Positions 1 through 64,000 of a stretch of 64,000 bases of DNA are shown here, piece after piece. Below the pieces are notes generated by a model. The model had not been told where the DNA came from, made no database searches, and saw only the letters and a program-made list of their open reading frames with translations. How positions within the stretch are numbered: the stretch's first letter is position 1; each line of letters opens with the position of its first letter. This DNA comes from Plotosus lineatus (Eukaryota > Chordata > Actinopteri > Siluriformes > Plotosidae): the NCBI GenBank assembly GCA_024760905.1, contig CM045751.1, positions 10,642,501 through 10,706,500 on the forward strand. The letters run 5' to 3'. Position numbers and translations under genes: made by a program.

Positions 1-717
1 ATAGTCTCTGCTGACGAACTAGTTTTCGGCGGACGAACCAAGCCACGCGGTCGAACAGCGCCACGGTGGCGGCCACGAGAAGCTGACGCACGCTCACTGC
101 GTCCCAGTTCGTCACCCCCTTTCTTTGAGTGCGGACGTGGTTTGTGTTTGCTAGACATTTTGGACCATATTGAGTGTACTTTTGCTATTATGGGACCGAA
201 AAAGACCCCACCACAGGCGGAGATCATTGAAAAACACGAACGAGGTGTGCGTTTGTGTGACTCAGCGTCCCAGTACCAGTACGCTAAGTCTACCATTGCT
301 CCCATCCTTAAGAACAAGGAAGCTATTAAGGGTGCGTGTGTGGCTAAGGGTGTTTCCAAACAGTAGGCGTTTCCAAACACTCCTTCCAAACAGTAAGTCC
401 CTCCCTCCCTCCTCCTCCCACTCCATTCCATCAAGCCATCAACTACCATCACAAAGGTAAATAAAACGACTTTATTATACAGTACAGTTTATTTCTTTAA
501 TTACAATACAAGAGCACATTTATTATACATAAAATAAGGTATATTTTTGTGTAGTTTTAAGGCTTATTTAGTAGAAAATTATGTTTTATGGGGACCTGGG
601 AACGGATTATTCTCATTTTAATGGTTTCTTATGGGAAATAAATGTTCGGAAGACGAACTTTTCGCCTTACACACACTTTCTGGGAACCAATTATGTTCGT
701 GAGCTGAGGTATCACTG
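1..717 (+). mobile_element. Tigger/pogo-like DNA transposon, left part cut by window edge (Tig-2 group)
   Basis: The right end reads as a terminal inverted repeat (gaggtatcactg) followed by TA, matching the ends of the elements at 58,771 and 60,122. Just inside are the usual 'ggaaccaattatgttcgt' and 'acgaacttttcgcctta' blocks. The interior holds a decayed helix-turn-helix coding piece. The left terminus lies outside the window, so the full length is unknown. Family assignment rests on the TIR plus the transposase relic. Confidence 0.75.
190..366 (+). pseudogene. Relic of a Tigger (CENP-B/Jerky-like) transposase N-terminal HTH
   Basis: From the ATG at 190 the frame reads a short lysine/proline start, then 'EIIEKHERG', a damaged serine-rich turn, and 'STIAPILKNKEAIKG'. 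That order is the CENP-B-type N-terminal psq/HTH domain of Tigger transposases, which binds the terminal repeats. The reading stops at 364-366 and no DDE catalytic domain follows before the element ends at 717, so this is a non-functional internal-deletion derivative. Confidence 0.7.
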
Positions 718-1005
718 TATAATATAATATAATAGTGCAATTTCGTTTAATGCGGTTATCTACTGATTTATTGTATTATTATTATTTTTATTACTTTTGT
801 TGTTACAGTATTATTGTATTGTTGCTGGGTCTGTGTAAGGTCCTTTTCAATATAGAATTTATGTATGTTTATTTTATAGCAGTTTGTGTGTTGTTGATTT
901 GAGCCTTTTCTGTTTGTAACTTGATTCCTTGAACAACTGCACAAGAATTCCTATGTGTGAAAAAAACACAAATAGCGATTAAAAATCCTGAATCCTGAAT
1001 CCTGT
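718..1005. other. AT-rich sequence, nothing recognised
   Basis: TA-rich and T-rich low-complexity sequence between the Tigger end and the next SINE. It includes a short 'aatcctg' tandem near 985-1005. No coding signal. Confidence 0.4.
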
Positions 1006-1262
1006 CCCCTCCCCCCTGAGGAGCAGCTAACTGTGTTATCAAAGGCCGCCCATGTCTCTCACTGTCTATGTTATGAGGTTCATCCAACAGAACCATCGCT
1101 GGCTGACTTTCGTCAAGAGTAGCTGCATAGCCGTCAGCATGTTTCTGCCCTGTGATGATGGTCTGGCAAGCCATCCAGGGAGTACTCTTGAGTACCGGCT
1201 GAGATGGGCACCAGCCTCCCCGAGACCCTAATTAGGATTAAGCGGTTCAGAAAAATGAATGA
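1006..1262 (+). mobile_element. SINE-A2, head missing
   Basis: The body begins with 'cagctaactgtgttatcaaa' and runs through the family core (ggccgcccatgtctctcac, ccgtcagcatgtttctgccc). It then passes directly into a 'ctaattaggattaagcggtt' tail ending in GAATGAATGA-like repeats. The tRNA-like head is lost. This is the tail variant shared with SINE-C rather than the RTE-type tail. Confidence 0.75.
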
Positions 1263-2254
1263 ACAGAGGAAAACCAGAAGTAAGTCAGAGCTCAGTCAGT
1301 CTCTAGAAGAATAGTGAAACATTCTTTAAGAGATGCCAACATTACATCACCAACCAATATTCTCATAAAACTGTAAGACTGCGCCTGAGAGATTACTGAT
1401 GCAAATGTTCACGCCTGCATTTGGCTGGACTTGTTCAGCTAAAATAGAGCACACTTCACAGTTGATATCCAGCCATTTCATATAAAAGAGGCAGAAAACC
1501 AAATAATTTTTCCACTTCTGTCCCAGAGGATTACGGTGAAGTTGTACAGACAAGGCAAACAAACATGCCTGCGCAAGCGCCAGAACATTAGCACATCATG
1601 ATTACTTAATGTACACAGTGGCCGTCTCGGGCTAGCGAGTGCTGTGATAAGTGGATCTAATGCATATTTGAAAATGTCTATTCCCTCAGTCACCATGCTC
1701 GTTCCTTCATAAACTACACGTTATGCCTTTTTTGTTGACGTCCAACCTGGCCTCTCAGGAAACTCTAAGTTGTTTGACATGTGCAGCATTTATAACATTA
1801 CAAACATATAACAGTATTCAGTGTCCAATTTATTACTTTAAACTAAATCACAAATATAAATGAAAGGAAGAGTGTGTCAAGACCTTTTCGTCAGTAACCC
1901 CATCAAAGCAATGATGAATAAATAAGGACCGATGCTGAGCAGATTGATGGACCATCAGCATGATGATGACATGTTTATCAGATATGGTATAAATTTTGAG
2001 CTACATAAAAACAGTTTCATACACTCTGACAAAAATTATATTATACAACCTACCTGATTGGTCATCTATGCAGATGTACAATATTGTGCTTGGAAAATAA
2101 TCAGCAAAGACGTGGTATGATGCCGTCATTCATTTGTTCATTCATTCTTGATCTGTTGTCCTTATTGGGACTTTTGGAATCTCTCTCTTCACACTGTATA
2201 ATTCAATGATCCCCACTCTGCACCAAGCAGAGAGACAATTATGTACAGCCAAAT
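1263..2254. other. Non-repetitive intergenic DNA
   Basis: No repeat family or protein domain recognised. Short open frames on the minus strand near 1347-1696 show no codon bias or known domain. Confidence 0.35.
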
Positions 2255-2395
2255 AAGAGTAATCTGCATATCTTAGGACTGTGGGAGAAAACCCATGCAA
2301 GCTCAAGGAGAACATCAAACTTCCACCCAGATATGTCCTCCTGACCATGGGGCTTGAACCCAGGACCTTGTTGCTGTGAGGCAACTAACATAACA
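2255..2395 (-). mobile_element. SINE-C fragment
   Basis: The reverse complement reads a tRNA-like head with a B-box-like 'gggttcaagcccc' and a 'gaagtttgatgttctccttg' segment, typical of the abundant fish SINE seen complete at 25,070. 3' truncated. Confidence 0.6.
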
Positions 2396-2461
2396 CTTTC
2401 TATTATTCTGCAACGTTTTAATTACACACACCCATCGATTCATCTATATAATATTATATAT

Positions 2462-2799
2462 ACTTTTACATTTGGCTTTTTCCCTTTTTCAGGGGTCACC
2501 ACAGCGAATCATCTGATTCACACATTTGATTTGGCATAGGTGTTTACATCGAATGCCCTTCCTGACACCACCGTATAGCAAGGGGCAGAAACACGCTGAT
2601 GGCTTTGCAGCTACTCTTTACCAAAGTCACCAATGGTTCTTTTACATGCCTCTCACCATAGACAGTGAGACATGGCCGGCCTTTGATAACCCAGTTAGCT
2701 GCATTGGGGGATAGTGACAATCTTGTGGAGAGTGGGACTCGAACCCCCAACCCTAGGATCAGAGATCCAGTGCCCTATACCACTTGGCCACCACTGCCC
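2462..2799 (-). mobile_element. SINE-A1, near full length, minus strand
   Basis: On the minus strand: head 'gggcagtggtggccaagtgg', B box 'gggttcgagtccc', family core, then the RTE-type tail with 'gaatcagatgattcgctgtg' and 'gtgacccctgaaaaagggaa'. It is one of the better preserved copies of this form. Confidence 0.85.
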
Positions 2800-2838
2800 A
2801 TATACATATATATCATTATTGTTATAAAATTTTTTATT

Positions 2839-2839
<1 letters not shown>

Positions 2840-2883
<44 letters not shown>
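2840..2883. repeat. (TA)n microsatellite
   Basis: Uninterrupted TA dinucleotides with a few 'catata' interruptions. Confidence 0.9.
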
Positions 2884-2889
<6 letters not shown>

Positions 2890-2892
2890 ATA

Positions 2893-3045
2893 TATTGTAA
2901 CACGCTCACCTCACAACAGGAAGGTTGCCTTGTGACTGGTGGATGTTTTCCTGTGTGGAGTTTGCATGTTGTTGCCATGCTTGAGGGTTCCCTCTGGGTG
3001 CTCTGGTTTCCTTCCACATTCAAGCATGAGTGTTGGAAATCATAC
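2893..3045 (+). mobile_element. SINE-C fragment
   Basis: Contains 'cacctcacaacaggaaggtt' and 'gtgtggagtttgcatgttg', the head and body of the SINE-C family. The tail is missing. Confidence 0.6.
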
Positions 3046-3513
3046 GTTCACACATTAGATAAAAATCACAAACATTTTTATGGCTCTGAGGCTCAAAGTT
3101 TGTAGTGATACTTCATCTTTGTGAGAAGCTGGACTTTTCCCATGACTGGGTGTGGTTTCAGAACCTTCACCTGACATCCATCATCCCTGGGCGGAGATTA
3201 CAGCTGACACAGCATAAAATCTAATTTTACTGTATATACTTTTTACTCTTTTTTTTAAAGATTATCCTATTTTTCCTACATTGTTAACCTTGCATTGGTA
3301 GTATGACAAACTCATAACTCAGAGTGTTACTGTTTAATCTCTGACGGTTAAAAAGTACTGATATTGGTGATATGTTCCAAAAATGCTAAACAAATGTCTC
3401 CGAACAGGAAAACTCACCATATCAATAATAACATTCAAAAAAATTGAATCACATGAAGAGTTTATTATATAAGCCAGTATTTATATGGTTGACACTATAA
3501 AAAAAGGTAATGT
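3046..3513. other. Intergenic DNA, nothing recognised
   Basis: AT-rich unique sequence without coding potential, running into a poly(A) tract. Confidence 0.35.
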
Positions 3514-3552
<39 letters not shown>

Positions 3553-3564
3553 AACAAAAAAAAA
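3514..3564. repeat. Poly(A) tract
   Basis: About 37 uninterrupted A residues followed by A-rich sequence, directly before a SINE-A head. Confidence 0.9.
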
Positions 3565-3570
3565 TGTTTA

Positions 3571-3700
3571 GGGTAGTGGTGGCCTGGTGCTAAGGTTCTG
3601 GTTCACTGATCCTAAGGTTGAGGGTTCAAGCTTCACTCTCAACATGTCACTGATCATGATCATGCCGCTCTTCTTTGCACCGACGCATTATTATTTTGAT
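3571..3700 (+). mobile_element. SINE-A head fragment
   Basis: Reads 'gggtagtggtggcctggtg', 'actgatcctaaggttgaggg', then decays after 'ctctcaacatgtcactg'. Only the tRNA-like portion is retained, so the tail type cannot be told. Confidence 0.6.
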
Positions 3701-4429
3701 AATTCTTTTCTACACACATGGCAGAATCCAGCATCTAGAACAGTGTGATAGTGACACCTCATGTCATTATCACATGCATATTTGTCACTGACGGTGTCAG
3801 TAGTAACACCTCATTGCACATCATTCGAACATTCATTGTTCTCATGTAGCACTGCACTGCTCCGTCAACAGAAAGTTTCATGTCTGCAATACACTATTTC
3901 ATAATTTTCTACACTTTAATAGTCACACAATAATGGATAGTTTTATTGAAATTTCAGCAGTTCAAGTCAGGCAAATGACCTGAGGAGGATCACTGTTAAA
4001 CAGTTTGTCAGAACTACCCTAGAATGAAAAAAAAAAAAAAAAAAAAACCAATAAGATGGTAGGCTTCAAATCATGGAATGACAGCACAGTCTCCAAATTA
4101 AACCTTATTGAGCTGGGTTGAAATGAAGTGAACAGGAGGGTGAAGGCAAAGCAACCAATGGGGGGGGGGGGGGGGGGGGCAAACATGTTTGTGGGAACTT
4201 CTGCAACACTGTTGGGACGAACCTTCAGAATAATATTTGATTTCCACCATTAAAGGAACACGTACACAATAATCCTCCTGGACCAAGGTGACCTGACTGG
4301 TCGACTATCTGGTGGTTAAATGGATATGATGTTTAAATCAAAACAGTGGACACTCAAGCTTTGTCACAGTCACGTAATTAGGATCATTGTAATGATATAA
4401 AAATTAAAAACATCTATAATTTTGTTCTT
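3701..4429. other. Intergenic DNA with an A tract and a G18 tract
   Basis: No gene or repeat family recognised. It contains a 20-nt A run near 4028-4047 and a run of about 18 G at 4161-4178, which could form a G-quadruplex. Confidence 0.4.
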
Positions 4430-4500
4430 GGGCAGTGGTGGCCTGGTTGCTGGATCACTCACTGATCCCAAGGTTGAGGGTTCAAGTTCACAAAAGACAT
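4430..4500 (+). mobile_element. SINE-A head fragment
   Basis: Short copy of the tRNA-like head (ggcagtggtggcctgg, tgatcccaaggttgagggtt), truncated after the B box. Confidence 0.55.
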
Positions 4501-5816
4501 TTTCTATACAAGTGGGCTCTTGTTAAGAGAACTCTATTTAATCGACAAAGAAGCCTTTTCATTCATTATGAAATTGTAAATATAATTGTAGCAGTGCAGC
4601 TACCCAGCAGGTAATGAGTGATTGTGTACACCTGTGTATGCCAGCTTATGTTCCGCTTTTCAACCACAGTAAGTAGCCAGGCACCAGAGAGGGATGAAGC
4701 TGGCTGGAAGTACCTCCCCTGACCAGGATGTGCTCAAACATAGCCAAACACAGGGATATTGGATTGGGGTATTTGTTATATTGGATGGGGTCTTTGTTTT
4801 ATTGTGTGTTTATTAAAACAGTACTCAGAAGTAATGTTGATTTTTAGAAGTCGCTTTCCTCCATCCCCTGCTGTCTGTGTCTTCAATTCCCAGAAACTGG
4901 GATTATCACAAAAATACCTCAGAATTGTGCAAAAGAATATGTAAAATATTATTCAACCTGAGAAAAAAATTCAGCAAATATGATATGTATATACGCAAGA
5001 TCATATACCTGAGCCAAAATAAAACAACCGAGAGTCAAGTGTGATACCACTGGGGTTTTTTTTTACCCTCGCAGTGCCCAAAGCTGATCTAATCGGCTTT
5101 ACGTCCCGTTTCCCAGTGCCAAAGCCCATCTCATTGGTTTTCCCATGCACGTATTTTCAAACGTTAGCCATTATCATTAACTCAAAAGTAAATACAAGTA
5201 GACCATTTGTGTGCTCGATGTGACTGGTTGATAACATAAAAATCCGGTTTTCACAGTAAAATTCAACCAATAGCTGTAACAGTAATGAACAAAAATAGGC
5301 ATTGAAATATCGTGAGACTGTCTGGAAAATGGCGGCCACTCAGTGTTTTGTGTCTTCAGATGACCCCGACAGCGAAGACGATTTGGAATCCTGGAATTGA
5401 ATTTACCTAATATTATGTTGCATATTATAACTAATATACAACATGCACTGTTTAAAGTTTTATTCTTTGAAATATTGCCTAATTCTGTATAAATGTATAC
5501 CAGTATCTAAATTTGGCAAAAGCTCAATTTTTTTCATAAGTGGAGACATGGTGACTCATTTGGATCTAATTAAGGAACAAATAGGGATATTTCAATTATT
5601 TTTCCTTTTTCGGGTTCTCTTGCATTGAGTAATAATCCTGCACAAAATCATTATCAAAAATTATGAATAACTCTAGAGTCACCTGGTTAGCTAAGTTTGA
5701 GTGATCCATAGTATGGCGGCCATCTTGTATTTCCGGTCAAGTGAGCAGAAATCGTCCTTTTTGCCCCCCCAAAAAATAAGTTTTTTAAAAGGACAATACA
5801 AGAGCTACTCATAACA
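4501..5816. other. Intergenic DNA with a short acidic open frame
   Basis: Mostly unique AT-rich DNA. At 5329-5400 a short frame opens with ATG at 5329 and reads an acidic Asp/Ser/Glu-rich peptide ending in LESWN-stop. It resembles the acidic N-terminus of some DNA transposases, but it is too short to assign. Two partial copies of a 'gtgcc(c)aaagc' segment lie at 5077-5125. Confidence 0.35.
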
Positions 5817-6665
5817 TACCGTATTCAATGTAATAAGTGCCCCCCACCAGTGCTATTTATCGTATGTCTAATAACCACCCTTGTGTACTGGGAACAAAAT
5901 GGGAGATCAAACTTGCCAATTTTATTCGATCAGTCTCTGTAACGGTAAAATGAGGCATTCACTGCCTGTAAAAATAAGTTTACACGGTATTTCAAGACCC
6001 CCTGCCACTGGGGAATGTCTATAATGTTCATCAGTACCAACACACTTGATCGTTCCGCCGTACTTTAAAAAAACAGGAAAATATTTTGCTGTGTTCTCCT
6101 GGTAAATGTCCAACAAGATGAACCGTTAGAAATTGCTACAGCAAAACTATGGGATGCTCTGAATGAATGGAGCGATGAGCCAGATATGGACTTATCAGAA
6201 AGTGATGACGAGTATTTATCACCCCATTCTCCTGCTCACTAACTTCATACATTTAAAGACCTTCCTGGCCATGTGCTTTTCAAGTGCCATGTTCTAAAGT
6301 TGACCTCTGTGTTGATTGGTTCAAGGTACCATGTGCTACAGTTGACATTCATGTTGATTTGCTCGATTTTACATGGGGGAATATATTTAAAGGAACAGTA
6401 CCTGGAGGGAAAAGTTAAAGGGTCTTTTTTTTTTTTTTTTAAATCATGCTGTTTTCTGTTTATTTTCAGCTTTCATGTTAGTAATTTGGTTGATACCACA
6501 AAATGAATCATACAAATACCAGTAAAACTCTTATTGTTCTGTTATGTTTTCCACCTTGATGCTAATAAGCACTTACCGCTCCACTCTGCTGGTAAACATT
6601 TTAATAAGCGCCCACCCACTCCAATTTTTTAAGCGCCCTGGGCACTTATCACATCGAATACGGTA
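5817..6665. mobile_element. TA-flanked DNA transposon with ~26-bp terminal inverted repeats
   Basis: The left end 'taccgtattcaatgtaataa' and the right end 'ttatcacatcgaatacggta' are inverted repeats continuing over about 26 bases (both with a gtgcccc/ggggc-type inner block). TA at each end fits a TA-target (Tc1/mariner/pogo-type) insertion. Inside, 6126-6241 reads an acidic Ser/Asp/Glu-rich frame ending in a stop, and 6280-6370 holds two diverged copies of a ~40-bp unit. No complete transposase is visible. Superfamily is inferred only from TIR and TA. Confidence 0.65.
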
Positions 6666-7033
6666 CAGTATATAGTTTACTCATGTAAATCCAATATTTA
6701 GGCATCTAAAACCAATAATACATAAAATACCAGTTGGTTATGCAGAAATATGGCAGGCATTTCAGGGTTCATTATAGGGCACAGCTAGGGTTAAAGCACA
6801 ATTTTAACACCGGAAATTGTTTTTTGCTGTTGATTTTTCATAATTGATGTCAATTTCACGGTCAAAGGTCAAGTTGAAAGATACTTTATGGCAAAAAATA
6901 GAAAAAAATAAAGGTGGATCTGAAATGATCTATATATCTCTGCATTCCAAATAGATATGTCTTCCTACATCTGATGCCATAAGAATTTTTACAACTTTAA
7001 AAGATGTAAATTAACCCTGTAAATAAGACAATA
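6666..7033. other. Intergenic DNA, nothing recognised
   Basis: AT-rich sequence without recognised repeats or coding signal. Confidence 0.35.
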
Positions 7034-7372
7034 TTATACATGAAAATGTAAGAGTATTCCAAAAACATCTTCACCATCTTCTCTAATCTTTGATGTGCAT
7101 GAAAAGCCAGTGCTGTCAGGAACAATAAGGTGTCTTAAGCTGTAGTACGATTGGCATCTAGGTGGCATATGGGACTCTACTGGTGAAGACCTTGTCAGTT
7201 TCACTGAACAGGTGTAACAGCAATTTAGGGGAGGGGACAACTTCAATAATCCGTTGAGTACAAACTGGCAGAGCTCTTCAACATATCGCCAGGACTTTCC
7301 ACAGGGTGCCAGATATGTGTCAGATTGCCAGCCAAGATGCAGTTCCACAGTGAGATAAATGTGCCAAACATC
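7034..7372 (-). pseudogene. Unrecognised coding-like stretch
   Basis: An open minus-strand frame of about 110 codons, from a stop at ~7373 to the stop at 7034-7036. It reads non-repetitive, amino-acid-balanced protein (for example 'VELHLGWQSDTYLAPCGKSW' and 'RYVEELCQFVLNG') with six cysteines. It has no ATG near its start, and a (CA)n tract lies immediately upstream. I do not recognise the family. It may be an exon-sized relic of a transposon or retrocopy, or a chance open frame. Confidence 0.25.
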
Positions 7373-7385
7373 TCACAAATTCAGT

Positions 7386-7412
7386 CTCACACACACACAC
7401 ACACACACACAA
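7386..7412. repeat. (CA)n microsatellite
   Basis: Thirteen or so CA units. Confidence 0.9.
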
Positions 7413-7833
7413 AATATTAAAAAATACCATGTGTGTCTATATCACACTCTATAGTTATGATTAGAGTAACAGAGGATGTGTGATCTGTATCTCTAATATC
7501 AAACTATTATTTTAATGACAGTGGGATCAGTTCAGAAATCAGATTACAGTTATGCTTTGATGGATTACATTTTTGATAAGAAAATACTGACAAAGTATAC
7601 CAATAGAGTAACATGCAAATTTTGTTTTTCAATTTATTTGTCCCATTATTTATAGCACAAGATTTACTTTGGTAAGTTTTGTTACTGTTGACATTTTGTA
7701 CTACGAAAGAATTTGAAATTAAAATTATCTTGAAATAGATTTTTCACTCAGGCCACCCCAACACTTGTTCGAAAAAATGACTTAAATCGAATTAGCTTGT
7801 CTCTAGGCTAGCCTAGGCCAAATTTACTTATAT

Positions 7834-7842
<9 letters not shown>

Positions 7843-7884
<42 letters not shown>

Positions 7885-7905
7885 CACACATATATACATA
7901 CACAC
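7843..7905. repeat. (TA)n/(CA)n compound microsatellite
   Basis: TA run followed by 'cacata' and CA repeats, directly left of a Tig-3 element. Confidence 0.85.
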
Positions 7906-8635
7906 ACCCCGCACTTTCCACGGTTAAGTGGGACAGAGATCCCCCCCCATGGCCGCCAAATTCCACGAAGTAGGATCAACCTCCCCTGACTGACGTATAC
8001 TGTATGTGCATGTATGAGATTTCCCTTCGGCTTTTTCCCTTCTTCAGGGGTCGCCACAGCGAATGATTCGCACGTTTGGTTTTGCATAGGTTTTTATGTC
8101 GAATGCCCTTCCTGAAACAACCCTTTTTTAGCAAGGGACAGAAACACGCTGACGGCTTTGCAGCCTATTCTTTACGAAAGTCAGCAATGGTTCTTTTACG
8201 TTCCTCACATCATAGACAGTGAGAGACATGGCCGGCCTTTGATAACCCAGTTAGCTGCACTGGAGGGGACAGTGACAACCTTGTGGGGACTCGAACTCCC
8301 AACCTTAGGATCAGCGATCCAGCACCCTATACCACCACTTTCCCTTACTGTATATAATATCAATAAATACATATTCAATGCTATAAATGCTTCCGCGCGC
8401 ACACCTCACATAATGTAAATAATTTTGTTGTGTGTGTGTGTGTGTGTGGGGGGGGGTTATGGGTTGTTTTTTTATTTGCATAATTGGCCTTGTTTTGCGG
8501 TATTTTCCTTAACTTTTCCCATTATTCTTCCTTGACTTCCTTATTTTTCCATTGGATGAAGATTTAAAAAAACAAAACAAAACCACGATGCACTGAAGCC
8601 ACATGAATTGAAGAGCGAAGTAGTGAGAGATCCAT
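7906..8635. mobile_element. Tig-3 MITE interrupted by a SINE-A1
   Basis: The left part carries 'gcactttccacggttaagtg' and 'cacgaagtaggatcaacctc'. The right part carries 'aataaatacatattcaatgc', 'ataattggccttgttttgcg' and 'gatgcactgaagccacatga' up to a degraded 'gtagtgagagatcc' terminus. Other copies are at 14,821, 17,625, 39,289, 48,618 and 62,641. A SINE occupies 8018-8345. Non-autonomous; no coding sequence. Confidence 0.75.
8018..8345 (-). mobile_element. SINE-A1 inserted in a Tig-3 MITE
   Basis: The minus strand reads head, B box (gggagttcgagtcc), core and RTE-type tail (gaatcattcgctgtggcgac, then cccctgaagaagggaaaaag). The flanking MITE resumes at 'gtatataatatcaataaata', so the SINE is younger than its host. 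Confidence 0.85.
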
Positions 8636-8648
8636 GTGTGTGTGTGTG

Positions 8649-8688
<40 letters not shown>
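8633..8688. repeat. (GT)n/(CA)n microsatellite
   Basis: Short GT run, 'tata', then about 20 CA units. The next element starts directly in the CA run. Confidence 0.9.
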
Positions 8689-8692
<4 letters not shown>

Positions 8693-9322
8693 GGGACCTC
8701 ACCATACGAAATTAATCTGTTCCAGAAGTGCTTTCGTCACCTGGATTTTTCGTAAATTGAACCGCATTTTACATGTAAAACGCATGATTAGTTCCAAGGC
8801 AACCAATATTACCCTCTAAACCATTCCTTTGTGATATCACTCAACTGCATGCCACAAGCCCACTTCTTTTCACTCGCACCAGGAATCACACGCACGCATG
8901 TGTGTGTGTGTGCACGCTCGTGTTGACCATGTCTTCTTAGCAGAGTTATAATCTTACAAATGTTTATGCAAGGTTAAAAGCCTGAGCCAAAAAAGAAAGT
9001 TGCAATGAGCACACCCGAAAAACTCACAAAACAACAGTAACTCTGTCCTTTACACAAAAAGCATCATGGTATTATGGAGATACAGCTACATAATAGCCAA
9101 TGGGAGGGAGCTGCGTCATCCCTCCGAGCCAATGGGAGGCCGGTGGGGAGAGATGTTGGGAGATAGCCAATGGAAGAGCAACTCATGAATTGTTTGAATT
9201 TTTGAGATGGCACCTTCGTAACGTGAACTTGTTTCGTATCCAGAGACAAAAATTTTAGGATAACGAGTTTCGTAACCTGAATTTTTCGTTTGTTGGGACT
9301 TTCGTAAGGTGAGGTACCACTG
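8689..9322. mobile_element. Tig-1 MITE with terminal inverted repeats
   Basis: The ends 'cagtgggacctcaccatacg' and 'cgtaaggtgaggtaccactg' are inverted repeats. Subterminal 'ttcgtaaatt...' and 'ttttcgtttgttgggacttt' blocks match the copies at 37,236 and 45,803. It is flanked by (CA)n on the left and (TG)n(TA)n on the right, so it sits in or next to a microsatellite. No intact coding frame. Confidence 0.8.
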
Positions 9323-9330
9323 TGTGTGTA

Positions 9331-9393
<63 letters not shown>
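9323..9393. repeat. (TG)n(TA)n microsatellite
   Basis: A TG run then about 27 TA units. Confidence 0.9.
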
Positions 9394-9396
<3 letters not shown>

Positions 9397-10309
9397 GGTG
9401 GGATAGTCACCATGTAACGTGATGTTTATTTATGCCAGTTGTACAATGATCATAGTATTGTGTTTAATCCAAACAAAACTAGATTAAGATTATTTTTAAA
9501 TATGATATTTATCCATATGAAATAAACATTCAATGGTGTAGTCATCAAATAGGATGTGAGGTCATATGTTAGAACTGGTTTCACATTTAAATCAAATTAA
9601 ATTTTATTTTTAATATAGAAATAAATTATGCATCTGTATTTATGAGCCCTGCGGCTTCTGCTGCATCTCACCAAGAAAAACCCACTTTACAACCTTTTTT
9701 TGTCAGATGAAATTTATGGATCTAAAATAGAAGGGACTGACGTAGGTTTGAGTGACGTTGATTTAAAAATTGCACTCACATAAAAAATATGTGTTGAGCC
9801 TCTGTCATGGGTAAAATTGGTCAGATCTGCCAGTCAAATCATGAGATGCTGACATGAAAGTCATATGATTGCTGAAAGACTATTAGGACTCCAATTATAG
9901 GCAGCGACTAAATCTATATATGTATTATAAAGTCTTAGCCACCAGTCTCCAGCAGAAGAAAATGATTTCCTTGAAATGAGTAAGAAGGAATTATCAGAAA
10001 ACATTGGAACCTTCAGAGATGATTCATGGCTGGTTAAATTCAATTCTCCCTGAATACAACTCTGCTGAGATTTGTAATAGCTGTTAATGTTTTTATTCTC
10101 GTCGATATACAGTCTATGTAATGATAGTTTCGGGTTCTTCTAAATAGAAAGAACCTCGCCAAAGTTCCCTCAGCCATTTTATTTGTCCAATTTATTCTTC
10201 ACAAGTAACATCGCTGTGTGTACACCATACAGGAATGAGAAACATTTATGTTCCACAGGAAAGGAGAATCACAATAATATGTTATTCATCACCTCAGCCA
10301 GTATCACTC
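9394..10309. other. Intergenic DNA, nothing recognised
   Basis: AT-rich unique sequence with no recognised domains or repeats. Confidence 0.35.
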
Positions 10310-11678
10310 ACTCACCCCCCCCCCGTATCTCTCCCCCCATATCTCTCTTCCCCCCCATATCTCTCTCTCTCCATCTCCTCCCATCTCTCTCTCCATCTCC
10401 TCCCATATCTCTCTCTCCCTCCCCCATATCTCTCTCTCTCTCTCCCCATATCTCCTCTCTCTCTCTCCTCTCTCTCCTCTCTCTCTCTCTCTCTCCCCCA
10501 TATCTCTCTCTCCCCCCATATCTCTCTCTCTCCCCATATCTCTCTCTCTCCCCATATCTCTCTCTCTCTCCCCATCTCTCTCCCCCATATCTCTCTCTCT
10601 CTCCCCCCATAGCTCCCCCATATCTCTCTCTCTCTCCCCCATAGCTCCCCCATATCTCTCTCTCCCCCTCTCTCCCCCATATCTCTCCCCTCTCTCCCCC
10701 CATATCTCTCCCCTCTCTCCCCCCATATCTCCCCTCTCTCTCCCCCATATCTCTCTCTCTCTCTCCCCCATATCTCTCTCTCTCTCCCCCATATCTCTCT
10801 CTCTCTCTCCCCCATATCTCTCTCTCTCTCTCTCTCTCTCCCCATATCTCTCTCTCTCTCTCCCCCATATCTCTCTCTCTCTCTCCCCCATATCTCTCTC
10901 TCTCTCTCCCCATATCTCTCTCTCTCTCTCCCCCATATCTCTCTCTCTCTCCCCCATATCTCTCTCTCTCTCTCCCCCCATATCTCTCTCTCTCTCTCCC
11001 CACCATATCTCTCTCTCGCTCTCTCCCCCACCATATCTCTCTCTCGCTCTCTCCCACCATATCTCTCTCTCGCTCTCTCCCACCATATCTCTCGCTCTCT
11101 CCCACCATATCTCTCGCTCTCTCCCACCATATCTCTCGCTCTCTCCCACCATATCTCTCGCTCTCTCCCACCATATCTCTCGCTCTCTCCCACCATATCT
11201 CTCGCTCTCTCCCACCATATCTCTCGCTCTCTCCCACCATATCTCTCTCTCTCTCTCCCACCATATCTCTCTCTCTCTCTCCACCATATCTCTCCCCCAT
11301 ATCTCTCTCTCCCCATATCTCTCTCTCCCCCATATCTCTCTCTCCCCATATCTCTCTCTCTCCCCCATATCTCTCTCTCTCCCCATATCTCTCTCTCTCC
11401 CCCATATCTATCTCTCTATCTCTCCCCCATATCTATCTCTCCCCATATCTATCTCTCTCTATAGCTCCCCCATATCTCTCTCTCTCTCCCCCCCATATCT
11501 CTCTCCTCTCTCTCTCTCTCCCCATATCTCTCTCCCTCTCTCCCCATAGCTCTCTCTCTCTCTCTCTCTCTCTCCCCCATATCTCTCTCCCCATAGCTCT
11601 CTATCTCTCCCCCCATAGCTCTCTCTCTCCCCCATAGCGCTCTCTCTCTCTCTCTCCCCCCATCTCTCTCTCTCACCT
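10310..11678. repeat. 1.4-kb CT-rich tandem array (unit like CCCCATATCTCTCTCTCT)
   Basis: The whole stretch is built from variable-length (CT)n runs punctuated by 'ccccatat' or 'ccccatag'. A homogeneous core at about 11,030-11,240 repeats a 22-bp unit (cgctctctcccaccatatct plus ct) roughly nine times with a G that is absent elsewhere, which points to recent local expansion. The strand bias (pyrimidines on +, purines on -) is nearly absolute and could support triplex or H-DNA. The long Arg/Glu-rich open frames on the minus strand arise from the repeat itself and are not genes. Confidence 0.95.
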
Positions 11679-12040
11679 ACACACACACACCTTCATGTAC
11701 ATACATACTCAGACACATGCATACAGAAAAACTGTAGCATAAATCTTTTAACGTATTATCAACCCAATACTAAATGTAGTATTTTTTCATTGCAGCAGTC
11801 AGGGTTAGGCATTCTGAGATTTATAAAAGCTTTATAAAATAATGGTATGCAATAGTTCAGCTCACTGTTGGAAAGTACACCGTATGCTCTGGACTCAAAT
11901 ATTCATACTTCTTCATAATTTATTCTCTGCCTCTCAAATTCAACCTGCCCCTGATACCAGTAGATAAGACACATAAGTGAAATATGTGAGAAAAATACAG
12001 AAGAGTTTCACTCAGATTAATAATTTTCACACGCCATACA
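11679..12040. other. Intergenic DNA, nothing recognised
   Basis: Short CA run, then AT-rich unique DNA. Confidence 0.35.
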
Positions 12041-12043
12041 TTT

Positions 12044-12335
12044 CAAAGTGGTTCAGGTACTGCGCTCATGATCGGGAGGTTGTGTGTTCGAATCTCAGTT
12101 AGACTCTCACTGTGCTAAGACCCCTGGGGCAAAATCTTAACCACAAGTGTGCCTCTGTTCATCCAGCAGTATAAATAGGTTATCAGTAAAAATATACTGG
12201 GAAGGTGGCCTGTGATGGACTAGCGTCCCATCCAGGAGGAGTTCAACTCCTGGTAGCTTCACGCTACGGAAACTGGGGATAAGCACCGGCCTGATGAACC
12301 AATAGGCTTGGGTGTAAAACTCATCATCCAATCTC
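12044..12335 (+). mobile_element. SINE-B
   Basis: tRNA-like head with B box 'gtgttcgaatctcag', then the family body 'ccacaagtgtgcctctgttc', 'gatggactagcgtcccatcc', and the end 'gggtgtaaaactcatca'. The A-box part of the head is degraded. Confidence 0.8.
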
Positions 12336-12597
12336 ATTTTCTGAACCTTGTTACCCTTGGTTAGGGGAGGCTGGAGTCTTTCCCAGGGTTCCCCTATCTC
12401 TGGGTGAAGGAAAACTACACATTGACCCCCCCCCCCCCCCCACACACACACTGTATATATGGAGGCCCCCTGTCAATTTGTATGTTACACAACAGGTAGA
12501 TGTAAAACAGGTCCACAGCTGAAAATTGGGCAAATGTTTTGAAAACGTTAAAAATATTTCTGTCTCATGTGTAATTCTCAACATCAGGTCCATTATC

Positions 12598-12930
12598 GGA
12601 GGCAGTGGTGGCCTGATGGTAAAGGTGCTGGATCACTGATCCTAAGGTTGGGAGAGTAAAGCCCCACTCTCAACGGGTTGTCACTGTCTTCCAGTGCGGC
12701 TAACTGGGTCATGAAAGGCCGGCCATGTCTCTCACTGCCTATTGTGTGAGGTTCATGTAAAAGAACCATTGCTGACTTTCGAAAAAGAGGAGCTGCAAAG
12801 TCATCAGCGTATTTCCGTCCTGCGATGGCCTGGCAAGCTGTCCAGGGTGTCCCTCGCCCAGTGTAGGTCGAGATGGGCACCAGCCTCCCCGCCCTAATTA
12901 GGATGAATCGGTTCAGAAAACGAACGAACG
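12598..12930 (+). mobile_element. SINE-A2, complete, with 12-bp target-site duplication
   Basis: The tRNA-like SINE-A head and core pass into the tail 'gatggcctggcaagctgtcc' ... 'aattaggatgaatcggttca' and end in (GAAC)n. The perfect direct repeat aggtccattatc at 12,586-12,597 and 12,931-12,942 brackets the unit. It therefore moved as one piece with this tail rather than arising from two adjacent fragments. Confidence 0.9.
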
Positions 12931-12942
12931 AGGTCCATTATC

Positions 12943-13410
12943 TAGATCTGTTGTACAATGTTCTAAGATGTAGAGCAGCTGTGTAACAATAGACATACAA
13001 ATTTTGGTCAAGTGTTCCACTTTCAAAAGTACGATGTTCTTACAATGGTCTGCTGACTGGTCTACAATAAACTCATCATATACCCAAGTGTATCATTACT
13101 TTTTCACAGCAGTGCTAGGTTGACCCGTACGGTGGCCGTACATCAACTGAGTATCAGGAATATTGTACAATGATTTATTTATTTTACAACAATCATATCA
13201 CTTCTGTATGCACATCATATACTTTAACTTGCACATTGGAACCATTTTTTCTCGACAGACAGGACATGCTTTGTACGTGAACACAACTACGCAACTTCCG
13301 CTTCCACCTCAACCACACCTAAACCCTTCTGTTGTAGCTGTACTAAAGTCACACAAAACTCCCCAATAATCCCAGGTTTCTGAAAGTAACTTCAGTTAAA
13401 TATGCACTGC
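12943..13410. other. Intergenic DNA, nothing recognised
   Basis: Unique sequence, no coding signal. Confidence 0.35.
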
Positions 13411-13421
13411 TCATACACTTT

Positions 13422-13564
13422 CAGTTCAGTTCATCTTCTGTAACTTCTTAATCCTAATTAGGGTCACCGGGCGAGAGCAGAGCACACCCTGGACAGCTCG
13501 CCAGGCCATTACAGGGCGGAAAAACACGCTGACGGCTTTGCAGCTACTATTGTCAAAAGTCTGT
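13422..13564 (-). mobile_element. 5'-truncated SINE-A2 with 11-bp target-site duplication
   Basis: The minus strand carries only the last part of the SINE-A core (ctgcaaagccgtcagcgtgt) and the tail shared with SINE-C. The repeat tcatacacttt occurs at 13,411-13,421 and 13,565-13,575. 5' truncation with a duplication is the hallmark of LINE-type reverse transcription from the 3' end. Confidence 0.85.
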
Positions 13565-13575
13565 TCATACACTTT

Positions 13576-14295
13576 CTTCGAATCTATTTGAATCAATGAA
13601 GGAATTTGTTTTTTGAGACAATTTTGGCAAAGACACGTTTGCATTGCTTTCATGCCCCCATTATTTCCCCAACAAATGCCAGTGCTCCATTAAACACCAT
13701 ATTCATCTAAAAGCAGACGTGTTCTTTATGAATGTTCTCTGCACTTTCCACAGGTCCTCCTACATCTTAATGTAAGTGGAAAAGCTCCAGATGCAAAACA
13801 AACCTTCCACAGGCTCATTATATGAGTAATGAGGTGCTATACCGCAGCGCTGACTGAACCCGATGCTCTGTTTTCTACAACAACGCGCACACGCGCGCAC
13901 ACACACACACTCTCTCTCATACTCGAGTCTGACACATAGTGCATTATCTGCCAAGCTGTGCTCTGCTTACCCAACTGTCTCCACTCCACAGTGTTGTTTC
14001 TCAAAGCAGCTATGACAGAACAGAGAGCAGATTTCCCACTGAAACCCGACACCGCCATACCTGCCCTGAGCCATCAGGTGCACCGTCACGAGATAGATCT
14101 GGCTTTAGATAAGAAAACAAACTGTGCATTTATTGAAATAATAAGAAACCTCGTCAGTGCGAGCAGCATTCTCGCTTGATGGACTGTAGCGTATAACTAA
14201 ACGCATGAGCAAAAACTACATTCATAAAAATAATTCATTTCATGCAGTCGCAAGCATTTAATATAAAACTACATGAAAGAACTAAGCCATCTGAT
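13576..14295. other. Intergenic DNA, nothing recognised
   Basis: Unique sequence with a short CG/CA-rich microsatellite near 13,885-13,920. Confidence 0.35.
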
Positions 14296-14625
14296 CCCAT
14301 TTTCTGAACTGATTTATCCTTTATCAGGGTTGCAAGGACACTGGACCCCCATCCCAGTTGACCCCAGGAAATGGTGATCTATAATCTAAACAGTTCACTA
14401 GACGATCAAACGGCCAACAGACAACCATTCACACATAGGGGCGGTTTGGAATAGCCAATTAGCCTATTATGAACATCTCTGGACCGTGTGAGGAAAGCCA
14501 CACAAGCACAAGGAGAACATGTAAACTTCACTGAAATACGCCCTCGCCAGTCACAAGACTCAAGACGAGGACCTTCTTGCTGTGAGACAGAAGTACTAAA
14601 CACTACGTCACCGTACCGCCCCAAC
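14296..14625 (-). mobile_element. SINE-C-like element, diverged
   Basis: The minus strand shows a tRNA-like head with 'agcaagaaggtcctcgtctt', a 'gtttacatgttctccttgtg' body and a 'ccctgataaaggataaatca' tail. It is more diverged than the 25,070 copy. Confidence 0.65.
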
Positions 14626-14820
14626 AAAAATAATGATTGCCAAATGAATAAATGTTAAATGATGAGGTCTCTGCACCTGCAAACACCTCATTGGCAGCAA
14701 TGAAGTGTTTTCAGATTTCATAATCACCCCTCAAGTCATTCAGTCCATAGTGTGATACGCTCTTGCAAGTACTGTAATTGTCGAGTGTTACTGGACTTAT
14801 TTAGGAGCCCTATAATTATA

Positions 14821-15281
14821 CAGGGATCCCTCATTTTACATGTTTAATGAGGAGACCTCCCCGCGATCGCCGATTTCCCCAAAGTAGGATTGACCCCTTG
14901 ACTGACGTATACGTACGTACATGTATATGTGTATATAATATCAATAAATACATATTGAATGCTATAAATGCTTATAATAATTAAACATTTAAAAAAAATG
15001 CACATGATGTAAATAAAATACACACATACAGATGCACACCTCACAAAAATTATTATAAGCATTTATAGCATTCAATATGTAAATACTATAGATTTGTTAG
15101 GGGGTTTCGGTTTGTTTGGGGTTTTTTTTTTTTTTTTTACATAATTAGCCTTGTTTTGTGGCATTTTCCTTAACTTTTCCAATATTTTTCTGTATTTCTG
15201 TTTTTTCGATGAATATTTTTGAAAAACCTGCGATGCACTGAAGCCATAGAAACCGAAGCACAAAGTAGCGAGGGATCACGG
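14821..15281. mobile_element. Tig-3 MITE, complete (461 bp)
   Basis: The ends are 'cagggatccctcattttaca' and 'aagtagcgagggatcacgg', both flanked by TA. The internal 'aataaatacatattgaatgc' and 'taattagccttgttttgtgg' blocks define the family. Non-coding. Confidence 0.85.
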
Positions 15282-15424
15282 TATAAGAATATCATTGAAG
15301 AATAATAAAAAAATATTTAGCCACAGGTTGAGAATAATGGTGTGAGAATGCAGAAAAGCTCTACTTTTTTTATTATTAACATTTTAGATTGTGCATGGTT
15401 TGCAGAGAAACATTCATTCCGTCA

Positions 15425-15790
15425 TCCACATAGCCCATATTTCTATCCATTATCTCGGTAATGTATCTATCGGGGTCACAAGGAAAACAGGAACCCTTCC
15501 TTGAAAAGGTCAATGGGATAAGAGGCGGGAAAAACCTTGAACAGATCAACCAATCCATTGGAGAGCTAAAGACACCACACACATCCATAAACACTCATTT
15601 ATGGGCAATTCAGAGGAGCCAGCTGAGCTGAGAAGCATGTCTTTGGACTGTGGAAGGAAACCAAAGTACACAGAGGAAACCTGCATTAATACAGGGAGAA
15701 GACGTAGAGCACAGAATGACCGAAGTTCTCCATCAAGTTCAAGCCAAGACAGCGCGAGAAACCGCACCGGTTGCTCTAAATAAAGGGAGA
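15425..15790 (-). mobile_element. SINE/L2-type repeat relic
   Basis: It contains 'tatctatcggggtcacaagg', 'catgtctttggactgtggaa' and 'ggaaaccaaagtacacagag', the L2-like body and tail common to many teleost SINEs, but diverged. The tRNA head is not clear. Confidence 0.5.
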
Positions 15791-16094
15791 ATGAAGGAGT
15801 GGAAAATGGTAGGTTGAATCCTACACAACGGATCCTTAAAATGGTCATTACTAAAGCGCTGGTATTTCTTTGTACCGATGTTGCATTACAATCTTCTTTT
15901 CATCCTTTTTTCTGGTTTCTTCTGCCTCTTGGATGACCTTTTTCAAGCTTCTCATTTTTCCATTCACCTGGATTGAGTTACCCAGAATGATTCATTCTAG
16001 TGTTCCATCAGCAATGCGACATAACAGGGGGGGAAAAAAAAGCCTCGAGGCTAATGTTTTAGCAGCCAAAATAAATCAAAGAGCTAACCACTGA

Positions 16095-17580
16095 TAAATG
16101 AGTGTATTCTAAAACTCATTAGGTCATGCACAAGATACAGTGGAGGGCAGCTGCAGATTGCATCACCGCAATAACATTTCCGTCTTTAATCACGGGAACC
16201 TGCTTAACCTTTTCCCGCTGACTTTGATGAACATCTTAAAGCTGGACTTTTTTGGGAAAGTCTTCATGTAATGTGATTCAGGTGTAGATTGTTTTCGCGT
16301 GATTGAAAATGATGCCTCACGCCGTCATCGTTTTTCCAGCAGTCAACCTGCACTCTAATTCCTTCAGTTTGGAGCAAGAATAATCCCCAGCGATGCAGGA
16401 AAGCTGGCGTTCCTCTCTCAGCCACAGGGACTTGGCAGGCTTTCAGAATGATGGACAGAAAATGATTAATGAGAAGAACCACATGCAATTAGGCTGAGAT
16501 TCCAGCAAGTCTTTTCCCTTTTTGCGTGCTGAGGTGCTGTCAGAATGGGACGACACTGCATCTGAAGCCCTCAGAGATCTTAGCCTTTTTTGATCGGCAA
16601 CAAGTGGCTGATTCCGAAAGATAAATGTCCAAAAATGGGAGAAAAAAAAGGGCTGAGCCGGAAAGGTAAATTAATAACAGAGTTAAAAAGTAACCCCGCA
16701 CTGAGCATCGCAGTGTGCCGAGTGCCGAATTCTCTCCCTTCATGACTTCATCATTCTTCACCGCTAATGACTCCTAATTGCTAACCCCGCTGTCATACCA
16801 CCCATTCAGATGTTTGCACTTCTGCCTTGAGGAATTAGATTCAATGTCGTCGTCCCCCAACATTAGATAATGTGTTTACAAATATGGTAACAATAGGAAA
16901 TCCTATTCATTTATCCACTTTGAATTGTAAATAACAAAAAGACATGAATCCGAGTGAACGAATGAATGAATGAAAAAGCCTGAGATTTCTTTTGGCCTGC
17001 TTTTCATGGCTTTAAGTGAACCGGGCCCTGTTTAAACTGAGACATCACCCCCGCGCCTTCGAAACACATTTCCACAATAAGAAGCAAATAGCTGAAATCG
17101 ATGGCTAAGACTAATGACGAGGCAAAATTAGACCTTGATGTCATTATCCCGCTGACCATTTTCATCTCCTGCTCATTTTATTATCTCAGCAACACTCGAT
17201 CCGTTTACATTTTAGCCTTTAACTTTTCCCATTATAACATAGTGCCTTGAGGTTTTGCCCTTCCGGCAACTTCACATTTTCACTTAGTGCAATACTTTCA
17301 ATCACAAAGTCCTGCTGCCCTTTTAAAAATCTGGAAAATCTCCAAGCAAGTTAAATTTGAGCAGATAGTGTTTCTAATGCGGTACAAGTTTGCACCATCA
17401 TGTATCTCTCGTTTACTTGATTTGATGAATGATGTATAGCTGTGGTTCTTTAAGTGGCTGGTTATAGTCAGGGGTCAGGGATTTTTACTTTTTTTTTTTT
17501 TTGGTGGTAGAAATTACAAATCATTCGAAGTAAATGGACAGATAAAGCAGATAAATAATATCAACATTAATCTAATGAAA
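16095..17580. other. Repeat-poor block, candidate conserved non-coding DNA
   Basis: About 1.5 kb with none of the repeat families seen elsewhere. It has balanced composition and several homeodomain-like TAAT cores (for example 'ctaatgactcctaattgcta' near 16,765). No protein-coding frame is recognised. Function is only a guess from the absence of repeats; alignment with other fish would decide. Confidence 0.3.
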
Positions 17581-17624
17581 ATTTTAGGGGGGGGGGGGGG
17601 GGACAATTCCTTTGCTCCTATATA

Positions 17625-18334
17625 CAGGGTTTCCTCACTTTCCATGGTTATGGGGACTGAGATCTCCCGTGACTGCTGATTTCCGAGAAGAAGGATCGAC
17701 CCCCCTGACTGACGTTTACATACATGTATGTGTGTATATAATAGCAATGAATACATATTCAATGCTATAAATGCTTAGAATAACAATTAAACATTCAAAA
17801 ATAATGATGTAAATAAAATATAAACACGCACACATACAGCTGCGCGCGCACGCAGATGCGCACCTCACATAAAAATGTAAGTACAGTAGTTTTGTTGGGG
17901 GTTTTGGGTTGTTTTTCAGACCGGGGATTTAGCGCAGTTGGTAGAGCGTCTGCTTTATCCTCTGGAAGGTCGGAGTTCAAATCAGGCCGCATCATAGCAT
18001 AAGACGTTAAACTTTGGGAGTTGTTGCTTCCTGCTTGGCGCTCAGCATCAAAAGGATAGAACAACGCAATAACTGGCGCCGTACAGTGGCAATGGGTGCC
18101 CGGAGCGCCGGGGACAGCGCTTTGAGCATGCTATTCAGTGTGGATGGAGCGCTATATAAATCTAATACAATACAATTTTTTGTTTTTGTTTGTTTGGGGT
18201 TTTTGGTTGTTGTTTTTTCGCATAATTCCCTTAACTTTTTCCCTATTTTTCCTTCTTTTTTTTCATGAATATTTTTGAAAAACCCATGATGCACTGAAGC
18301 CACAGAAACTGAAGCATGTAGTGCAGGATCACTG
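17625..18334. mobile_element. Tig-3 MITE interrupted by SINE-D
   Basis: The left end 'cagggtttcctcactttcca' and the right end 'gtagtgcaggatcactg' are both flanked by TA. Family core blocks are present on both sides. A tRNA-headed SINE lies at 17,921-18,176 in the poly-T region of the MITE. Confidence 0.8.
17921..18176 (+). mobile_element. SINE-D (tRNA-headed) inserted in a Tig-3 MITE
   Basis: The head 'gatttagcgcagttggtaga' is a good tRNA A box and 'ggagttcaaatcaggc' a B box, so the head could be read by RNA polymerase III. The body has 'gttgcttcctgcttggcgct' and the tail has 'gagcgctatataaatctaat'. The second copy is at 34,863-35,045 on the minus strand. It is a SINE rather than a tRNA gene because the match to tRNA stops after the T arm. 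Confidence 0.8.
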
Positions 18335-18532
18335 TACAACTAAAATAAATCAACATATACTTAGGTTTAAATACATACATGCGCATCTACACACACACAT
18401 TCACAAATAAATAAATAAATACATACCCTCTAAGTTTAGCAAGATCAGCTTCAATACAGAAACCCACCAGGAGCTCTGCTTTTAGACAGTGCCAAATTAG
18501 TTTTACTCATTCATTCATTCATTCATTCATTC

Positions 18533-18783
18533 TCTGAAGCGCTTAATCCTAATTAGGGTCACGGGGAGGCCAGCACCCATCTCAGCCAACTCTGGACCGA
18601 GGGGTGATTTAGAACAGCCAATTAACCGACTGTGCATGTTTTTGGATTGTTGGTGGAAACTGGAGCACCCAGAAGAAACCCACACGAACATGGGGAGAAC
18701 TTGCAAACTCCACACAAACACTCGAGCTGGTCATCGAACAGAATACCTTCTTGCTGTGGTAACCACTACGCCAACGTGCCACC
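18533..18783 (-). mobile_element. SINE-C
   Basis: The minus strand ends in the shared tail (cctaattaggattaagcgct) with an ATGAATGA repeat. The body reads 'ggagtttgcaagttctcccc' and the head 'ccacagcaagaaggtattct'. 5' end near 'ggtggcacgttggcgtagtg'. Confidence 0.75.
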
Positions 18784-20175
18784 TGATTATTTTAACTGTG
18801 TATTTATATTAATATAGTGGATAAGAGACCATTCTTATGTTCAGTCCCCGTGGTTTTATTTCTAATTTTGTTGTCCCACCCAAAAGACTATTTCTGTCAC
18901 ATGACTGCCACCAAGAACTGAGGGTGCTTCCTCTGAGCCTGACAGCCGACTGAATTTGTTTCAAAATGCTGCTCTATGATAGTCAGGAGCACTGGAACAC
19001 ACTCACCTACTTAAATGACAGGGAGAAGATTGTATGCAATTCCTTCTCCCATGAGAGTAATGGATAGCTGTGTGCATCACCTGGAGCTTGAACTCAGATG
19101 AGAAGTGAACTTTTTTTTTTTTCATGAAGGCAAGTGTTGACCTGAATGGAATGAATGAGCAGATTATTCCTTCAGCGGAGGTTTTCTTTCCTGATGGCAC
19201 GGATATAAAATTGGGGTCTCAAGTAGTGAAAGAGTGATTCAGTGAGCATGAGGAATCATTTTCACACGTGAACTGGCAACACAGAGTCCTGGCCATAACC
19301 CTATTGAAAGTCTTTGTGATGTGATGGAGAAGACTTTATGGGAAAGGTTCAAATTTCATGTCATCAATTCAAGATCGCAGTGAAAATTAACTCGACACTG
19401 GATGAAAGTAAGTGTCGTGTTGTTGTTTATGTTTGTCAAAATGATGCCATAGCATTTTAAACACTGTATTCAAGGCTAAATTTGGTTAAAAAATGTGTAC
19501 AAGTGCATTTGCACAAATGACACATTAAAAAATTATTAAAGTAAATACATAAAACATGTTCATCTCTCCCCCATAATGCAGCTTGTTTGCGGAAGATTTT
19601 CGCCTGCTGGAAGCGGAAAAATACATTCGGAATCATATGGAAGGACACGGAAGATGACGTAACGACTGAGGAATATTAGAGTATGATGACATTTTTGCTT
19701 CCGCGAGTCTGCCGCGCTCCAATGAAATGGGGGTATAATGCAGTATTTGCACTATGACCCAATAAAACTAATAGTTTTAGACTACAGTACTGTACTTTAT
19801 TTTACTACATTACATTACACACCATAAGTCCCTGAGCGACCACAAACAGCCAACCAACTCCTTGAGATAGGTAAGGAACAGCAGTGTACTCTGTATATCC
19901 GTGTGCTCATCGGGGATGAAATTAGCCTGACACACAATCAGCGTAGCAAAGGAGAGTTATTGATCGTTCAGCTGTACAATCAGCATGTGATAGTATTAAC
20001 ATCACATTAATTTTGTTTGTCTGCTCAATGCCAGATGAAAGCCGAACCAGGAATTTTATAAAGACATCAACAAAACCTTCACAACTGGTCTCATTCAAAC
20101 TTCAGAATGCATTTGGGTTTAAGAAATAGAAATTGAACCCCAACTTTGTGTGTTTAATGTGTCTTTAATTATACA
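18784..20175. other. Intergenic DNA, nothing recognised
   Basis: Mostly unique sequence with AT-rich stretches. No gene model can be supported. Confidence 0.35.
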
Positions 20176-21494
20176 TTTGTGGTCCGAGATAAGTGGGGAT
20201 GGCAGGGATCTGTACTGCCTATTTGTCAGGATTGCAGGATGAGGAGGTGGAGCTTATCCGGGCCAAAAGGTGGGGTACACCACAAACTACCCCACAGTAT
20301 ATTGCAGAGCTAAATAAAATCCATGTATTTACCTCCAGGTGTTCTGAAAGCTGTTTTTGAACAGAAATAAAATTTGCACTCAAGTTGTCGACCTGACTTT
20401 TTTTCCCACCTGATTTAGTCATATTCAATTCCAACCTGTCACACAATTTGCTTCCCTATCACATACAACCACTGTTGACCAGGAAGAGACGTAAACATGC
20501 ATGTACCCTATTTGTGACACGTGATGCTTCCACCTGTAGCTTTACGAACTGCTGCGTATGCGGCCTAACACTGCGAGAGGGAAAGTTCTCTCCGCCCATT
20601 TGTTTGAACGAGCTCACAGATGCTCAGGATTGGTTAGTGATCGCTATAACGGGGAAGGGAGCACATGCCATCCATCACTTCCATGAGAACTCGACCAATT
20701 GGCTGCCATGGACTCCCAGGTCGTGGATGGCTTGCAGCATCAATCTGTATTTAAACCTGAGATTTCCAAATTGATGGTCATACACCTTGTTGATATTCCA
20801 CTCAGCAACACAAGGCTGGAAACCTTCTAATTAAATGTGCTTAATGATTTATGGATAATATGTCATTTCATACTTCCATGAAAAAAAAAAAAATCAAATA
20901 TTTACATTCTGATGAAAATCAAGATGTTCCATACAGAGCAGTTTAAAAAAAAAAAAAAAAAAAAGATATTCTTCCACTCTCGAATGATTTGGTCTCTTTT
21001 TTCGGATCACCAGGTTCATGAGGTTTCGCCTCAATCAATCTGCCTCCTGAGTTTCAGCTGTAAACAAGATGGTAAATAATTCGGCTGATTGCATGTGAAA
21101 TCATTTGTTCCAGAAGCAACAATTCACGCTCAGTCACGTTTTTTTTCACATCAGATCTGACGTTTATGAATGTGTCAATTACTCTGCAATGAATCCAGAT
21201 GACCGTGAATGATTCACATTCTTCAGCTCATAAATCATTCATCCCACAGCCATGAGTGAAGTGTTTACAGTACGTTTTCTCCAAGTCATCACTCTTAATC
21301 GTACAAAACAACCCTAACTGTTTACTTTGGTACCATCGAGTTTATTTCTCCTCACCCCCAACCCCCCCCAAATGATGAGCTGTAAAAAAGGTCAAACTTC
21401 AAGCATGATTACGATTTAGGGTCATGTCACTGAGAAATGTGGTTGAAGGTTTCTTCAGAATCAATATAAGAAAGCACAGCAACTTATGTGTTGT
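20176..21494. other. Intergenic DNA, with a possible SINE tail relic at its left end
   Basis: 20,220-20,300 loosely resembles a SINE/L2 tail (gcttatccgggccaaaaggt). The open frame around 20,448-20,774 shows no recognised domain. Poly(A) runs lie at 20,880 and 20,944. Confidence 0.3.
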
Positions 21495-21776
21495 GTGGGG
21501 CAGTGATGGCCTGGTACTAAAAGGTGCTGGATCGCTGATCCTAAGGCTGGGGGTTCGAGTCCCACGCTCCACAAGGTTGTCACTGCCCCCCCCCCCCCCA
21601 TTGCTGACTTTTATCAAGAGTAGCTGCATACCCCTCAGTGGGTTTCTGCCCCTTGCTAAAGGGTTGTGTCAGGAAGGGCATCTGACATAAAAACCTATGC
21701 CAAATCGAATATGCGAATCATAGATTCACTGTGGCGACCCCTGAGAATAATGGAGCGGCCAAAAGGAAAAGATGAA
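21495..21776 (+). mobile_element. SINE-A1 with internal deletion and 15-bp target-site duplication
   Basis: Complete head (ggggcagtgatggcctggta) and B box, a deleted part of the core, then the RTE-type tail (catctgacataaaaacctat, cactgtggcgacccctgag, ccaaaaggaaaagatg). The flanks caacttatgtgttgt (21,480-21,494) and caacttatgagttgt (21,777-21,791) differ at one base, so this is an independent insertion. Confidence 0.88.
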
Positions 21777-21856
21777 CAACTTATGAGTTGTAACAGAGCA
21801 ACACAAGAAGATTATATGTTCATTTATTATCCATACCACTCACCCTGCAGTTAAGG

Positions 21857-22447
21857 CACTGCTTCTCAAATAGTGGGGCACGCGGTATGATGCCCGGGAA
21901 GGGGGTGGGTGGGGGGGTGGGGGATAGTGTACGAGAATTAAATGTAATTGGACCTCCACTCCAGTAGTTGGCAGTGGCGCTCTTATTGTCACGCTACATT
22001 GTAACGGTTTTTCGTACGAGCAAACGATATAAAGTGCAGTAAACAACCCCTCAAGAAACAACACGGAAAAAGTTCTAACAGGAACGAAGAGAAAGGTGGA
22101 GAGAGATGGAGATATTAAGACATAAAGAAGTAAAATTAGTTTAAATAAGAATGCATTTTTTTAATTTCAGACATATTGAGGCACTTTAAATCTTTTCTCT
22201 TGCAAATTAAAAAACAATGTTTTTCTTCATTGTAAATTGAACTATATTTTTCATTTTTTGTTTTTTAATGTTAATAAAAATACGATGTTATGCAGCGGTG
22301 TATTAATAATTTTATAGACAATTAATACTACTCACAGTTGCTCGCGGGGCAGTGGTGGTGGTGGGGGGGGGGGGTGGTGGTGTGGTGGGGGGTTTGAAAT
22401 GTTTTTTCTTCCGAGAGGGGGCACCACAGAAAATAACTGAAGCACTG
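21857..22447. mobile_element. hAT-1 non-autonomous element
   Basis: The ends 'cactgcttctcaaatagtgg' and 'aaaataactgaagcactg' are inverted repeats. The 8-bp flanks agttaagg (21,849-21,856) and ggttaagg (22,448-22,455) differ at one base, the 8-bp duplication typical of hAT elements. Two more copies are at 41,095 and 60,550; all share 'tccagtagttggcagtggcg'. Non-coding. Confidence 0.85.
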
Positions 22448-22455
22448 GGTTAAGG

Positions 22456-22752
22456 AGAAGCTTCAGCCAATCCCAGCTGACTCTGGATGAAAGGAGGCGG
22501 AGACCCTAAATGGCTCACCAATACATTGCAGGACTAATATAGGCACAAACAGTCTTATGGTTAATCCAGAATATACAATGATCTTAATGTGCATGTTTCA
22601 GGGTTTTGGGAGGAAACCCGAGTGCCAGGTGGAAATCCTTTGAGGTAGTACATGGAACTGCAACACGGAAACACCCTGACTAACCACGAGTCTCAAACCC
22701 CGGGCCTTCCGGCTGTAAGGTGAGCTTGTTAACCGCTATGCCTGCGCTCCCT
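22456..22752 (-). mobile_element. SINE/L2-type relic
   Basis: The minus strand has a tRNA-like head with 'gggtttgagactcg', a decayed body ('cgggtttcctcccaaaac') and a 'cagctgggattggctgaagc' tail. Highly diverged. Confidence 0.5.
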
Positions 22753-23365
22753 GGGTTGTATATGTGAGGTTAATATTAAACGGGGATGTAATGAAAAAAT
22801 AATTAAAAGCATTTTACTGCTACATTAGTGTTCAGCCCTACCATAGTAGGCTCATTATAATGCAGATTGGCTTTAAATTAAAGCGCAGTACAGCTGTAAG
22901 ACATTTTACTATGGTACACTTCCATTGATTTACACCAAAATGTTTCTCTTTTGCAAGAATCTCAATCACTCGCCTTGACCTTTTAAAAGGTAATTAATGT
23001 AAAGATTAAAAAAAAAAAATGCATTTATAGATTCAATGCTGACTGCAGGTATTTTAATTTTAGAAGGCTCAATCATTTTGTTTGAGGATGTGTAGGGTTT
23101 ATAGAAATATTTATTTATTTTACCAAATTTGTTTTTAATACATAAAGATGTTTTTGTTAATTGTAAAAAGTGCTATGCAAATAAATTGAATTGACTTGAA
23201 TAAACTTTATAAATTTGAGTGTAGTTCGGATCTCCTGGGAAAGTTTGGCCGAGTCTCCTGTCAGAGGGGACCTTTAACTCCCACCGAGGGCAGAGCGATA
23301 ACCACGTCCCGAAGGTGGCGGGTTGCACGGGATCCGAATGGACCATGTTTTGTGCCTCCATTGTT
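22753..23365. other. Intergenic DNA, nothing recognised
   Basis: AT-rich. The GC-richer 23,240-23,360 piece is of unknown origin. Confidence 0.3.
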
Positions 23366-23368
23366 GAG

Positions 23369-23672
23369 GTGGGGGGCCGGTGGTGTAGTGGTTAGGGTGC
23401 TGTGCTCATGATCGGGAGGTTGTGAGTTCAAATCCCACCGAGAGCCTCACTGTGCTAAGAGCCCTGGGCAAGGTCTCAACCACAAGTGTGCCTCTGTTCA
23501 CCCAGCAATATAAATGGGTACCAGTAAAATGTACTGGTTAGGTAACCTGCGATGGACTAGCGTCCCATCCAGGAGGAGTTGAACTCCTGGTCGCTTCACG
23601 CTACAGAAACTGGGGATAAGCACCGGCCACTGGGCTCGAGTATAAAAACCCAACAGACATTACCTTTACTTG
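23369..23672 (+). mobile_element. SINE-B, nearly complete
   Basis: The head 'ggccggtggtgtagtggtta', the B box 'gagttcaaatccc', the family body and the end 'aaaacccaacagacattacc' are all present. It abuts a LINE relic on its right. Confidence 0.85.
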
Positions 23673-24090
23673 GAAGGTCATCGGTGCCTGTTGTGGCGGT
23701 AACCGTCCAGCTGAAAAAGGAGGCCTGTCGGGTCTTATTGGCCTGCGGGACTCGGGAGGCAGCAGACAGGTTCCGAAAGGCCAAACGTGCTGCAGCTCGA
23801 ACTGTTGCAAATGCAAAATCTCAGGCGTGAGAGGAGAGCGGTGAGGGCCTGGTGATTATTGATTTGCCTCAAAAAGGTTCTGGATCAACATCCGACGCCT
23901 CAGGAGGGGGAAGCAGTTCTCCACAAATACTGTTTACAGTGGAAGCACTGCAGGGACCATGTTTCTTGGCTGGTTTGAGAACTCCTCGGAGTGTGTCCCC
24001 CGGAAGTGCTGGAGGAAGTGGCTGTGGAGAGGGACGTCTGGACCTCATTAGCCCCCGCGACCAGACCCCAGATTAAGCGGAAGAAGAAGA
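23673..24090 (+). pseudogene. Non-LTR retrotransposon relic (region before the reverse transcriptase)
   Basis: A frame at 23,694-23,828 reads 'TVQLKKEACRVLLACGTREA' followed by 'ADRFRKAKRAAARTVANAKS' and a stop. This is the Arg/Ala/Lys-rich linker found before the reverse transcriptase in many fish non-LTR elements. Further bits follow in other frames (for example the 'SGGGSSSPQ' region), and the relic ends in 'gattaagcggaagaagaaga'. The RT core has been deleted. The clade (Rex1/CR1-like) is a tentative guess. Confidence 0.55.
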
Positions 24091-24192
24091 AGATAATGAT
24101 GAATCAGAATAACTCTATAAAGGCAATAACTGAATCCTGAATGAATGAGATGAATAAGCTGAACAACTGGTTCACTCCATGTGAGCCTATGG

Positions 24193-24196
<4 letters not shown>

Positions 24197-24225
<29 letters not shown>
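24197..24225. repeat. (GT)n microsatellite
   Basis: About 14 GT units. Confidence 0.9.
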
Positions 24226-24226
<1 letters not shown>

Positions 24227-24575
24227 TGTGCTGGACACGATGTGTAACAGGTGTGAGGGCTTGAAAGGGAATCGAACAGTCCAGCTGTCCCTGCAGTTTC
24301 AGGTCATGTCCTCCCCATCTGCCATCTCCTCCACCCTCTGTGTCTCAACACCTGAAGTGTGTGTCAACCAGGCAGCATTCCCAGCCACGGGTCAGAGTGC
24401 GCCTCCCTCCTCCCTCCATAATTCTCCCTGCATGCCTCTTCCATCTGCCCGAAGTGCCCTACTTCTGCTAACTCTGCGGTGGAGGTAGGAGATGTGCCAC
24501 TCGGGAATCAAGTCCATGCGCAATCAGTAGAACTACAGTATCAGTAAAATCTTAAAATAACAGTACAGAGTATCG

Positions 24576-24790
24576 AGGAGTATTTAGGTGCATGGTCGTA
24601 AGCACTTTTGCCTCAAGCAAGAAGGTTCTGGGTTTGAATCTCAGCCAAGGACCTCTCAGTATGGAGTTTGCATCTTCTCATCTTACTGCATCAGTCTCCT
24701 CCTACAGTCCAAAGAACTGTATGAAGCACATTAAGTCAACTGGCCATTTTTCGGAAGCACAGGAGACTACAACACTACGTTCTGAGAAAA
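24576..24790 (+). mobile_element. SINE-C relic
   Basis: The head is partly kept ('caagcaagaaggttctgggt', B box 'gggtttgaatctc'), with the body 'agtatggagtttgcatcttc'. The tail is lost. Confidence 0.55.
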
Positions 24791-25069
24791 TTCATTAAGC
24801 AGATCAAAATACTAGAATTAAAAGAAAATGTCATGTTTGAAAAGAGGTCCTGACTTCTTCACCTCTTGGGAGAACACGTGTATATTTATAACAGGTTTGT
24901 AGGGAACATTATACTACAGCACTTCATTCTGATTGGTCAGAAAGCATTGTCTATTATACCTACTCCTTCACAGAGAGCTACCCTCCTACAGTTTATATCT
25001 TCAGTCAAAGTGAAGGTAGATCTCCGGGAACAGGGTTTGTGATTATTGATCTACTCTTATAATAGTTTG

Positions 25070-25366
25070 GGCAGCACCGTGGTGTAGTGGTTGCACGTCC
25101 GCCTCACAGCAGGAAGGCCTGGGTTCAATTCCGAGCTTGGGCATTTCTGTGTGGAGTTTTCATGTTCCCCCTGTGCTTGCGTGTGTTTCCTTCCGGAGTT
25201 CAAAAACATGCACAGTAGGCTGCCAGGCTGTTGCAAGTCACCCCTAAGTGTGAGTGTGAATAGTTGTGTCAGTGTTGGCCCTGCGATGGGCTGGTGAACT
25301 ATCCAGAGCCTCCCCGTGACCCTAATCAGAAGTAAGCGGTTCAGAAAATAAATGAATGAATGAGAT
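25070..25366 (+). mobile_element. SINE-C, best complete copy
   Basis: tRNA-like head 'cagcaccgtggtgtagtggt' with B box 'gggttcaattcc', a body with 'tgtggagttttcatgttccc', and the tail 'cctgcgatgggctggtgaac' ... 'aagtaagcggttcag' ending in (AATG)n. This is the common fish SINE layout with an L2-like tail. The tail is also carried by SINE-A2. Confidence 0.85.
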
Positions 25367-25839
25367 CCGGGTTTAATGTGTCCATTTTAATATGATATCA
25401 TTTCATCGCTCATCCTAAATCAGATGAAATTGGCTTCACACATAACACTGACAGATACGCACTATAGATATGGATGCTGTTGTTGCCATAGAAACAATGT
25501 AGAAGTATATTGGTATGGCAGATGCTCTACATTATATATGTACGTGTTAATGTGTTAAAATCCCACGAGGAATTCTTCAGCATGGATGGATTGATGGTTG
25601 TTTCAAACCGTGATAAGCACCATTTTTTTTTTGGTCTAACTATGAGAGAAAAATTAAAGCCTGATGAAAGAATAATTGTTTACATGTTAACAGGAAGTGA
25701 CAGGGTTCATTTAGAGATACTTCAGAATATTCAACGTACTATAACTATAAACAGCTAAAATGTTTAAAACATGTTTAAGTTTCAATATCTTGTAATCATT
25801 GATGAATTGCGAAGGGATGTGTTACTGGATGATGTCACA
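25367..25839. other. Intergenic DNA, nothing recognised
   Basis: Unique AT-rich sequence left of the LINE. The open frame at 25,510-25,758 has no recognised domain. Confidence 0.35.
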
Positions 25840-25853
25840 AAGTCACATGTTTA

Positions 25854-28008
25854 AGGCAGCTGTGGGGGGGGGGGGGGGGGGGGCACAAGCCAGTTTCTCT
25901 ACCTCACGCCGGTCCCAAGCCCGAATAACTGCAGAGAGTTGCATCAGGAAGGGCAGCCGGTGTAAAACAAAGAATTTCATACAAGATCGGTCGAGGCCCG
26001 GGTTAACAACGGCCGCCATCAGTGCTGTTAACCAACAGGGTGCTGGTGGAAATTGGACTACTGTTGGTCGAAGAAAGAGAGGCGGGAGGCGTGTCCGTAG
26101 GCAGAGAGAGAAGAGGAAAAGCATGAGCCTAGGACTGAAAGTAAGGACTTTGAATGTTGGAACTATGACAGGAAAAAGCTAGAGAGCTGGCTGGTTTGTT
26201 CAGGAGACCTTTTGTGTGTACAAAGGAAGAGGTTAGCTTAGAAGAAGTGGGACATTGAGAGGACCGAAGAGCGTAAACAGGAGTACAGGGAGACACAGCG
26301 TAAGGTGAAGGTAGCGGCATCAAAGGCCAAATAGAGGGCGTATGATGACTTGTATGCTCGGTTGGAAAGTAAAGAGGGAGAAAATGATTTATACAGGTTG
26401 GCACAGCAGATAAATAGAGATGGGAAGGACGTGGAGCAAGTTAGAGTGATAAAGGACAGAGTGGGAAATGTATTGACTGATGACAGAAGTGTGCTGGGAA
26501 GATGGAAAGAGTACTTTGAAGAGCTGATGAATGAGGAAAATGAGAGAGGAAAGAAAGAAAAAAAAAAAAAAGAGTCGAAGAGGTGATCGTTGAGGACCAG
26601 GAAGTAGCAAAGATTAGTAAGGGTGAAGTGAGGAGGGCATTGAAGAGGATGAAGAATGGAAAGGCAGTTGGCCTTGATGACATACCGGTGGAGGTATGGA
26701 AGTGTTTAGGAGAGGTAGCAGTAGATTTTCTGACAAGAATATTCAACAACTACAGAGGGATAAAGTTGATGAGCCATACGATGAAGTTATGGGAATGAAT
26801 AGTGGAAGCTAGACTGAGGGCAGAGGTCAGCATTTGTGAACAACAGTTTGGTTTCATGCCAAGAAAGAGCACCACAGATTGACACAACCTTGAGGATGTT
26901 AATAGAGAAGTACAGAGAAGGTCAGAAGGAGCTGCATTGTGCCTTTGTGGCTCTGGAGAAAGCATATGACATGGTGCCGAGAGAGGAACTGTGGTATTGC
27001 ATGAGGAAGTCTGGAGTGGCAGAGAAGTATGTTAGTGTGGTGCAGGACATGTACGAGAGATGTAAGACGGTGATAAGGTGTGCTGTCGGTGTGACAGAAG
27101 AGTTAAAGATGGTGGTAAGACTGCATCAAGGGTCAGCTCGGAGCCCCTTCTTGTTTGCTATGGTGATGGACAGGCTGACAGACGAGGTTAGACAAGATTC
27201 CCCATGGACTTTGATGTTTGCAGATGACATTGTGATCTGTAGTGAGAGCAGAGAACAAGTGCAGGAAAATCTAGAGAAGTGGAGGTATGCCCTGGAAAGG
27301 AGGGGAATGAAGGTTAGCCTCAGTAAGACAGAATACATGTGTATGAATGACAAGGACCTCAGAGGAACGGTGAGGTTACACGGAGCAGAGTTAAGGAAGG
27401 TGGAGGATTTTAAGTACTTAGGCTCAACAATCCAGAGCAATGGAGAGTGTGGAAAAGAGGTGAAGAAGCGTGTGCAGGCAGGTTGGAATGGTTGGAGAAA
27501 AGTGTCCAGTGTGATAGGAGGGTATCGGCAAGAATGAAAGGAAAAGTGTACAAGACGGTGTTGAGGCCAGCGATGTTGTATGGTTTAGAAACAGTGGCCC
27601 TAGGGAAAAGACAGGAGGCAGAGCTGGAGGTAGCAGAGATGAAAATGTTGAGGTTCTCTTTGGGAGTAACGAGGATGGATAGGATCAGGAATGAGCACAT
27701 CAGAGGGACAGCACATGTAAGAGGTTTTGGAGACAAAGTCAGAGAGGCTAAATTGAGATGGTTTGGACATGTACAGAGGAGGGATAGTGAGTATATTGGT
27801 AGTAGAATGCTGAGGTTGGAACTACCAGGCAGAAGGCCTAGAGGAAGACCAAAGAGACGATTCATGGATGTGGTGAAAGAGGACATGAAGGTCGTTGGTG
27901 TAAGAGAAGAAGATGCAAAGGATAGGGTGAGATGGAGGCAGATGATTCGCTGTGGCGACCCCTGAAGGGAGAAGCCAAAAGGAAAAGAAGAAAGAAGTAG
28001 TAGTAATG
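25854..28008 (+). mobile_element. RTE-type LINE, both ends present, internally deleted
   Basis: A 2.15-kb unit bracketed by the perfect 14-bp repeat aagtcacatgttta (25,840-25,853 and 28,009-28,022). The 5' UTR has a run of about 19 G, 'cccaagcccgaataactgca' and 'gcatcaggaagggcagccgg'. Coding remnants follow: the start of the apurinic-type endonuclease (RTLNVGTMTGKS, 26,143-26,181), a large endonuclease deletion, then reverse transcriptase and the C-terminal region. The 3' end is 'cgctgtggcgacccctgaag' plus a short A/G-rich tail. Typical RTE elements are ~3.2 kb, so about 1 kb is missing. Frameshifts and the deletion rule out activity in cis. RTE placement rests on the endonuclease start, RT motifs, short 3' UTR and C-terminal sequence. 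Confidence 0.9.
26143..27965 (+). pseudogene. Broken RTE ORF: endonuclease start, reverse transcriptase, C-terminal domain
   Basis: The endonuclease start at 26,143 breaks after 'TMTGKS'. The reading resumes at ~26,350 with the linker 'ENDLYRLAQQINRDGKDVEQ'. RT begins with 'RRALKRMKNGKAVGLDDIPV' (26,628 on). 'DLEKAYD'-type motif A appears as 'VALEKAYDMVPREELW' (26,946 on), and the active-site FADD lies at 27,217-27,228. A frameshift near 27,500 moves to the frame holding 'RWFGHVQRRDSEYIGSRMLR' and the terminal 'RQMIRCGDP' at 27,965. The motif A aspartate is replaced by Glu-flanked sequence, and at least three frame changes are needed, so no functional polymerase is encoded. Confidence 0.88.
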
Positions 28009-28022
28009 AAGTCACATGTTTA

Positions 28023-29021
28023 TTGTAGTTCATGTACAATTTCAGGTCAAAGAATGCGAAAACTATTTTATAAATCCCACCACAGACAATCACATGGTAC
28101 TCATAATGACACGAAATGGATAGAAAGAAAAGCTTTTTTCATTATTAGAGGTTTAGGTATACTGTTCAGTTTTGTTCAACCAGCAATAAAGTAAAGCTGC
28201 AGTTGGAAAAGGATCAATACCTGTTGTTGTCTATTTGATTAGATCCAGCGGCGTGAAGACCCGCAGCAAAGTAAGATATCTGAAAACAGCACTAATGCTC
28301 AGTAAATTAAAGAAGAGGGTTGTACTTGCAACCAAGACAATTCTACTGCACAGATTTATTCATAATCCAGGACCCGAATATCGGTGGAAAAACAATCACT
28401 ACGTAAAATAAATAAATAAAAACACAATAAAATAAAATCATATGAACAATAGAGGGATTTTTATGACAATTTTTATTCTAGGAATTACATTAATTATAGT
28501 CGGCGAGAGAAGCAGCCAGGGCAAGCTGATAAATATTTCATCTATTTTATCATGCTTCCCTTTTTTCCTGTCTCCTACTGCCATGAGCTTAATTCAAATT
28601 ACACGAGTCTGAAAGAAATCGATCCAGAGAAGAAACATAATTTTGGAGTTCGCCATCAAGCCTCCCCTAGCAATGTAATTACACTCTACGGGGCATTTGT
28701 TACTTGCTTGTAGATAGGCTCTCTTAAACACGGTAATTGCATTGACTGGCTTCTGTGGCTAGGCATTTAAAACAGTGCAACGAGTGAACAGGGAGCTATT
28801 AGAGCTGGAGCTGCATGTGATGAATGGGTTCTCACGGTGACCCTCACCACAACGTTCTCTGCAAAGCCAGCACACATTACACATTCAACGGTTTTATCAT
28901 GTATACCATGTCTTTCAAACATATCCATCAGCGAGTAGACAAACCAGCAAAAGCGTTTGATTTTTCACAGAGAAAAAGTACCAATAACGACATCTGAGTG
29001 GGTGGCATGGTGACATAATAG
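28023..29021. other. Repeat-poor block, candidate conserved non-coding DNA
   Basis: About 1 kb without recognised repeats. 28,480-28,770 has TAAT/ATTA cores ('ggaattacattaattatagt', 'cacggtaattgcattgactg') and a mid-range composition unlike the neighbouring repeats. No coding frame. The regulatory role is only inferred. Confidence 0.3.
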
Positions 29022-29025
29022 TACA

Positions 29026-29150
29026 GCCGCTCCCCGACTTAGATTTTTAATTGGTTCCGGACGTATGACGTGTGACGTCTGACGCTCATACTGTACTATA
29101 CATCCATAAATACCATTACCGTATCTCAAAACACCCCTAAATCAATTATT
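29026..29150. mobile_element. Tigger-like terminus
   Basis: 'tacagccgctccccgactta' followed by 'ttggttccggacgtatgacg' looks like the left end of a pogo/Tigger element of a further subfamily. I could not find the matching right terminus before the SINE-B at 29,591, so the extent is unknown. Confidence 0.4.
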
Positions 29151-29590
29151 ATAAACATAACATTGTAAAATATATCAAATAATAACAACATTAATTTCAA
29201 ATAAGTCACTTATTTATACCGAGTCACTTTACATGAAGCTTAAAACCGCCAATCAACGCTTACAATATGTGAGGCGCTTAAAACCGAAAGTAGTGGACTT
29301 GCTGTGGGTTATAAGGACTTCCGGTTTTTCAAGTGAGCAAGGCACCGTTGAACTCGTTTAGAACTCAGCCTGCACTGATGTGAATCACCAGAAGAGCGGA
29401 GAGTTTTTTTCTTTTTGTGGATTCGGATTTTCATTCATTTTACAACTCTCTTTGCTTAACTGAGTATGCGTGGTAGATTGCGCCGATTCGAGCAGATAGT
29501 TAATTTATCTCTGTGTATGAGACTTGCACCCATGCTAGTAGGCTTAAGCTTCTGACCAACCATATTTACTTAGGGTTTATTGAAGTCCAC

Positions 29591-29894
29591 TGTGGGGCCG
29601 GTGGCGTAGTGGTTAGAGTGCTGGGCTCATGATCGGGAGATTGAGAGTTCAAATCTCAGTTAGACCCTCACTGTGCTCAGACCCCTGGGCAAGGTCTTAA
29701 CCACAAGTGTGCCTCTGTTCACCCAGCAGTATAAATGGGTACCAGTAAAAATCTACTGGGAAGGTAACCTGCAATGGACTAGTTGAAGTCCTAGTTACTT
29801 CATGCTACAGAAACCGGAGATAAGCACCGGCCTGATGAGCCACTATGAATTGGGTGTAAAAAGCCCATCAGACTTTCCTTACCTACCTACTATA
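29591..29894 (+). mobile_element. SINE-B with 9-bp target-site duplication
   Basis: Complete head to tail ('ggggccggtggcgtagtggt' to 'cagactttccttacctacct'). The 9-bp repeat gaagtccac occurs at 29,582-29,590 and 29,895-29,903. The DNA immediately to its right is shared with the 3' flank of the SINE-B at 44,266. Confidence 0.82.
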
Positions 29895-29995
29895 GAAGTC
29901 CACAAAACAGAGTAAACACAAAGATCACAGAGACAATGTCTTAACACAAGGGGAACACGCTATATAACATTATTTTTTTATATATATATATCTTC

Positions 29996-30235
29996 TTTTA
30001 CTTTTGGCTGCTCCCTTCAGGGGTCACCACAGCAAATCATCCGCCTCCACCTCACCCTGTCCTCCGCATCTTCTTTTCTGACTCCAACGACCTTCATGTC
30101 TTCCTTCACCACATCCATAAATCTCTTCTTTGGTCTTCCTCGTGGCCTTCTGCCTGGTAGTTCCAACCTCAGCATCCTACTGCCAATATACTCACTATCC
30201 CTCCTCTGTACATGTCCAAACCATCTCAATCTAAT
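29996..30235 (-). mobile_element. 5'-truncated RTE LINE copy
   Basis: The minus strand encodes the last ~70 residues of the RTE ORF ('MRWFGHVQRRDSEYIGSRML' ... 'RRMICCGDP' stop at 30,017) and the 3' UTR, ending in the (TA)n tract. It matches the full element at 25,854 closely. Confidence 0.88.
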
Positions 30236-30251
30236 TTATATATATATATAG

Positions 30252-30286
<35 letters not shown>

Positions 30287-30292
30287 TATATA
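30236..30292. repeat. (TA)n microsatellite
   Basis: TA repeats with a few GATA/CATA interruptions, abutting the RTE fragment. Confidence 0.9.
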
Positions 30293-30449
30293 AAAACTGA
30301 GCTGGGAAGAAGGAGGGGCACGTTCAGTCTGTCGTTTGTAAACAATGGACGCAGCGTCATTGCGTCAGCATACTACGTTGGTACATCTAAACTCAAAATT
30401 TGACCTTTTTTTTGAGGAAAAAAAAAAACCCGTAACATCGAAAAAACGT

Positions 30450-30676
30450 AAAACGGATGGACGTACATTCATCAGTGCAAGAAGGTCCTAGTTCAAATCC
30501 CAGGCTGAAGGTAATGGTGTTTCTATGATGCGTTTGCATATTATCCCCAATGTGTACATGGATTTCCTCAGAGTACGCCGGTGTACCTTTGCTTAGCGTT
30601 GGTTGGCTAAGTTCCAGCCTCCCCGTAACCTGACATAGTAGGATTGAACAGTTCACCAAATGAATAAATGAATGAC
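30450..30676 (+). mobile_element. SINE-C
   Basis: Head partly lost ('gcaagaaggtcctagttcaa'), body 'gatgcgtttgcatattatcc', tail 'ttccagcctccccgtaacct' ending in (AATG)n. Confidence 0.65.
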
Positions 30677-30799
30677 ACCAAAGCGGAAATCTTGGGGGAG
30701 TCATAATTCCTTCAACTCAAATTTATGCTTTATCCTTTTCTTTGCTCAGTATCTTTCAAATGATTGACTTAGAGTTTTTTGTAATTATTTTTGAGCATC

Positions 30800-30965
30800 A
30801 TGAACACCTATCATTCACACCGAGGACCTGGAAGTTGAGAGGAAACTGGAGAACCCAGTCAGGAACCCATATAGACATATATATACATATATGGACTCCA
30901 TAAAGACCTGGGCCCAGAATTGAACCAGGAACTATGGAGCTGAGAACAATGTTGCCCAAAGTGGC
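30800..30965 (-). mobile_element. SINE-C relic
   Basis: The minus strand resembles the head and body ('ctggttcaattctggg', 'gggttcctgactgggttctc') with a TA insertion in the middle. Strongly diverged. Confidence 0.4.
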
Positions 30966-31889
30966 ACCATTCCATTCTATCAATATTAAACTTAAAGATG
31001 ATATGTCCTAAATTATGTACATTACCATCATCTAACTGGTCTGCATCTAGGCAGTAACATACACAGCAAACTGCAACACACGGTGCAATCAGACTCCTTT
31101 CTATCATGTGCAGCATTAACAGTTTCAGCCTTTTGTGCTACAGTAACATTTGTATGGGGTCAGACCAGAGATACTAACCTTCACTCCCCACGCTCATCAG
31201 TAAGCCTTGGGTACACATGACACTCTTGCCCTTCCTTGGACCTAGTTTGGTTGGTACTTATCACTGCACACTAGGAACACTACATGACAGCTGTTGCATT
31301 GGCGATGAATAAATCCAGTTGTGTATCCATCACAACGTGGCTGTTGTCAAAGTCGCTCACATTCACACTCTTGCTCATTTTTCTGGATTCTAACATGTCA
31401 ACTTTAATAATGAACTGTTCACTTTCGACCTAATACGTTCCTCTCCGTGGTAGGTGTCGTTGTAATAAAAATAATCAATGGCATTCATTTCACCCGTCAG
31501 TGCTTATAAGGTTTTTAATGTTACGGCAGATCAGTGTATATTAGATGGAACATAGACGGTTTCTCCAAACAGACAAAATAACCCTTAAGGAGTCAAGATT
31601 GAGTTTCCTTTCACTTAAATCTTATACATATATCTCAGTGGTAACGCTAGACTTTATTTTCCTTCCTCTATCTTATCTATTTCTGTCCATTTTCTCCAGT
31701 TAAGCTCCATCTCTTCAATTCTTAATGCTTTCCTTTAATAATTTGCCAACACGACATGACACGCCACATTTTCAAACTGAATTCATTGTTATTTCCCATA
31801 GAAAAACAATGTGGAATGGATTAACACGTTCCTAGCCTCCTCCTTGCCACAATCGTATTACACTATAACATACCAACTAAAAAGTGACT
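30966..31889. other. Intergenic DNA, nothing recognised
   Basis: Unique sequence. 31,760-31,830 ('atttcccatagaaaaacaat') may be a decayed transposon end. Confidence 0.3.
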
Positions 31890-32148
31890 AAAATTTTAAG
31901 TAAGAAATACAATTTTATTCATTACTCTCCACACTGAGTGTAGTGGCAAAATAACCTTGCATCCTCATTCAGGCTTGTTTACCACTGCTCTGGTTGTTTT
32001 AAACGTCTTAATGATTCCCCTGACAGTAGATATGGGCAAGTGCAGGTGAGAGGTGATTTTCAGTGCGAGTGTAGCTTTTGCAATTAAAAAAAAAAAAAAA
32101 ACAACACACATCTTAACCGGGGGTGCCGATAATTATGGAGGGCATGGT
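31890..32148 (-). mobile_element. Tc1-like fragment: terminal repeat and transposase HTH
   Basis: The right end 'ccgataattatggagggcat' then TA is a Tc1-type terminus. Inside, the minus strand (32,060 to ~31,920) reads 'LKITSHLHLPISTVRGIIKT' followed by 'FKTTRAVVNKPE' and a stop, the second helix-turn-helix of a Tc1 transposase. The catalytic half is absent. Confidence 0.65.
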
Positions 32149-32163
32149 ATATACACACATATA

Positions 32164-33437
32164 CTAGTCCTTCTAAAAAAATTAGCATATTGTGATAAAG
32201 CTCATTCTTTTCTGTAAAGTACTGATAAAAATTCAACTTTTATATATTTTAGATTCATTGCACACCAACTGAAATATTTCAGGCCTTTTATTGTTTTAAT
32301 GCTGATGATTTTGGCATACAGCTCATGAAAACCAAAAATCCCTATCTCAAAAAATTAGCATATTTCATCCGACCAATAAAGAAAAAGTGTTTTTAATACA
32401 AAACAATGTCAACCTTCAAATAATTATGTTCAGTTATGCACTCAATACTTGGTCGGGAATCCTTTTGCAGAAATGACTGCTTCAATGCAGCGTGGCATGG
32501 AGGCGATCACCCTGTGTCACTGCTGAGGTGTTATGGAGGCCCAGGATGCTTCGATAGCGGCATTAAGCTCATCCACAGTGTTGGGTCTGGTGTCTCTCAA
32601 CTTTCACTTCACAATATCCCACAGATTCTCTATGGGGTTCAGGTCAGGAGAGTTGGCAGGCCAATTGAGCACAGTAATACCATGGTCAGTAAACCATTTA
32701 GCAGTGGTTTTGGCACTGTGAGCAGGTGCCGGGTCGTGCTGAGAAATGAAATCTTCATCTCCATAAAGCTTTTCAGCAGATGGAAGCATGAAGTGCTCCA
32801 AAATCTCCTGATAGTTAGCTGCATTGACCCTGCCCTTGATAAAACACAGTGGACCAACACCAGCAGCAGACATGGCACCCCAGACCATCACTGACTGTGG
32901 GGACTTGACACTGGACTTCAGGCATTTTGGCATTTCCTTCTCCCCAGTCTTCCGCCAGACTCTGGCACCTTGATTTCCGAACGACATGCAAAATTTGCTT
33001 TCATCCGAAAAAAGTACTTTAGACCACCGAGCAACAGTCCAGTGCTGCTTCTCTGTAGCCCAGGTCAGGCGCTTCTGCCGCTGTTTCTGGTTCAAAAGTG
33101 GCTTGACTTGGGGAATGCGGCACCTGTAGCCCAGTCCACTGCTTCCACAGGTCCCCCAAGGTCTGGAATCGGCCCTTCTCCACAATCGTCCTCAGGGTCC
33201 GGTCACCTCTTCTGGTTGTGCAGCGTTTTCTGCCACACTTTTTCCTTCCCACAGACGTCCCACTGAGGTGCCTTGATACAGCACTCTGGGAACAGCCTAT
33301 TCGCTCAGAGATTTCTTTCTGTGTCTTACCCTCTTGCTTGAGGGTGTCAATGATGGCCTTCTGGACAGCAGTCAGGTCGGCAGTCTTAGCCATGATTGCG
33401 GTTTTGAGTAATGAACCAGGCTGTGAGTTTTTAAAAG
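32164..33437 (-). mobile_element. Tc1-like element 1, 5' end lost
   Basis: The left terminus 'ctagtccttctaaaaaaatt' follows TA. Its inner 'aaaaattagcatatttcatc' block recurs at 32,348. The transposase lies on the minus strand. At ~33,437 the element passes straight into the opposite-facing element 2 without a terminal repeat. Confidence 0.85.
32442..33393 (-). pseudogene. Tc1 transposase pseudogene (DD34E), element 1
   Basis: Starts at the ATG 33,393 with '[20 protein letters not shown]' (paired-like HTH) and '[13 protein letters not shown]'. A frameshift near 33,130-33,180 separates this from the catalytic part. First Asp in 'LFSDESKF', second Asp in 'FISQHDPAPAH', Glu in 'NPIENLWDIVK'. A nonsense codon follows that motif at ~32,604, and the C-terminus continues to 'GFPTKY'-like sequence at 32,442. 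All catalytic residues are visible, but the frameshift and stop make it inactive. Confidence 0.88.
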
Positions 33438-34401
33438 AGATAAAAATTGTACAACTGCACAAAGCTGGGATGAGTCAAACTGCAATTGGAAAACAACTTT
33501 GTGAGAAAAGATCAACAGTTGGAAACATTATTCGAAAATGGAAAAAAGTATAACATCACTGACAACATCCCTAGGAGTGGCGCTCCATGCAAGATCTTAC
33601 CTCGTGGGGTTCAAAGGATCCTGAGAACAGTGACTAATCAGCCAAGAACTCCACAACAGGAACTGGTCAATGATTTGAAGACGGAAGTAACCACCGTCAC
33701 AAAGATGACAAGAACTAACACACTACGTCGCTATGAGATGAAATCCTGCATTGCCCGAAAGGTTCCCCTACTAAACAAAAAACATGTAAAGGTCCGTCTA
33801 AAATACGCGGAAGACCATCTGGACGATCCAGCGGAGGATTGGGAGAATGTGATGTGGTCAGATGAGACCAAAATTGAACTTTTTGGTTTAAACAGCACTC
33901 GCCGTGTTTGGAGGAAGAACAATGCTGAGTTGCATCCCAAGAACAACATACCTACTGTGAAGCATGGGGGTGGACAGGAAGACTGCACCGAGACTGCACC
34001 GTATCAATGGCAACATGAATGGGGCCATGTATTGTGACATTTTGGGTAAACACCTCCTTCCCTCGGTCAGAGCATTAAAGATGAAATATGACTGGGTCTT
34101 CCAGCATGATAACGATCCAAAGCACACAGCCAAGAAAACCAAGGAGTGGCTCCGTAAAAAGCATATCAAGGTTCTGGAGTGGCCTCGCCAATCTCCAGAC
34201 CTCAACCCAATCGAAAACCTGTGGAGGGAGTTAAAACTTCGAGTTGCCAAGCGACAGCCCTCAAACATCACAGCTCTAGAGAAGATGTGTGCAGAGGAGT
34301 GGGCCACAATACCAACTAAAGTGTGTGTAGACCTGGTCAAGAACTACAGGAACCATTTGACCTCTGTCATTGCCAACCAAGGCTTCATTACAAAGTATTA
34401 A
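33438..34401 (+). pseudogene. Tc1 transposase pseudogene (DD34E), element 2
   Basis: Reads from '[20 protein letters not shown]' (first HTH, start codon lost) through '[15 protein letters not shown]' and the GRPR-like linker 'NIPRSGAPCKI'. Catalytic residues: Asp in 'VMWSDETKIELF', Asp in '[13 protein letters not shown]', Glu in '[11 protein letters not shown]'. Around 33,965-34,010 a deletion and frameshift remove the segment between 'VKHGGG' and '[12 protein letters not shown]'. Ends at the stop 34,399-34,401. Inactive by truncation and frameshift. Confidence 0.88.
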
Positions 34402-34621
34402 AAAGTAACTTTTGCTGGCTGCCCGATACTTATTGGCCTCCCATTTTCTCAAATAAATTGTTTTCCTGTGCAATGTCACAATTGTGATTTCCTGAATTTT
34501 TTTTTTACATTCTGTCTCTCAAGCTTGACGTGTACCTATAATGAAAATTACAAACCTCTTATCTTTTTAAATGGGTGAACTTGCACATTTTTACATTGCC
34601 CAATACTTATTGGCCCCACTG
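33438..34621 (+). mobile_element. Tc1-like element 2, 5' end lost
   Basis: Its right terminal repeat 34,509-34,621 ends 'tattggccccactg' followed by TA. The left terminus and 5' UTR are missing at the junction with element 1. The family differs from element 1 in both terminus and protein. Confidence 0.85.
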
Positions 34622-34639
34622 TATGTATGTATGTGTGTC

Positions 34640-34644
34640 TACAT

Positions 34645-34675
<31 letters not shown>

Positions 34676-34681
34676 CATATA

Positions 34682-34736
<55 letters not shown>
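34640..34736. repeat. (CA)n/(TA)n compound microsatellite
   Basis: A CA run, 'tatacata', then about 22 TA units, beginning 20 bases after the Tc1 terminus. Confidence 0.92.
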
Positions 34737-34738
<2 letters not shown>

Positions 34739-34862
34739 AGTAGATTTATATTGCACTTTATCCATACTGAATATTATGCTCACAGAACACTGGGGAGTGT
34801 TCAGTTAATGATGATAACTCTTTGTCAGAGTACATTACATACATGGAATTTGGTTTTTGTGC

Positions 34863-35045
34863 TCCAGTCACCTGTTGCCACTGTGCAGCACCAGTTATTG
34901 CATTGTTCTATCCTTTGATGCTGAGCGCCAACCAGAAAGCAACAACTGCCAAATTTTAATGTCCTATGGTATGACGCAGCCGGATTCGAACTCCGACCTT
35001 CCGGAGGATAAAGCGGACCCTCTACCAACTGAGCTAAATCTCCAG
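34863..35045 (-). mobile_element. SINE-D
   Basis: The minus strand has A box 'tagctcagttggtagaggg', B box 'ggagttcgaatccgg' and body 'gttgctttctggttggcgct', matching the copy at 17,921. 3' tail truncated or diverged. Confidence 0.78.
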
Positions 35046-35237
35046 TTATATGTATACCTGGAGATGGCTGGGAAAGACTCCAGCCTCCCTGTGAACAAAA
35101 TTTAGGATAGTCCCTAAACATCAGCTATTACTATAGTAATTTATAACAATAATCGCATTATTATAACATTAATAAAAATCAGAACATGAATCATCACCTA
35201 AAATGACAATTCAAAGCAGCAGTTTGATTTTGGTGTT

Positions 35238-35530
35238 CTGGGGCCTATTTCTGTGCATGTTCTTCTCATGCTTGTGTCTGTTTCCTCCAAGTATTCCAGT
35301 TTCTTTCCACAAAGAAAAAAGGCATGCACATAAAGTCAACTGAATATAATCATGACGGCGAGTGTGAATGGCTCAGCATTTGGGACTGCACAAACTAATG
35401 TAATCGCAGTGCTGGTCTCAAGGTCCCTGTGTAGTGTTACATCAGGAAGGGCATTTGGAGTAAAACCTTTGCCAAATCAAATATGCGGCTCATATGATCC
35501 AATGTGTTGACCCGAAAAGAATAGGACCAC
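35238..35530 (+). mobile_element. SINE-C body joined to an RTE-type tail
   Basis: The left part has the SINE-C body ('ctgtgcatgttcttctcatg', 'tccagtttctttccacaaag'). The right part (35,432-35,525) has 'acatcaggaagggcatttgg' and 'tgccaaatcaaatatgcggc', the RTE-type tail otherwise seen on SINE-A1. No flanking repeat was found, so two neighbouring insertions remain possible. Confidence 0.55.
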
Positions 35531-35811
35531 TGTTGTGACAGGGATCACCAGTGGTTTAAAAACAGACTGATAAACTGGTACTAAAGTTAAAATAAATATG
35601 AAGAAAATGTTAATAAAAACATTTTCCTGAAAATGTAAATGCCTAAGGACGGATTTTCAATGAAACCCTGATATTGTAAGCTCAAATCGCTTTTTGTACA
35701 TAATGATCATGCATTATATTTCTTAGTCATGGTTTCGTATGATGTATTGAACCATACTGTTCGTGTTCTGAGATTAAAAGATGGCATTGATGGCTAATTA
35801 TATCTTAAAAA

Positions 35812-35985
35812 AATTCTACTCGCATGGTAGCTCAGAGTATGAAACGCGATGCTACTGTTCAGAAGGTCATGAGTTTAAATTTGAGCACCACCAAGTAGCC
35901 ACTGCTGGGCCCTTGAACGAGGCCCTTAACCCTCAATTGTTCAGTTATATAAATGTAAGTAGCTTTGGATAATGGCCTTAAATGT
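35812..35985 (+). mobile_element. SINE-G (tRNA-headed, fish type)
   Basis: Head 'catggtagctcagagtatg', B box 'gagtttaaatttgagc', body 'gagcaccaccaagtagccac' and 'gggcccttgaacgaggccct', tail 'gtaagtagctttggataatg'. The layout matches a SINE widespread in otophysan fish. Confidence 0.7.
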
Positions 35986-36924
35986 AGGCATGAAACTCTA
36001 CTTATAACAAGAATTATATCAATAAATCGCTTGAGCAACAAGATGCACAAACAGCCTACGGCACTTTTCCACCCACGTCTCAGAGACCAAGGGACTTGCT
36101 ATTGTCTCACACTATATGCATAATTAAAAACACAAGATTCCTCCTCCGAGTCCACTCCAGATTCAGAGCATGAAGCTCAATGAAATCTGTCACCCTCCTT
36201 GAATGTTATCCCTTGTGCAGACTACGGCACTGGATCTTGACTTGCTGAAAACACTGGGAAAGACTTATTTGCATTCTGAGATCTGTACTGCACACCGGAT
36301 CCAGGGGCAGCTCCATGCCACACACTAAATCAAAGACAGAAAGCTGTCTCTAAGCTCCAGTCATGTCTTTGGTATGCCTTACATAGTGCTGCTTTAAATC
36401 AGAAGTACAATAATCGTTCAGCAAATACATAATGCACCGGAGCACTATAGAAATCACAAGCACAGTAAGCTGGATGATATTAAAGTTGGACCTTGCATAA
36501 CAAGTAGCTGATTCGTTTTCGTTCCAGCCTCAGCTGGGAAGCAGGGGCAGATATGATGTGACACAGGAAGTGCATTAAACTCAAGCATTCATCACACACT
36601 GACTGATGGGAGACGCGTAAGGACAAACACTCAGACTTGACATCCTTATCCGATTATTCCGTTTCTAGTATTAAGGTGTCTACGTGTATGCGCTGTACAA
36701 TCTCCTCACATTTTCAATCAAGGAAAAATGATTAATCCCTCTCTGATGCGTTGAGGAATGGTTTATTCACAGCCTTTGTGTGTTTATCCAGGTGAGAACT
36801 GCAAAAGGAAATGATAATTAGCAGGTGAAAATATTTCTTCAAGGTCGTCTACAGGCTGGTTTCAACTGACAGGAAGGATACAGTAGCTACTCTTCATGTC
36901 ACATCGCACAGCACTATTCTATCC
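35986..36924. other. Non-repetitive intergenic DNA
   Basis: Mid-range composition and no recognised repeats. It could include conserved non-coding sequence. No coding frame. Confidence 0.3.
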
Positions 36925-37889
36925 TCCATTATCTATAGCACTCAATTGTCAGGGGCTTTGGGGAAGCTGGAGCCAATCAAAGGAGGCTTCAGGTAAGAGG
37001 CAGTGTACACACAAGAAACAGTGGGGAGGAGGAACATAGTCTACTGCAGGTCTAATACGAACAACACTCATTTACACCTATGGGCAATTTATAGTAGCCA
37101 GTCGATCTAAACGGCATGTCATTTGATCTATATTGCACATACATCAGAGCCGGGGAGGACGGGGACGGAGCCATTTCTAAAAAAACAGACTGAACAGGGC
37201 ACATCGTCTTTACGCTGTGGAAGGTAACTGGAGTACAGTCGGCCCTCTACTTACGAAAGCCTCTGAATACGAAAAATCCAGGTTACGAAAAATATTTTCC
37301 TAAATTTTCGTCCTCTTTTTACGAAAACAACCTCTTTTTACGAAAAGCGCCAAATGTGCCATTCAAAAATTAAAACACGCCATTCACATATTCAAACAAT
37401 GTGCGAGTTGCTCTCTCATTGGCTGTCTCCCAACATCCCGCCCCGCTGGCGTCCCATTGGCCAGGAGGCAGCTGAACTGTACCCCTGCTTCCTGTACCCA
37501 TACTTCATGTTTGTCACGTGCGTGAGAGAGGAGAGTTGAACAGGAATGTTGGTTCGCGAGTTGTCTTCGAGATTGATCATTGCAGTGTTAGATTTCATTA
37601 TCCATCATGGACCCGGAAAATACAGAAAAGCAGAAATACGACGGTGATTATTTCGGAACGATATTGAAGCAGAAGGAAAACAGAGTGCTCCGTGGGACAA
37701 GACCTCCGATCTCTCAAGGAAGAAAGTTAATATTGAATTAGGACTTCCGATCTTTCAAACAGGTACTGTAATTCTGCTTTAAATACAACATCCCGTCCAT
37801 TTAAACATTTAAATAGAATTGTTCCATCAGCTGCGCGCTGCGTGTGGGCGGAGCCCGCATTCAGCAAAACACACCAGTGAGAGGGAGAG

Positions 37890-37923
<34 letters not shown>

Positions 37924-38355
37924 ATAAAAATGTTTAATAATGGTTAATTAATAAATATGTTAATAAAATGGCTATGTTAATAAAATGTTTAAATGGTTTA
38001 ATACATAATTTTCTTTTACTTTTGACACATATTTCATACATATCTCATACAAAATTGGTGTACTTTTATCATTTTTAAAGGGTTTACGGGGTAGTCTTGG
38101 GAGCCTTGGAACAAATCACGCATTTTACATGTAAAATGTGCCTATACTTACGAATATATTATACTCCAGGCTACGAAAAAGGCTCTGGAACGGATTAATT
38201 TCGTAAGTAGAGGGCCGACTGTATGTAGAATAAACGCACGCAAGCAAAAGAAATACAAACAAACTCCATCCAAAAAATTCCCCATTGGGCTGTGACTTGA
38301 ACCCAGGACCTTCTTGCTATGAGGTGACAGGCTGACCACTGAGCCATCATGCCAC
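36925..38355 (-). mobile_element. SINE/L2-type element split by a Tig-1 MITE
   Basis: 36,925-37,235 is the tail and body on the minus strand ('ctccggctctgatgtatgtg'-type region and a 'tggctactataaattgccca' block). 38,222-38,355 is the head ('gaccttcttgctatgaggtg' seen on +). The split falls at TA inside 'gtaactggagta|tgtagaat', where the MITE sits. Confidence 0.6.
37236..38221. mobile_element. Tig-1 MITE, 986 bp
   Basis: The ends 'cagtcggccctctacttacg' and 'cgtaagtagagggccgactg' are perfect 20-base inverted repeats flanked by TA. It holds a (GT)n tract at 37,893-37,921 and a short frame from the ATG at 37,607 reading ~44 codons, which shares 'acgatattgaagcagaag' with the copy at 45,803. No catalytic domain. 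Confidence 0.88.
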
Positions 38356-38454
38356 CTGCAAACCTCGTACTTTAGGCAATTTAAAACTTGTACAATAGCA
38401 TCTACATTTATTATCGTTTGCTCATTTGAAGTGACAAAATTCATCATCATCATC

Positions 38455-38840
38455 GTCGTCAACATCTTGGTCCAGGGTTGGGTTGCACATGCAGCATTCT
38501 GAGGAATGAGGTGGAGGGGTTTGTGTGTCCGAATGATCCCGGGAGATGTTGTCTGGGATATTATGCCCCTGATACAGTAACCGAAGGCAAGGTGAAGGTC
38601 CACGCAAAGCACAGTTCAGAAGAAACTTATGAGCAGAATTATTGCAAGGACTCCACTTTCCTCCACTGAACGCAGATTACCGGGGTCCCACCTGAAGCCA
38701 GGCTTGGGGGAGGGGCTCTGAAGCAAGTGATGGTGGTTGCACTTCTGCCCACAGAGCCTGTCCGGGCCCAGCCTGAAGGACCTGCCCATGGACCCACCAC
38801 CTGTGGGAGGGTTATATGGTTTGGGTGCAACATGAGCTGA
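38455..38840 (+). mobile_element. Probable non-LTR element 5' region
   Basis: GC-richer sequence with 'atgttgtctgggatattatg', 'taccggggtcccacctgaag', 'agcctgtccgggcccagcct' and 'cccatggacccaccacctgt'. It resembles the conserved 5' leader of a fish non-LTR family, possibly the same clade as the relic at 23,673. Recognition is from memory of the motif order only. Confidence 0.4.
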
Positions 38841-38904
38841 ATGTCAGCATAGAAAATTACATTTCATATTAAAAACACAATTTTTATCCTGAATAATTTG
38901 TTGA

Positions 38905-39141
38905 CTCGACCCAGTGCAGATAACTGGGTTATCAAAAGGCCGGCCAGTATGAGGTTCATGTAAAAGAACCATTGCTGACTTTCAACAAGAGTAGCTGAAT
39001 GGCGGTCAGCATGTTTCTGCCCTGTGATGGCCTGGCAAACTTTCCCGGGTGTACTCTGCCCTCGCCCGGAGTCGGCTGGGATGGGCGCGAGCCTCCCCGT
39101 GACCCTAGAATTAAGCGGTTACAGAAAATGAATGAATGAAT
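38905..39141 (+). mobile_element. SINE-A2, head missing
   Basis: Begins in the core ('cagtgcagataactgggtta'), continues 'ggcggtcagcatgtttctgc' and passes into 'gatggcctggcaaactttcc' and the (GAAT)n tail. Same junction as in the copies at 1,006, 12,598 and 42,322. Confidence 0.8.
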
Positions 39142-39288
39142 TTGTGACTCAAAATTGAAGTGTAATGGACAACAGCCAAGTTGTCATGGCATTCACCAAA
39201 TAGCCACACCCATCCATGAGCAAAACTCATCAGGGTCATGGGGGAAGCTGAAGTCAGTCTCAGCTAATTTTGGGTGAGCGGCCAGGTA

Positions 39289-39757
39289 CAGGAATCCCTC
39301 ACTTTCCGCTGTTAATTGGGACCGAGATACCCCCACGATAACCGAAATCCGCGAAGTAGGATCAACCCCTCCCCCAACCCCCCAACTGACATATACGTAC
39401 ATGTATATGTGTATATAATATCAATAAACACATATTCAATGCTATAAATACTTATAATAACAAACATTCAAAAATAATGCATAAGATGTAAATAAAATAT
39501 AAATACACACAAAGACGCACGCACGTAGATGCACACCTCACAAAAATATAGTTTTGATGGGAGATTTTGTGTTTGCTTAGGGTTTTTTTTTTTTTTTCAT
39601 AATTGGCCTTGTTTCTGTGGCATTTTCCTAAACCTTTTCCCCTTTTCTTCCTTAATTTCCTTATTTTTTTATTTCGATGAATATTTTAAATAAATAAATA
39701 AAAACGTGACGCACTGAAGCCACATAAATTGAAGCGTGAAGTAGCGAGGGATCCCTG
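39289..39757. mobile_element. Tig-3 MITE, complete (469 bp)
   Basis: Ends 'caggaatccctcactttccg' and 'aagtagcgagggatccctg' with TA flanks, and all family core blocks in order. Confidence 0.88.
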
Positions 39758-41094
39758 TATATCCTGAAAGTGGTCACCAATCTACTGCAGACACAACAAG
39801 ACCTTCACCCAAACTGTATACGGGCAAGACAGAGCAGCTGGAGGATGAAACGTGCATATTTACATTGTGAGGCAACACCACAGAGCCACAGTTACCATCA
39901 TATCTCTGCAGGAGATGGTCCAGTTATGAAGGGTTATCATTCAAATGCATGTACTGTATGCTACCGGTGTTGATTTATTTACTTGCTCGCACATTGATTT
40001 TGATATCTCAGGTCAGCATTGGCCAATAATGTGTTGTGATATATGGGGTCAGTGATGCAACCCAGCCAATCCTAGTTTATGTCACTACCAGGTCGGAACA
40101 GCAATGAGAGAGGCAGCATGTCTCTGAGCAGGCCTTGGGCCTTCACACTCTTCTACATTTTGGAAAAGGGCATGGAGTGATGTTGCCGGGAGGAACCGCT
40201 AATGTTATATGTGATCATTTTAAATAGCTAACAGCACTAACCACACCACCGGTGCCACCTTGTGGCACATTGATTTTGATATCTCCAAATGTTTTCAAAG
40301 GTCTCAACGAAAAATATCGTCATGGCTATGATGGAAAGAAAAAAGACAAGAACAAGTCTGTTTACTGAAGATCACATTGTATTCACAATAATCTTGTAGC
40401 AGGGGAACGCAGCACGGTGCCAAGACATTTATTACGTCCGAGATGGAAAAAAATCAATTTAAAAATACTTGTGCTGTATCATTTATAAATGATTTAACTG
40501 TTGAAGAAAGCTGGATAAGGTGAACATTGATTTGGTGCATCAAGATTCTCGATGCAAAGATGCAACAAAACCTTTAAAATGCCCTTTTACATCGACTTAA
40601 ATCATTTTTATAAGCAATGTATTTCATTAAACAGTTTAAATGCGGAATGTATCATCAGGGAATCTCACCTGAGCTGCACGCCTTGATCCTCCATGCAGGC
40701 TCAGAGATGTTCATGGTGATCTTCGACATCAGGTCAGGCTTGGAGTCTGGTTCTCCTAATATTGTTATTCAGTACAATTGGCCACAACGGACAGGTGGAA
40801 TTGTGGCAGGTCACCCTGACCTAAAAACAAGACCCTGTCATTTCCTCTTCGTACTGTGAAGCTTAACATCAAGGTTCAAACAACTTAAGATTGTTAACTT
40901 TGACAGGGATTGGGAAAAAAAACAAGCACAGAATCATATGTTTGAGTTCTGCCTCACTGAAAACTGTTAATGTTGACAGAAGCATACAAAAGTAACAGCC
41001 TGCACTCCTTTACACAGACTTCTGACCCTGATCACATAGAACAAACAAAGAGACTGATCTTTATAATTTGGCCAACCGCTTCAACCAATTAGTG
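39758..41094. other. Intergenic DNA, nothing recognised except a SINE tail start at the right edge
   Basis: Unique sequence with two short copies of 'cattgattttgatatctc' (39,993 and 40,269). Open frames here carry no recognised domain. 41,070-41,094 is the start of a SINE tail that continues at 41,662. Confidence 0.3.
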
Positions 41095-41661
41095 CAGTGG
41101 GTCTCAATTAATTTCTGTGGCGCCCCCTCTCGGAAGTAAAAAAAAAAAAAAACATTTCACGCCTCCTCACCGCCTCGCGAGCAACTATAAATATTATTTG
41201 TCGATAAAATTGTTATTAGTACACCTCTGCACGACATTGTATCTTTATTAACATTAAAAAACAAAAAAAACCAAAGAAATATAGCTCAACTTAAAATGAA
41301 GAAAAACCTCATTAACATTGTGTTTTAATCTGTCATAGAAAATATTTAAACTTCACCAATGTGACTGAAATTTAAACAATACGTCCTTATTTAAACTCAT
41401 TTAACTTACTTATGTCTTAATATCTCCATCTCTCTCCACCTTTCTCTTCATTCCTGTCAGAAAATTTTCCGTGTTGTTTCTTGAGGGGTTGTGTTGACTG
41501 CACTTCATATCGTTTGCTCGTGCGAAAACCGCTACACCATACCGCAACAATGAGAGCGCTACTGCCAACTACAGGAGTGGAGGTGCAATTACGTTTACTG
41601 TAATTCTCGTTACACTATTCCACAAAAGCATGTTCCCCGCCCCACTATTTGAGAAGCACTG
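41095..41661. mobile_element. hAT-1 non-autonomous element inserted in a SINE tail
   Basis: Ends 'cagtgggtctcaattaattt' and 'actatttgagaagcactg', with 8-bp flanks aattagtg (41,087-41,094) and aattaggg (41,662-41,669). Orientation is opposite to the copy at 21,857. The interior 'gttgtttcttgaggggttgt' is the reverse complement of that copy. Confidence 0.85.
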
Positions 41662-41757
41662 AATTAGGGTCACAGGGAGACTGGTGTCTATCTCATCTGA
41701 CACTGGGAGAAGGAAGGGTACACCCTGGAGAGCTCGCCAGACCATCGCAGGGCAAAA
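41662..41757 (-). mobile_element. SINE tail (A2/C type), remainder after the hAT insertion
   Basis: The minus strand reads 'gatggtctggcgagctctcc' and 'cctgtgaccctaatt', continuing into 'ggttgaagcggttggc' at 41,070-41,094 beyond the hAT element. Followed by A-rich and (CA)n sequence. Confidence 0.65.
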
Positions 41758-41778
41758 AAACAAACAAACAAACAAAAA

Positions 41779-41815
<37 letters not shown>

Positions 41816-41848
41816 CCCATTCATACCCAGTGTCAATTTGGAATGTGC

Positions 41849-41945
41849 AGGGCAGTGGTGGTATAGGGTGCTGGATTGCTGATCCTAAGGTTGGGGGTTC
41901 GAGTCCCACTCTCCATCCACAAGGTGGTCACTGTTTTTATCAAGG
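41849..41945 (+). mobile_element. SINE-A head fragment
   Basis: 'ggcagtggtggtatagggtg' and 'gggttcgagtcccactctcc', ending after 'aaggtggtcactg'. Confidence 0.7.
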
Positions 41946-42246
41946 TGATTTCATTTAGTGCTTACCATAACCTGCACGCTTCTGGAATAAATGAAGCACC
42001 AAAGCATGAGTATTATAAAGCATGTTCACAGGCTTACTGGACCGAAAATTGAATTTTCACACAATTATACCATTGACCACTAATTCCACCGATCCACGCC
42101 TGGCTTTAGTGCTGCCAACTTTACTTTGTTTAACTAGTTGTTGGTGGAAAATAAAATGTGAACATCTTAGCACGAGTACGTAACCGCAAAACTCTTATTT
42201 GAATTACATTCGTTAAAAACTGTCGCACAGTGGTGTAGTGGTTAAC

Positions 42247-42876
42247 ACAGGCGTTTCAGACTCGTGTCACAAAGGGCTGTGTGGCTGCAAGTTTTTGTTT
42301 CAACCAAGCAGCAGCACACTTCAGTTCAGTTCATTTACTGTAACTGCTTCATCTGAATTAGGGTCGCGGGGAGGCTGGTGCCCATCCCAGCCAACTCAGG
42401 GCAAGGGCAGAGTACACCCTGGACAGCTCACCAGGCCATCGCAGGGCGGAAACACGCCGACGGCTTTGCAGCCTACACTTTACGAGAGTCAGCAATGGTT
42501 CTTTTACATGCCTCACACCATAGACAGTGAGAAACATGGCCCGCCTTTGATAACCCAGTTAGCTGCACTGGGAGGACAGTGACAAACTCGTGGAGAGTGG
42601 GACTCGAACCCCGAATCTTTGGATCAGCGATCCAGCGCCCTATACCACTAGACCACCACTGCCCCAGCAGCACACTTGATGTTTCTCATTTAAACGAATG
42701 AGTTGAATCTTCAGACAGTTGATTGGTCAATTTGTGTGCTCTGTACAGAGACTGACCAATCAACTGCTGGCGACTCAGATCAGTTGTTTAAATGAGCAAA
42801 GTCGGGTGTGCTGCTGTTTGGTTGAAACAAAAACCTGCAGCCACATGGCCCTTTGTGGCATGAATTCGTCACCTGT
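42247..42876. mobile_element. hAT-2 fold-back MITE, carrying a SINE-A2
   Basis: The left arm 42,247-42,321 and right arm 42,750-42,876 are long inverted repeats: both hold 'gtttttgtttcaaccaa' and 'cacaaagggc' motifs on opposite strands. Flanks tggttaac (42,239-42,246) and gggttaac (42,877-42,884) differ at one of eight bases, fitting hAT. A SINE sits at 42,322-42,665 near the left end. Confidence 0.8.
42322..42665 (-). mobile_element. SINE-A2, complete, with 12-bp target-site duplication
   Basis: The minus strand reads head 'ggggcagtggtggtctagtg', core and SINE-C-type tail 'ctaattcagatgaagcagtt', ending 'aatgaactgaactg'. The perfect repeat agcagcacactt flanks it (42,310-42,321 and 42,666-42,677). 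The target is the arm of the hAT-2 element. Confidence 0.92.
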
Positions 42877-43135
42877 GGGTTAACGGGTCCACCTCAAAAC
42901 AAGAAGGTCCTGGGCTCGAGTCCAAGGATCAGCGAGAATGTTTCTTGCGTCGAGTTTGCATGTGTGTGATTCCTCCCACAGTCCAAACACATGCACATTA
43001 GGCTAACTCGCCATTTCAAATAGGCGTGTGTGTGTGTGTATGTGTGTGTGTGTGTGTGTTGGTCTTGTAATGGTCTGGTGAGCTATTCAGGGTGTACCCT
43101 GCCTTCATGTAGTGTCAACTAAGACAGACTCCATC

Positions 43136-43836
43136 CTTCCCTCAGGTTTGGCAAATGAGCGCAAGAGCTTCTGTGGTAGAACATTACTCAACATCTGAAG
43201 AATCAGATTCACCAACATTGTGGTCCATCAATATGTTAAATTATTAAATGAGGAAAGCTATTACTAAATAAGGGCAGGAAATGCATCAAGGTTCCCAGAT
43301 GATTTATTCTGAGCTGTCCTTTTTTGAAGCGAAATTAATTTCTATGAAGTATTTTCTTCCTGTGCGTAGTCATACAAAGAAATCCTGCTCTGGTAGTTTG
43401 ACATCTTTGGGTGTTTGATGTTATAGTTTCCAAAGCAGGATGATCGTAGATCATGTATGAATCTTCTCTATCTTTTGCTCTCGTGTCATAAACAAACAAG
43501 TAAATAAATCATAAAAGTCTTGAATGGGTGGGAAAGAACTGACATAGAGACACTAATGGCTCCATATTTCATGGAGGAGGAGCCGTCAGCTCTGCGTATC
43601 TCCCAGGTGAATTCATGTCCGTCGATTTACAAAGAGGAGATCACGTCTATTTCAGGAACAGAAACTAGATATCAGAAAACGTGCAGAGCTCGAACGTGAT
43701 GCTCTGATTCTGTTTAGTGAATTGTAAAGAGCTGCATCATGCTGGACTTAAACAGAAGCTATCAGCCGGAATGGAGTACGTACTGTATACTGTGGTATGA
43801 AACAGATGTCATGTTCATGAATATTTTTAGATTTGC
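43136..43836. other. Intergenic DNA, nothing recognised
   Basis: Unique sequence without repeat or coding signal. Confidence 0.35.
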
Positions 43837-43854
43837 GTATGATTACTTTTGGTA

Positions 43855-44136
43855 GCACATGTAAGACGTTTTGGAGACAAAGTCAGAGAGGCTAGATTGA
43901 GATGGTTTGGACATGTACAGAGGAGGGATAGTGAGTATATTGGTAGTAGGATGCTGAGGCTGGACCTACCAGGCAGAAGGCCTAGAGGAAGACCAAAGAG
44001 ACGATTCATGGATGTGGTGAAGGAGGACATGAAGGTCGTTGGTGTAAGAGAAGAAGATGCAAAGGATAGGGTGAGATGGAGGGAGATGATTCGCTGTGGC
44101 GACCCCTGAAGGGAACAGCCGAAAGGAAAAGAAGAA
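43855..44136 (+). mobile_element. 5'-truncated RTE LINE with perfect 18-bp target-site duplication
   Basis: The last 282 bases of the RTE element, flanked by gtatgattacttttggta at 43,837-43,854 and 44,137-44,154. The coding part is open from the insertion point to the stop after 'REMIRCGDP' (44,107-44,109) with no frame damage. The intact frame and perfect duplication mark this as a young insertion. Confidence 0.95.
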
Positions 44137-44265
44137 GTATGATTACTTTTGGTACATACCACATGGGAATGGCGTAATTTTAATCGGGCTGCTATCTGGA
44201 GATTAAAAACCTAAACCCAGGTATGGTAAAGTCTGTTGGGCTATTTATTGTTTAATGTATATCTC

Positions 44266-44657
44266 AGTTATATAGCGTCTCTGTGATCTTTGTGTTTACA
44301 CTGTTTTGCGGACTTCTATAGTAGGTAGGTAAAGTCTGTTGGGTTTTTACACCCGAGCCATAGTGGCTCATCAGGCTGGTGCTTATCCTGGGTTTCTGTA
44401 GCATGAAGCGGCCAAGGAGTTCAACTTCTCCTGGATGGGACGCGAGTCCATCACAGGTTACCTTCCCAGTATATTTTTACTGGTACCCATTTATACTGCT
44501 GGGTGAACAGAGGCACACTTGTGGTTAAGACCCCGCCCAGGGGTCTTAGCACAGTGTGTGTGTGTGTGTGTGGGGGGGTGTCTAACTGGGATTCGAACAC
44601 ACAACCTCCCGATCATGAGCGCAGCACCCTAACCACTACGCCACAGGCCCCACAACA
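44266..44657 (-). mobile_element. SINE-B with extended 3' sequence
   Basis: The minus strand runs from 'ggggcctgtggcgtagtggt' through the family body to 'acagactttacctacctact'. It then continues with 'atagaagtccgcaaaacagt', 'cacaaagatcacagagac' and 'gctatataac', as found in the 3' flank of the 29,591 copy. A (TG)n tract interrupts the body at 44,555. Confidence 0.8.
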
Positions 44658-45802
44658 CTAAGATAATTAAATCTGCAGGATGACTACTCATGGTTTGTCA
44701 TGTTCATTCGCAGCAGGTGATGTCATTATTATTATCATCATCATCACATGAATGGAAAAACAAATAATCCATAAAAATCTCATTTTAGTTTGTTTTTTGT
44801 TGTGTGTGTGTGTGTTTATGAATAAATATCATCACAGACTGTTGTGTACACAGCACTAGCTTCACAGTGCTCAGCCATGCTCAGTGCACACCGGACCTAC
44901 TTCGCGGTTGAAATATGTAAAAATTAACGAAAAAAAGTTGACTTTCGTTTTATGTTCCCATATCATATGTATAATAAAACAACAATTCGACTCAGGCTTG
45001 AAAAATCGACAAGACGGTGTGATCCATCTCACCTTCATAATTATTATTTACAATAATTATATTACTATTTGCTTTCTTAAAGAAAGAAGAAGTCCTTTAA
45101 TTCTACAGAGAAATCATCGAGTCGTCTTCCACCCAGCCATCATGATCATGTGCATGATGAGCATGAAAGGAGAACAGAAAAAGAAGAGGAGGAATCAGTC
45201 ACCATGTGATCCAGTAAACATTTGTAAGGGAGTTGGTGGTGGTCAATTGTGTCCCATATAAGTGGAGCTTTTTTATATTCATGAAAAGGTGCATTGTATG
45301 TCAACAGATTCTTTCAGAAATGATGCATCATATTATAACATGATGTTGAATATATACTGTATACACACACAGCAGATTCTTCACATTCACAGACTTGATG
45401 TGTATTCATTGACACGATGAGACATTTTTTGTTAGAAGCCTCCAATGTTAGCGTGTTCCGATTGGACAGTTCACACCACCGTTTCCAATCTTCATTTGTC
45501 CAGTTTCAGTGAGCATGACAAGACTGGAACCCCATGTGGTCGTTGGCTGTTGTAGTCCATCCTTCTCATGCTTTGATGTGTTGTGGGCTCTCAATTATAC
45601 AAAGAATGGTTTTATTAGTTGGACCTGTTGACCAATTTGACTTTCACTGCTGTTCGTCTTTTCATTTTCAAAGAACTTTGCCAAGGTTAAAAAAAAAAAA
45701 AAAAAAAAAGATTTCATGTATTGCACTGCTGCCACGTCATCGTGAAATGGATGATAAATTAGAGAATTAAGTTAATATCAGAGAACATCACAATTCAGAG
45801 TA
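44658..45802. other. Intergenic DNA, nothing recognised
   Basis: AT-rich. Open frames at 44,884-45,261 and 45,534-45,770 have no recognised domain. A 20-nt A run lies at ~45,690. Confidence 0.3.
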
Positions 45803-46573
45803 CAGTGGTACCTCACCTTACGAAAGTCTCACGGAAAATTCAGGTTACGAAAAGCATTTTCCTAAAATTTTTGTCTCAGGATACAAAACAAGTTCACGTT
45901 ACGAAAGCGACATCTTAAAAATTCAAACACGCCATTCAAACATTCAAACAATGCACGAGCTGCTCTCCCATCAATGACGTTCAAACATCCCGCCCCGTTG
46001 GCCTCTCATTGGCTAACAACTGAGCTGTCGTTCATGTCGCCTTCACTCGAGCGCCATCTTGGACAGGTCCACCTGACACCATCTTGGACAGGGATCCCTT
46101 TGCCAAGGAGGAATGACGCATCTACCTCCCATTGCCGATTATGGAGCTGAATCTACCATGATGCTTTGTGTGTAAAGGACAGAGTTACTGTTGTTTTATG
46201 CTTTATTTCTTGACTCAGGCTTTTAACCTTCCATAAACATTAGTAAGATTATAACTCTGCTAAGAAAACATGGTCAACATGCACGCACACACACACACAC
46301 ACGTGTGATTTCCGGTGTGATTGAGAAGAAGAAACGGGCTCGAGTGATATCACAAAGGAAAATGGCCAAACCCTTCCACCATCGGTACGATATTGAAGCA
46401 GAAGAAGGTCTTAAAAGGATGCTTTTATCATTTTTAAAGGGTTTAGGGGGTAGTATTTGGAGCCTTGGAACGAATCATGCGTTTTAAATGTAAAATGAGG
46501 TTCAACTTACAAAAAATGCAGGTTACGAAAAAAGCTCTGGAACGGATTCATTTCGTAAAGTGAGGTACCACTG
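45803..46573. mobile_element. Tig-1 MITE, 771 bp
   Basis: Ends 'cagtggtacctcaccttacg' and 'cgtaaagtgaggtaccactg', TA on both sides. Interior pieces ('acgatattgaagcagaag', 'gcatgcacgcacacacac') are shared with the copies at 37,236 and 8,689. Confidence 0.88.
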
Positions 46574-46584
46574 TATTATTATTT

Positions 46585-46650
46585 TGATATATTGTATTCG
46601 TCCCATCAGGGGAATTATTTCCTCTGCATTTAACCCATCCAAGGTGAGCG

Positions 46651-46687
<37 letters not shown>

Positions 46688-46905
46688 CAGTGGGCTGCTA
46701 CACAAACATTGGGTCGCCTGGAGATCAGTTGGGGATTAGGTGTCTTGCTCAAGGGCACCTTAGCCATTTGTGTGGATGAAGGGATGGTGCTGCTCACTCC
46801 CCGCACTGCCACACATTTTACCTGCTGGTTCAGGAATAGAACCAATGACCTCTTGGTCCCAAAACCATTTCTCTTACCATTAGGCTACGACTGCCGCTTT
46901 TCATG
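46585..46905 (-). mobile_element. SINE-E (tRNA-headed, with a (TG)n insertion)
   Basis: Minus strand: head 'gcggcagtcgtagcctaatg', B box 'tggttctattcctg', body 'cccttgagcaagacacctaa', tail 'gatgggttaaatgcagagga' and 'aattcccctgatgggacgaa'. It resembles a SINE common to many teleosts. Confidence 0.7.
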
Positions 46906-47985
46906 ATCCGTATAAGGAACATGAGCACCTATCACACCTCTTTAACCCTGATTTTGTTTGTTTGAAAGGATGATTGATATCCTAATCAGTGGAATCTGAG
47001 ATCCTCCAGAATACAGGGAACAGCTTTTGACAACATGCCTGCAGATTTTAACCTGGTCATTGTTCTCAAAAATCACTGGATCTATTCTAAGAGCAAGACT
47101 GCCCACTACTGGACAAATCTATTATCCCACACACTAATACGTATACTGGACAGCAGGGGGAAATAAAACATCATAAAATATAAACCAGTTTTATTTTACA
47201 CCTGGTTAATATGCCAATATATATTTTACTAAATTTTGAGAAACTACTTCACATCAACATAATCAGAAAAATGGTGAAAGGTTAAGAGTATAAATAATAA
47301 CTGTACATAGAAAATCCCATTCCACATTGAAAGAATAAAAAAATAAAGTACAGACTAGATGACGCTGTTCGATAATCGATTGTGAATACTGAAAAAATAA
47401 ACTTGATCAAAACTGTGCTCAGAGCATCTGTAAGATGATGAGCACAGAAGCTAAAAATGCAGATAAAGAGAAAAAATAATAATAATAAAATCCGCATCGA
47501 TGAGATCATATGCCGTAACCAAAGCAACAGTCTTCAGAGTTTGTGTATAGATGCGGTTTATAACAGTTTGCATTTTCACTGACGTGTAAGGAAAAATAAA
47601 TGAGAACATTTCAGTGTGTGTTCTATAGAAGCACAAAGAGCCTGCGCATCACGCCCTGTTTTATCACTGTTTACCTTCACCAGACATATACTATTTTTCC
47701 ATGCATGTATTTCACCAGTATACATCAACATAGCAGCCATGATGCATTTTAAAACATCTTTCTACCAACACATTTACAAAACCTGAACTCATATTATCCT
47801 CTTTAATAATCCGTAAAAATGTATAGTAAGCCCTATTCGGACAGGATTAGTGTCCTTGGATAGTTTCGTATAAATATACTACATATAACTTTAAATTAAT
47901 CACTGTTGTCTAAGATATGGTGTAACAGAACTACACTGGAAGAGATCACAAAAGAGATGCCACTTATGGTCAAGACGAGAAAACT
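46906..47985. other. Intergenic DNA, nothing recognised
   Basis: AT-rich unique sequence. Confidence 0.35.
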
Positions 47986-47987
47986 TA

Positions 47988-48140
47988 CTTTTACATTTAG
48001 ATATTTGGTAGACGCCCTTATCCAGAGCGACCAGACATCTAAGCTATGAAGAGTTAAAGGCAGCTTGGTAGTGCTGGGATTGAAATTTCCAACTTTCCAG
48101 CCAGCAGGCCTAATATCTCTACCACCTTGCTACCACTACA
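47988..48140 (-). mobile_element. SINE-F (tail as SINE-G)
   Basis: The minus strand ends 'gtcgctctggataagggcgt' and 'ctaccaaatatctaaatgta', the same tail as SINE-G at 35,812. The head side has 'gctggaaagttggaaatttc'. Confidence 0.65.
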
Positions 48141-48617
48141 AACAAGGCATGCTCTCTGGTCTAAACGAATGCAGGCACTCCCCTGTCAATCACAGCGACA
48201 CTAGCCAGTGATAAGCATCTCTGGGATAATGTACCGGTATGTTGAATAAGGCAGACAGGAGACACAATTTCCTCCAAGTGTGTCTCCCTACCATGTGATG
48301 CGAGTGTAAAAAGATGCTTTTGGCTGGGTTCACCCGTCTTCAATCAAACAACCACCTTCCATTCTTCAGCTTAGATAGAAGAAGATAGATAGAAGATAGA
48401 AGAAGAACCATGTGATCAAAACATAACATCATTTAAAAAACAAAAACAGATACTCTTCACACATGATCCAATCTGGCAAACCAGCATGAGAACATCTTTT
48501 TAAATACACTCTGGAAAAGTTCTTTTTGCCATATGCCCTAGATGTAAAAGTCTTTGTGAATTGGGGAGTCGCAGGAGTCTTTGGTACGATTGCTGGGCAA
48601 TAAAATGATATACTGTA
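48141..48617. other. Intergenic DNA, nothing recognised
   Basis: Short 'agatagaag' tandem near 48,370-48,405; otherwise unique. Confidence 0.35.
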
Positions 48618-48765
48618 CAGTGATCCCTCGCTACTTCGTGCTTCAGTTTCTGCGGATTCAGTGCATCGTTGGTTTTTCAAAAATAGTCATAGAAAAATTT
48701 AAAAAATAGGAAATTAATGAATAGGGGAAAAGTTAAGGAAAATGCCACAAAACAAGGCCAATTAT

Positions 48766-48798
<33 letters not shown>

Positions 48799-49057
48799 AA
48801 AAACAACCCAAAACCCCCCAACAAAACTACTTACATTTTTATGTGAGGTGCGCATCTGTATGTGTGTGTATTTACGCATTATTTTTGAATGTTTGTTATT
48901 ATAAGCATTTATAGCGTTGAATAGAGATTTATTGATATTATATACATGTACGTATATGTCAGTCGGGGGGGGTTGTTTGTTCGATCCTACTTCATGGAAA
49001 TCGGCGGTCGTGGGGGGGTCTCGGTCCCCATGAACTGCAGAAAGTGAGGGATCCCTG
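48618..49057. mobile_element. Tig-3 MITE, complete, opposite orientation (440 bp)
   Basis: Starts 'cagtgatccctcgctacttc' after TA and ends 'aaagtgagggatccctg'. A run of about 28 A fills the position where other copies have poly(T). Confidence 0.86.
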
Positions 49058-49350
49058 TGATATCGTAAAAATTTTGTCACAATTTCTTCACTGATAAACG
49101 ACTTTATAGCAGCACAAATTCTTTCTGAGATATAGAAATTTAAACGAGTGAATTTTGACTTCAATACAGTCTTTCTTTCTACACTGTATCACACTCCAAA
49201 ATATTACACTTTAAAACTATATAAATAGGATTAAGGCCAAAGAAATGTTACGTTATGCTATAATTTCAATTTACATGCCAATGTTTACAGCTGATTTTCT
49301 CCAAATTTCTTTTATGTTTTTTTTTTTTAAGGTTAGGATGCCTAGGTTGT

Positions 49351-49356
49351 TTTATT
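49351..49356 (-). terminator. Candidate polyadenylation signal of SCAMP2
   Basis: The first AATAAA on the minus strand after the stop codon, about 535 bases downstream. The implied 3' UTR would pass through a (TA)n tract and a Tc1 terminus, so a nearer non-canonical signal is possible. Confidence 0.35.
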
Positions 49357-49462
49357 AGACACTGTAAAATGTTCAGTTTATAATCTGTACAATATGGGTT
49401 GGCTATAAAAAGGTCAGAATTTGGTGGCACCAATCAAAGAATTTATCCAAACTTTACAAACA

Positions 49463-49468
<6 letters not shown>

Positions 49469-49521
<53 letters not shown>
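49469..49521. repeat. (TA)n microsatellite
   Basis: About 26 TA units. Confidence 0.92.
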
Positions 49522-49526
<5 letters not shown>

Positions 49527-49551
49527 TTACATTTGTAGACATATAACTATA

Positions 49552-49632
49552 TTACCAGTCAAGTGTTTGGACACACCTACTTATTCTAAATAAAATAAAA
49601 GTTGTGTTCAAGCTTTGGACTGCCACTGTAAC
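49552..49632. mobile_element. Tc1-like terminal repeat fragment
   Basis: 'accagtcaagtgtttggaca' and 'cacctacttattctaaa' match the terminus of a Tc1-like family common in fish. Only about 80 bases are kept. Confidence 0.6.
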
Positions 49633-49890
49633 TATAAGCTATATATCCTGGTGACTCTTTAAATTATTTAAATTGGTCAACTAAAAAAAAAAAAAAAAAG
49701 TGTTCATGTGCCTTTACAAAAAAAAAAAACAGTACACAGTATTTGTTCGCTACTGACCTCGACAGCCCTACAGAATGTTCCTTCAGTAACCATATCAGTA
49801 CTTTCTTTAAGGAACCGACACAGACAAGTGTCTTTAAACACACAATAGTGTATTGTAGAACTCAAGATGGACAGTTCAGAGTGCACGGTG

Positions 49891-50031
49891 TTACTGAAAG
49901 GCCCCACGAGCAGCCGAGGAGGCGGCTGTGGCTGCAGCGGTCTGGAACGATCTATTGCTCACCACGCCCTCAGAGAACTCCTGCTGTGCCTTCTGGAAAC
50001 TTCCACCTGTTCTCCTGTACTTACTGTGGAC
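49891..50031 (-). CDS. scamp2: scamp2 last coding exon
   Basis: 141 nt, acceptor ...CTTACAG, 46 codons plus TAA. Encodes the cytoplasmic tail '[19 protein letters not shown]' and an Ala/Ser-rich end '[11 protein letters not shown]', as in the family. Confidence 0.95.
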
Positions 50032-51414
50032 CTGTAAGGAAGGATCCAAAAGAAATGCTTAAATTCTACATCATGTATTATTTTTGTAGGATGTAGGGAT
50101 GTAGGGATGTGTGCTCATTTAGGGACAGGAGCATTCGAGAGATCAAGTACTGATGTTGATTAAGGAAGTCTGGGTTGCAGTCGGTGTTTTCCGGCTCATC
50201 CCAAAGATGTTCAGTGGGGTTGAGGTCGGCACTTTGTGCAGGAGCCCCATCATGACGGAACGGGTTTGGGTCTGTCAGTGAAGTGTTAGTGAAGGGAACA
50301 TGTAATAATTATAGTGTACAAAAACATGCTCTACAGTTCTGTGTTTCCAAGTTTGTGGCTCCGAGAAGAACCACATACGGGTGTGATGGTCAGGTGTCCA
50401 CATACTTTTGGTCATGTGGTGTACTCGGTCGTTAGGTTAAAAATAATAATAATAATAGTTTACAAACTCTTAACTGCAAAATTGTGACCTGATACATTTA
50501 GTTATAATTTTTTTTTCAGTTGAGTTCGATCTCTTGATGATAAATATTTAAATGAACACATAATTCAATCCAAAAATATCAAAAGGACACAAACTTTAGC
50601 CCTCAGCTGTGATTTATTCAACAAAATTATTGTTCTGTACCACCGATTACAGCATTTCAAAGGTTTCAGGGTCCTGACCTTCTGCTCACAAGCATACAGT
50701 TGTAAGCGCTAATCTAACGCTGACGTTAATCTATAAACAATCGATACCTGGACAGATGCTCACACAACTCACCATTTTCAGTAAAAAGACTCCAAGCACT
50801 GCGTTGACTGTGAAGAATCCGGCAACAACCATCATGAAAACGGAGACTGAGAGATTGATTCCGATCATGGCGATGGCGGTGATCCAACCACTATGATGCA
50901 AATAGAATCTCAATTATATAAATTTATTGAATATGATTTCTCATACCACAATCATCATTGATTAACAGGAGTTGAACTTTTTTTGTAGGAGGGTCATGTT
51001 TTACCTGTGCTTGTGTGGGTTTCCTCCTGGTACTCTAGTTTTGTCCCACAGTTCAAAATCAAGCACAGCAGGCTAATTACCTGTTACAATTCACCCCTAG
51101 GTGTGAGTGAGAGTGTAATTGGGTGTATCCCGCCCTCGCCGAGGTGGCTGAGATGGGCGCAAGCCTCCCCGTGACCATAATTAGGATTAAGAAGCTTAGA
51201 AAAATGAATGAACGATTTAATGAAAACATTAAATATATTTCTGCCAGATAAGCATATGCTTACTGAGAGAAAAAATAAAACTATGAGAACGGCAGAGCGA
51301 ACTGTAAAAAGAGACACAAGGTTTTACAACAATACTCATGATACTTAATTCCATTGTACGACTGTGTAATGAAAATAAAAGGAATTCTATGATTTCATAT
51401 TTCTGCAGCTAAAA

Positions 51415-51485
<71 letters not shown>

Positions 51486-54400
51486 GTTTCCCCAGTTGGG
51501 GATCCCAACACTCTGAATAATGTAAACCGCCACTTGGAAGGCGAAGATGAAGAAGAAAAAGAAGAAATTGAAGGAGCTGTCCGACCTGCAAGGAAAAAGA
51601 GATGCATCATGTACACAACACACTCCTAAAAGGGAACTTGGAGTTAACAGACCACTGCCAAGGACCCAGCTGACGCTTCTATAATTTGCAAATCCACAGC
51701 CACTTTATATGTGTTATATATCGGGATAAATGTAAGGCAGTGGTGGCCTGGTGGTAAAAGATGCTGGATTGCTGATCCTAGGGTTGGGGGTTTGAGTCCC
51801 ACTCTCCACAAGGTTGTCACTGTCCCCCCAGTGCAGCTAACTGGGTTATCAAAGGCCAGCCATGTTTCTCACTGTCTATGGTGAGAGGTTCATGTAAAAA
51901 ATACCCATTGCTGACTTTCGTCAAGAGTAGGCTGCATAGCCATCAGCGTGTTTCTGCCCCTTCCTAAAGGGTGGTATCAGGAAGGGCATCCGACGTAAAA
52001 CCTATTCCAAATCAAACATGCGAATCACAGATTCGCCGTGGAGACCCCTGAGAAAAAGGTAACAGCCGAAAGGAAAAGAAGATATGTCTGGATAAATGTC
52101 GAGTGGAGTCTTTGTATTCTGCCATTGTCTATACTGCGGCACTATTGAACATGACTGCCATCTGCTGGATTTTCAGATGTATGGCAGGTCTGACAAGGCC
52201 TCAGTTCTCTACCTCACAATATTAACAAAGATGAAATGAATGAATTTGCTTCATGACTCTGCTCCAACATTTAATAGGTTGGAACTTAGCCCTTGCTGCA
52301 CCTTTCACTAAATTTCAAGCAGATTAAGTCACGAAGTTTTTATTTGTACAATTCTGCTCACAGTCAGTTGTCGCATAAAACGTACTGCTACAGTAGACTC
52401 ATGATTATCTATCACTATTATTCAGCTCATACAGGAACAAAACTCAGATTTTTATCAATCCTAATATCAATATAAATTATATAAAGATTTTTTTTTCTTT
52501 CAAACAATAAATAATCTAAGGAATACTCATAATTAGTGGTGTGTTGTGAAAGAAATATCAGCAGTGGGTTCGTGAGCGGTGTCTCAATGCAAGTTAGTGA
52601 AACTGATCTTAATGTTCCCATCACAAAGTTTATTTTACAATAATATCCTGACCTGAAGTATTTTATTCCTCTCATCACAACAGTCTACCAATGATTACAA
52701 CATTACAATTTTTTAAGAGCACATCATGCTTTTTTTAATGAACACACTGTAATGTGTTTAAAGCAATATCTAATGTGGCAGACCAACCTGAAGGCTTTGT
52801 AAACAGGCCGGAACCAGCACATGAAGGCGCCGGGGATAAAGAGAACGAACCAGAGGATGGCGAGACCAAAGTTCACACCGTTCTGGTTATTTGCAATAAA
52901 GTCAGCCAAACATGCCAGCAGGTTCAGGAAAAGTGTTACACAGTGATCTACAGAGCACAGTGATATTAGTGTTAAACGTAAAAGGCAAAAAAGACTGAAC
53001 ACAATAAACACAGCAGTACAGAGCATTTCAACCTGAATAACTACTTTAAAACTTAAAATAAATAAATAAATAAACTAAAAAAAAAAAGCTTTTGCTCATT
53101 TTTCTCTCCTATACAAGCAGACTTCGGTTCTCAAACGCTTTAGAAAACAAACAAATCAGAATTCGACCAAAAAAATTCAGAATTCTTGTTCTGTCCCAGA
53201 AGTCGAACAAAATTCGGAAGCCGAACGCGAAACAGGCGCGAGAAAAGTCGAGAAAAAACGAGAACGAGAGAGCGGGGGGGGGGGGGGGGGGCACGCTTTT
53301 CGGAAGTCCGAAAGTTGTTGAGCTGTATCACCCTGATAAAGCTAAAGCTAGCAGCGCTGTGAACACCTTAAACGATGAGGTCATGAGCCACTTCCGTAAG
53401 GTTTTGAAAAACAAGCCACATTAGAAATGTTCTTCAAGAAAAGAAAGGGACATCTTGAAGAAGAGTCATCCACACCAAAGCAAGTAGCAAGAGAAAAAAA
53501 AACACCTTTGGCTGATTCACCTGAAGTTGTTATGAAAGAGGATCCTCCTCCTCTCTCCCTCTCTGTTATGGAAGGGGATCCTCCTACTCTCTTCCTCTCC
53601 AACATTTACGTATGCCAACTGCTCACCACCATCAAGCTAAAAATTCTTATCTTTATAGTTCTTATCCTTTAACTGTACTGTATTCAATATTTTTTCACTT
53701 AATCTACAGACCTATGGTACAAGTTACCGTAAACTTCTGTTCAAAAGATCACGGAACGGATTAAGACCATTTACATTATTTGCAATGGGAAAAATAGATC
53801 CGGAATTCGAACAAATTGGAACAAACAGCCTTGTGAAATGAATTGTGGTCAGAAACCGAGGTATGCTTACATATATTTTTTTTTATTAAATTTCCGTCTC
53901 CCAGTAAATTTACAGCGTGTACCAACTAGGACGGGTGAACCCGTGTCTTCTCTCCTCTCCCCTTTTCCACCGAGGCAGTTCTAGGCTAAGTTCAGAGCGA
54001 GTGCCAAATCTCAAACAGTTCTTCAGCCCAAGTACTGTTTCTTGGCCAAGCAAATTGGTTCCAGAATGGCATCAACACAAAGCTAACTACAGCTCACGTT
54101 TTAATCTACTGCTGATGCTCTATTTTCAGTGTCATTGACAGAAGACCAAAAGTACATCCTACCCACCCAGACAGCCTTGATAAATCTTCCTCTCAACTCC
54201 CAGCCGTGAGAAAATTAAATTTTTGATCTCCAGACAGTAGGGCAAAAAAAAAAAAAAAAAAAAAAAAAAATCGATCTTGCACCACTCCATTCACTTTGTG
54301 AATCATTTAAATCCTAATTGGGGTCGTGGTGATGCTGGTGCCCATCTTAGTCGACTCTGGATGGGGTGGTACACCTTGGACAACTTGCTAGGCCATCGCA

Positions 54401-56109
54401 GGGCCAACACTCACACAACTATTCATCCTCACACCTAGGGGGCGATTTGGAACAGCCAGTTAACCAACTGCGCATGTTTTTGGAGTGTGGGAGGAAACCG
54501 GACTACCCGGAGGAAACCCAAACAGGCACAAGGAGAACATGCAAACTCCACACAGAAACGCCCAGGGTGGGAATCGAACCCAGTTTCTTCTTGCTGTGAG
54601 GTGGATGTGCTAACCACTACATCGCTATGCCGCCCTCCTATTTGTTTCCTTATGCTTAAAATTAATTCTCATAAAATGTGAAAATTCTGTTTATTTTCTG
54701 AACTCTTAAAATGACTAATCAAAAATAAAAGAAATAAACACTGAGTTTCGGAAGAAAACGACCAATAAAATTATTATCTTGCTAATTTCAGATCTCATGT
54801 CTTCCAAACTTCGTTGAGGAAATACTTCCTCATTTTAACTCGATTCAAGATATTCTGACTCGCGAGGATATCATTTCTGAGACACGTATCAAAACATTGG
54901 ACCAATTATAAACCATAAAAGGGTTTTACTAAGGCACAAAGTTTTAAATATTAAAAACAATCAAAAATATGGAACTGGTGAATATACACGAGAAATTATT
55001 TCAACCAGGAGGACAGAGCGGCAGATCCAGGTTTTTTGTTTTTTTTTTAAAGGTGATTATTAATTTGTTAACAATGCCAATGAGACTCTGTACTGCGTTA
55101 TATCAGAATTTTTTTAGAATTATGTACATTCTGTAATTCTTAAACCTGATGTTTAATTGAAACCACCAAAATACTGTATGATGTAATCATTTTTATATAT
55201 AACAACACTGATTTTTTCCATCACTGTACACGTGATGCAATATTAGTAGTTTTGAGAGATAAGCTATACGTACACATCCAGAGGTAGTACATCATCCTGC
55301 AGATCCTTTGATATTCCAATGGGATTTCTGTATCAATATCCTGATAGAAACACGGCTTGATTGGGAAAAACCTCGGAAGTGGGGGCCAGTTGTTTTCTGT
55401 ACCTGCAGCTAGAAAGACTTTTTAATCAGTGTGTGACTGTGTGACCCTGTGTGTGTCTGTGTGACCCTGTGTGTGTCCGTGCGACCCTGTGTGTGTGTCT
55501 GTGCGACCCTGTGTGTGTGTCTGTGCGACCCTGTGTGTGTGTCTGTGCGACCCTGTGTGTGTCCGTGTCTGTGTGACCCTGTGTGTGTCTGTGTGACCCT
55601 GTGCGTGTCCGTGTGACCCTGTGCGTGTCCGTGTGACCCTGTGCGTGTCCGTGTGACCCTGTGCGTGTCCGTGTGACCCTGTGCGTGTCTGTGTGACCCT
55701 GTGCGTGTCTGTGTGACCCTGTGCGTGTCTGTGTGACCCTGTGCGTGTCTGTGTGACCCTGTGCATGTCTGTCTTACCCCTGCCTGTCCCTTGGTTCTGA
55801 AGTTGCTGTTCCTTGCGCTCAAGCTCGGCTGCTTTTTTCTCCAATTCCTCCTGCTGTTTGAGGAGCTCTGCCTGCGCGGCCGTTGCCGTGGCCTAACACA
55901 AAACAACAATATAACTGCTTGTTATAATTCTTGAGTATTACTTGTTCAGAACTGTTGAGTAATAACAATAACTAGTCTATATAATTTCTAGAGTAGCAAG
56001 ATCCACATCCTGTATATATTCTCTTCCTTATAACATTTACTTAGGAAGTCTCTATTGTTAATGTTCAGACACGATGTTCTCAGAAACAAGAAACAGTGTA
56101 TTACAGGAC

Positions 56110-56155
<46 letters not shown>

Positions 56156-57338
56156 GGACGGACAGACGGAGGATAATTTAAAGTGCCCAGTTGACCAAGC
56201 ATGCATTTGTTTGTCCTATGGGAGAAAACTGAATCATCTGCAGGAAAGCCACACAAGCAAGGAGTTGAACCACTGAGCAAATGATCCAGCCTATTTCCTA
56301 CAACAGTATGTTCTGAAATTATTTAAATTCAGGTATAAAATGAAGAAAAGACAAAGAGAAATGGACGAACCTGAGGACTCGGCTCCATTGTGGGCTGCAA
56401 CACAGCAGGCTGTGATTCACCTGAGAAGGGTATGGTAGTTCCATTATCCTTTAAAAGTAGGGAGAAAGTTGAGAGAGAGAGTGGAGAGAGTAGAAAGAAA
56501 TATATTCAGGGCCATATTTTGTGCAAGTTTTGTGCGATGTAGTATTTCAGTGTCTGCTACCGAGGAGCTTGTGGATGTTCACCTGTGCTTTAAATACAAC
56601 CAATCAGCGTCCACACTGACCGAATGAGTGCATGATTTCAAACTTCTAACTACAGACATCATTCGGCCTATACAATAATCAGGGATCCCATTGAGGTTTA
56701 GAAAAGCTGGAGAAAACGGGTTTAGAAACAGAGGAAATGAAATATTTCGGCTGGGGACAAGGAGGCCGCAGGACCCCTTGCGGGGTACAGGGGCAGAGCA
56801 TGTCATGTAAAAAAAATCATGCAAACAAGTTAATCATTGTTTTGTAACATGCATAAGCACTAAACAAAACAGCTTAAATAATGTAAAAAAAATACTAAAA
56901 AAGGTCATTTCAGTGTAAATAAACACATAATTCAAGAGCACAGCCCTCTGGCTCGTCATTCATGTGTAACATAATTATGAAATAATTATGAACTCATTTG
57001 TAGAATGATCACATAACACATGACATATTATCACAACAAATATTTGTGTTCAACTAGTGAGCATACCTGCTACAAATTAGTATGTTAATAGTATAACACC
57101 ATAATTCAGAATGTCACAACATGTACTTTGCACTAGTAAACAGTCTTACATTATACTTATTGCGTAAATTTATAAAAAAAAATAAATAAATAAAAAAAAA
57201 AGCAGAGATCTGGGATCCCTGAATAATGCCTGTTGAACTTGGCAGTAAATATGCCTTTGTGCTTATGGGACAATTATATATTTTTAAGCACCATTATTTC
57301 CAGACTATTGAGTGCACCTGATGTAAGCTGCACCAACT

Positions 57339-57369
<31 letters not shown>

Positions 57370-57894
57370 TTTGTACATATACAGGCCACACCTCTTCTAT
57401 AAGCTGCAGGTGTCTGTCTGTCTTACTCTTGCGCTTTCTGCTAGAGCACCCCCTGGAGGCCGTCAGCCCATAAAAAAACCCGGAAGATTAGCCGCATCTT
57501 TGCTTAAGCCGCAGGGTTCAAAGTGTGTGGAAAAAAGTAGCGGCTTATAGTCCAGAAATTACAGTAGATTTTAAAAGATCAAGCTTGCACATTTTTCCAT
57601 ATTGTTAAACACTTCTAAAATATTTAATTACAATGTATGAATAATAACTACATACACAGATCTTTCTTCTTTTCTGCTTTTTCCCCCATTCTCAAGAGTC
57701 GCCACAGCGAATCATCTGATTCGCACATTTGATTTGGCATAGGTTTTTACGTCGGATGCCCTTCCTGTCACAACCCTTTTAGCAAGGGACAGAAACACGC
57801 TGATTGTTGACAGACACACGCACACACACATATACATACATACACATACATATATTATATATACATATATATATATATACACACGCATACATAT

Positions 57895-57938
<44 letters not shown>

Positions 57939-60900
57939 CACACACACACACACTAGGATATATATGATTCTTCATGTCCATGCTTGACCAAAATAGCCGC
58001 TTTGACAGGTTTCAGAAAGCTATCCAGTGTTTGCCGGGTGTCTCTTCCTTCATCAAAGTCAGGGTGTGTCCCTCAAAGCGCCAAGCTTTTTAGCCAACGT
58101 CATTTCTTTTATCTATTTTATTACACCTTGACTCATCCATTTCTCCAAGACACACCCACAATGTGTAAACTATATTTCATTTTTTTTTGCATTTTATCAG
58201 TGGTTTATTTGAAAGTAAAGCTGCAGAATGTGGAAAAATCCACGACATATACATACTCAAAGCAGACTTTTCTATTTTTATACAACATCCACACATTGCA
58301 CAACAACTGTGCAAAGTGATGCAAAATGTCCTATGTGAAGCCCCGCTTATTGTCTCAAATAAATGGATTAATTACATCGCGCGCTCACACACACATAACC
58401 CGCTTTATGGATCGACTGATCTGGACCAGAGTGTTATTATCAGAGCTGAGAAAGGTAGATTGGTTTTAGATCAGATTCCACAAGAAAGCACAACACAACC
58501 TCTTAACCATTTTGATTCACCATCATCACATCGACGATGTAAATAAACCTGCGAGGCAACTTTGCAGGGGCTCTTCTAAATTTCTGTTATTATTACTGAA
58601 AAGAAGATTCTGTTATTATTAACGAAAGTATGAGTGTCAATATACTCTGATATCAGGATTACAAAATAAATCAGATTATCCTTCGCAATGGGGGAAAAAA
58701 AAAACAGAAAAAGAAAATGGAAGCCCTCAACAATGTTTTATATATTTGTTTCAGTTCACCAAGGTAACTACAGTGGTACCTCGTCTCACGAGTGTCCCTT
58801 ATAACGAAAATCTGCTCCATACAACGAGCAAAATTTTAATTTACGAGCTTTACTCAAAATAGCTTTCCTGGGCCAATTAGTCTTGTATTGTTCCGTGTGT
58901 ATTCCTCTATGCTCCGAGAATGCCTTGTGAGACCTCCCTACGAGCCTTTCCTCGCCGGCATTAGTAGCGTGCACACGCACAAAAGTGTTTCTCCTCTGTG
59001 GTTGTGATTTTAATGACTTTTTTACTCTTATTTTGTTTTTATTGTGCCTCACCCATAGTGTCTCTAAGAAGTGTTATTAGGGTTAAGTACAAATGCCCTG
59101 TGTGCCATCTTCATCTCACTGCTCTTCCGTATGTCTCATTCTCCTCATCCTCCTCCTCCTCTGCTACGCACCACCTCCTGCCTGCCTACGTGACATCTTT
59201 GCCACGTAATCTGAAGGGTTAGGGGACTTATTGTTCATTCTTGTTTTATTATTAATATGAATGTACATTTATTATTATGAAATATGTATTGTTTTTACAT
59301 GCTTATTTTTACTATATTAGGGGAAATATACGTATTTGTTGCAGGTTATATGAGTTTGGGAGGGGGTTGGAATGGATTCATTGGTTTTCTCTTATTTCTT
59401 ATGGGAATAGTTGTTTCACCTAACGAACTTTTCGGCTTACGAGCTCGCCCTTGGAACAGATTAAATTTGTTCACCGAGATATCACTGCACTTTTGTACCA
59501 TAAAATATTTTTACATTTCTTCATGGTAACAATTGCACTTTTCTTAACTGTTCATCTACAGAACACATTTTTATATGCACGTGTTTCGAACATTGAGATT
59601 CTGCTTTATTTTCCCAATAACTTTGATAATGATAATAGTGTACTGTGGTTTCTACCACTGACACAAAATTGATTCTGGGTAGTAAGAAGTCACTTTTTTC
59701 ACACTATAAAATGTGTCAGTATTTAAAAACTCACTATAAAAACTAAAATCCAAACCCAGAAATATAGATCAATGTCAGTCATACTCATGACCCTGGAGCA
59801 ATCATAAGACTTAAGGCCATAGGCATACATATAGCACAGAGACCCTGGAATTCTCTATCAGATGATTTTAGGAACCGCACCTGGTTGAATCTTAGACTTT
59901 TCACATCCATCATTCTTATGCCTTTAATTTTATGGTAATTTATCGTATAACTGTGTGTTTTTATTTCCACAAGATACTGGAAAGTGCCACCGGATAATTT
60001 GAGTGCTAAATGAAGTAGTTCATTATGATTACATTGGCGGGTGGCCCAGTAATGTAGAGGTTATCACATAATTAATACTCTGTCTTTACCCAGTATCGGT
60101 CCCAGCCTCCACCAAAAAATACAGTGGTACCTTGTCAAACGAATTTAATCTGTTCCGAGGGCGAGCTCATAAGCCAAAAAGTTCGTTAGATGAAACAATT
60201 ATTCCCATAAGCAATAACAATAAACCAATTAATCCGTTCCAACCCCCTCCCAAACTCATAACCTGCCACAAACACTTATATTTGGCCTAATATATTCAAG
60301 AAACACATGTAAAAACAATAAATATTTCAAAATATTAATACATGTACATTAACATGAATAATAATTAATAATGAATAATAATAAAACAAGAATAAACAAT
60401 AAGTCAACTAACCCTTCCGATCATCAACTGCAGTAAAGATGTCACTTGGGCAGGCACGAGGTGGTGTGTAACAGATAGGAGGAATTTTGTGCATGTGCAC
60501 GGTAAAAATGCCAGCGAGGAAAGGCTCATAGTGAGTGCCAATACAAGGCCAGTGCTTCTCAGATAGTGTTTGGTGTGGGGAGGGGGGTATATAACCCTGG
60601 GGAATATGCTTTTTTACGGTACTCGAAGTAAGTGTAATTGCGCATCCACTACAGTAGTTGGCAGTGGCGCTCTCACTGTTGTGGTATGGTGTAGGTCAAA
60701 AGCACCAAGCAAACAATATGAAGTCTAGTAAACACTATTTATAGTCGCGAACGGGACGAGACATTTTTTTTCTTCCTAGAGAGAGCGTCACAGAAAATCA
60801 TTGAGAAGCACTGCACAAGGTTTTCTTGGAGCACGGGGAATACACACGGAAGAATACGACGCTAATCGGCCCGGAAAAGCTATTTCGAGGAGAGCTCGTA

Positions 60901-61997
60901 AAGTGAATTTTTGCTCATTGGATGGAGCAGATTTTTGGTGGTTTCGAAGCTCGTATCATGGAAAAATCGTTAGAAGAGACAACTCATGAGACGAGGTACC
61001 ACTGTATTAGGATTAAGAGGTCCGGCAAATGAGTGAGTGTTTTTACTTTCTCAGTACATCCCAGTAATAATTCTAGAAAGGTCCTCGCTGAGATCTTCCT
61101 TGAGATTAAGGCCATCTGAACATGGTGTTTGAAATTATTTTTGAATGAAACTGACCTCATATCATCACATCTAAAACAGGTGTGATCTAGAACGAACAGT
61201 GGACAGAAGCATTTTTTGGTTCTTGAGGGAACTATTGCACGATACACAGAGTCAGCTGCTGGTTACCAGATGATGTACGGAGTTGATCTACTCAGAATTT
61301 GTGCACTTGGAGAGGCGTCCTAATGTTTCTGAAGCTGAGGTGTCTAGTAGTGTAGGTGTAAATTCAGTCTCACCAGGCCATTGGCCGAGAAAGGATTGTA
61401 ATCTCCCAGACTCTCTTTCCCCGTGCTGGTCACCTGGGTCACCGAGGGATCCTGCCAGGCACAGAAACAACCATTTTACATTAAAATACATGGAAAAGGT
61501 AAATACTCTACACAAATGCTTGTCTCGGCCCTAGGATCATTTATCTGTGTGGCACAAACACCTGAGCTGCATTCTACATATTTTATTGCACTGTGGAGTA
61601 GAGCCTGCATGAAAACGGCACAAGAAATTTTATTATACTCACACACTGAAACGCTTTACAGGTTTACAAAAAATAAGATTAAAAATTCCACTTATTGTAT
61701 TTTGAGTAATTTACAGCTTCATTTATTTAAAAAAACAAAAATACTTCCGAGTCCCGCCCCCATTACGTCATTGGGTCATATTCGGCATACTCGCATTTGA
61801 TTGGTCTACTTGGCTGTAAATCATGTCAATCAGCCAAGGCCACAGCCTTCCAACCAAACAGGTTCCTCGCGAGAAGTTTTACGTTTGGAAATAAACAAAT
61901 GTTATCAAATTGACAGGTATTTTTTTAAAAAGTTGTTTACCTGGAACGGATTCACCTCCACAGGACTCACGAAAGGATTGCTGTCGAAACTTGACAT
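49891..61997 (-). CDS. scamp2: Secretory carrier-associated membrane protein 2
   Basis: SCAMPs are tetraspanning proteins of the trans-Golgi, endosomes and secretory vesicles that act in membrane recycling and fusion-pore steps of exocytosis. Joined coding exons (minus strand): 61,997-61,941; 61,451-61,374; 56,448-56,371; 55,892-55,778; 55,402-55,274; 52,947-52,788; 51,585-51,484; 50,890-50,773; 50,031-49,891. They total 978 nt, 325 residues plus stop, against 329 for human SCAMP2. Visible in order: NPF motifs at residues 7, 16 and 38 (EH-domain ligands); Gln-rich region; coiled coil ~78-104; 'NNWPPLP' and 'CFYQD' family motifs; membrane spans ~154-171, 177-197, 211-234 and 254-277; loop '[11 protein letters not shown]' between spans 2 and 3; C-terminal '[15 protein letters not shown]'. 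SCAMP2 is favoured over SCAMP1/3 by 'VEVNPFQDPSVTQ', 'SQPAVLQP', '[13 protein letters not shown]' and 'MMVVAGFF'. No frame damage was seen. Confidence 0.95.
50104..50430. mobile_element. Tc1-like element relic in scamp2 intron 8
   Basis: The right end 'gtccacatacttttggtcat' with TA is a fish Tc1-family terminus. The interior 'caaagatgttcagtggggtt' matches the antisense of a Tc1 transposase region, with the left end lost. Confidence 0.6.
50773..50890 (-). CDS. scamp2: scamp2 coding exon 8 (membrane span 4)
   Basis: 118 nt, acceptor ...ATCATAG, donor ATG|GTGAGT. Encodes '[11 protein letters not shown]' and the span '[10 protein letters not shown]...VFLLKM'. Confidence 0.95.
50985..51215 (+). 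mobile_element. SINE-C in scamp2 intron 7
   Basis: Body 'cctgtgcttgtgtgggtttc', tail 'ggctgagatgggcgcaagcc' and 'aattaggattaagaagctta', ending (AATG)n. Antisense to the gene. Head missing. Confidence 0.75.
51420..51483. repeat. (CT)n(CA)n microsatellite forming the scamp2 exon 7 donor
   Basis: About 8 CT units then 25 CA units on +. On the minus strand this is (GT)n followed by (GA)n, beginning at the first intron base. Confidence 0.95.
51484..51585 (-). CDS. scamp2: scamp2 coding exon 7 (membrane span 3)
   Basis: 102 nt, acceptor ...TTGCAG. The donor is AACAG|GTGTGTGTGT, the first unit of a (GT)n tract. Encodes '[12 protein letters not shown]' and the rest of span 3 to 'GIPNWGN'. Confidence 0.95.
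51734..52089 (+). mobile_element. SINE-A1, complete, with 10-bp target-site duplication (scamp2 intron 6)
   Basis: Full head, B box (gggtttgagtccc), core, 'tcaggaagggcatccgacgt', and RTE-type end 'agccgaaaggaaaagaag'. Repeat ggataaatgt at 51,724-51,733 and 52,090-52,099. This is the cleanest example of the RTE-tailed form. Confidence 0.92.
52788..52947 (-). CDS. scamp2: scamp2 coding exon 6 (membrane spans 1-2)
   Basis: 160 nt, acceptor ...CTGTAG, donor CAG|GTTGGT. Encodes span 1, the luminal loop with 'NNQNGVNFG', span 2, and '[10 protein letters not shown]' of the conserved loop. Confidence 0.96.
53108..53875 (+). mobile_element. Tigger-like element relic in scamp2 intron 5
   Basis: The left 'aagcagacttcggttctcaa' and the right 'gtcagaaaccgaggtatgct' are imperfect inverted termini. 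Subterminal 'acggaacggattaagaccat' is typical of the group. It has a run of about 17 G at 53,275-53,291. Confidence 0.7.
53290..53610 (+). pseudogene. C-terminal relic of a Tigger transposase
   Basis: Frames at 53,290-53,424 and 53,427-53,600 read '[18 protein letters not shown]', a stop, then '[20 protein letters not shown]' and an acidic Pro/Ser-rich end. This order is the C-terminal tail of Tigger-type transposases. The DDE core is absent. Confidence 0.6.
54242..54270. repeat. Poly(A) tract
   Basis: About 27 A residues just before a SINE. Confidence 0.9.
54292..54640 (-). mobile_element. SINE-C, near full length, in scamp2 intron 5
   Basis: Minus strand: head 'gggcggcatagcgatgtagt', B box 'gggttcgattccc', body 'gtgtggagtttgcatgttct', tail 'cgatggcctagcaagttgtc' and 'ccaattaggatttaaat'. 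Same strand as the gene. Confidence 0.85.
54641..55273. other. scamp2 intron 5, unique part
   Basis: AT-rich intron sequence with no recognised feature. Confidence 0.4.
55274..55402 (-). CDS. scamp2: scamp2 coding exon 5
   Basis: 129 nt, acceptor ...CTGCAG, donor TGT|GTACGT. Encodes the 'NNWPPLP' motif, the conserved 'KPCFYQDI' and 'MMYYLWM' leading into membrane span 1. Confidence 0.95.
55431..55772. repeat. 20-bp minisatellite filling scamp2 intron 4
   Basis: About 16 tandem units of gtgtgaccctgtgcgtgtcy, with GT-expanded variants at the left end and homogeneous 20-mers between ~55,570 and 55,760. It starts within a few bases of the exon 4 donor and covers ~340 of the 375 bases of the intron. 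Confidence 0.95.
55778..55892 (-). CDS. scamp2: scamp2 coding exon 4 (coiled coil)
   Basis: 115 nt ending one base into a codon, acceptor ...GTTAG, donor GGG|GTAAGA. Encodes the Ala/Gln/Glu/Lys-rich coiled coil ('[12 protein letters not shown]'). Confidence 0.94.
56090..56275 (-). mobile_element. SINE relic with a (CA)n tract in scamp2 intron 3
   Basis: The minus strand retains 'gtggcttt cctgcag' and 'gtcaactgggcactttaaat'-type SINE body. (CA)n lies at 56,111-56,152. Strongly decayed. Confidence 0.4.
56371..56448 (-). CDS. scamp2: scamp2 coding exon 3
   Basis: 26 codons, phase 0, acceptor ...TTAAAG, donor CAG|GTTCGT (weaker than consensus). Encodes the Pro/Gln-rich '[15 protein letters not shown]' segment. 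Confidence 0.92.
56455..57288. other. scamp2 intron 2, unique part
   Basis: No recognised repeats apart from short A-rich runs. Confidence 0.4.
57289..57566. mobile_element. Small pogo/Tigger-type MITE ('actataagccgc' family)
   Basis: The left 'ccattatttccagactattg' and the right 'cttatagtccagaaattaca' are imperfect inverted termini. 'taagctgcagg' and 'taagccgcaggg' motifs recur inside. A 31-nt A run lies at ~57,336. Confidence 0.7.
57660..57808 (-). mobile_element. SINE-A1, 5'-truncated, tail only
   Basis: The minus strand begins within the core ('atcagcgtgtttctgtccct') and has the full RTE-type tail ('caggaagggcatccgacgta', 'gatgattcgctgtggcgact', 'agcagaaaagaagaaagat'). Confidence 0.82.
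57815..57958. repeat. Compound (CA)n/(TA)n microsatellite
   Basis: Mixed CA, CATA and TA arrays over about 140 bases. Confidence 0.9.
57959..58770. other. scamp2 intron 2, unique part
   Basis: The two overlapping open frames at 57,984-58,546 carry no recognised domain. Confidence 0.35.
58771..59487. mobile_element. Tig-2 MITE, 717 bp, in scamp2 intron 2
   Basis: Ends 'cagtggtacctcgtctcacg' and 'tgttcaccgagatatcactg', with TA on the left. Subterminal 'cctaacgaacttttcggctt'. Opposite orientation to the copy at 60,122. Confidence 0.82.
59488..60045. other. scamp2 intron 2, unique part
   Basis: AT-rich sequence, nothing recognised. Confidence 0.35.
60122..61004. mobile_element. Tig-2 MITE carrying an hAT-1 element
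   Basis: Ends 'cagtggtaccttgtcaaacg' and 'catgagacgaggtaccactg', TA on both sides. hAT-1 occupies 60,550-60,813. Inverted relative to the copy at 58,771. Confidence 0.85.
60550..60813. mobile_element. hAT-1 element, short copy
   Basis: Ends 'cagtgcttctcagatagtgt' and 'aatcattgagaagcactg'. Flanks tacaaggc and cacaaggt agree at 6 of 8 bases. Shares 'agtagttggcagtggcgctc' with the other two copies. Confidence 0.8.
61374..61451 (-). CDS. scamp2: scamp2 coding exon 2
   Basis: 26 codons, phase 0 on both sides, acceptor ...GGCAG, donor CTG|GTGAGA. Encodes '[14 protein letters not shown]' and the third NPF motif. Confidence 0.93.
61753..61806 (-). promoter_or_regulatory. Promoter-like motif cluster in scamp2 intron 1
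   Basis: A GC box (cccgcccc, 61,753-61,760), a CRE/CEBP-like ttacgtca (61,763-61,770) and two inverted CCAAT boxes (attgg at 61,769 and 61,799) sit within 55 bases. Could be an intronic enhancer or an alternative start. Motif evidence only. Confidence 0.3.
61941..61997 (-). CDS. scamp2: scamp2 coding exon 1
   Basis: ATG at 61,997-61,995, 19 codons ending CAG|GTAAAC. Carries NPF motifs 1 and 2. In-frame sequence upstream contains other ATGs, but family alignment from 'MSSFDSNPF' fixes the start. Confidence 0.95.
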
Positions 61998-62180
61998 TGT
62001 ATTTATTATTTCTTCCTCAGGTACGAAAAGGTGCGCGCGACTGACCGTGTCATACACCCACCTTCTCGAGTCCCTTGGAAACCTTGTGCGCATGCGCGCT
62101 GCAGTCTGAGGCGACGGAATCCCACAGCGACCTGTGTGCCTAGTCCGGTCTCTCAGGTTCGACAAGGGAGGGACAAAAAT
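61985..62180 (-). promoter_or_regulatory. scamp2: CpG-rich scamp2 promoter and 5' UTR region with an NRF1 site
   Basis: CpG is frequent here but scarce elsewhere in the window. tgcgcatgcgcg at 62,087-62,098 fits the NRF1 consensus exactly. It lies 90 bases upstream of the ATG, the usual place for a housekeeping-type promoter. The transcription start cannot be fixed. Confidence 0.6.
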
Positions 62181-62357
62181 CTCCTCGGCTCAAATTAACC
62201 ATCTGACACGCACATTATATCGCCCGTCATACTAAATATCCACAAAAATGTAAATAAGTCAATGTATAAATATACATAAGAGTGGTCTTTTGTTATTGAC
62301 GTCATATACAATACAATCCTGACAATAACAATTGAAATGAATTGAATATTCTGATTT

Positions 62358-62560
62358 TGGGTGGCATGGTGGTGGTGTGGTGATTACATGACAAGCAAGA
62401 TGGTTCTAGGTTCGAGTCCCCGGCTCAGGAATTTCTATGTCGAGTTTGCACGTTCTCACTGTGCTTGCATGGGTTTCCTCAGGGTACTCCAGTTTCCTCC
62501 AACAGCTTGAAAGGCGTGAACTTTAGGCTATTTGGCTGTTCTAAATTACCTGGGTATTTT
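62358..62560 (+). mobile_element. SINE-C, 3'-truncated
   Basis: Head 'gggtggcatggtggtggtgt', B box 'aggttcgagtccc', body 'tgtcgagtttgcacgttctc'. Decays into a (TTTTA)n run. Confidence 0.72.
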
Positions 62561-62640
62561 TATTTATTTTATTTTATTTTATTTATAGTATTTGTTATTC
62601 TACATTTGTATAACTAGTTACCAAATTTTTATTTGAGATA

Positions 62641-63384
62641 CAGGGATCCCTCACTTTCCGCGGTTAATTGGGACCGAAATCACCCTGCGACCGCCGGATT
62701 CCGAAGTAGGATCGACACCCCGACTGACATAACCGTACATGTGTATATAATATCGATAAATGTAGGGGCATTGGTGGTCTAGTGGTATAGGGTGCTGGAT
62801 CGCTGAGCCAAAGGTTGGGGGTTCGAGTCCCACTCTCCACAGGGTTGTCACTGCCCCCCCCCCCCCCCCCCAGTGCGGCTAACTGGGTTATCAAAGGCGG
62901 GCCATGTCTGTCACTGTCTATGGTGAGAGGCATGTAAAAGAACCATTGCTGACTTTTGTAAAGAGTAGCTGCAAAGTCGTCAGTGTGTTTCTGTCCCTTG
63001 TTAAAAAGGGTTGTGACAGGAAGGGCATCCGACGTAAAAACCTCTGCCAAATCAAACGTGCGAATCAGATGATTCGCTGTGGCGACTCCCGAGTAAAAGG
63101 GAAAAAGCTGAAAGGAAGACAGACATATTCAACGGTATAAATGCTTATAATAACAATTCAACATTCAAAAATAATGCATAAGATGTAAATAAAATATAAA
63201 TACACACATACAGATGCGCATCTCACAAAAAAATGTAAGTAGTTTTGATGGGAGGTTTTGGGTTGTTTTTTTTTTTTTTTTTTGCATAATTGGCCGTTTT
63301 TGCGGTATTTTTCTTAACTTTCCCCCCTATTCTGCCTTAATTTTCTTATTTTTTAATTTGATTAATGTTTTTATAAAAAAAAAA
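62641..63384. mobile_element. Tig-3 MITE interrupted by SINE-A1, right terminus lost
   Basis: The left end 'cagggatccctcactttccg' follows TA. The core resumes after the SINE with 'acatattcaacggtataaat' and runs to an A-rich stretch at 63,376-63,388, where the right terminus is missing. Confidence 0.78.
62765..63120 (+). mobile_element. SINE-A1, complete, inside a Tig-3 MITE
   Basis: Head 'ggggcattggtggtctagtg', B box 'gggttcgagtccc', a C14 run, core, and RTE-type tail ('aggaagggcatccgacgtaa', 'cagatgattcgctgtggcga', 'aaagctgaaaggaag'). Confidence 0.9.
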
Positions 63385-63396
63385 AAAAGATTCTGT

Positions 63397-63490
63397 ACAG
63401 GGATCCCTCGCTACTTTGCGCTTCAATTCATGCGGCTTCAGTGCATCGCGTTTTTTTTTTTTTTTTTAAATAAGGAAATTAAATCACTTA
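63397..63490. mobile_element. Tig-3 MITE terminus, opposite orientation
   Basis: 'cagggatccctcgctacttt' and 'ttcagtgcatcgcg' followed by poly(T) and 'aaataaggaaatt'. Only about 90 bases are kept, facing the preceding copy. Confidence 0.65.
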
Positions 63491-63667
63491 AAAGAACCTG
63501 TAACTTTTGTTGAATTTCAGAATCACTGACTAGCAAACCATGAGTTTCACGCCATTGACACCCTTTGTATTGACCTGATTTGGTACCCACCAATGTCCAG
63601 TCCACCAAATCCAAACATGTGTATATATCGACAGGACAAATTATTTATTATATACACGTACATCATA

Positions 63668-63855
63668 TCCAGATGGCACGCTGACCCAGTGGTTAGAAAA
63701 TCCACCTCACAGCACGGGCTGGGTTTGATTCCCAGGCTCAGGAATTTCTATGTCGAGTTTGCATGTTCTCCTCGTGCTTACACAGGTTTCCTTCAAGTTC
63801 TCCAGTTTCCTCCCACAGTCCAAAAACAAGCTAGCAGGATAATTAGCTGCTAAAA
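63668..63855 (+). mobile_element. SINE-C, 3'-truncated
   Basis: Head 'gatggcacgctgacccagtg', B box 'gggtttgattccc', body 'gtcgagtttgcatgttctcc'. Shares the uncommon 'aggaatttctatgtcgagtt' with the copy at 62,358, so both belong to one subfamily. Confidence 0.75.
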
Positions 63856-63884
63856 ATCATGCGTGTGTGTGTGTGTCTTGCAAA

Positions 63885-64000
63885 GTGGAGCAGGTGGCAT
63901 AGTGGTTAAGGTGCTGGGCTCATGATCAGGAGGTTGTGTGTTCAAATCCCAGTTAGACCCTCACTGTGCTAATACCCCTGGGCATGGTCTTAACCACAGT
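63885..64000 (+). mobile_element. SINE-B, cut by window end
   Basis: Head 'gcaggtggcatagtggttaa', B box 'tgttcaaatccc', and 'ccctgggcatggtcttaacc' at the edge. Confidence 0.75.

What the first reader, a model, noticed from the sequence alone, without database searches (positions are those of the whole stretch)
12598..42665. One SINE family (SINE-A) carries two unrelated 3' tails, each proven mobile by target-site duplications
Copies with the same tRNA-like head and core switch at 'ctgcaaagcc/gtcagcgtgtttctgccc' into either an RTE-type tail (A1: 2,462; 8,018; 21,495; 51,734; 62,765) or a tail shared with the unrelated SINE-C (A2: 1,006; 12,598; 13,422; 38,905; 42,322). A2 copies at 12,598, 13,422 and 42,322 have perfect 11-12-bp flanking repeats. 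A1 copies at 21,495 and 51,734 have 15- and 10-bp repeats. Both forms therefore moved as units. It looks like a SINE that changed its LINE partner by template switching, keeping its core. Tail exchange between SINEs is known in principle; this pair of forms in one genome may be undescribed.
Basis: partly seen in the sequence, partly recalled or inferred. Interest (0 to 1): 0.75.

Follow-up and report, generated by a model that had tools for sequence, protein, structure and literature searches.

The report
One SINE family, two LINE-derived tails
A short "jumping gene" in what looks like a fish genome exists in two versions that share the same front half but end in tails borrowed from two different helper elements; this kind of tail swapping is already known, but here front halves and tails may have been reshuffled more than once.

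Summary
Five copies of a tRNA-headed SINE (A1) end in an RTE-type tail and five (A2) in a tail shared with SINE-C. The A2 junction is at the same point in 5 of 5 copies. Target-site duplications flank 4 of 5 A2 and 2 of 5 A1 copies (a third weakly); none was found at the core/tail boundary. Both composites thus inserted as units. Two additions. The A1 tail is itself composite: a piece of the RTE 5' region plus the RTE 3' end, about 2 kb apart in the window's LINE copy, as in ruminant Bov-tA. And tails do not sort with cores: two core haplotypes (six of nine copies) each carry both tails, so one clean switch fits poorly, though not decisively (parametric test 0 of 150; AU p 0.129 or 0.045; much homoplasy). 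Partner exchange by template switching is documented, so this is a new member of a known kind. Genome-wide copies, ages and Repbase/Dfam are unchecked: the genome search did not complete (14 calls). The L2 label of the A2 tail and the fish origin rest on recall.

The parts
51734..52081 (+). SINE-A1 copy (head, core, RTE-derived tail); TSD GGATAAATGT at 51,724-51,733 and 52,090-52,099
21495..21776 (+). SINE-A1 copy with an internal core deletion at a C-run; 15-bp TSD with 1 mismatch at 21,480-21,494 and 21,777-21,791
62765..63123 (+). SINE-A1 copy, core haplotype X; no clear TSD; tRNA match in head below Rfam's gathering score (18.7 bits)
8006..8345 (-). SINE-A1 copy; weak 8-bp repeat ATACAGTA at its ends
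2471..2798 (-). SINE-A1 copy in an AT-rich site; no clear TSD; head 2,724-2,797 just passes Rfam's tRNA gathering score
57680..57804 (-). 5'-truncated SINE-A1 copy (end of core plus tail); no clear TSD
12598..12930 (+). SINE-A2 copy (head, core, L2-like tail); 12-bp TSD AGGTCCATTATC at 12,586-12,597 and 12,931-12,942
42322..42664 (-). SINE-A2 copy, core haplotype X; 13-bp TSD at 42,309-42,321 and 42,665-42,677; tRNA match in head 23.4 bits (below gathering)
13423..13560 (-). 5'-truncated SINE-A2 copy that still spans the core/tail junction; 16-bp TSD (1 mismatch) at 13,407-13,422 and 13,561-13,576
38908..39138 (+). 5'-truncated SINE-A2 copy, core haplotype Y; 12-13-bp TSD with 1-nt indel at 38,895-38,907 and 39,139-39,150
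1013..1266 (+). 5'-truncated SINE-A2 copy, core haplotype Y; no TSD found
25796..28010 (+). Broken RTE-like LINE copy: 5'-region segment matching the A1 tail at 25,935-25,968, reverse transcriptase at 26,818-27,534, 3' end matching the A1 tail at 27,939-27,991
43854..44140 (+). RTE-like 3' end, 5'-truncated, matching the end of the A1 tail
29986..30233 (-). RTE-like 3' end, 5'-truncated
35430..35520 (+). Fragment matching the RTE 5' segment and the A1 tail without a SINE-A core; possibly a free-standing internally deleted RTE (inference)
54250..54636 (-). SINE-C copy whose 3' part matches the A2 tail (92 columns, 78%)
50950..51215 (+). SINE-C copy with L2-like tail
25076..25360 (+). SINE-C copy with partly deleted L2-like tail
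18475..18785 (-). SINE-C copy with the end of the L2-like tail

Best explanation
SINE-A is a tRNA-headed SINE whose transcript reaches a LINE's integration machinery through its 3' tail, and which exists in one genome with two exchangeable tails. A1 ends in an internally deleted RTE (5' piece plus 3' end), so it would be mobilised by an RTE LINE. A2 ends in the tail that SINE-C also carries, most likely from an L2-type LINE, so it would use that LINE. Shown: shared head and core, one A2 junction, TSDs enclosing both composites, RTE identity of both parts of the A1 tail. Inferred: template switching during target-primed reverse transcription made the composites (core ends ..GCCC, the SINE-C tail reads GGCCCTGCGATGG, so the switch can sit in a 4-nt overlap). 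Further, at about 0.45: more than one exchange, or one exchange followed by recombination between A1 and A2 RNAs, because core haplotypes X and Y each occur with both tails.
For: One junction in 5 of 5 A2 copies; TSDs at 4 of 5 A2 and 2 of 5 A1 copies; no repeat at the junction in the 10 copies tested; the A1 tail (57,680 copy tested) matches both ends of the window's RTE, 0 of 1,000 mononucleotide shuffles as good for each, and the 51,734 copy matches both at E 2e-5 and 2e-8; RVT_1 in that LINE, E 2.9e-24; the A2 tail matches SINE-C copies at E 2e-14, 7e-14 and 3.6e-11. For repeated exchange: A2_42322 is sister to A1_62765 (81/84, and 89/86 on six copies), the tail label needs 3 changes on the tree, as low in 328 of 500 label shuffles; on transversions plus one indel the A2|A1 split costs 14 steps against 11, and 45 of 126 possible 4|5 splits do as well or better; on all substitutions 65 against 59, 90 of 126; likelihood loss 11.8 against at most 7.5 in 150 simulations.
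Against: AU test: p 0.129 on nine copies, 0.045 on six; no branch is starred. Column 150 follows the tail in 7 of 8 copies, and columns 92 and 219 join A2_12598 with A2_42322. Other columns join odd pairs (A1_62765 with A2_12598 at 77, 101, 204, 221; A1_8018 with A2_12598 at 55, 93), and 33 characters need 59 steps, so homoplasy is high. Three of nine copies (A1_2462, A1_8018, A2_12598) are mixed between X and Y; X with an A2 tail rests on one copy. No LINE with the A2 tail was recognised in the window, so its L2 origin is recalled. TSDs show that composites inserted, not that two different LINE proteins inserted them.
Confidence: 0.72

Rival explanations
1. A sub-variant of the above: a single tail switch with no later exchange. 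A2 arose once from A1 (or the reverse), and the shared core haplotypes are parallel mutation and alignment noise in old, diverged copies.
For: One junction; AU test on nine copies does not reject it (p 0.129); columns 92, 150 and 219 lean towards the tail and homoplasy is high.
Against: A1_62765 and A2_42322 share columns 13, 45 and 123 (two transversions); A1_51734, A1_21495, A2_1006 and A2_38905 share columns 186 and 201 (both transversions); parametric test 0 of 150.
Confidence: 0.4
2. Not exclusive of the above: the A2 tail came from SINE-C RNA by SINE-to-SINE template switching, not directly from an L2 LINE.
For: SINE-C in the same window carries the same tail from GCCCTGCGATGG on.
Against: A parent LINE would give the same tail, and none was recognised here, so the sources cannot be told apart. 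The three longest A2/SINE-C tail matches are only 78-79% identical; a tail without SINE-C head at 41,659-41,761 scores better (E 7.5e-20).
Confidence: 0.35
3. The composites are nested insertions: a second element landed in SINE-A copies.
For: SINE-A copies at 8,018 and 62,765 themselves seem to lie inside another repeat (read by eye).
Against: One junction in 5 of 5 A2 copies; no repeat at the junction in 10 copies tested, and outer TSDs enclose core and tail together in six.
Confidence: 0.02

Closest known systems
Marsupial CORE-SINEs WSINE1 and WALLSI2 (PMC3403934; passages and one section read)
   Same: Same tRNA head and core with different ends; WALLSI2 is described as a recombinant whose RTE-derived tail is shared with WALLSI1 and WALLSI3.
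   Different: Different core and host; WSINE1 ends in poly(A) and is expected to use L1.
MIR/Ther-1 (L2 tail), MIR3/Ther-2 (L3 tail), Mar-1 (RTE tail) (PMC3747384, Table 1 seen in passages)
   Same: One core superfamily served by L2-, L3- and RTE-type tails.
   Different: CORE domain; its presence in SINE-A was not tested.
Bov-tA and Bov-A2 of ruminants (PMC3747384, Table 1 seen in passages)
   Same: tRNA head joined to a Bov-B derivative; Bov-A2 is listed with the Bov-B 5' end and tail, as in the A1 tail.
   Different: No L2-tailed counterpart was named in the passages seen.
Salmonid SINEs and V-SINEs with a common 5' half and different 3' tails (cited in PMC2653535, passages read; the V-SINE paper was not held)
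   Same: Fish SINEs; template switching already proposed for the exchange.
   Different: Sequences not compared here.
HaSE1/HaSE2 of Helicoverpa (PMC3272025; abstract and passages read)
   Same: Same head and central domain with two unrelated 3' regions in one genome, one from an RTE.
   Different: The other 3' region comes from a mariner element, not a LINE.

Membership tests
tRNA-derived SINE | tRNA-like 5' head with Pol III promoter boxes | tested here: met
   Rfam tRNA hit at 2,724-2,797, 29.6 bits against a gathering score of 29; sub-threshold full-length matches at 62,768-62,841 (18.7 bits) and 42,589-42,662 (23.4 bits). ARAGORN found no tRNA gene in the window. Promoter boxes read by eye only.
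tRNA-derived SINE | Insertion by target-primed reverse transcription (TSDs, 5' truncation) | tested here: met
   TSDs at 6 of the 10 listed copies; three A2 copies and the extra A1 copy 5'-truncated.
RTE-mobilised SINE (A1) | 3' end shared with an RTE LINE of the same genome | tested here: met
   Last 27-53 nt match the window's LINE 3' end. The clade name RTE for that LINE is recalled; the tool result is RVT_1.
RTE-mobilised SINE (A1) | Actually mobilised by RTE protein | not testable with these tools
   Needs a retrotransposition assay.
L2-mobilised SINE (A2) | 3' end shared with an L2-clade LINE of the same genome | tested here: inconclusive
   Tail shared with SINE-C. Nine of the 38 ORFs of 120 aa or more were sent to Pfam; the only RVT_1 is the RTE-like LINE. 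L2 label recalled.
CORE-SINE, V-SINE, Deu-SINE superfamilies | Conserved superfamily core domain | not tested
   No reference core sequences at hand.

The most novel reading that the evidence does not exclude
SINE-A is a recombining modular family: cores and two LINE tails reassort repeatedly through template switching at a short homologous stretch, so tail identity is a mobile character rather than a lineage marker, letting the SINE change LINE partner again and again in one genome.
Probability: 0.4. Interest if true: 0.5.

Novelty: new member of a known kind. Interest (0 to 1): 0.33.

Why it matters
If cores and tails reassort repeatedly, SINEs escape dependence on one LINE, and SINE subfamily trees based on tails mislead. 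Head, core, both tails and an RTE relative all lie within one 64-kb window, so the genome would be a natural test of how often a SINE changes partner.

Tried and rejected
Genome-wide copies: the same genome search was sent 14 times and never answered, so copy number, age by tail and junction constancy beyond the window are untested. Copies elsewhere: one exact 23-base core pattern in viral contigs gave 0; antisense ORFs through the A2 and A1 junctions gave 10 and 12 word-sharing candidates, none at E 0.001. The LINE's last ORF found no PDB relative. Paper text: six core strings in 0 papers; six tail-like strings in 3 papers, listing only, none about SINEs by title, one on Neotropical fish microsatellites. 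Coilia nasus SINE and Squam3 were read in passages as possible precedents; no change between LINE clades was seen in those passages. Tail folding was little better than shuffles (z -0.06 to -1.61 for four strings), so no structural claim is made. Nested insertion rejected. In one search the core limits were not trimmed equally and one search replaced them. One search dropped the first 15 columns by a coding slip; one search repeats it with the intended block left out and gives the same transversion result (14 against 11). The haplotype hypothesis was formed after seeing the alignment, so its tests are post hoc, and the parametric test is known (recalled) to be liberal. Copies 57,689 (A1) and 13,422 (A2) and the two head-only pieces were left out of trees and step counts because too little core remains.
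Full report
What is there. The window (41% GC) carries Tc1/mariner-like transposases (DDE_3), a broken RTE-like LINE (RVT_1 at 26,818-27,534, E 2.9e-24) and many repeats. It reads like a teleost genome; that is my inference, no tool named the organism.

Anatomy. The head matches the tRNA covariance model (29.6 bits at 2,724-2,797, gathering score 29; 18.7 and 23.4 bits in the 62,765 and 42,322 copies, below it); ARAGORN finds no tRNA gene. A core of about 130 bp follows. In the alignment of eleven copies A1 and A2 run together to TTTCTGCCC and then part: A1 goes on CTTGCTAAAGGGTTGTGTCAGGAAGGGCATC..., A2 goes on TGYGATGGCCTGGCAAG.... The A2 junction is at the same point in 5 of 5 copies, with small indels beside it in two.

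Mobility. Flank comparison gives TSDs for A2 at 12,598, 13,422, 38,905 and 42,322 and for A1 at 21,495 and 51,734: p 0.0007-0.0008 each against 6,000 unpaired random flanks, 0 of 110 mispaired flanks as good, but only 0.021 each against random intervals, where tandem repeats inflate the control. A1 at 8,018 has a weak repeat (p 0.025 and 0.052). Four others (1,006; 2,462; 62,765; 57,689) show none. At the core/tail boundary none of the 10 copies tested shows a repeat with the 3' flank (lowest p 0.25). Core and tail were thus inserted together. The 13,422 copy is cut inside the core yet spans the junction between its TSDs.

The A1 tail. Its last 50 or so bases match the 3' end of the window's LINE (27,939-27,991; also 44,088-44,128), which runs from the end of the ORF through a very short 3' UTR. 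The upstream part matches a segment near the 5' end of the same LINE copy (25,935-25,968). For the 57,680 copy each match was better than all 1,000 mononucleotide shuffles; the SINE core against the LINE, as a contrast, was matched by 11 of 200 shuffles. A 21-base motif with 3 mismatches gave 7 hits, 0.00 expected: six in A1 copies, from one of which it was taken, and one in the LINE. The two parts lie about 2 kb apart in the LINE, so the tail is an internally deleted RTE. The fragment at 35,430-35,520 matches the tail and the RTE 5' segment (0 of 1,000 each) without a SINE-A core; its match to the RTE 3' end alone is not significant (440 of 1,000).

The A2 tail. It aligns with SINE-C tails from GCCCTGCGATGG to the 3' repeats (E 2e-14, 7e-14, 3.6e-11). 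I recall this tail as L2-type in fish; no L2 LINE was recognised in the window, but only 9 of 38 long ORFs were sent to Pfam. Core ..CTGCCC and SINE-C ..GGCCCTG share GCCC at the junction, as template switching with a short overlap would leave; four bases are weak evidence.

Do tails follow cores? On nine copies the tree is mostly unresolved, but A2_42322 joins A1_62765 (81/84; 89/86 on six copies), and the tail label needs 3 changes, as low in 328 of 500 label shuffles. Holding A2 together costs 11.9 log units, AU p 0.129; on six copies 8.4 units, p 0.045. In 150 data sets simulated on the constrained tree the loss never reached the observed 11.8 (maximum 7.5). With transversions plus one indel the free tree needs 11 steps and the A2|A1 split 14, matched or beaten by 45 of 126 possible 4|5 splits (the split itself counted); with all substitutions 59 and 65, 90 of 126. 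Linked sites define haplotype X (A1_62765, A2_42322) and Y (A1_51734, A1_21495, A2_1006, A2_38905); A1_2462, A1_8018 and A2_12598 are mixed. Against this, columns 92, 150 and 219 lean towards the tail, and several columns join other pairs, such as A1_62765 with A2_12598 at four sites. I put repeated exchange, or one exchange followed by A1-A2 recombination, at about 0.45; the tests are post hoc and the copies few.

What is known. [quoted passage not shown] PMC3747384 (passages) lists CORE-SINEs with L2, L3 and RTE tails and Bov-tA/Bov-A2. PMC3403934 (passages and one section) describes WALLSI2 as a recombinant of a CORE-SINE with an RTE-derived tail. PMC3272025 (abstract and passages) reports two SINEs with one 5' part and two 3' parts. 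The principle is therefore established. No title or abstract listed by paper searches points to this particular pair; they cover open papers only, not Repbase or Dfam.

Verdict. A real pair of composite SINEs; new member of a known kind; modest interest, higher if reassortment is confirmed genome-wide.

Noticed in passing
10,300-11,680: Long degenerate tandem array of CATATCTCTCTCTCTCCCC-like units, about 1.3 kb.
   Followed up: no
55,388-55,819: 20-bp tandem array (TGTGCGTGTCYGTGTGACCC) overlapping an ORF on the minus strand (55,422-55,892) whose start reads like a SCAMP protein by eye; Pfam gave no hit.
   Followed up: partly
32,604-34,401: Two Tc1/mariner-like transposase remnants (DDE_3) side by side on opposite strands.
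   Followed up: partly
13,423-13,560 and 42,322-42,664: These two A2 copies end in TGAAC repeats, whereas 38,905 and three of four SINE-C copies end in GAATGA-like repeats, hinting at A2 subfamilies.
   Followed up: partly
7,908-8,014; 14,818-15,031; 17,622-17,834; 39,284-39,511; 48,928-49,080; 62,638-62,760: Another dispersed repeat into which the SINE-A1 copies at 8,018 and 62,765 appear, by eye, to have inserted.
   Followed up: no
28,859: The string CTGCAAAGCC occurs here outside the listed copies; not examined.
   Followed up: no
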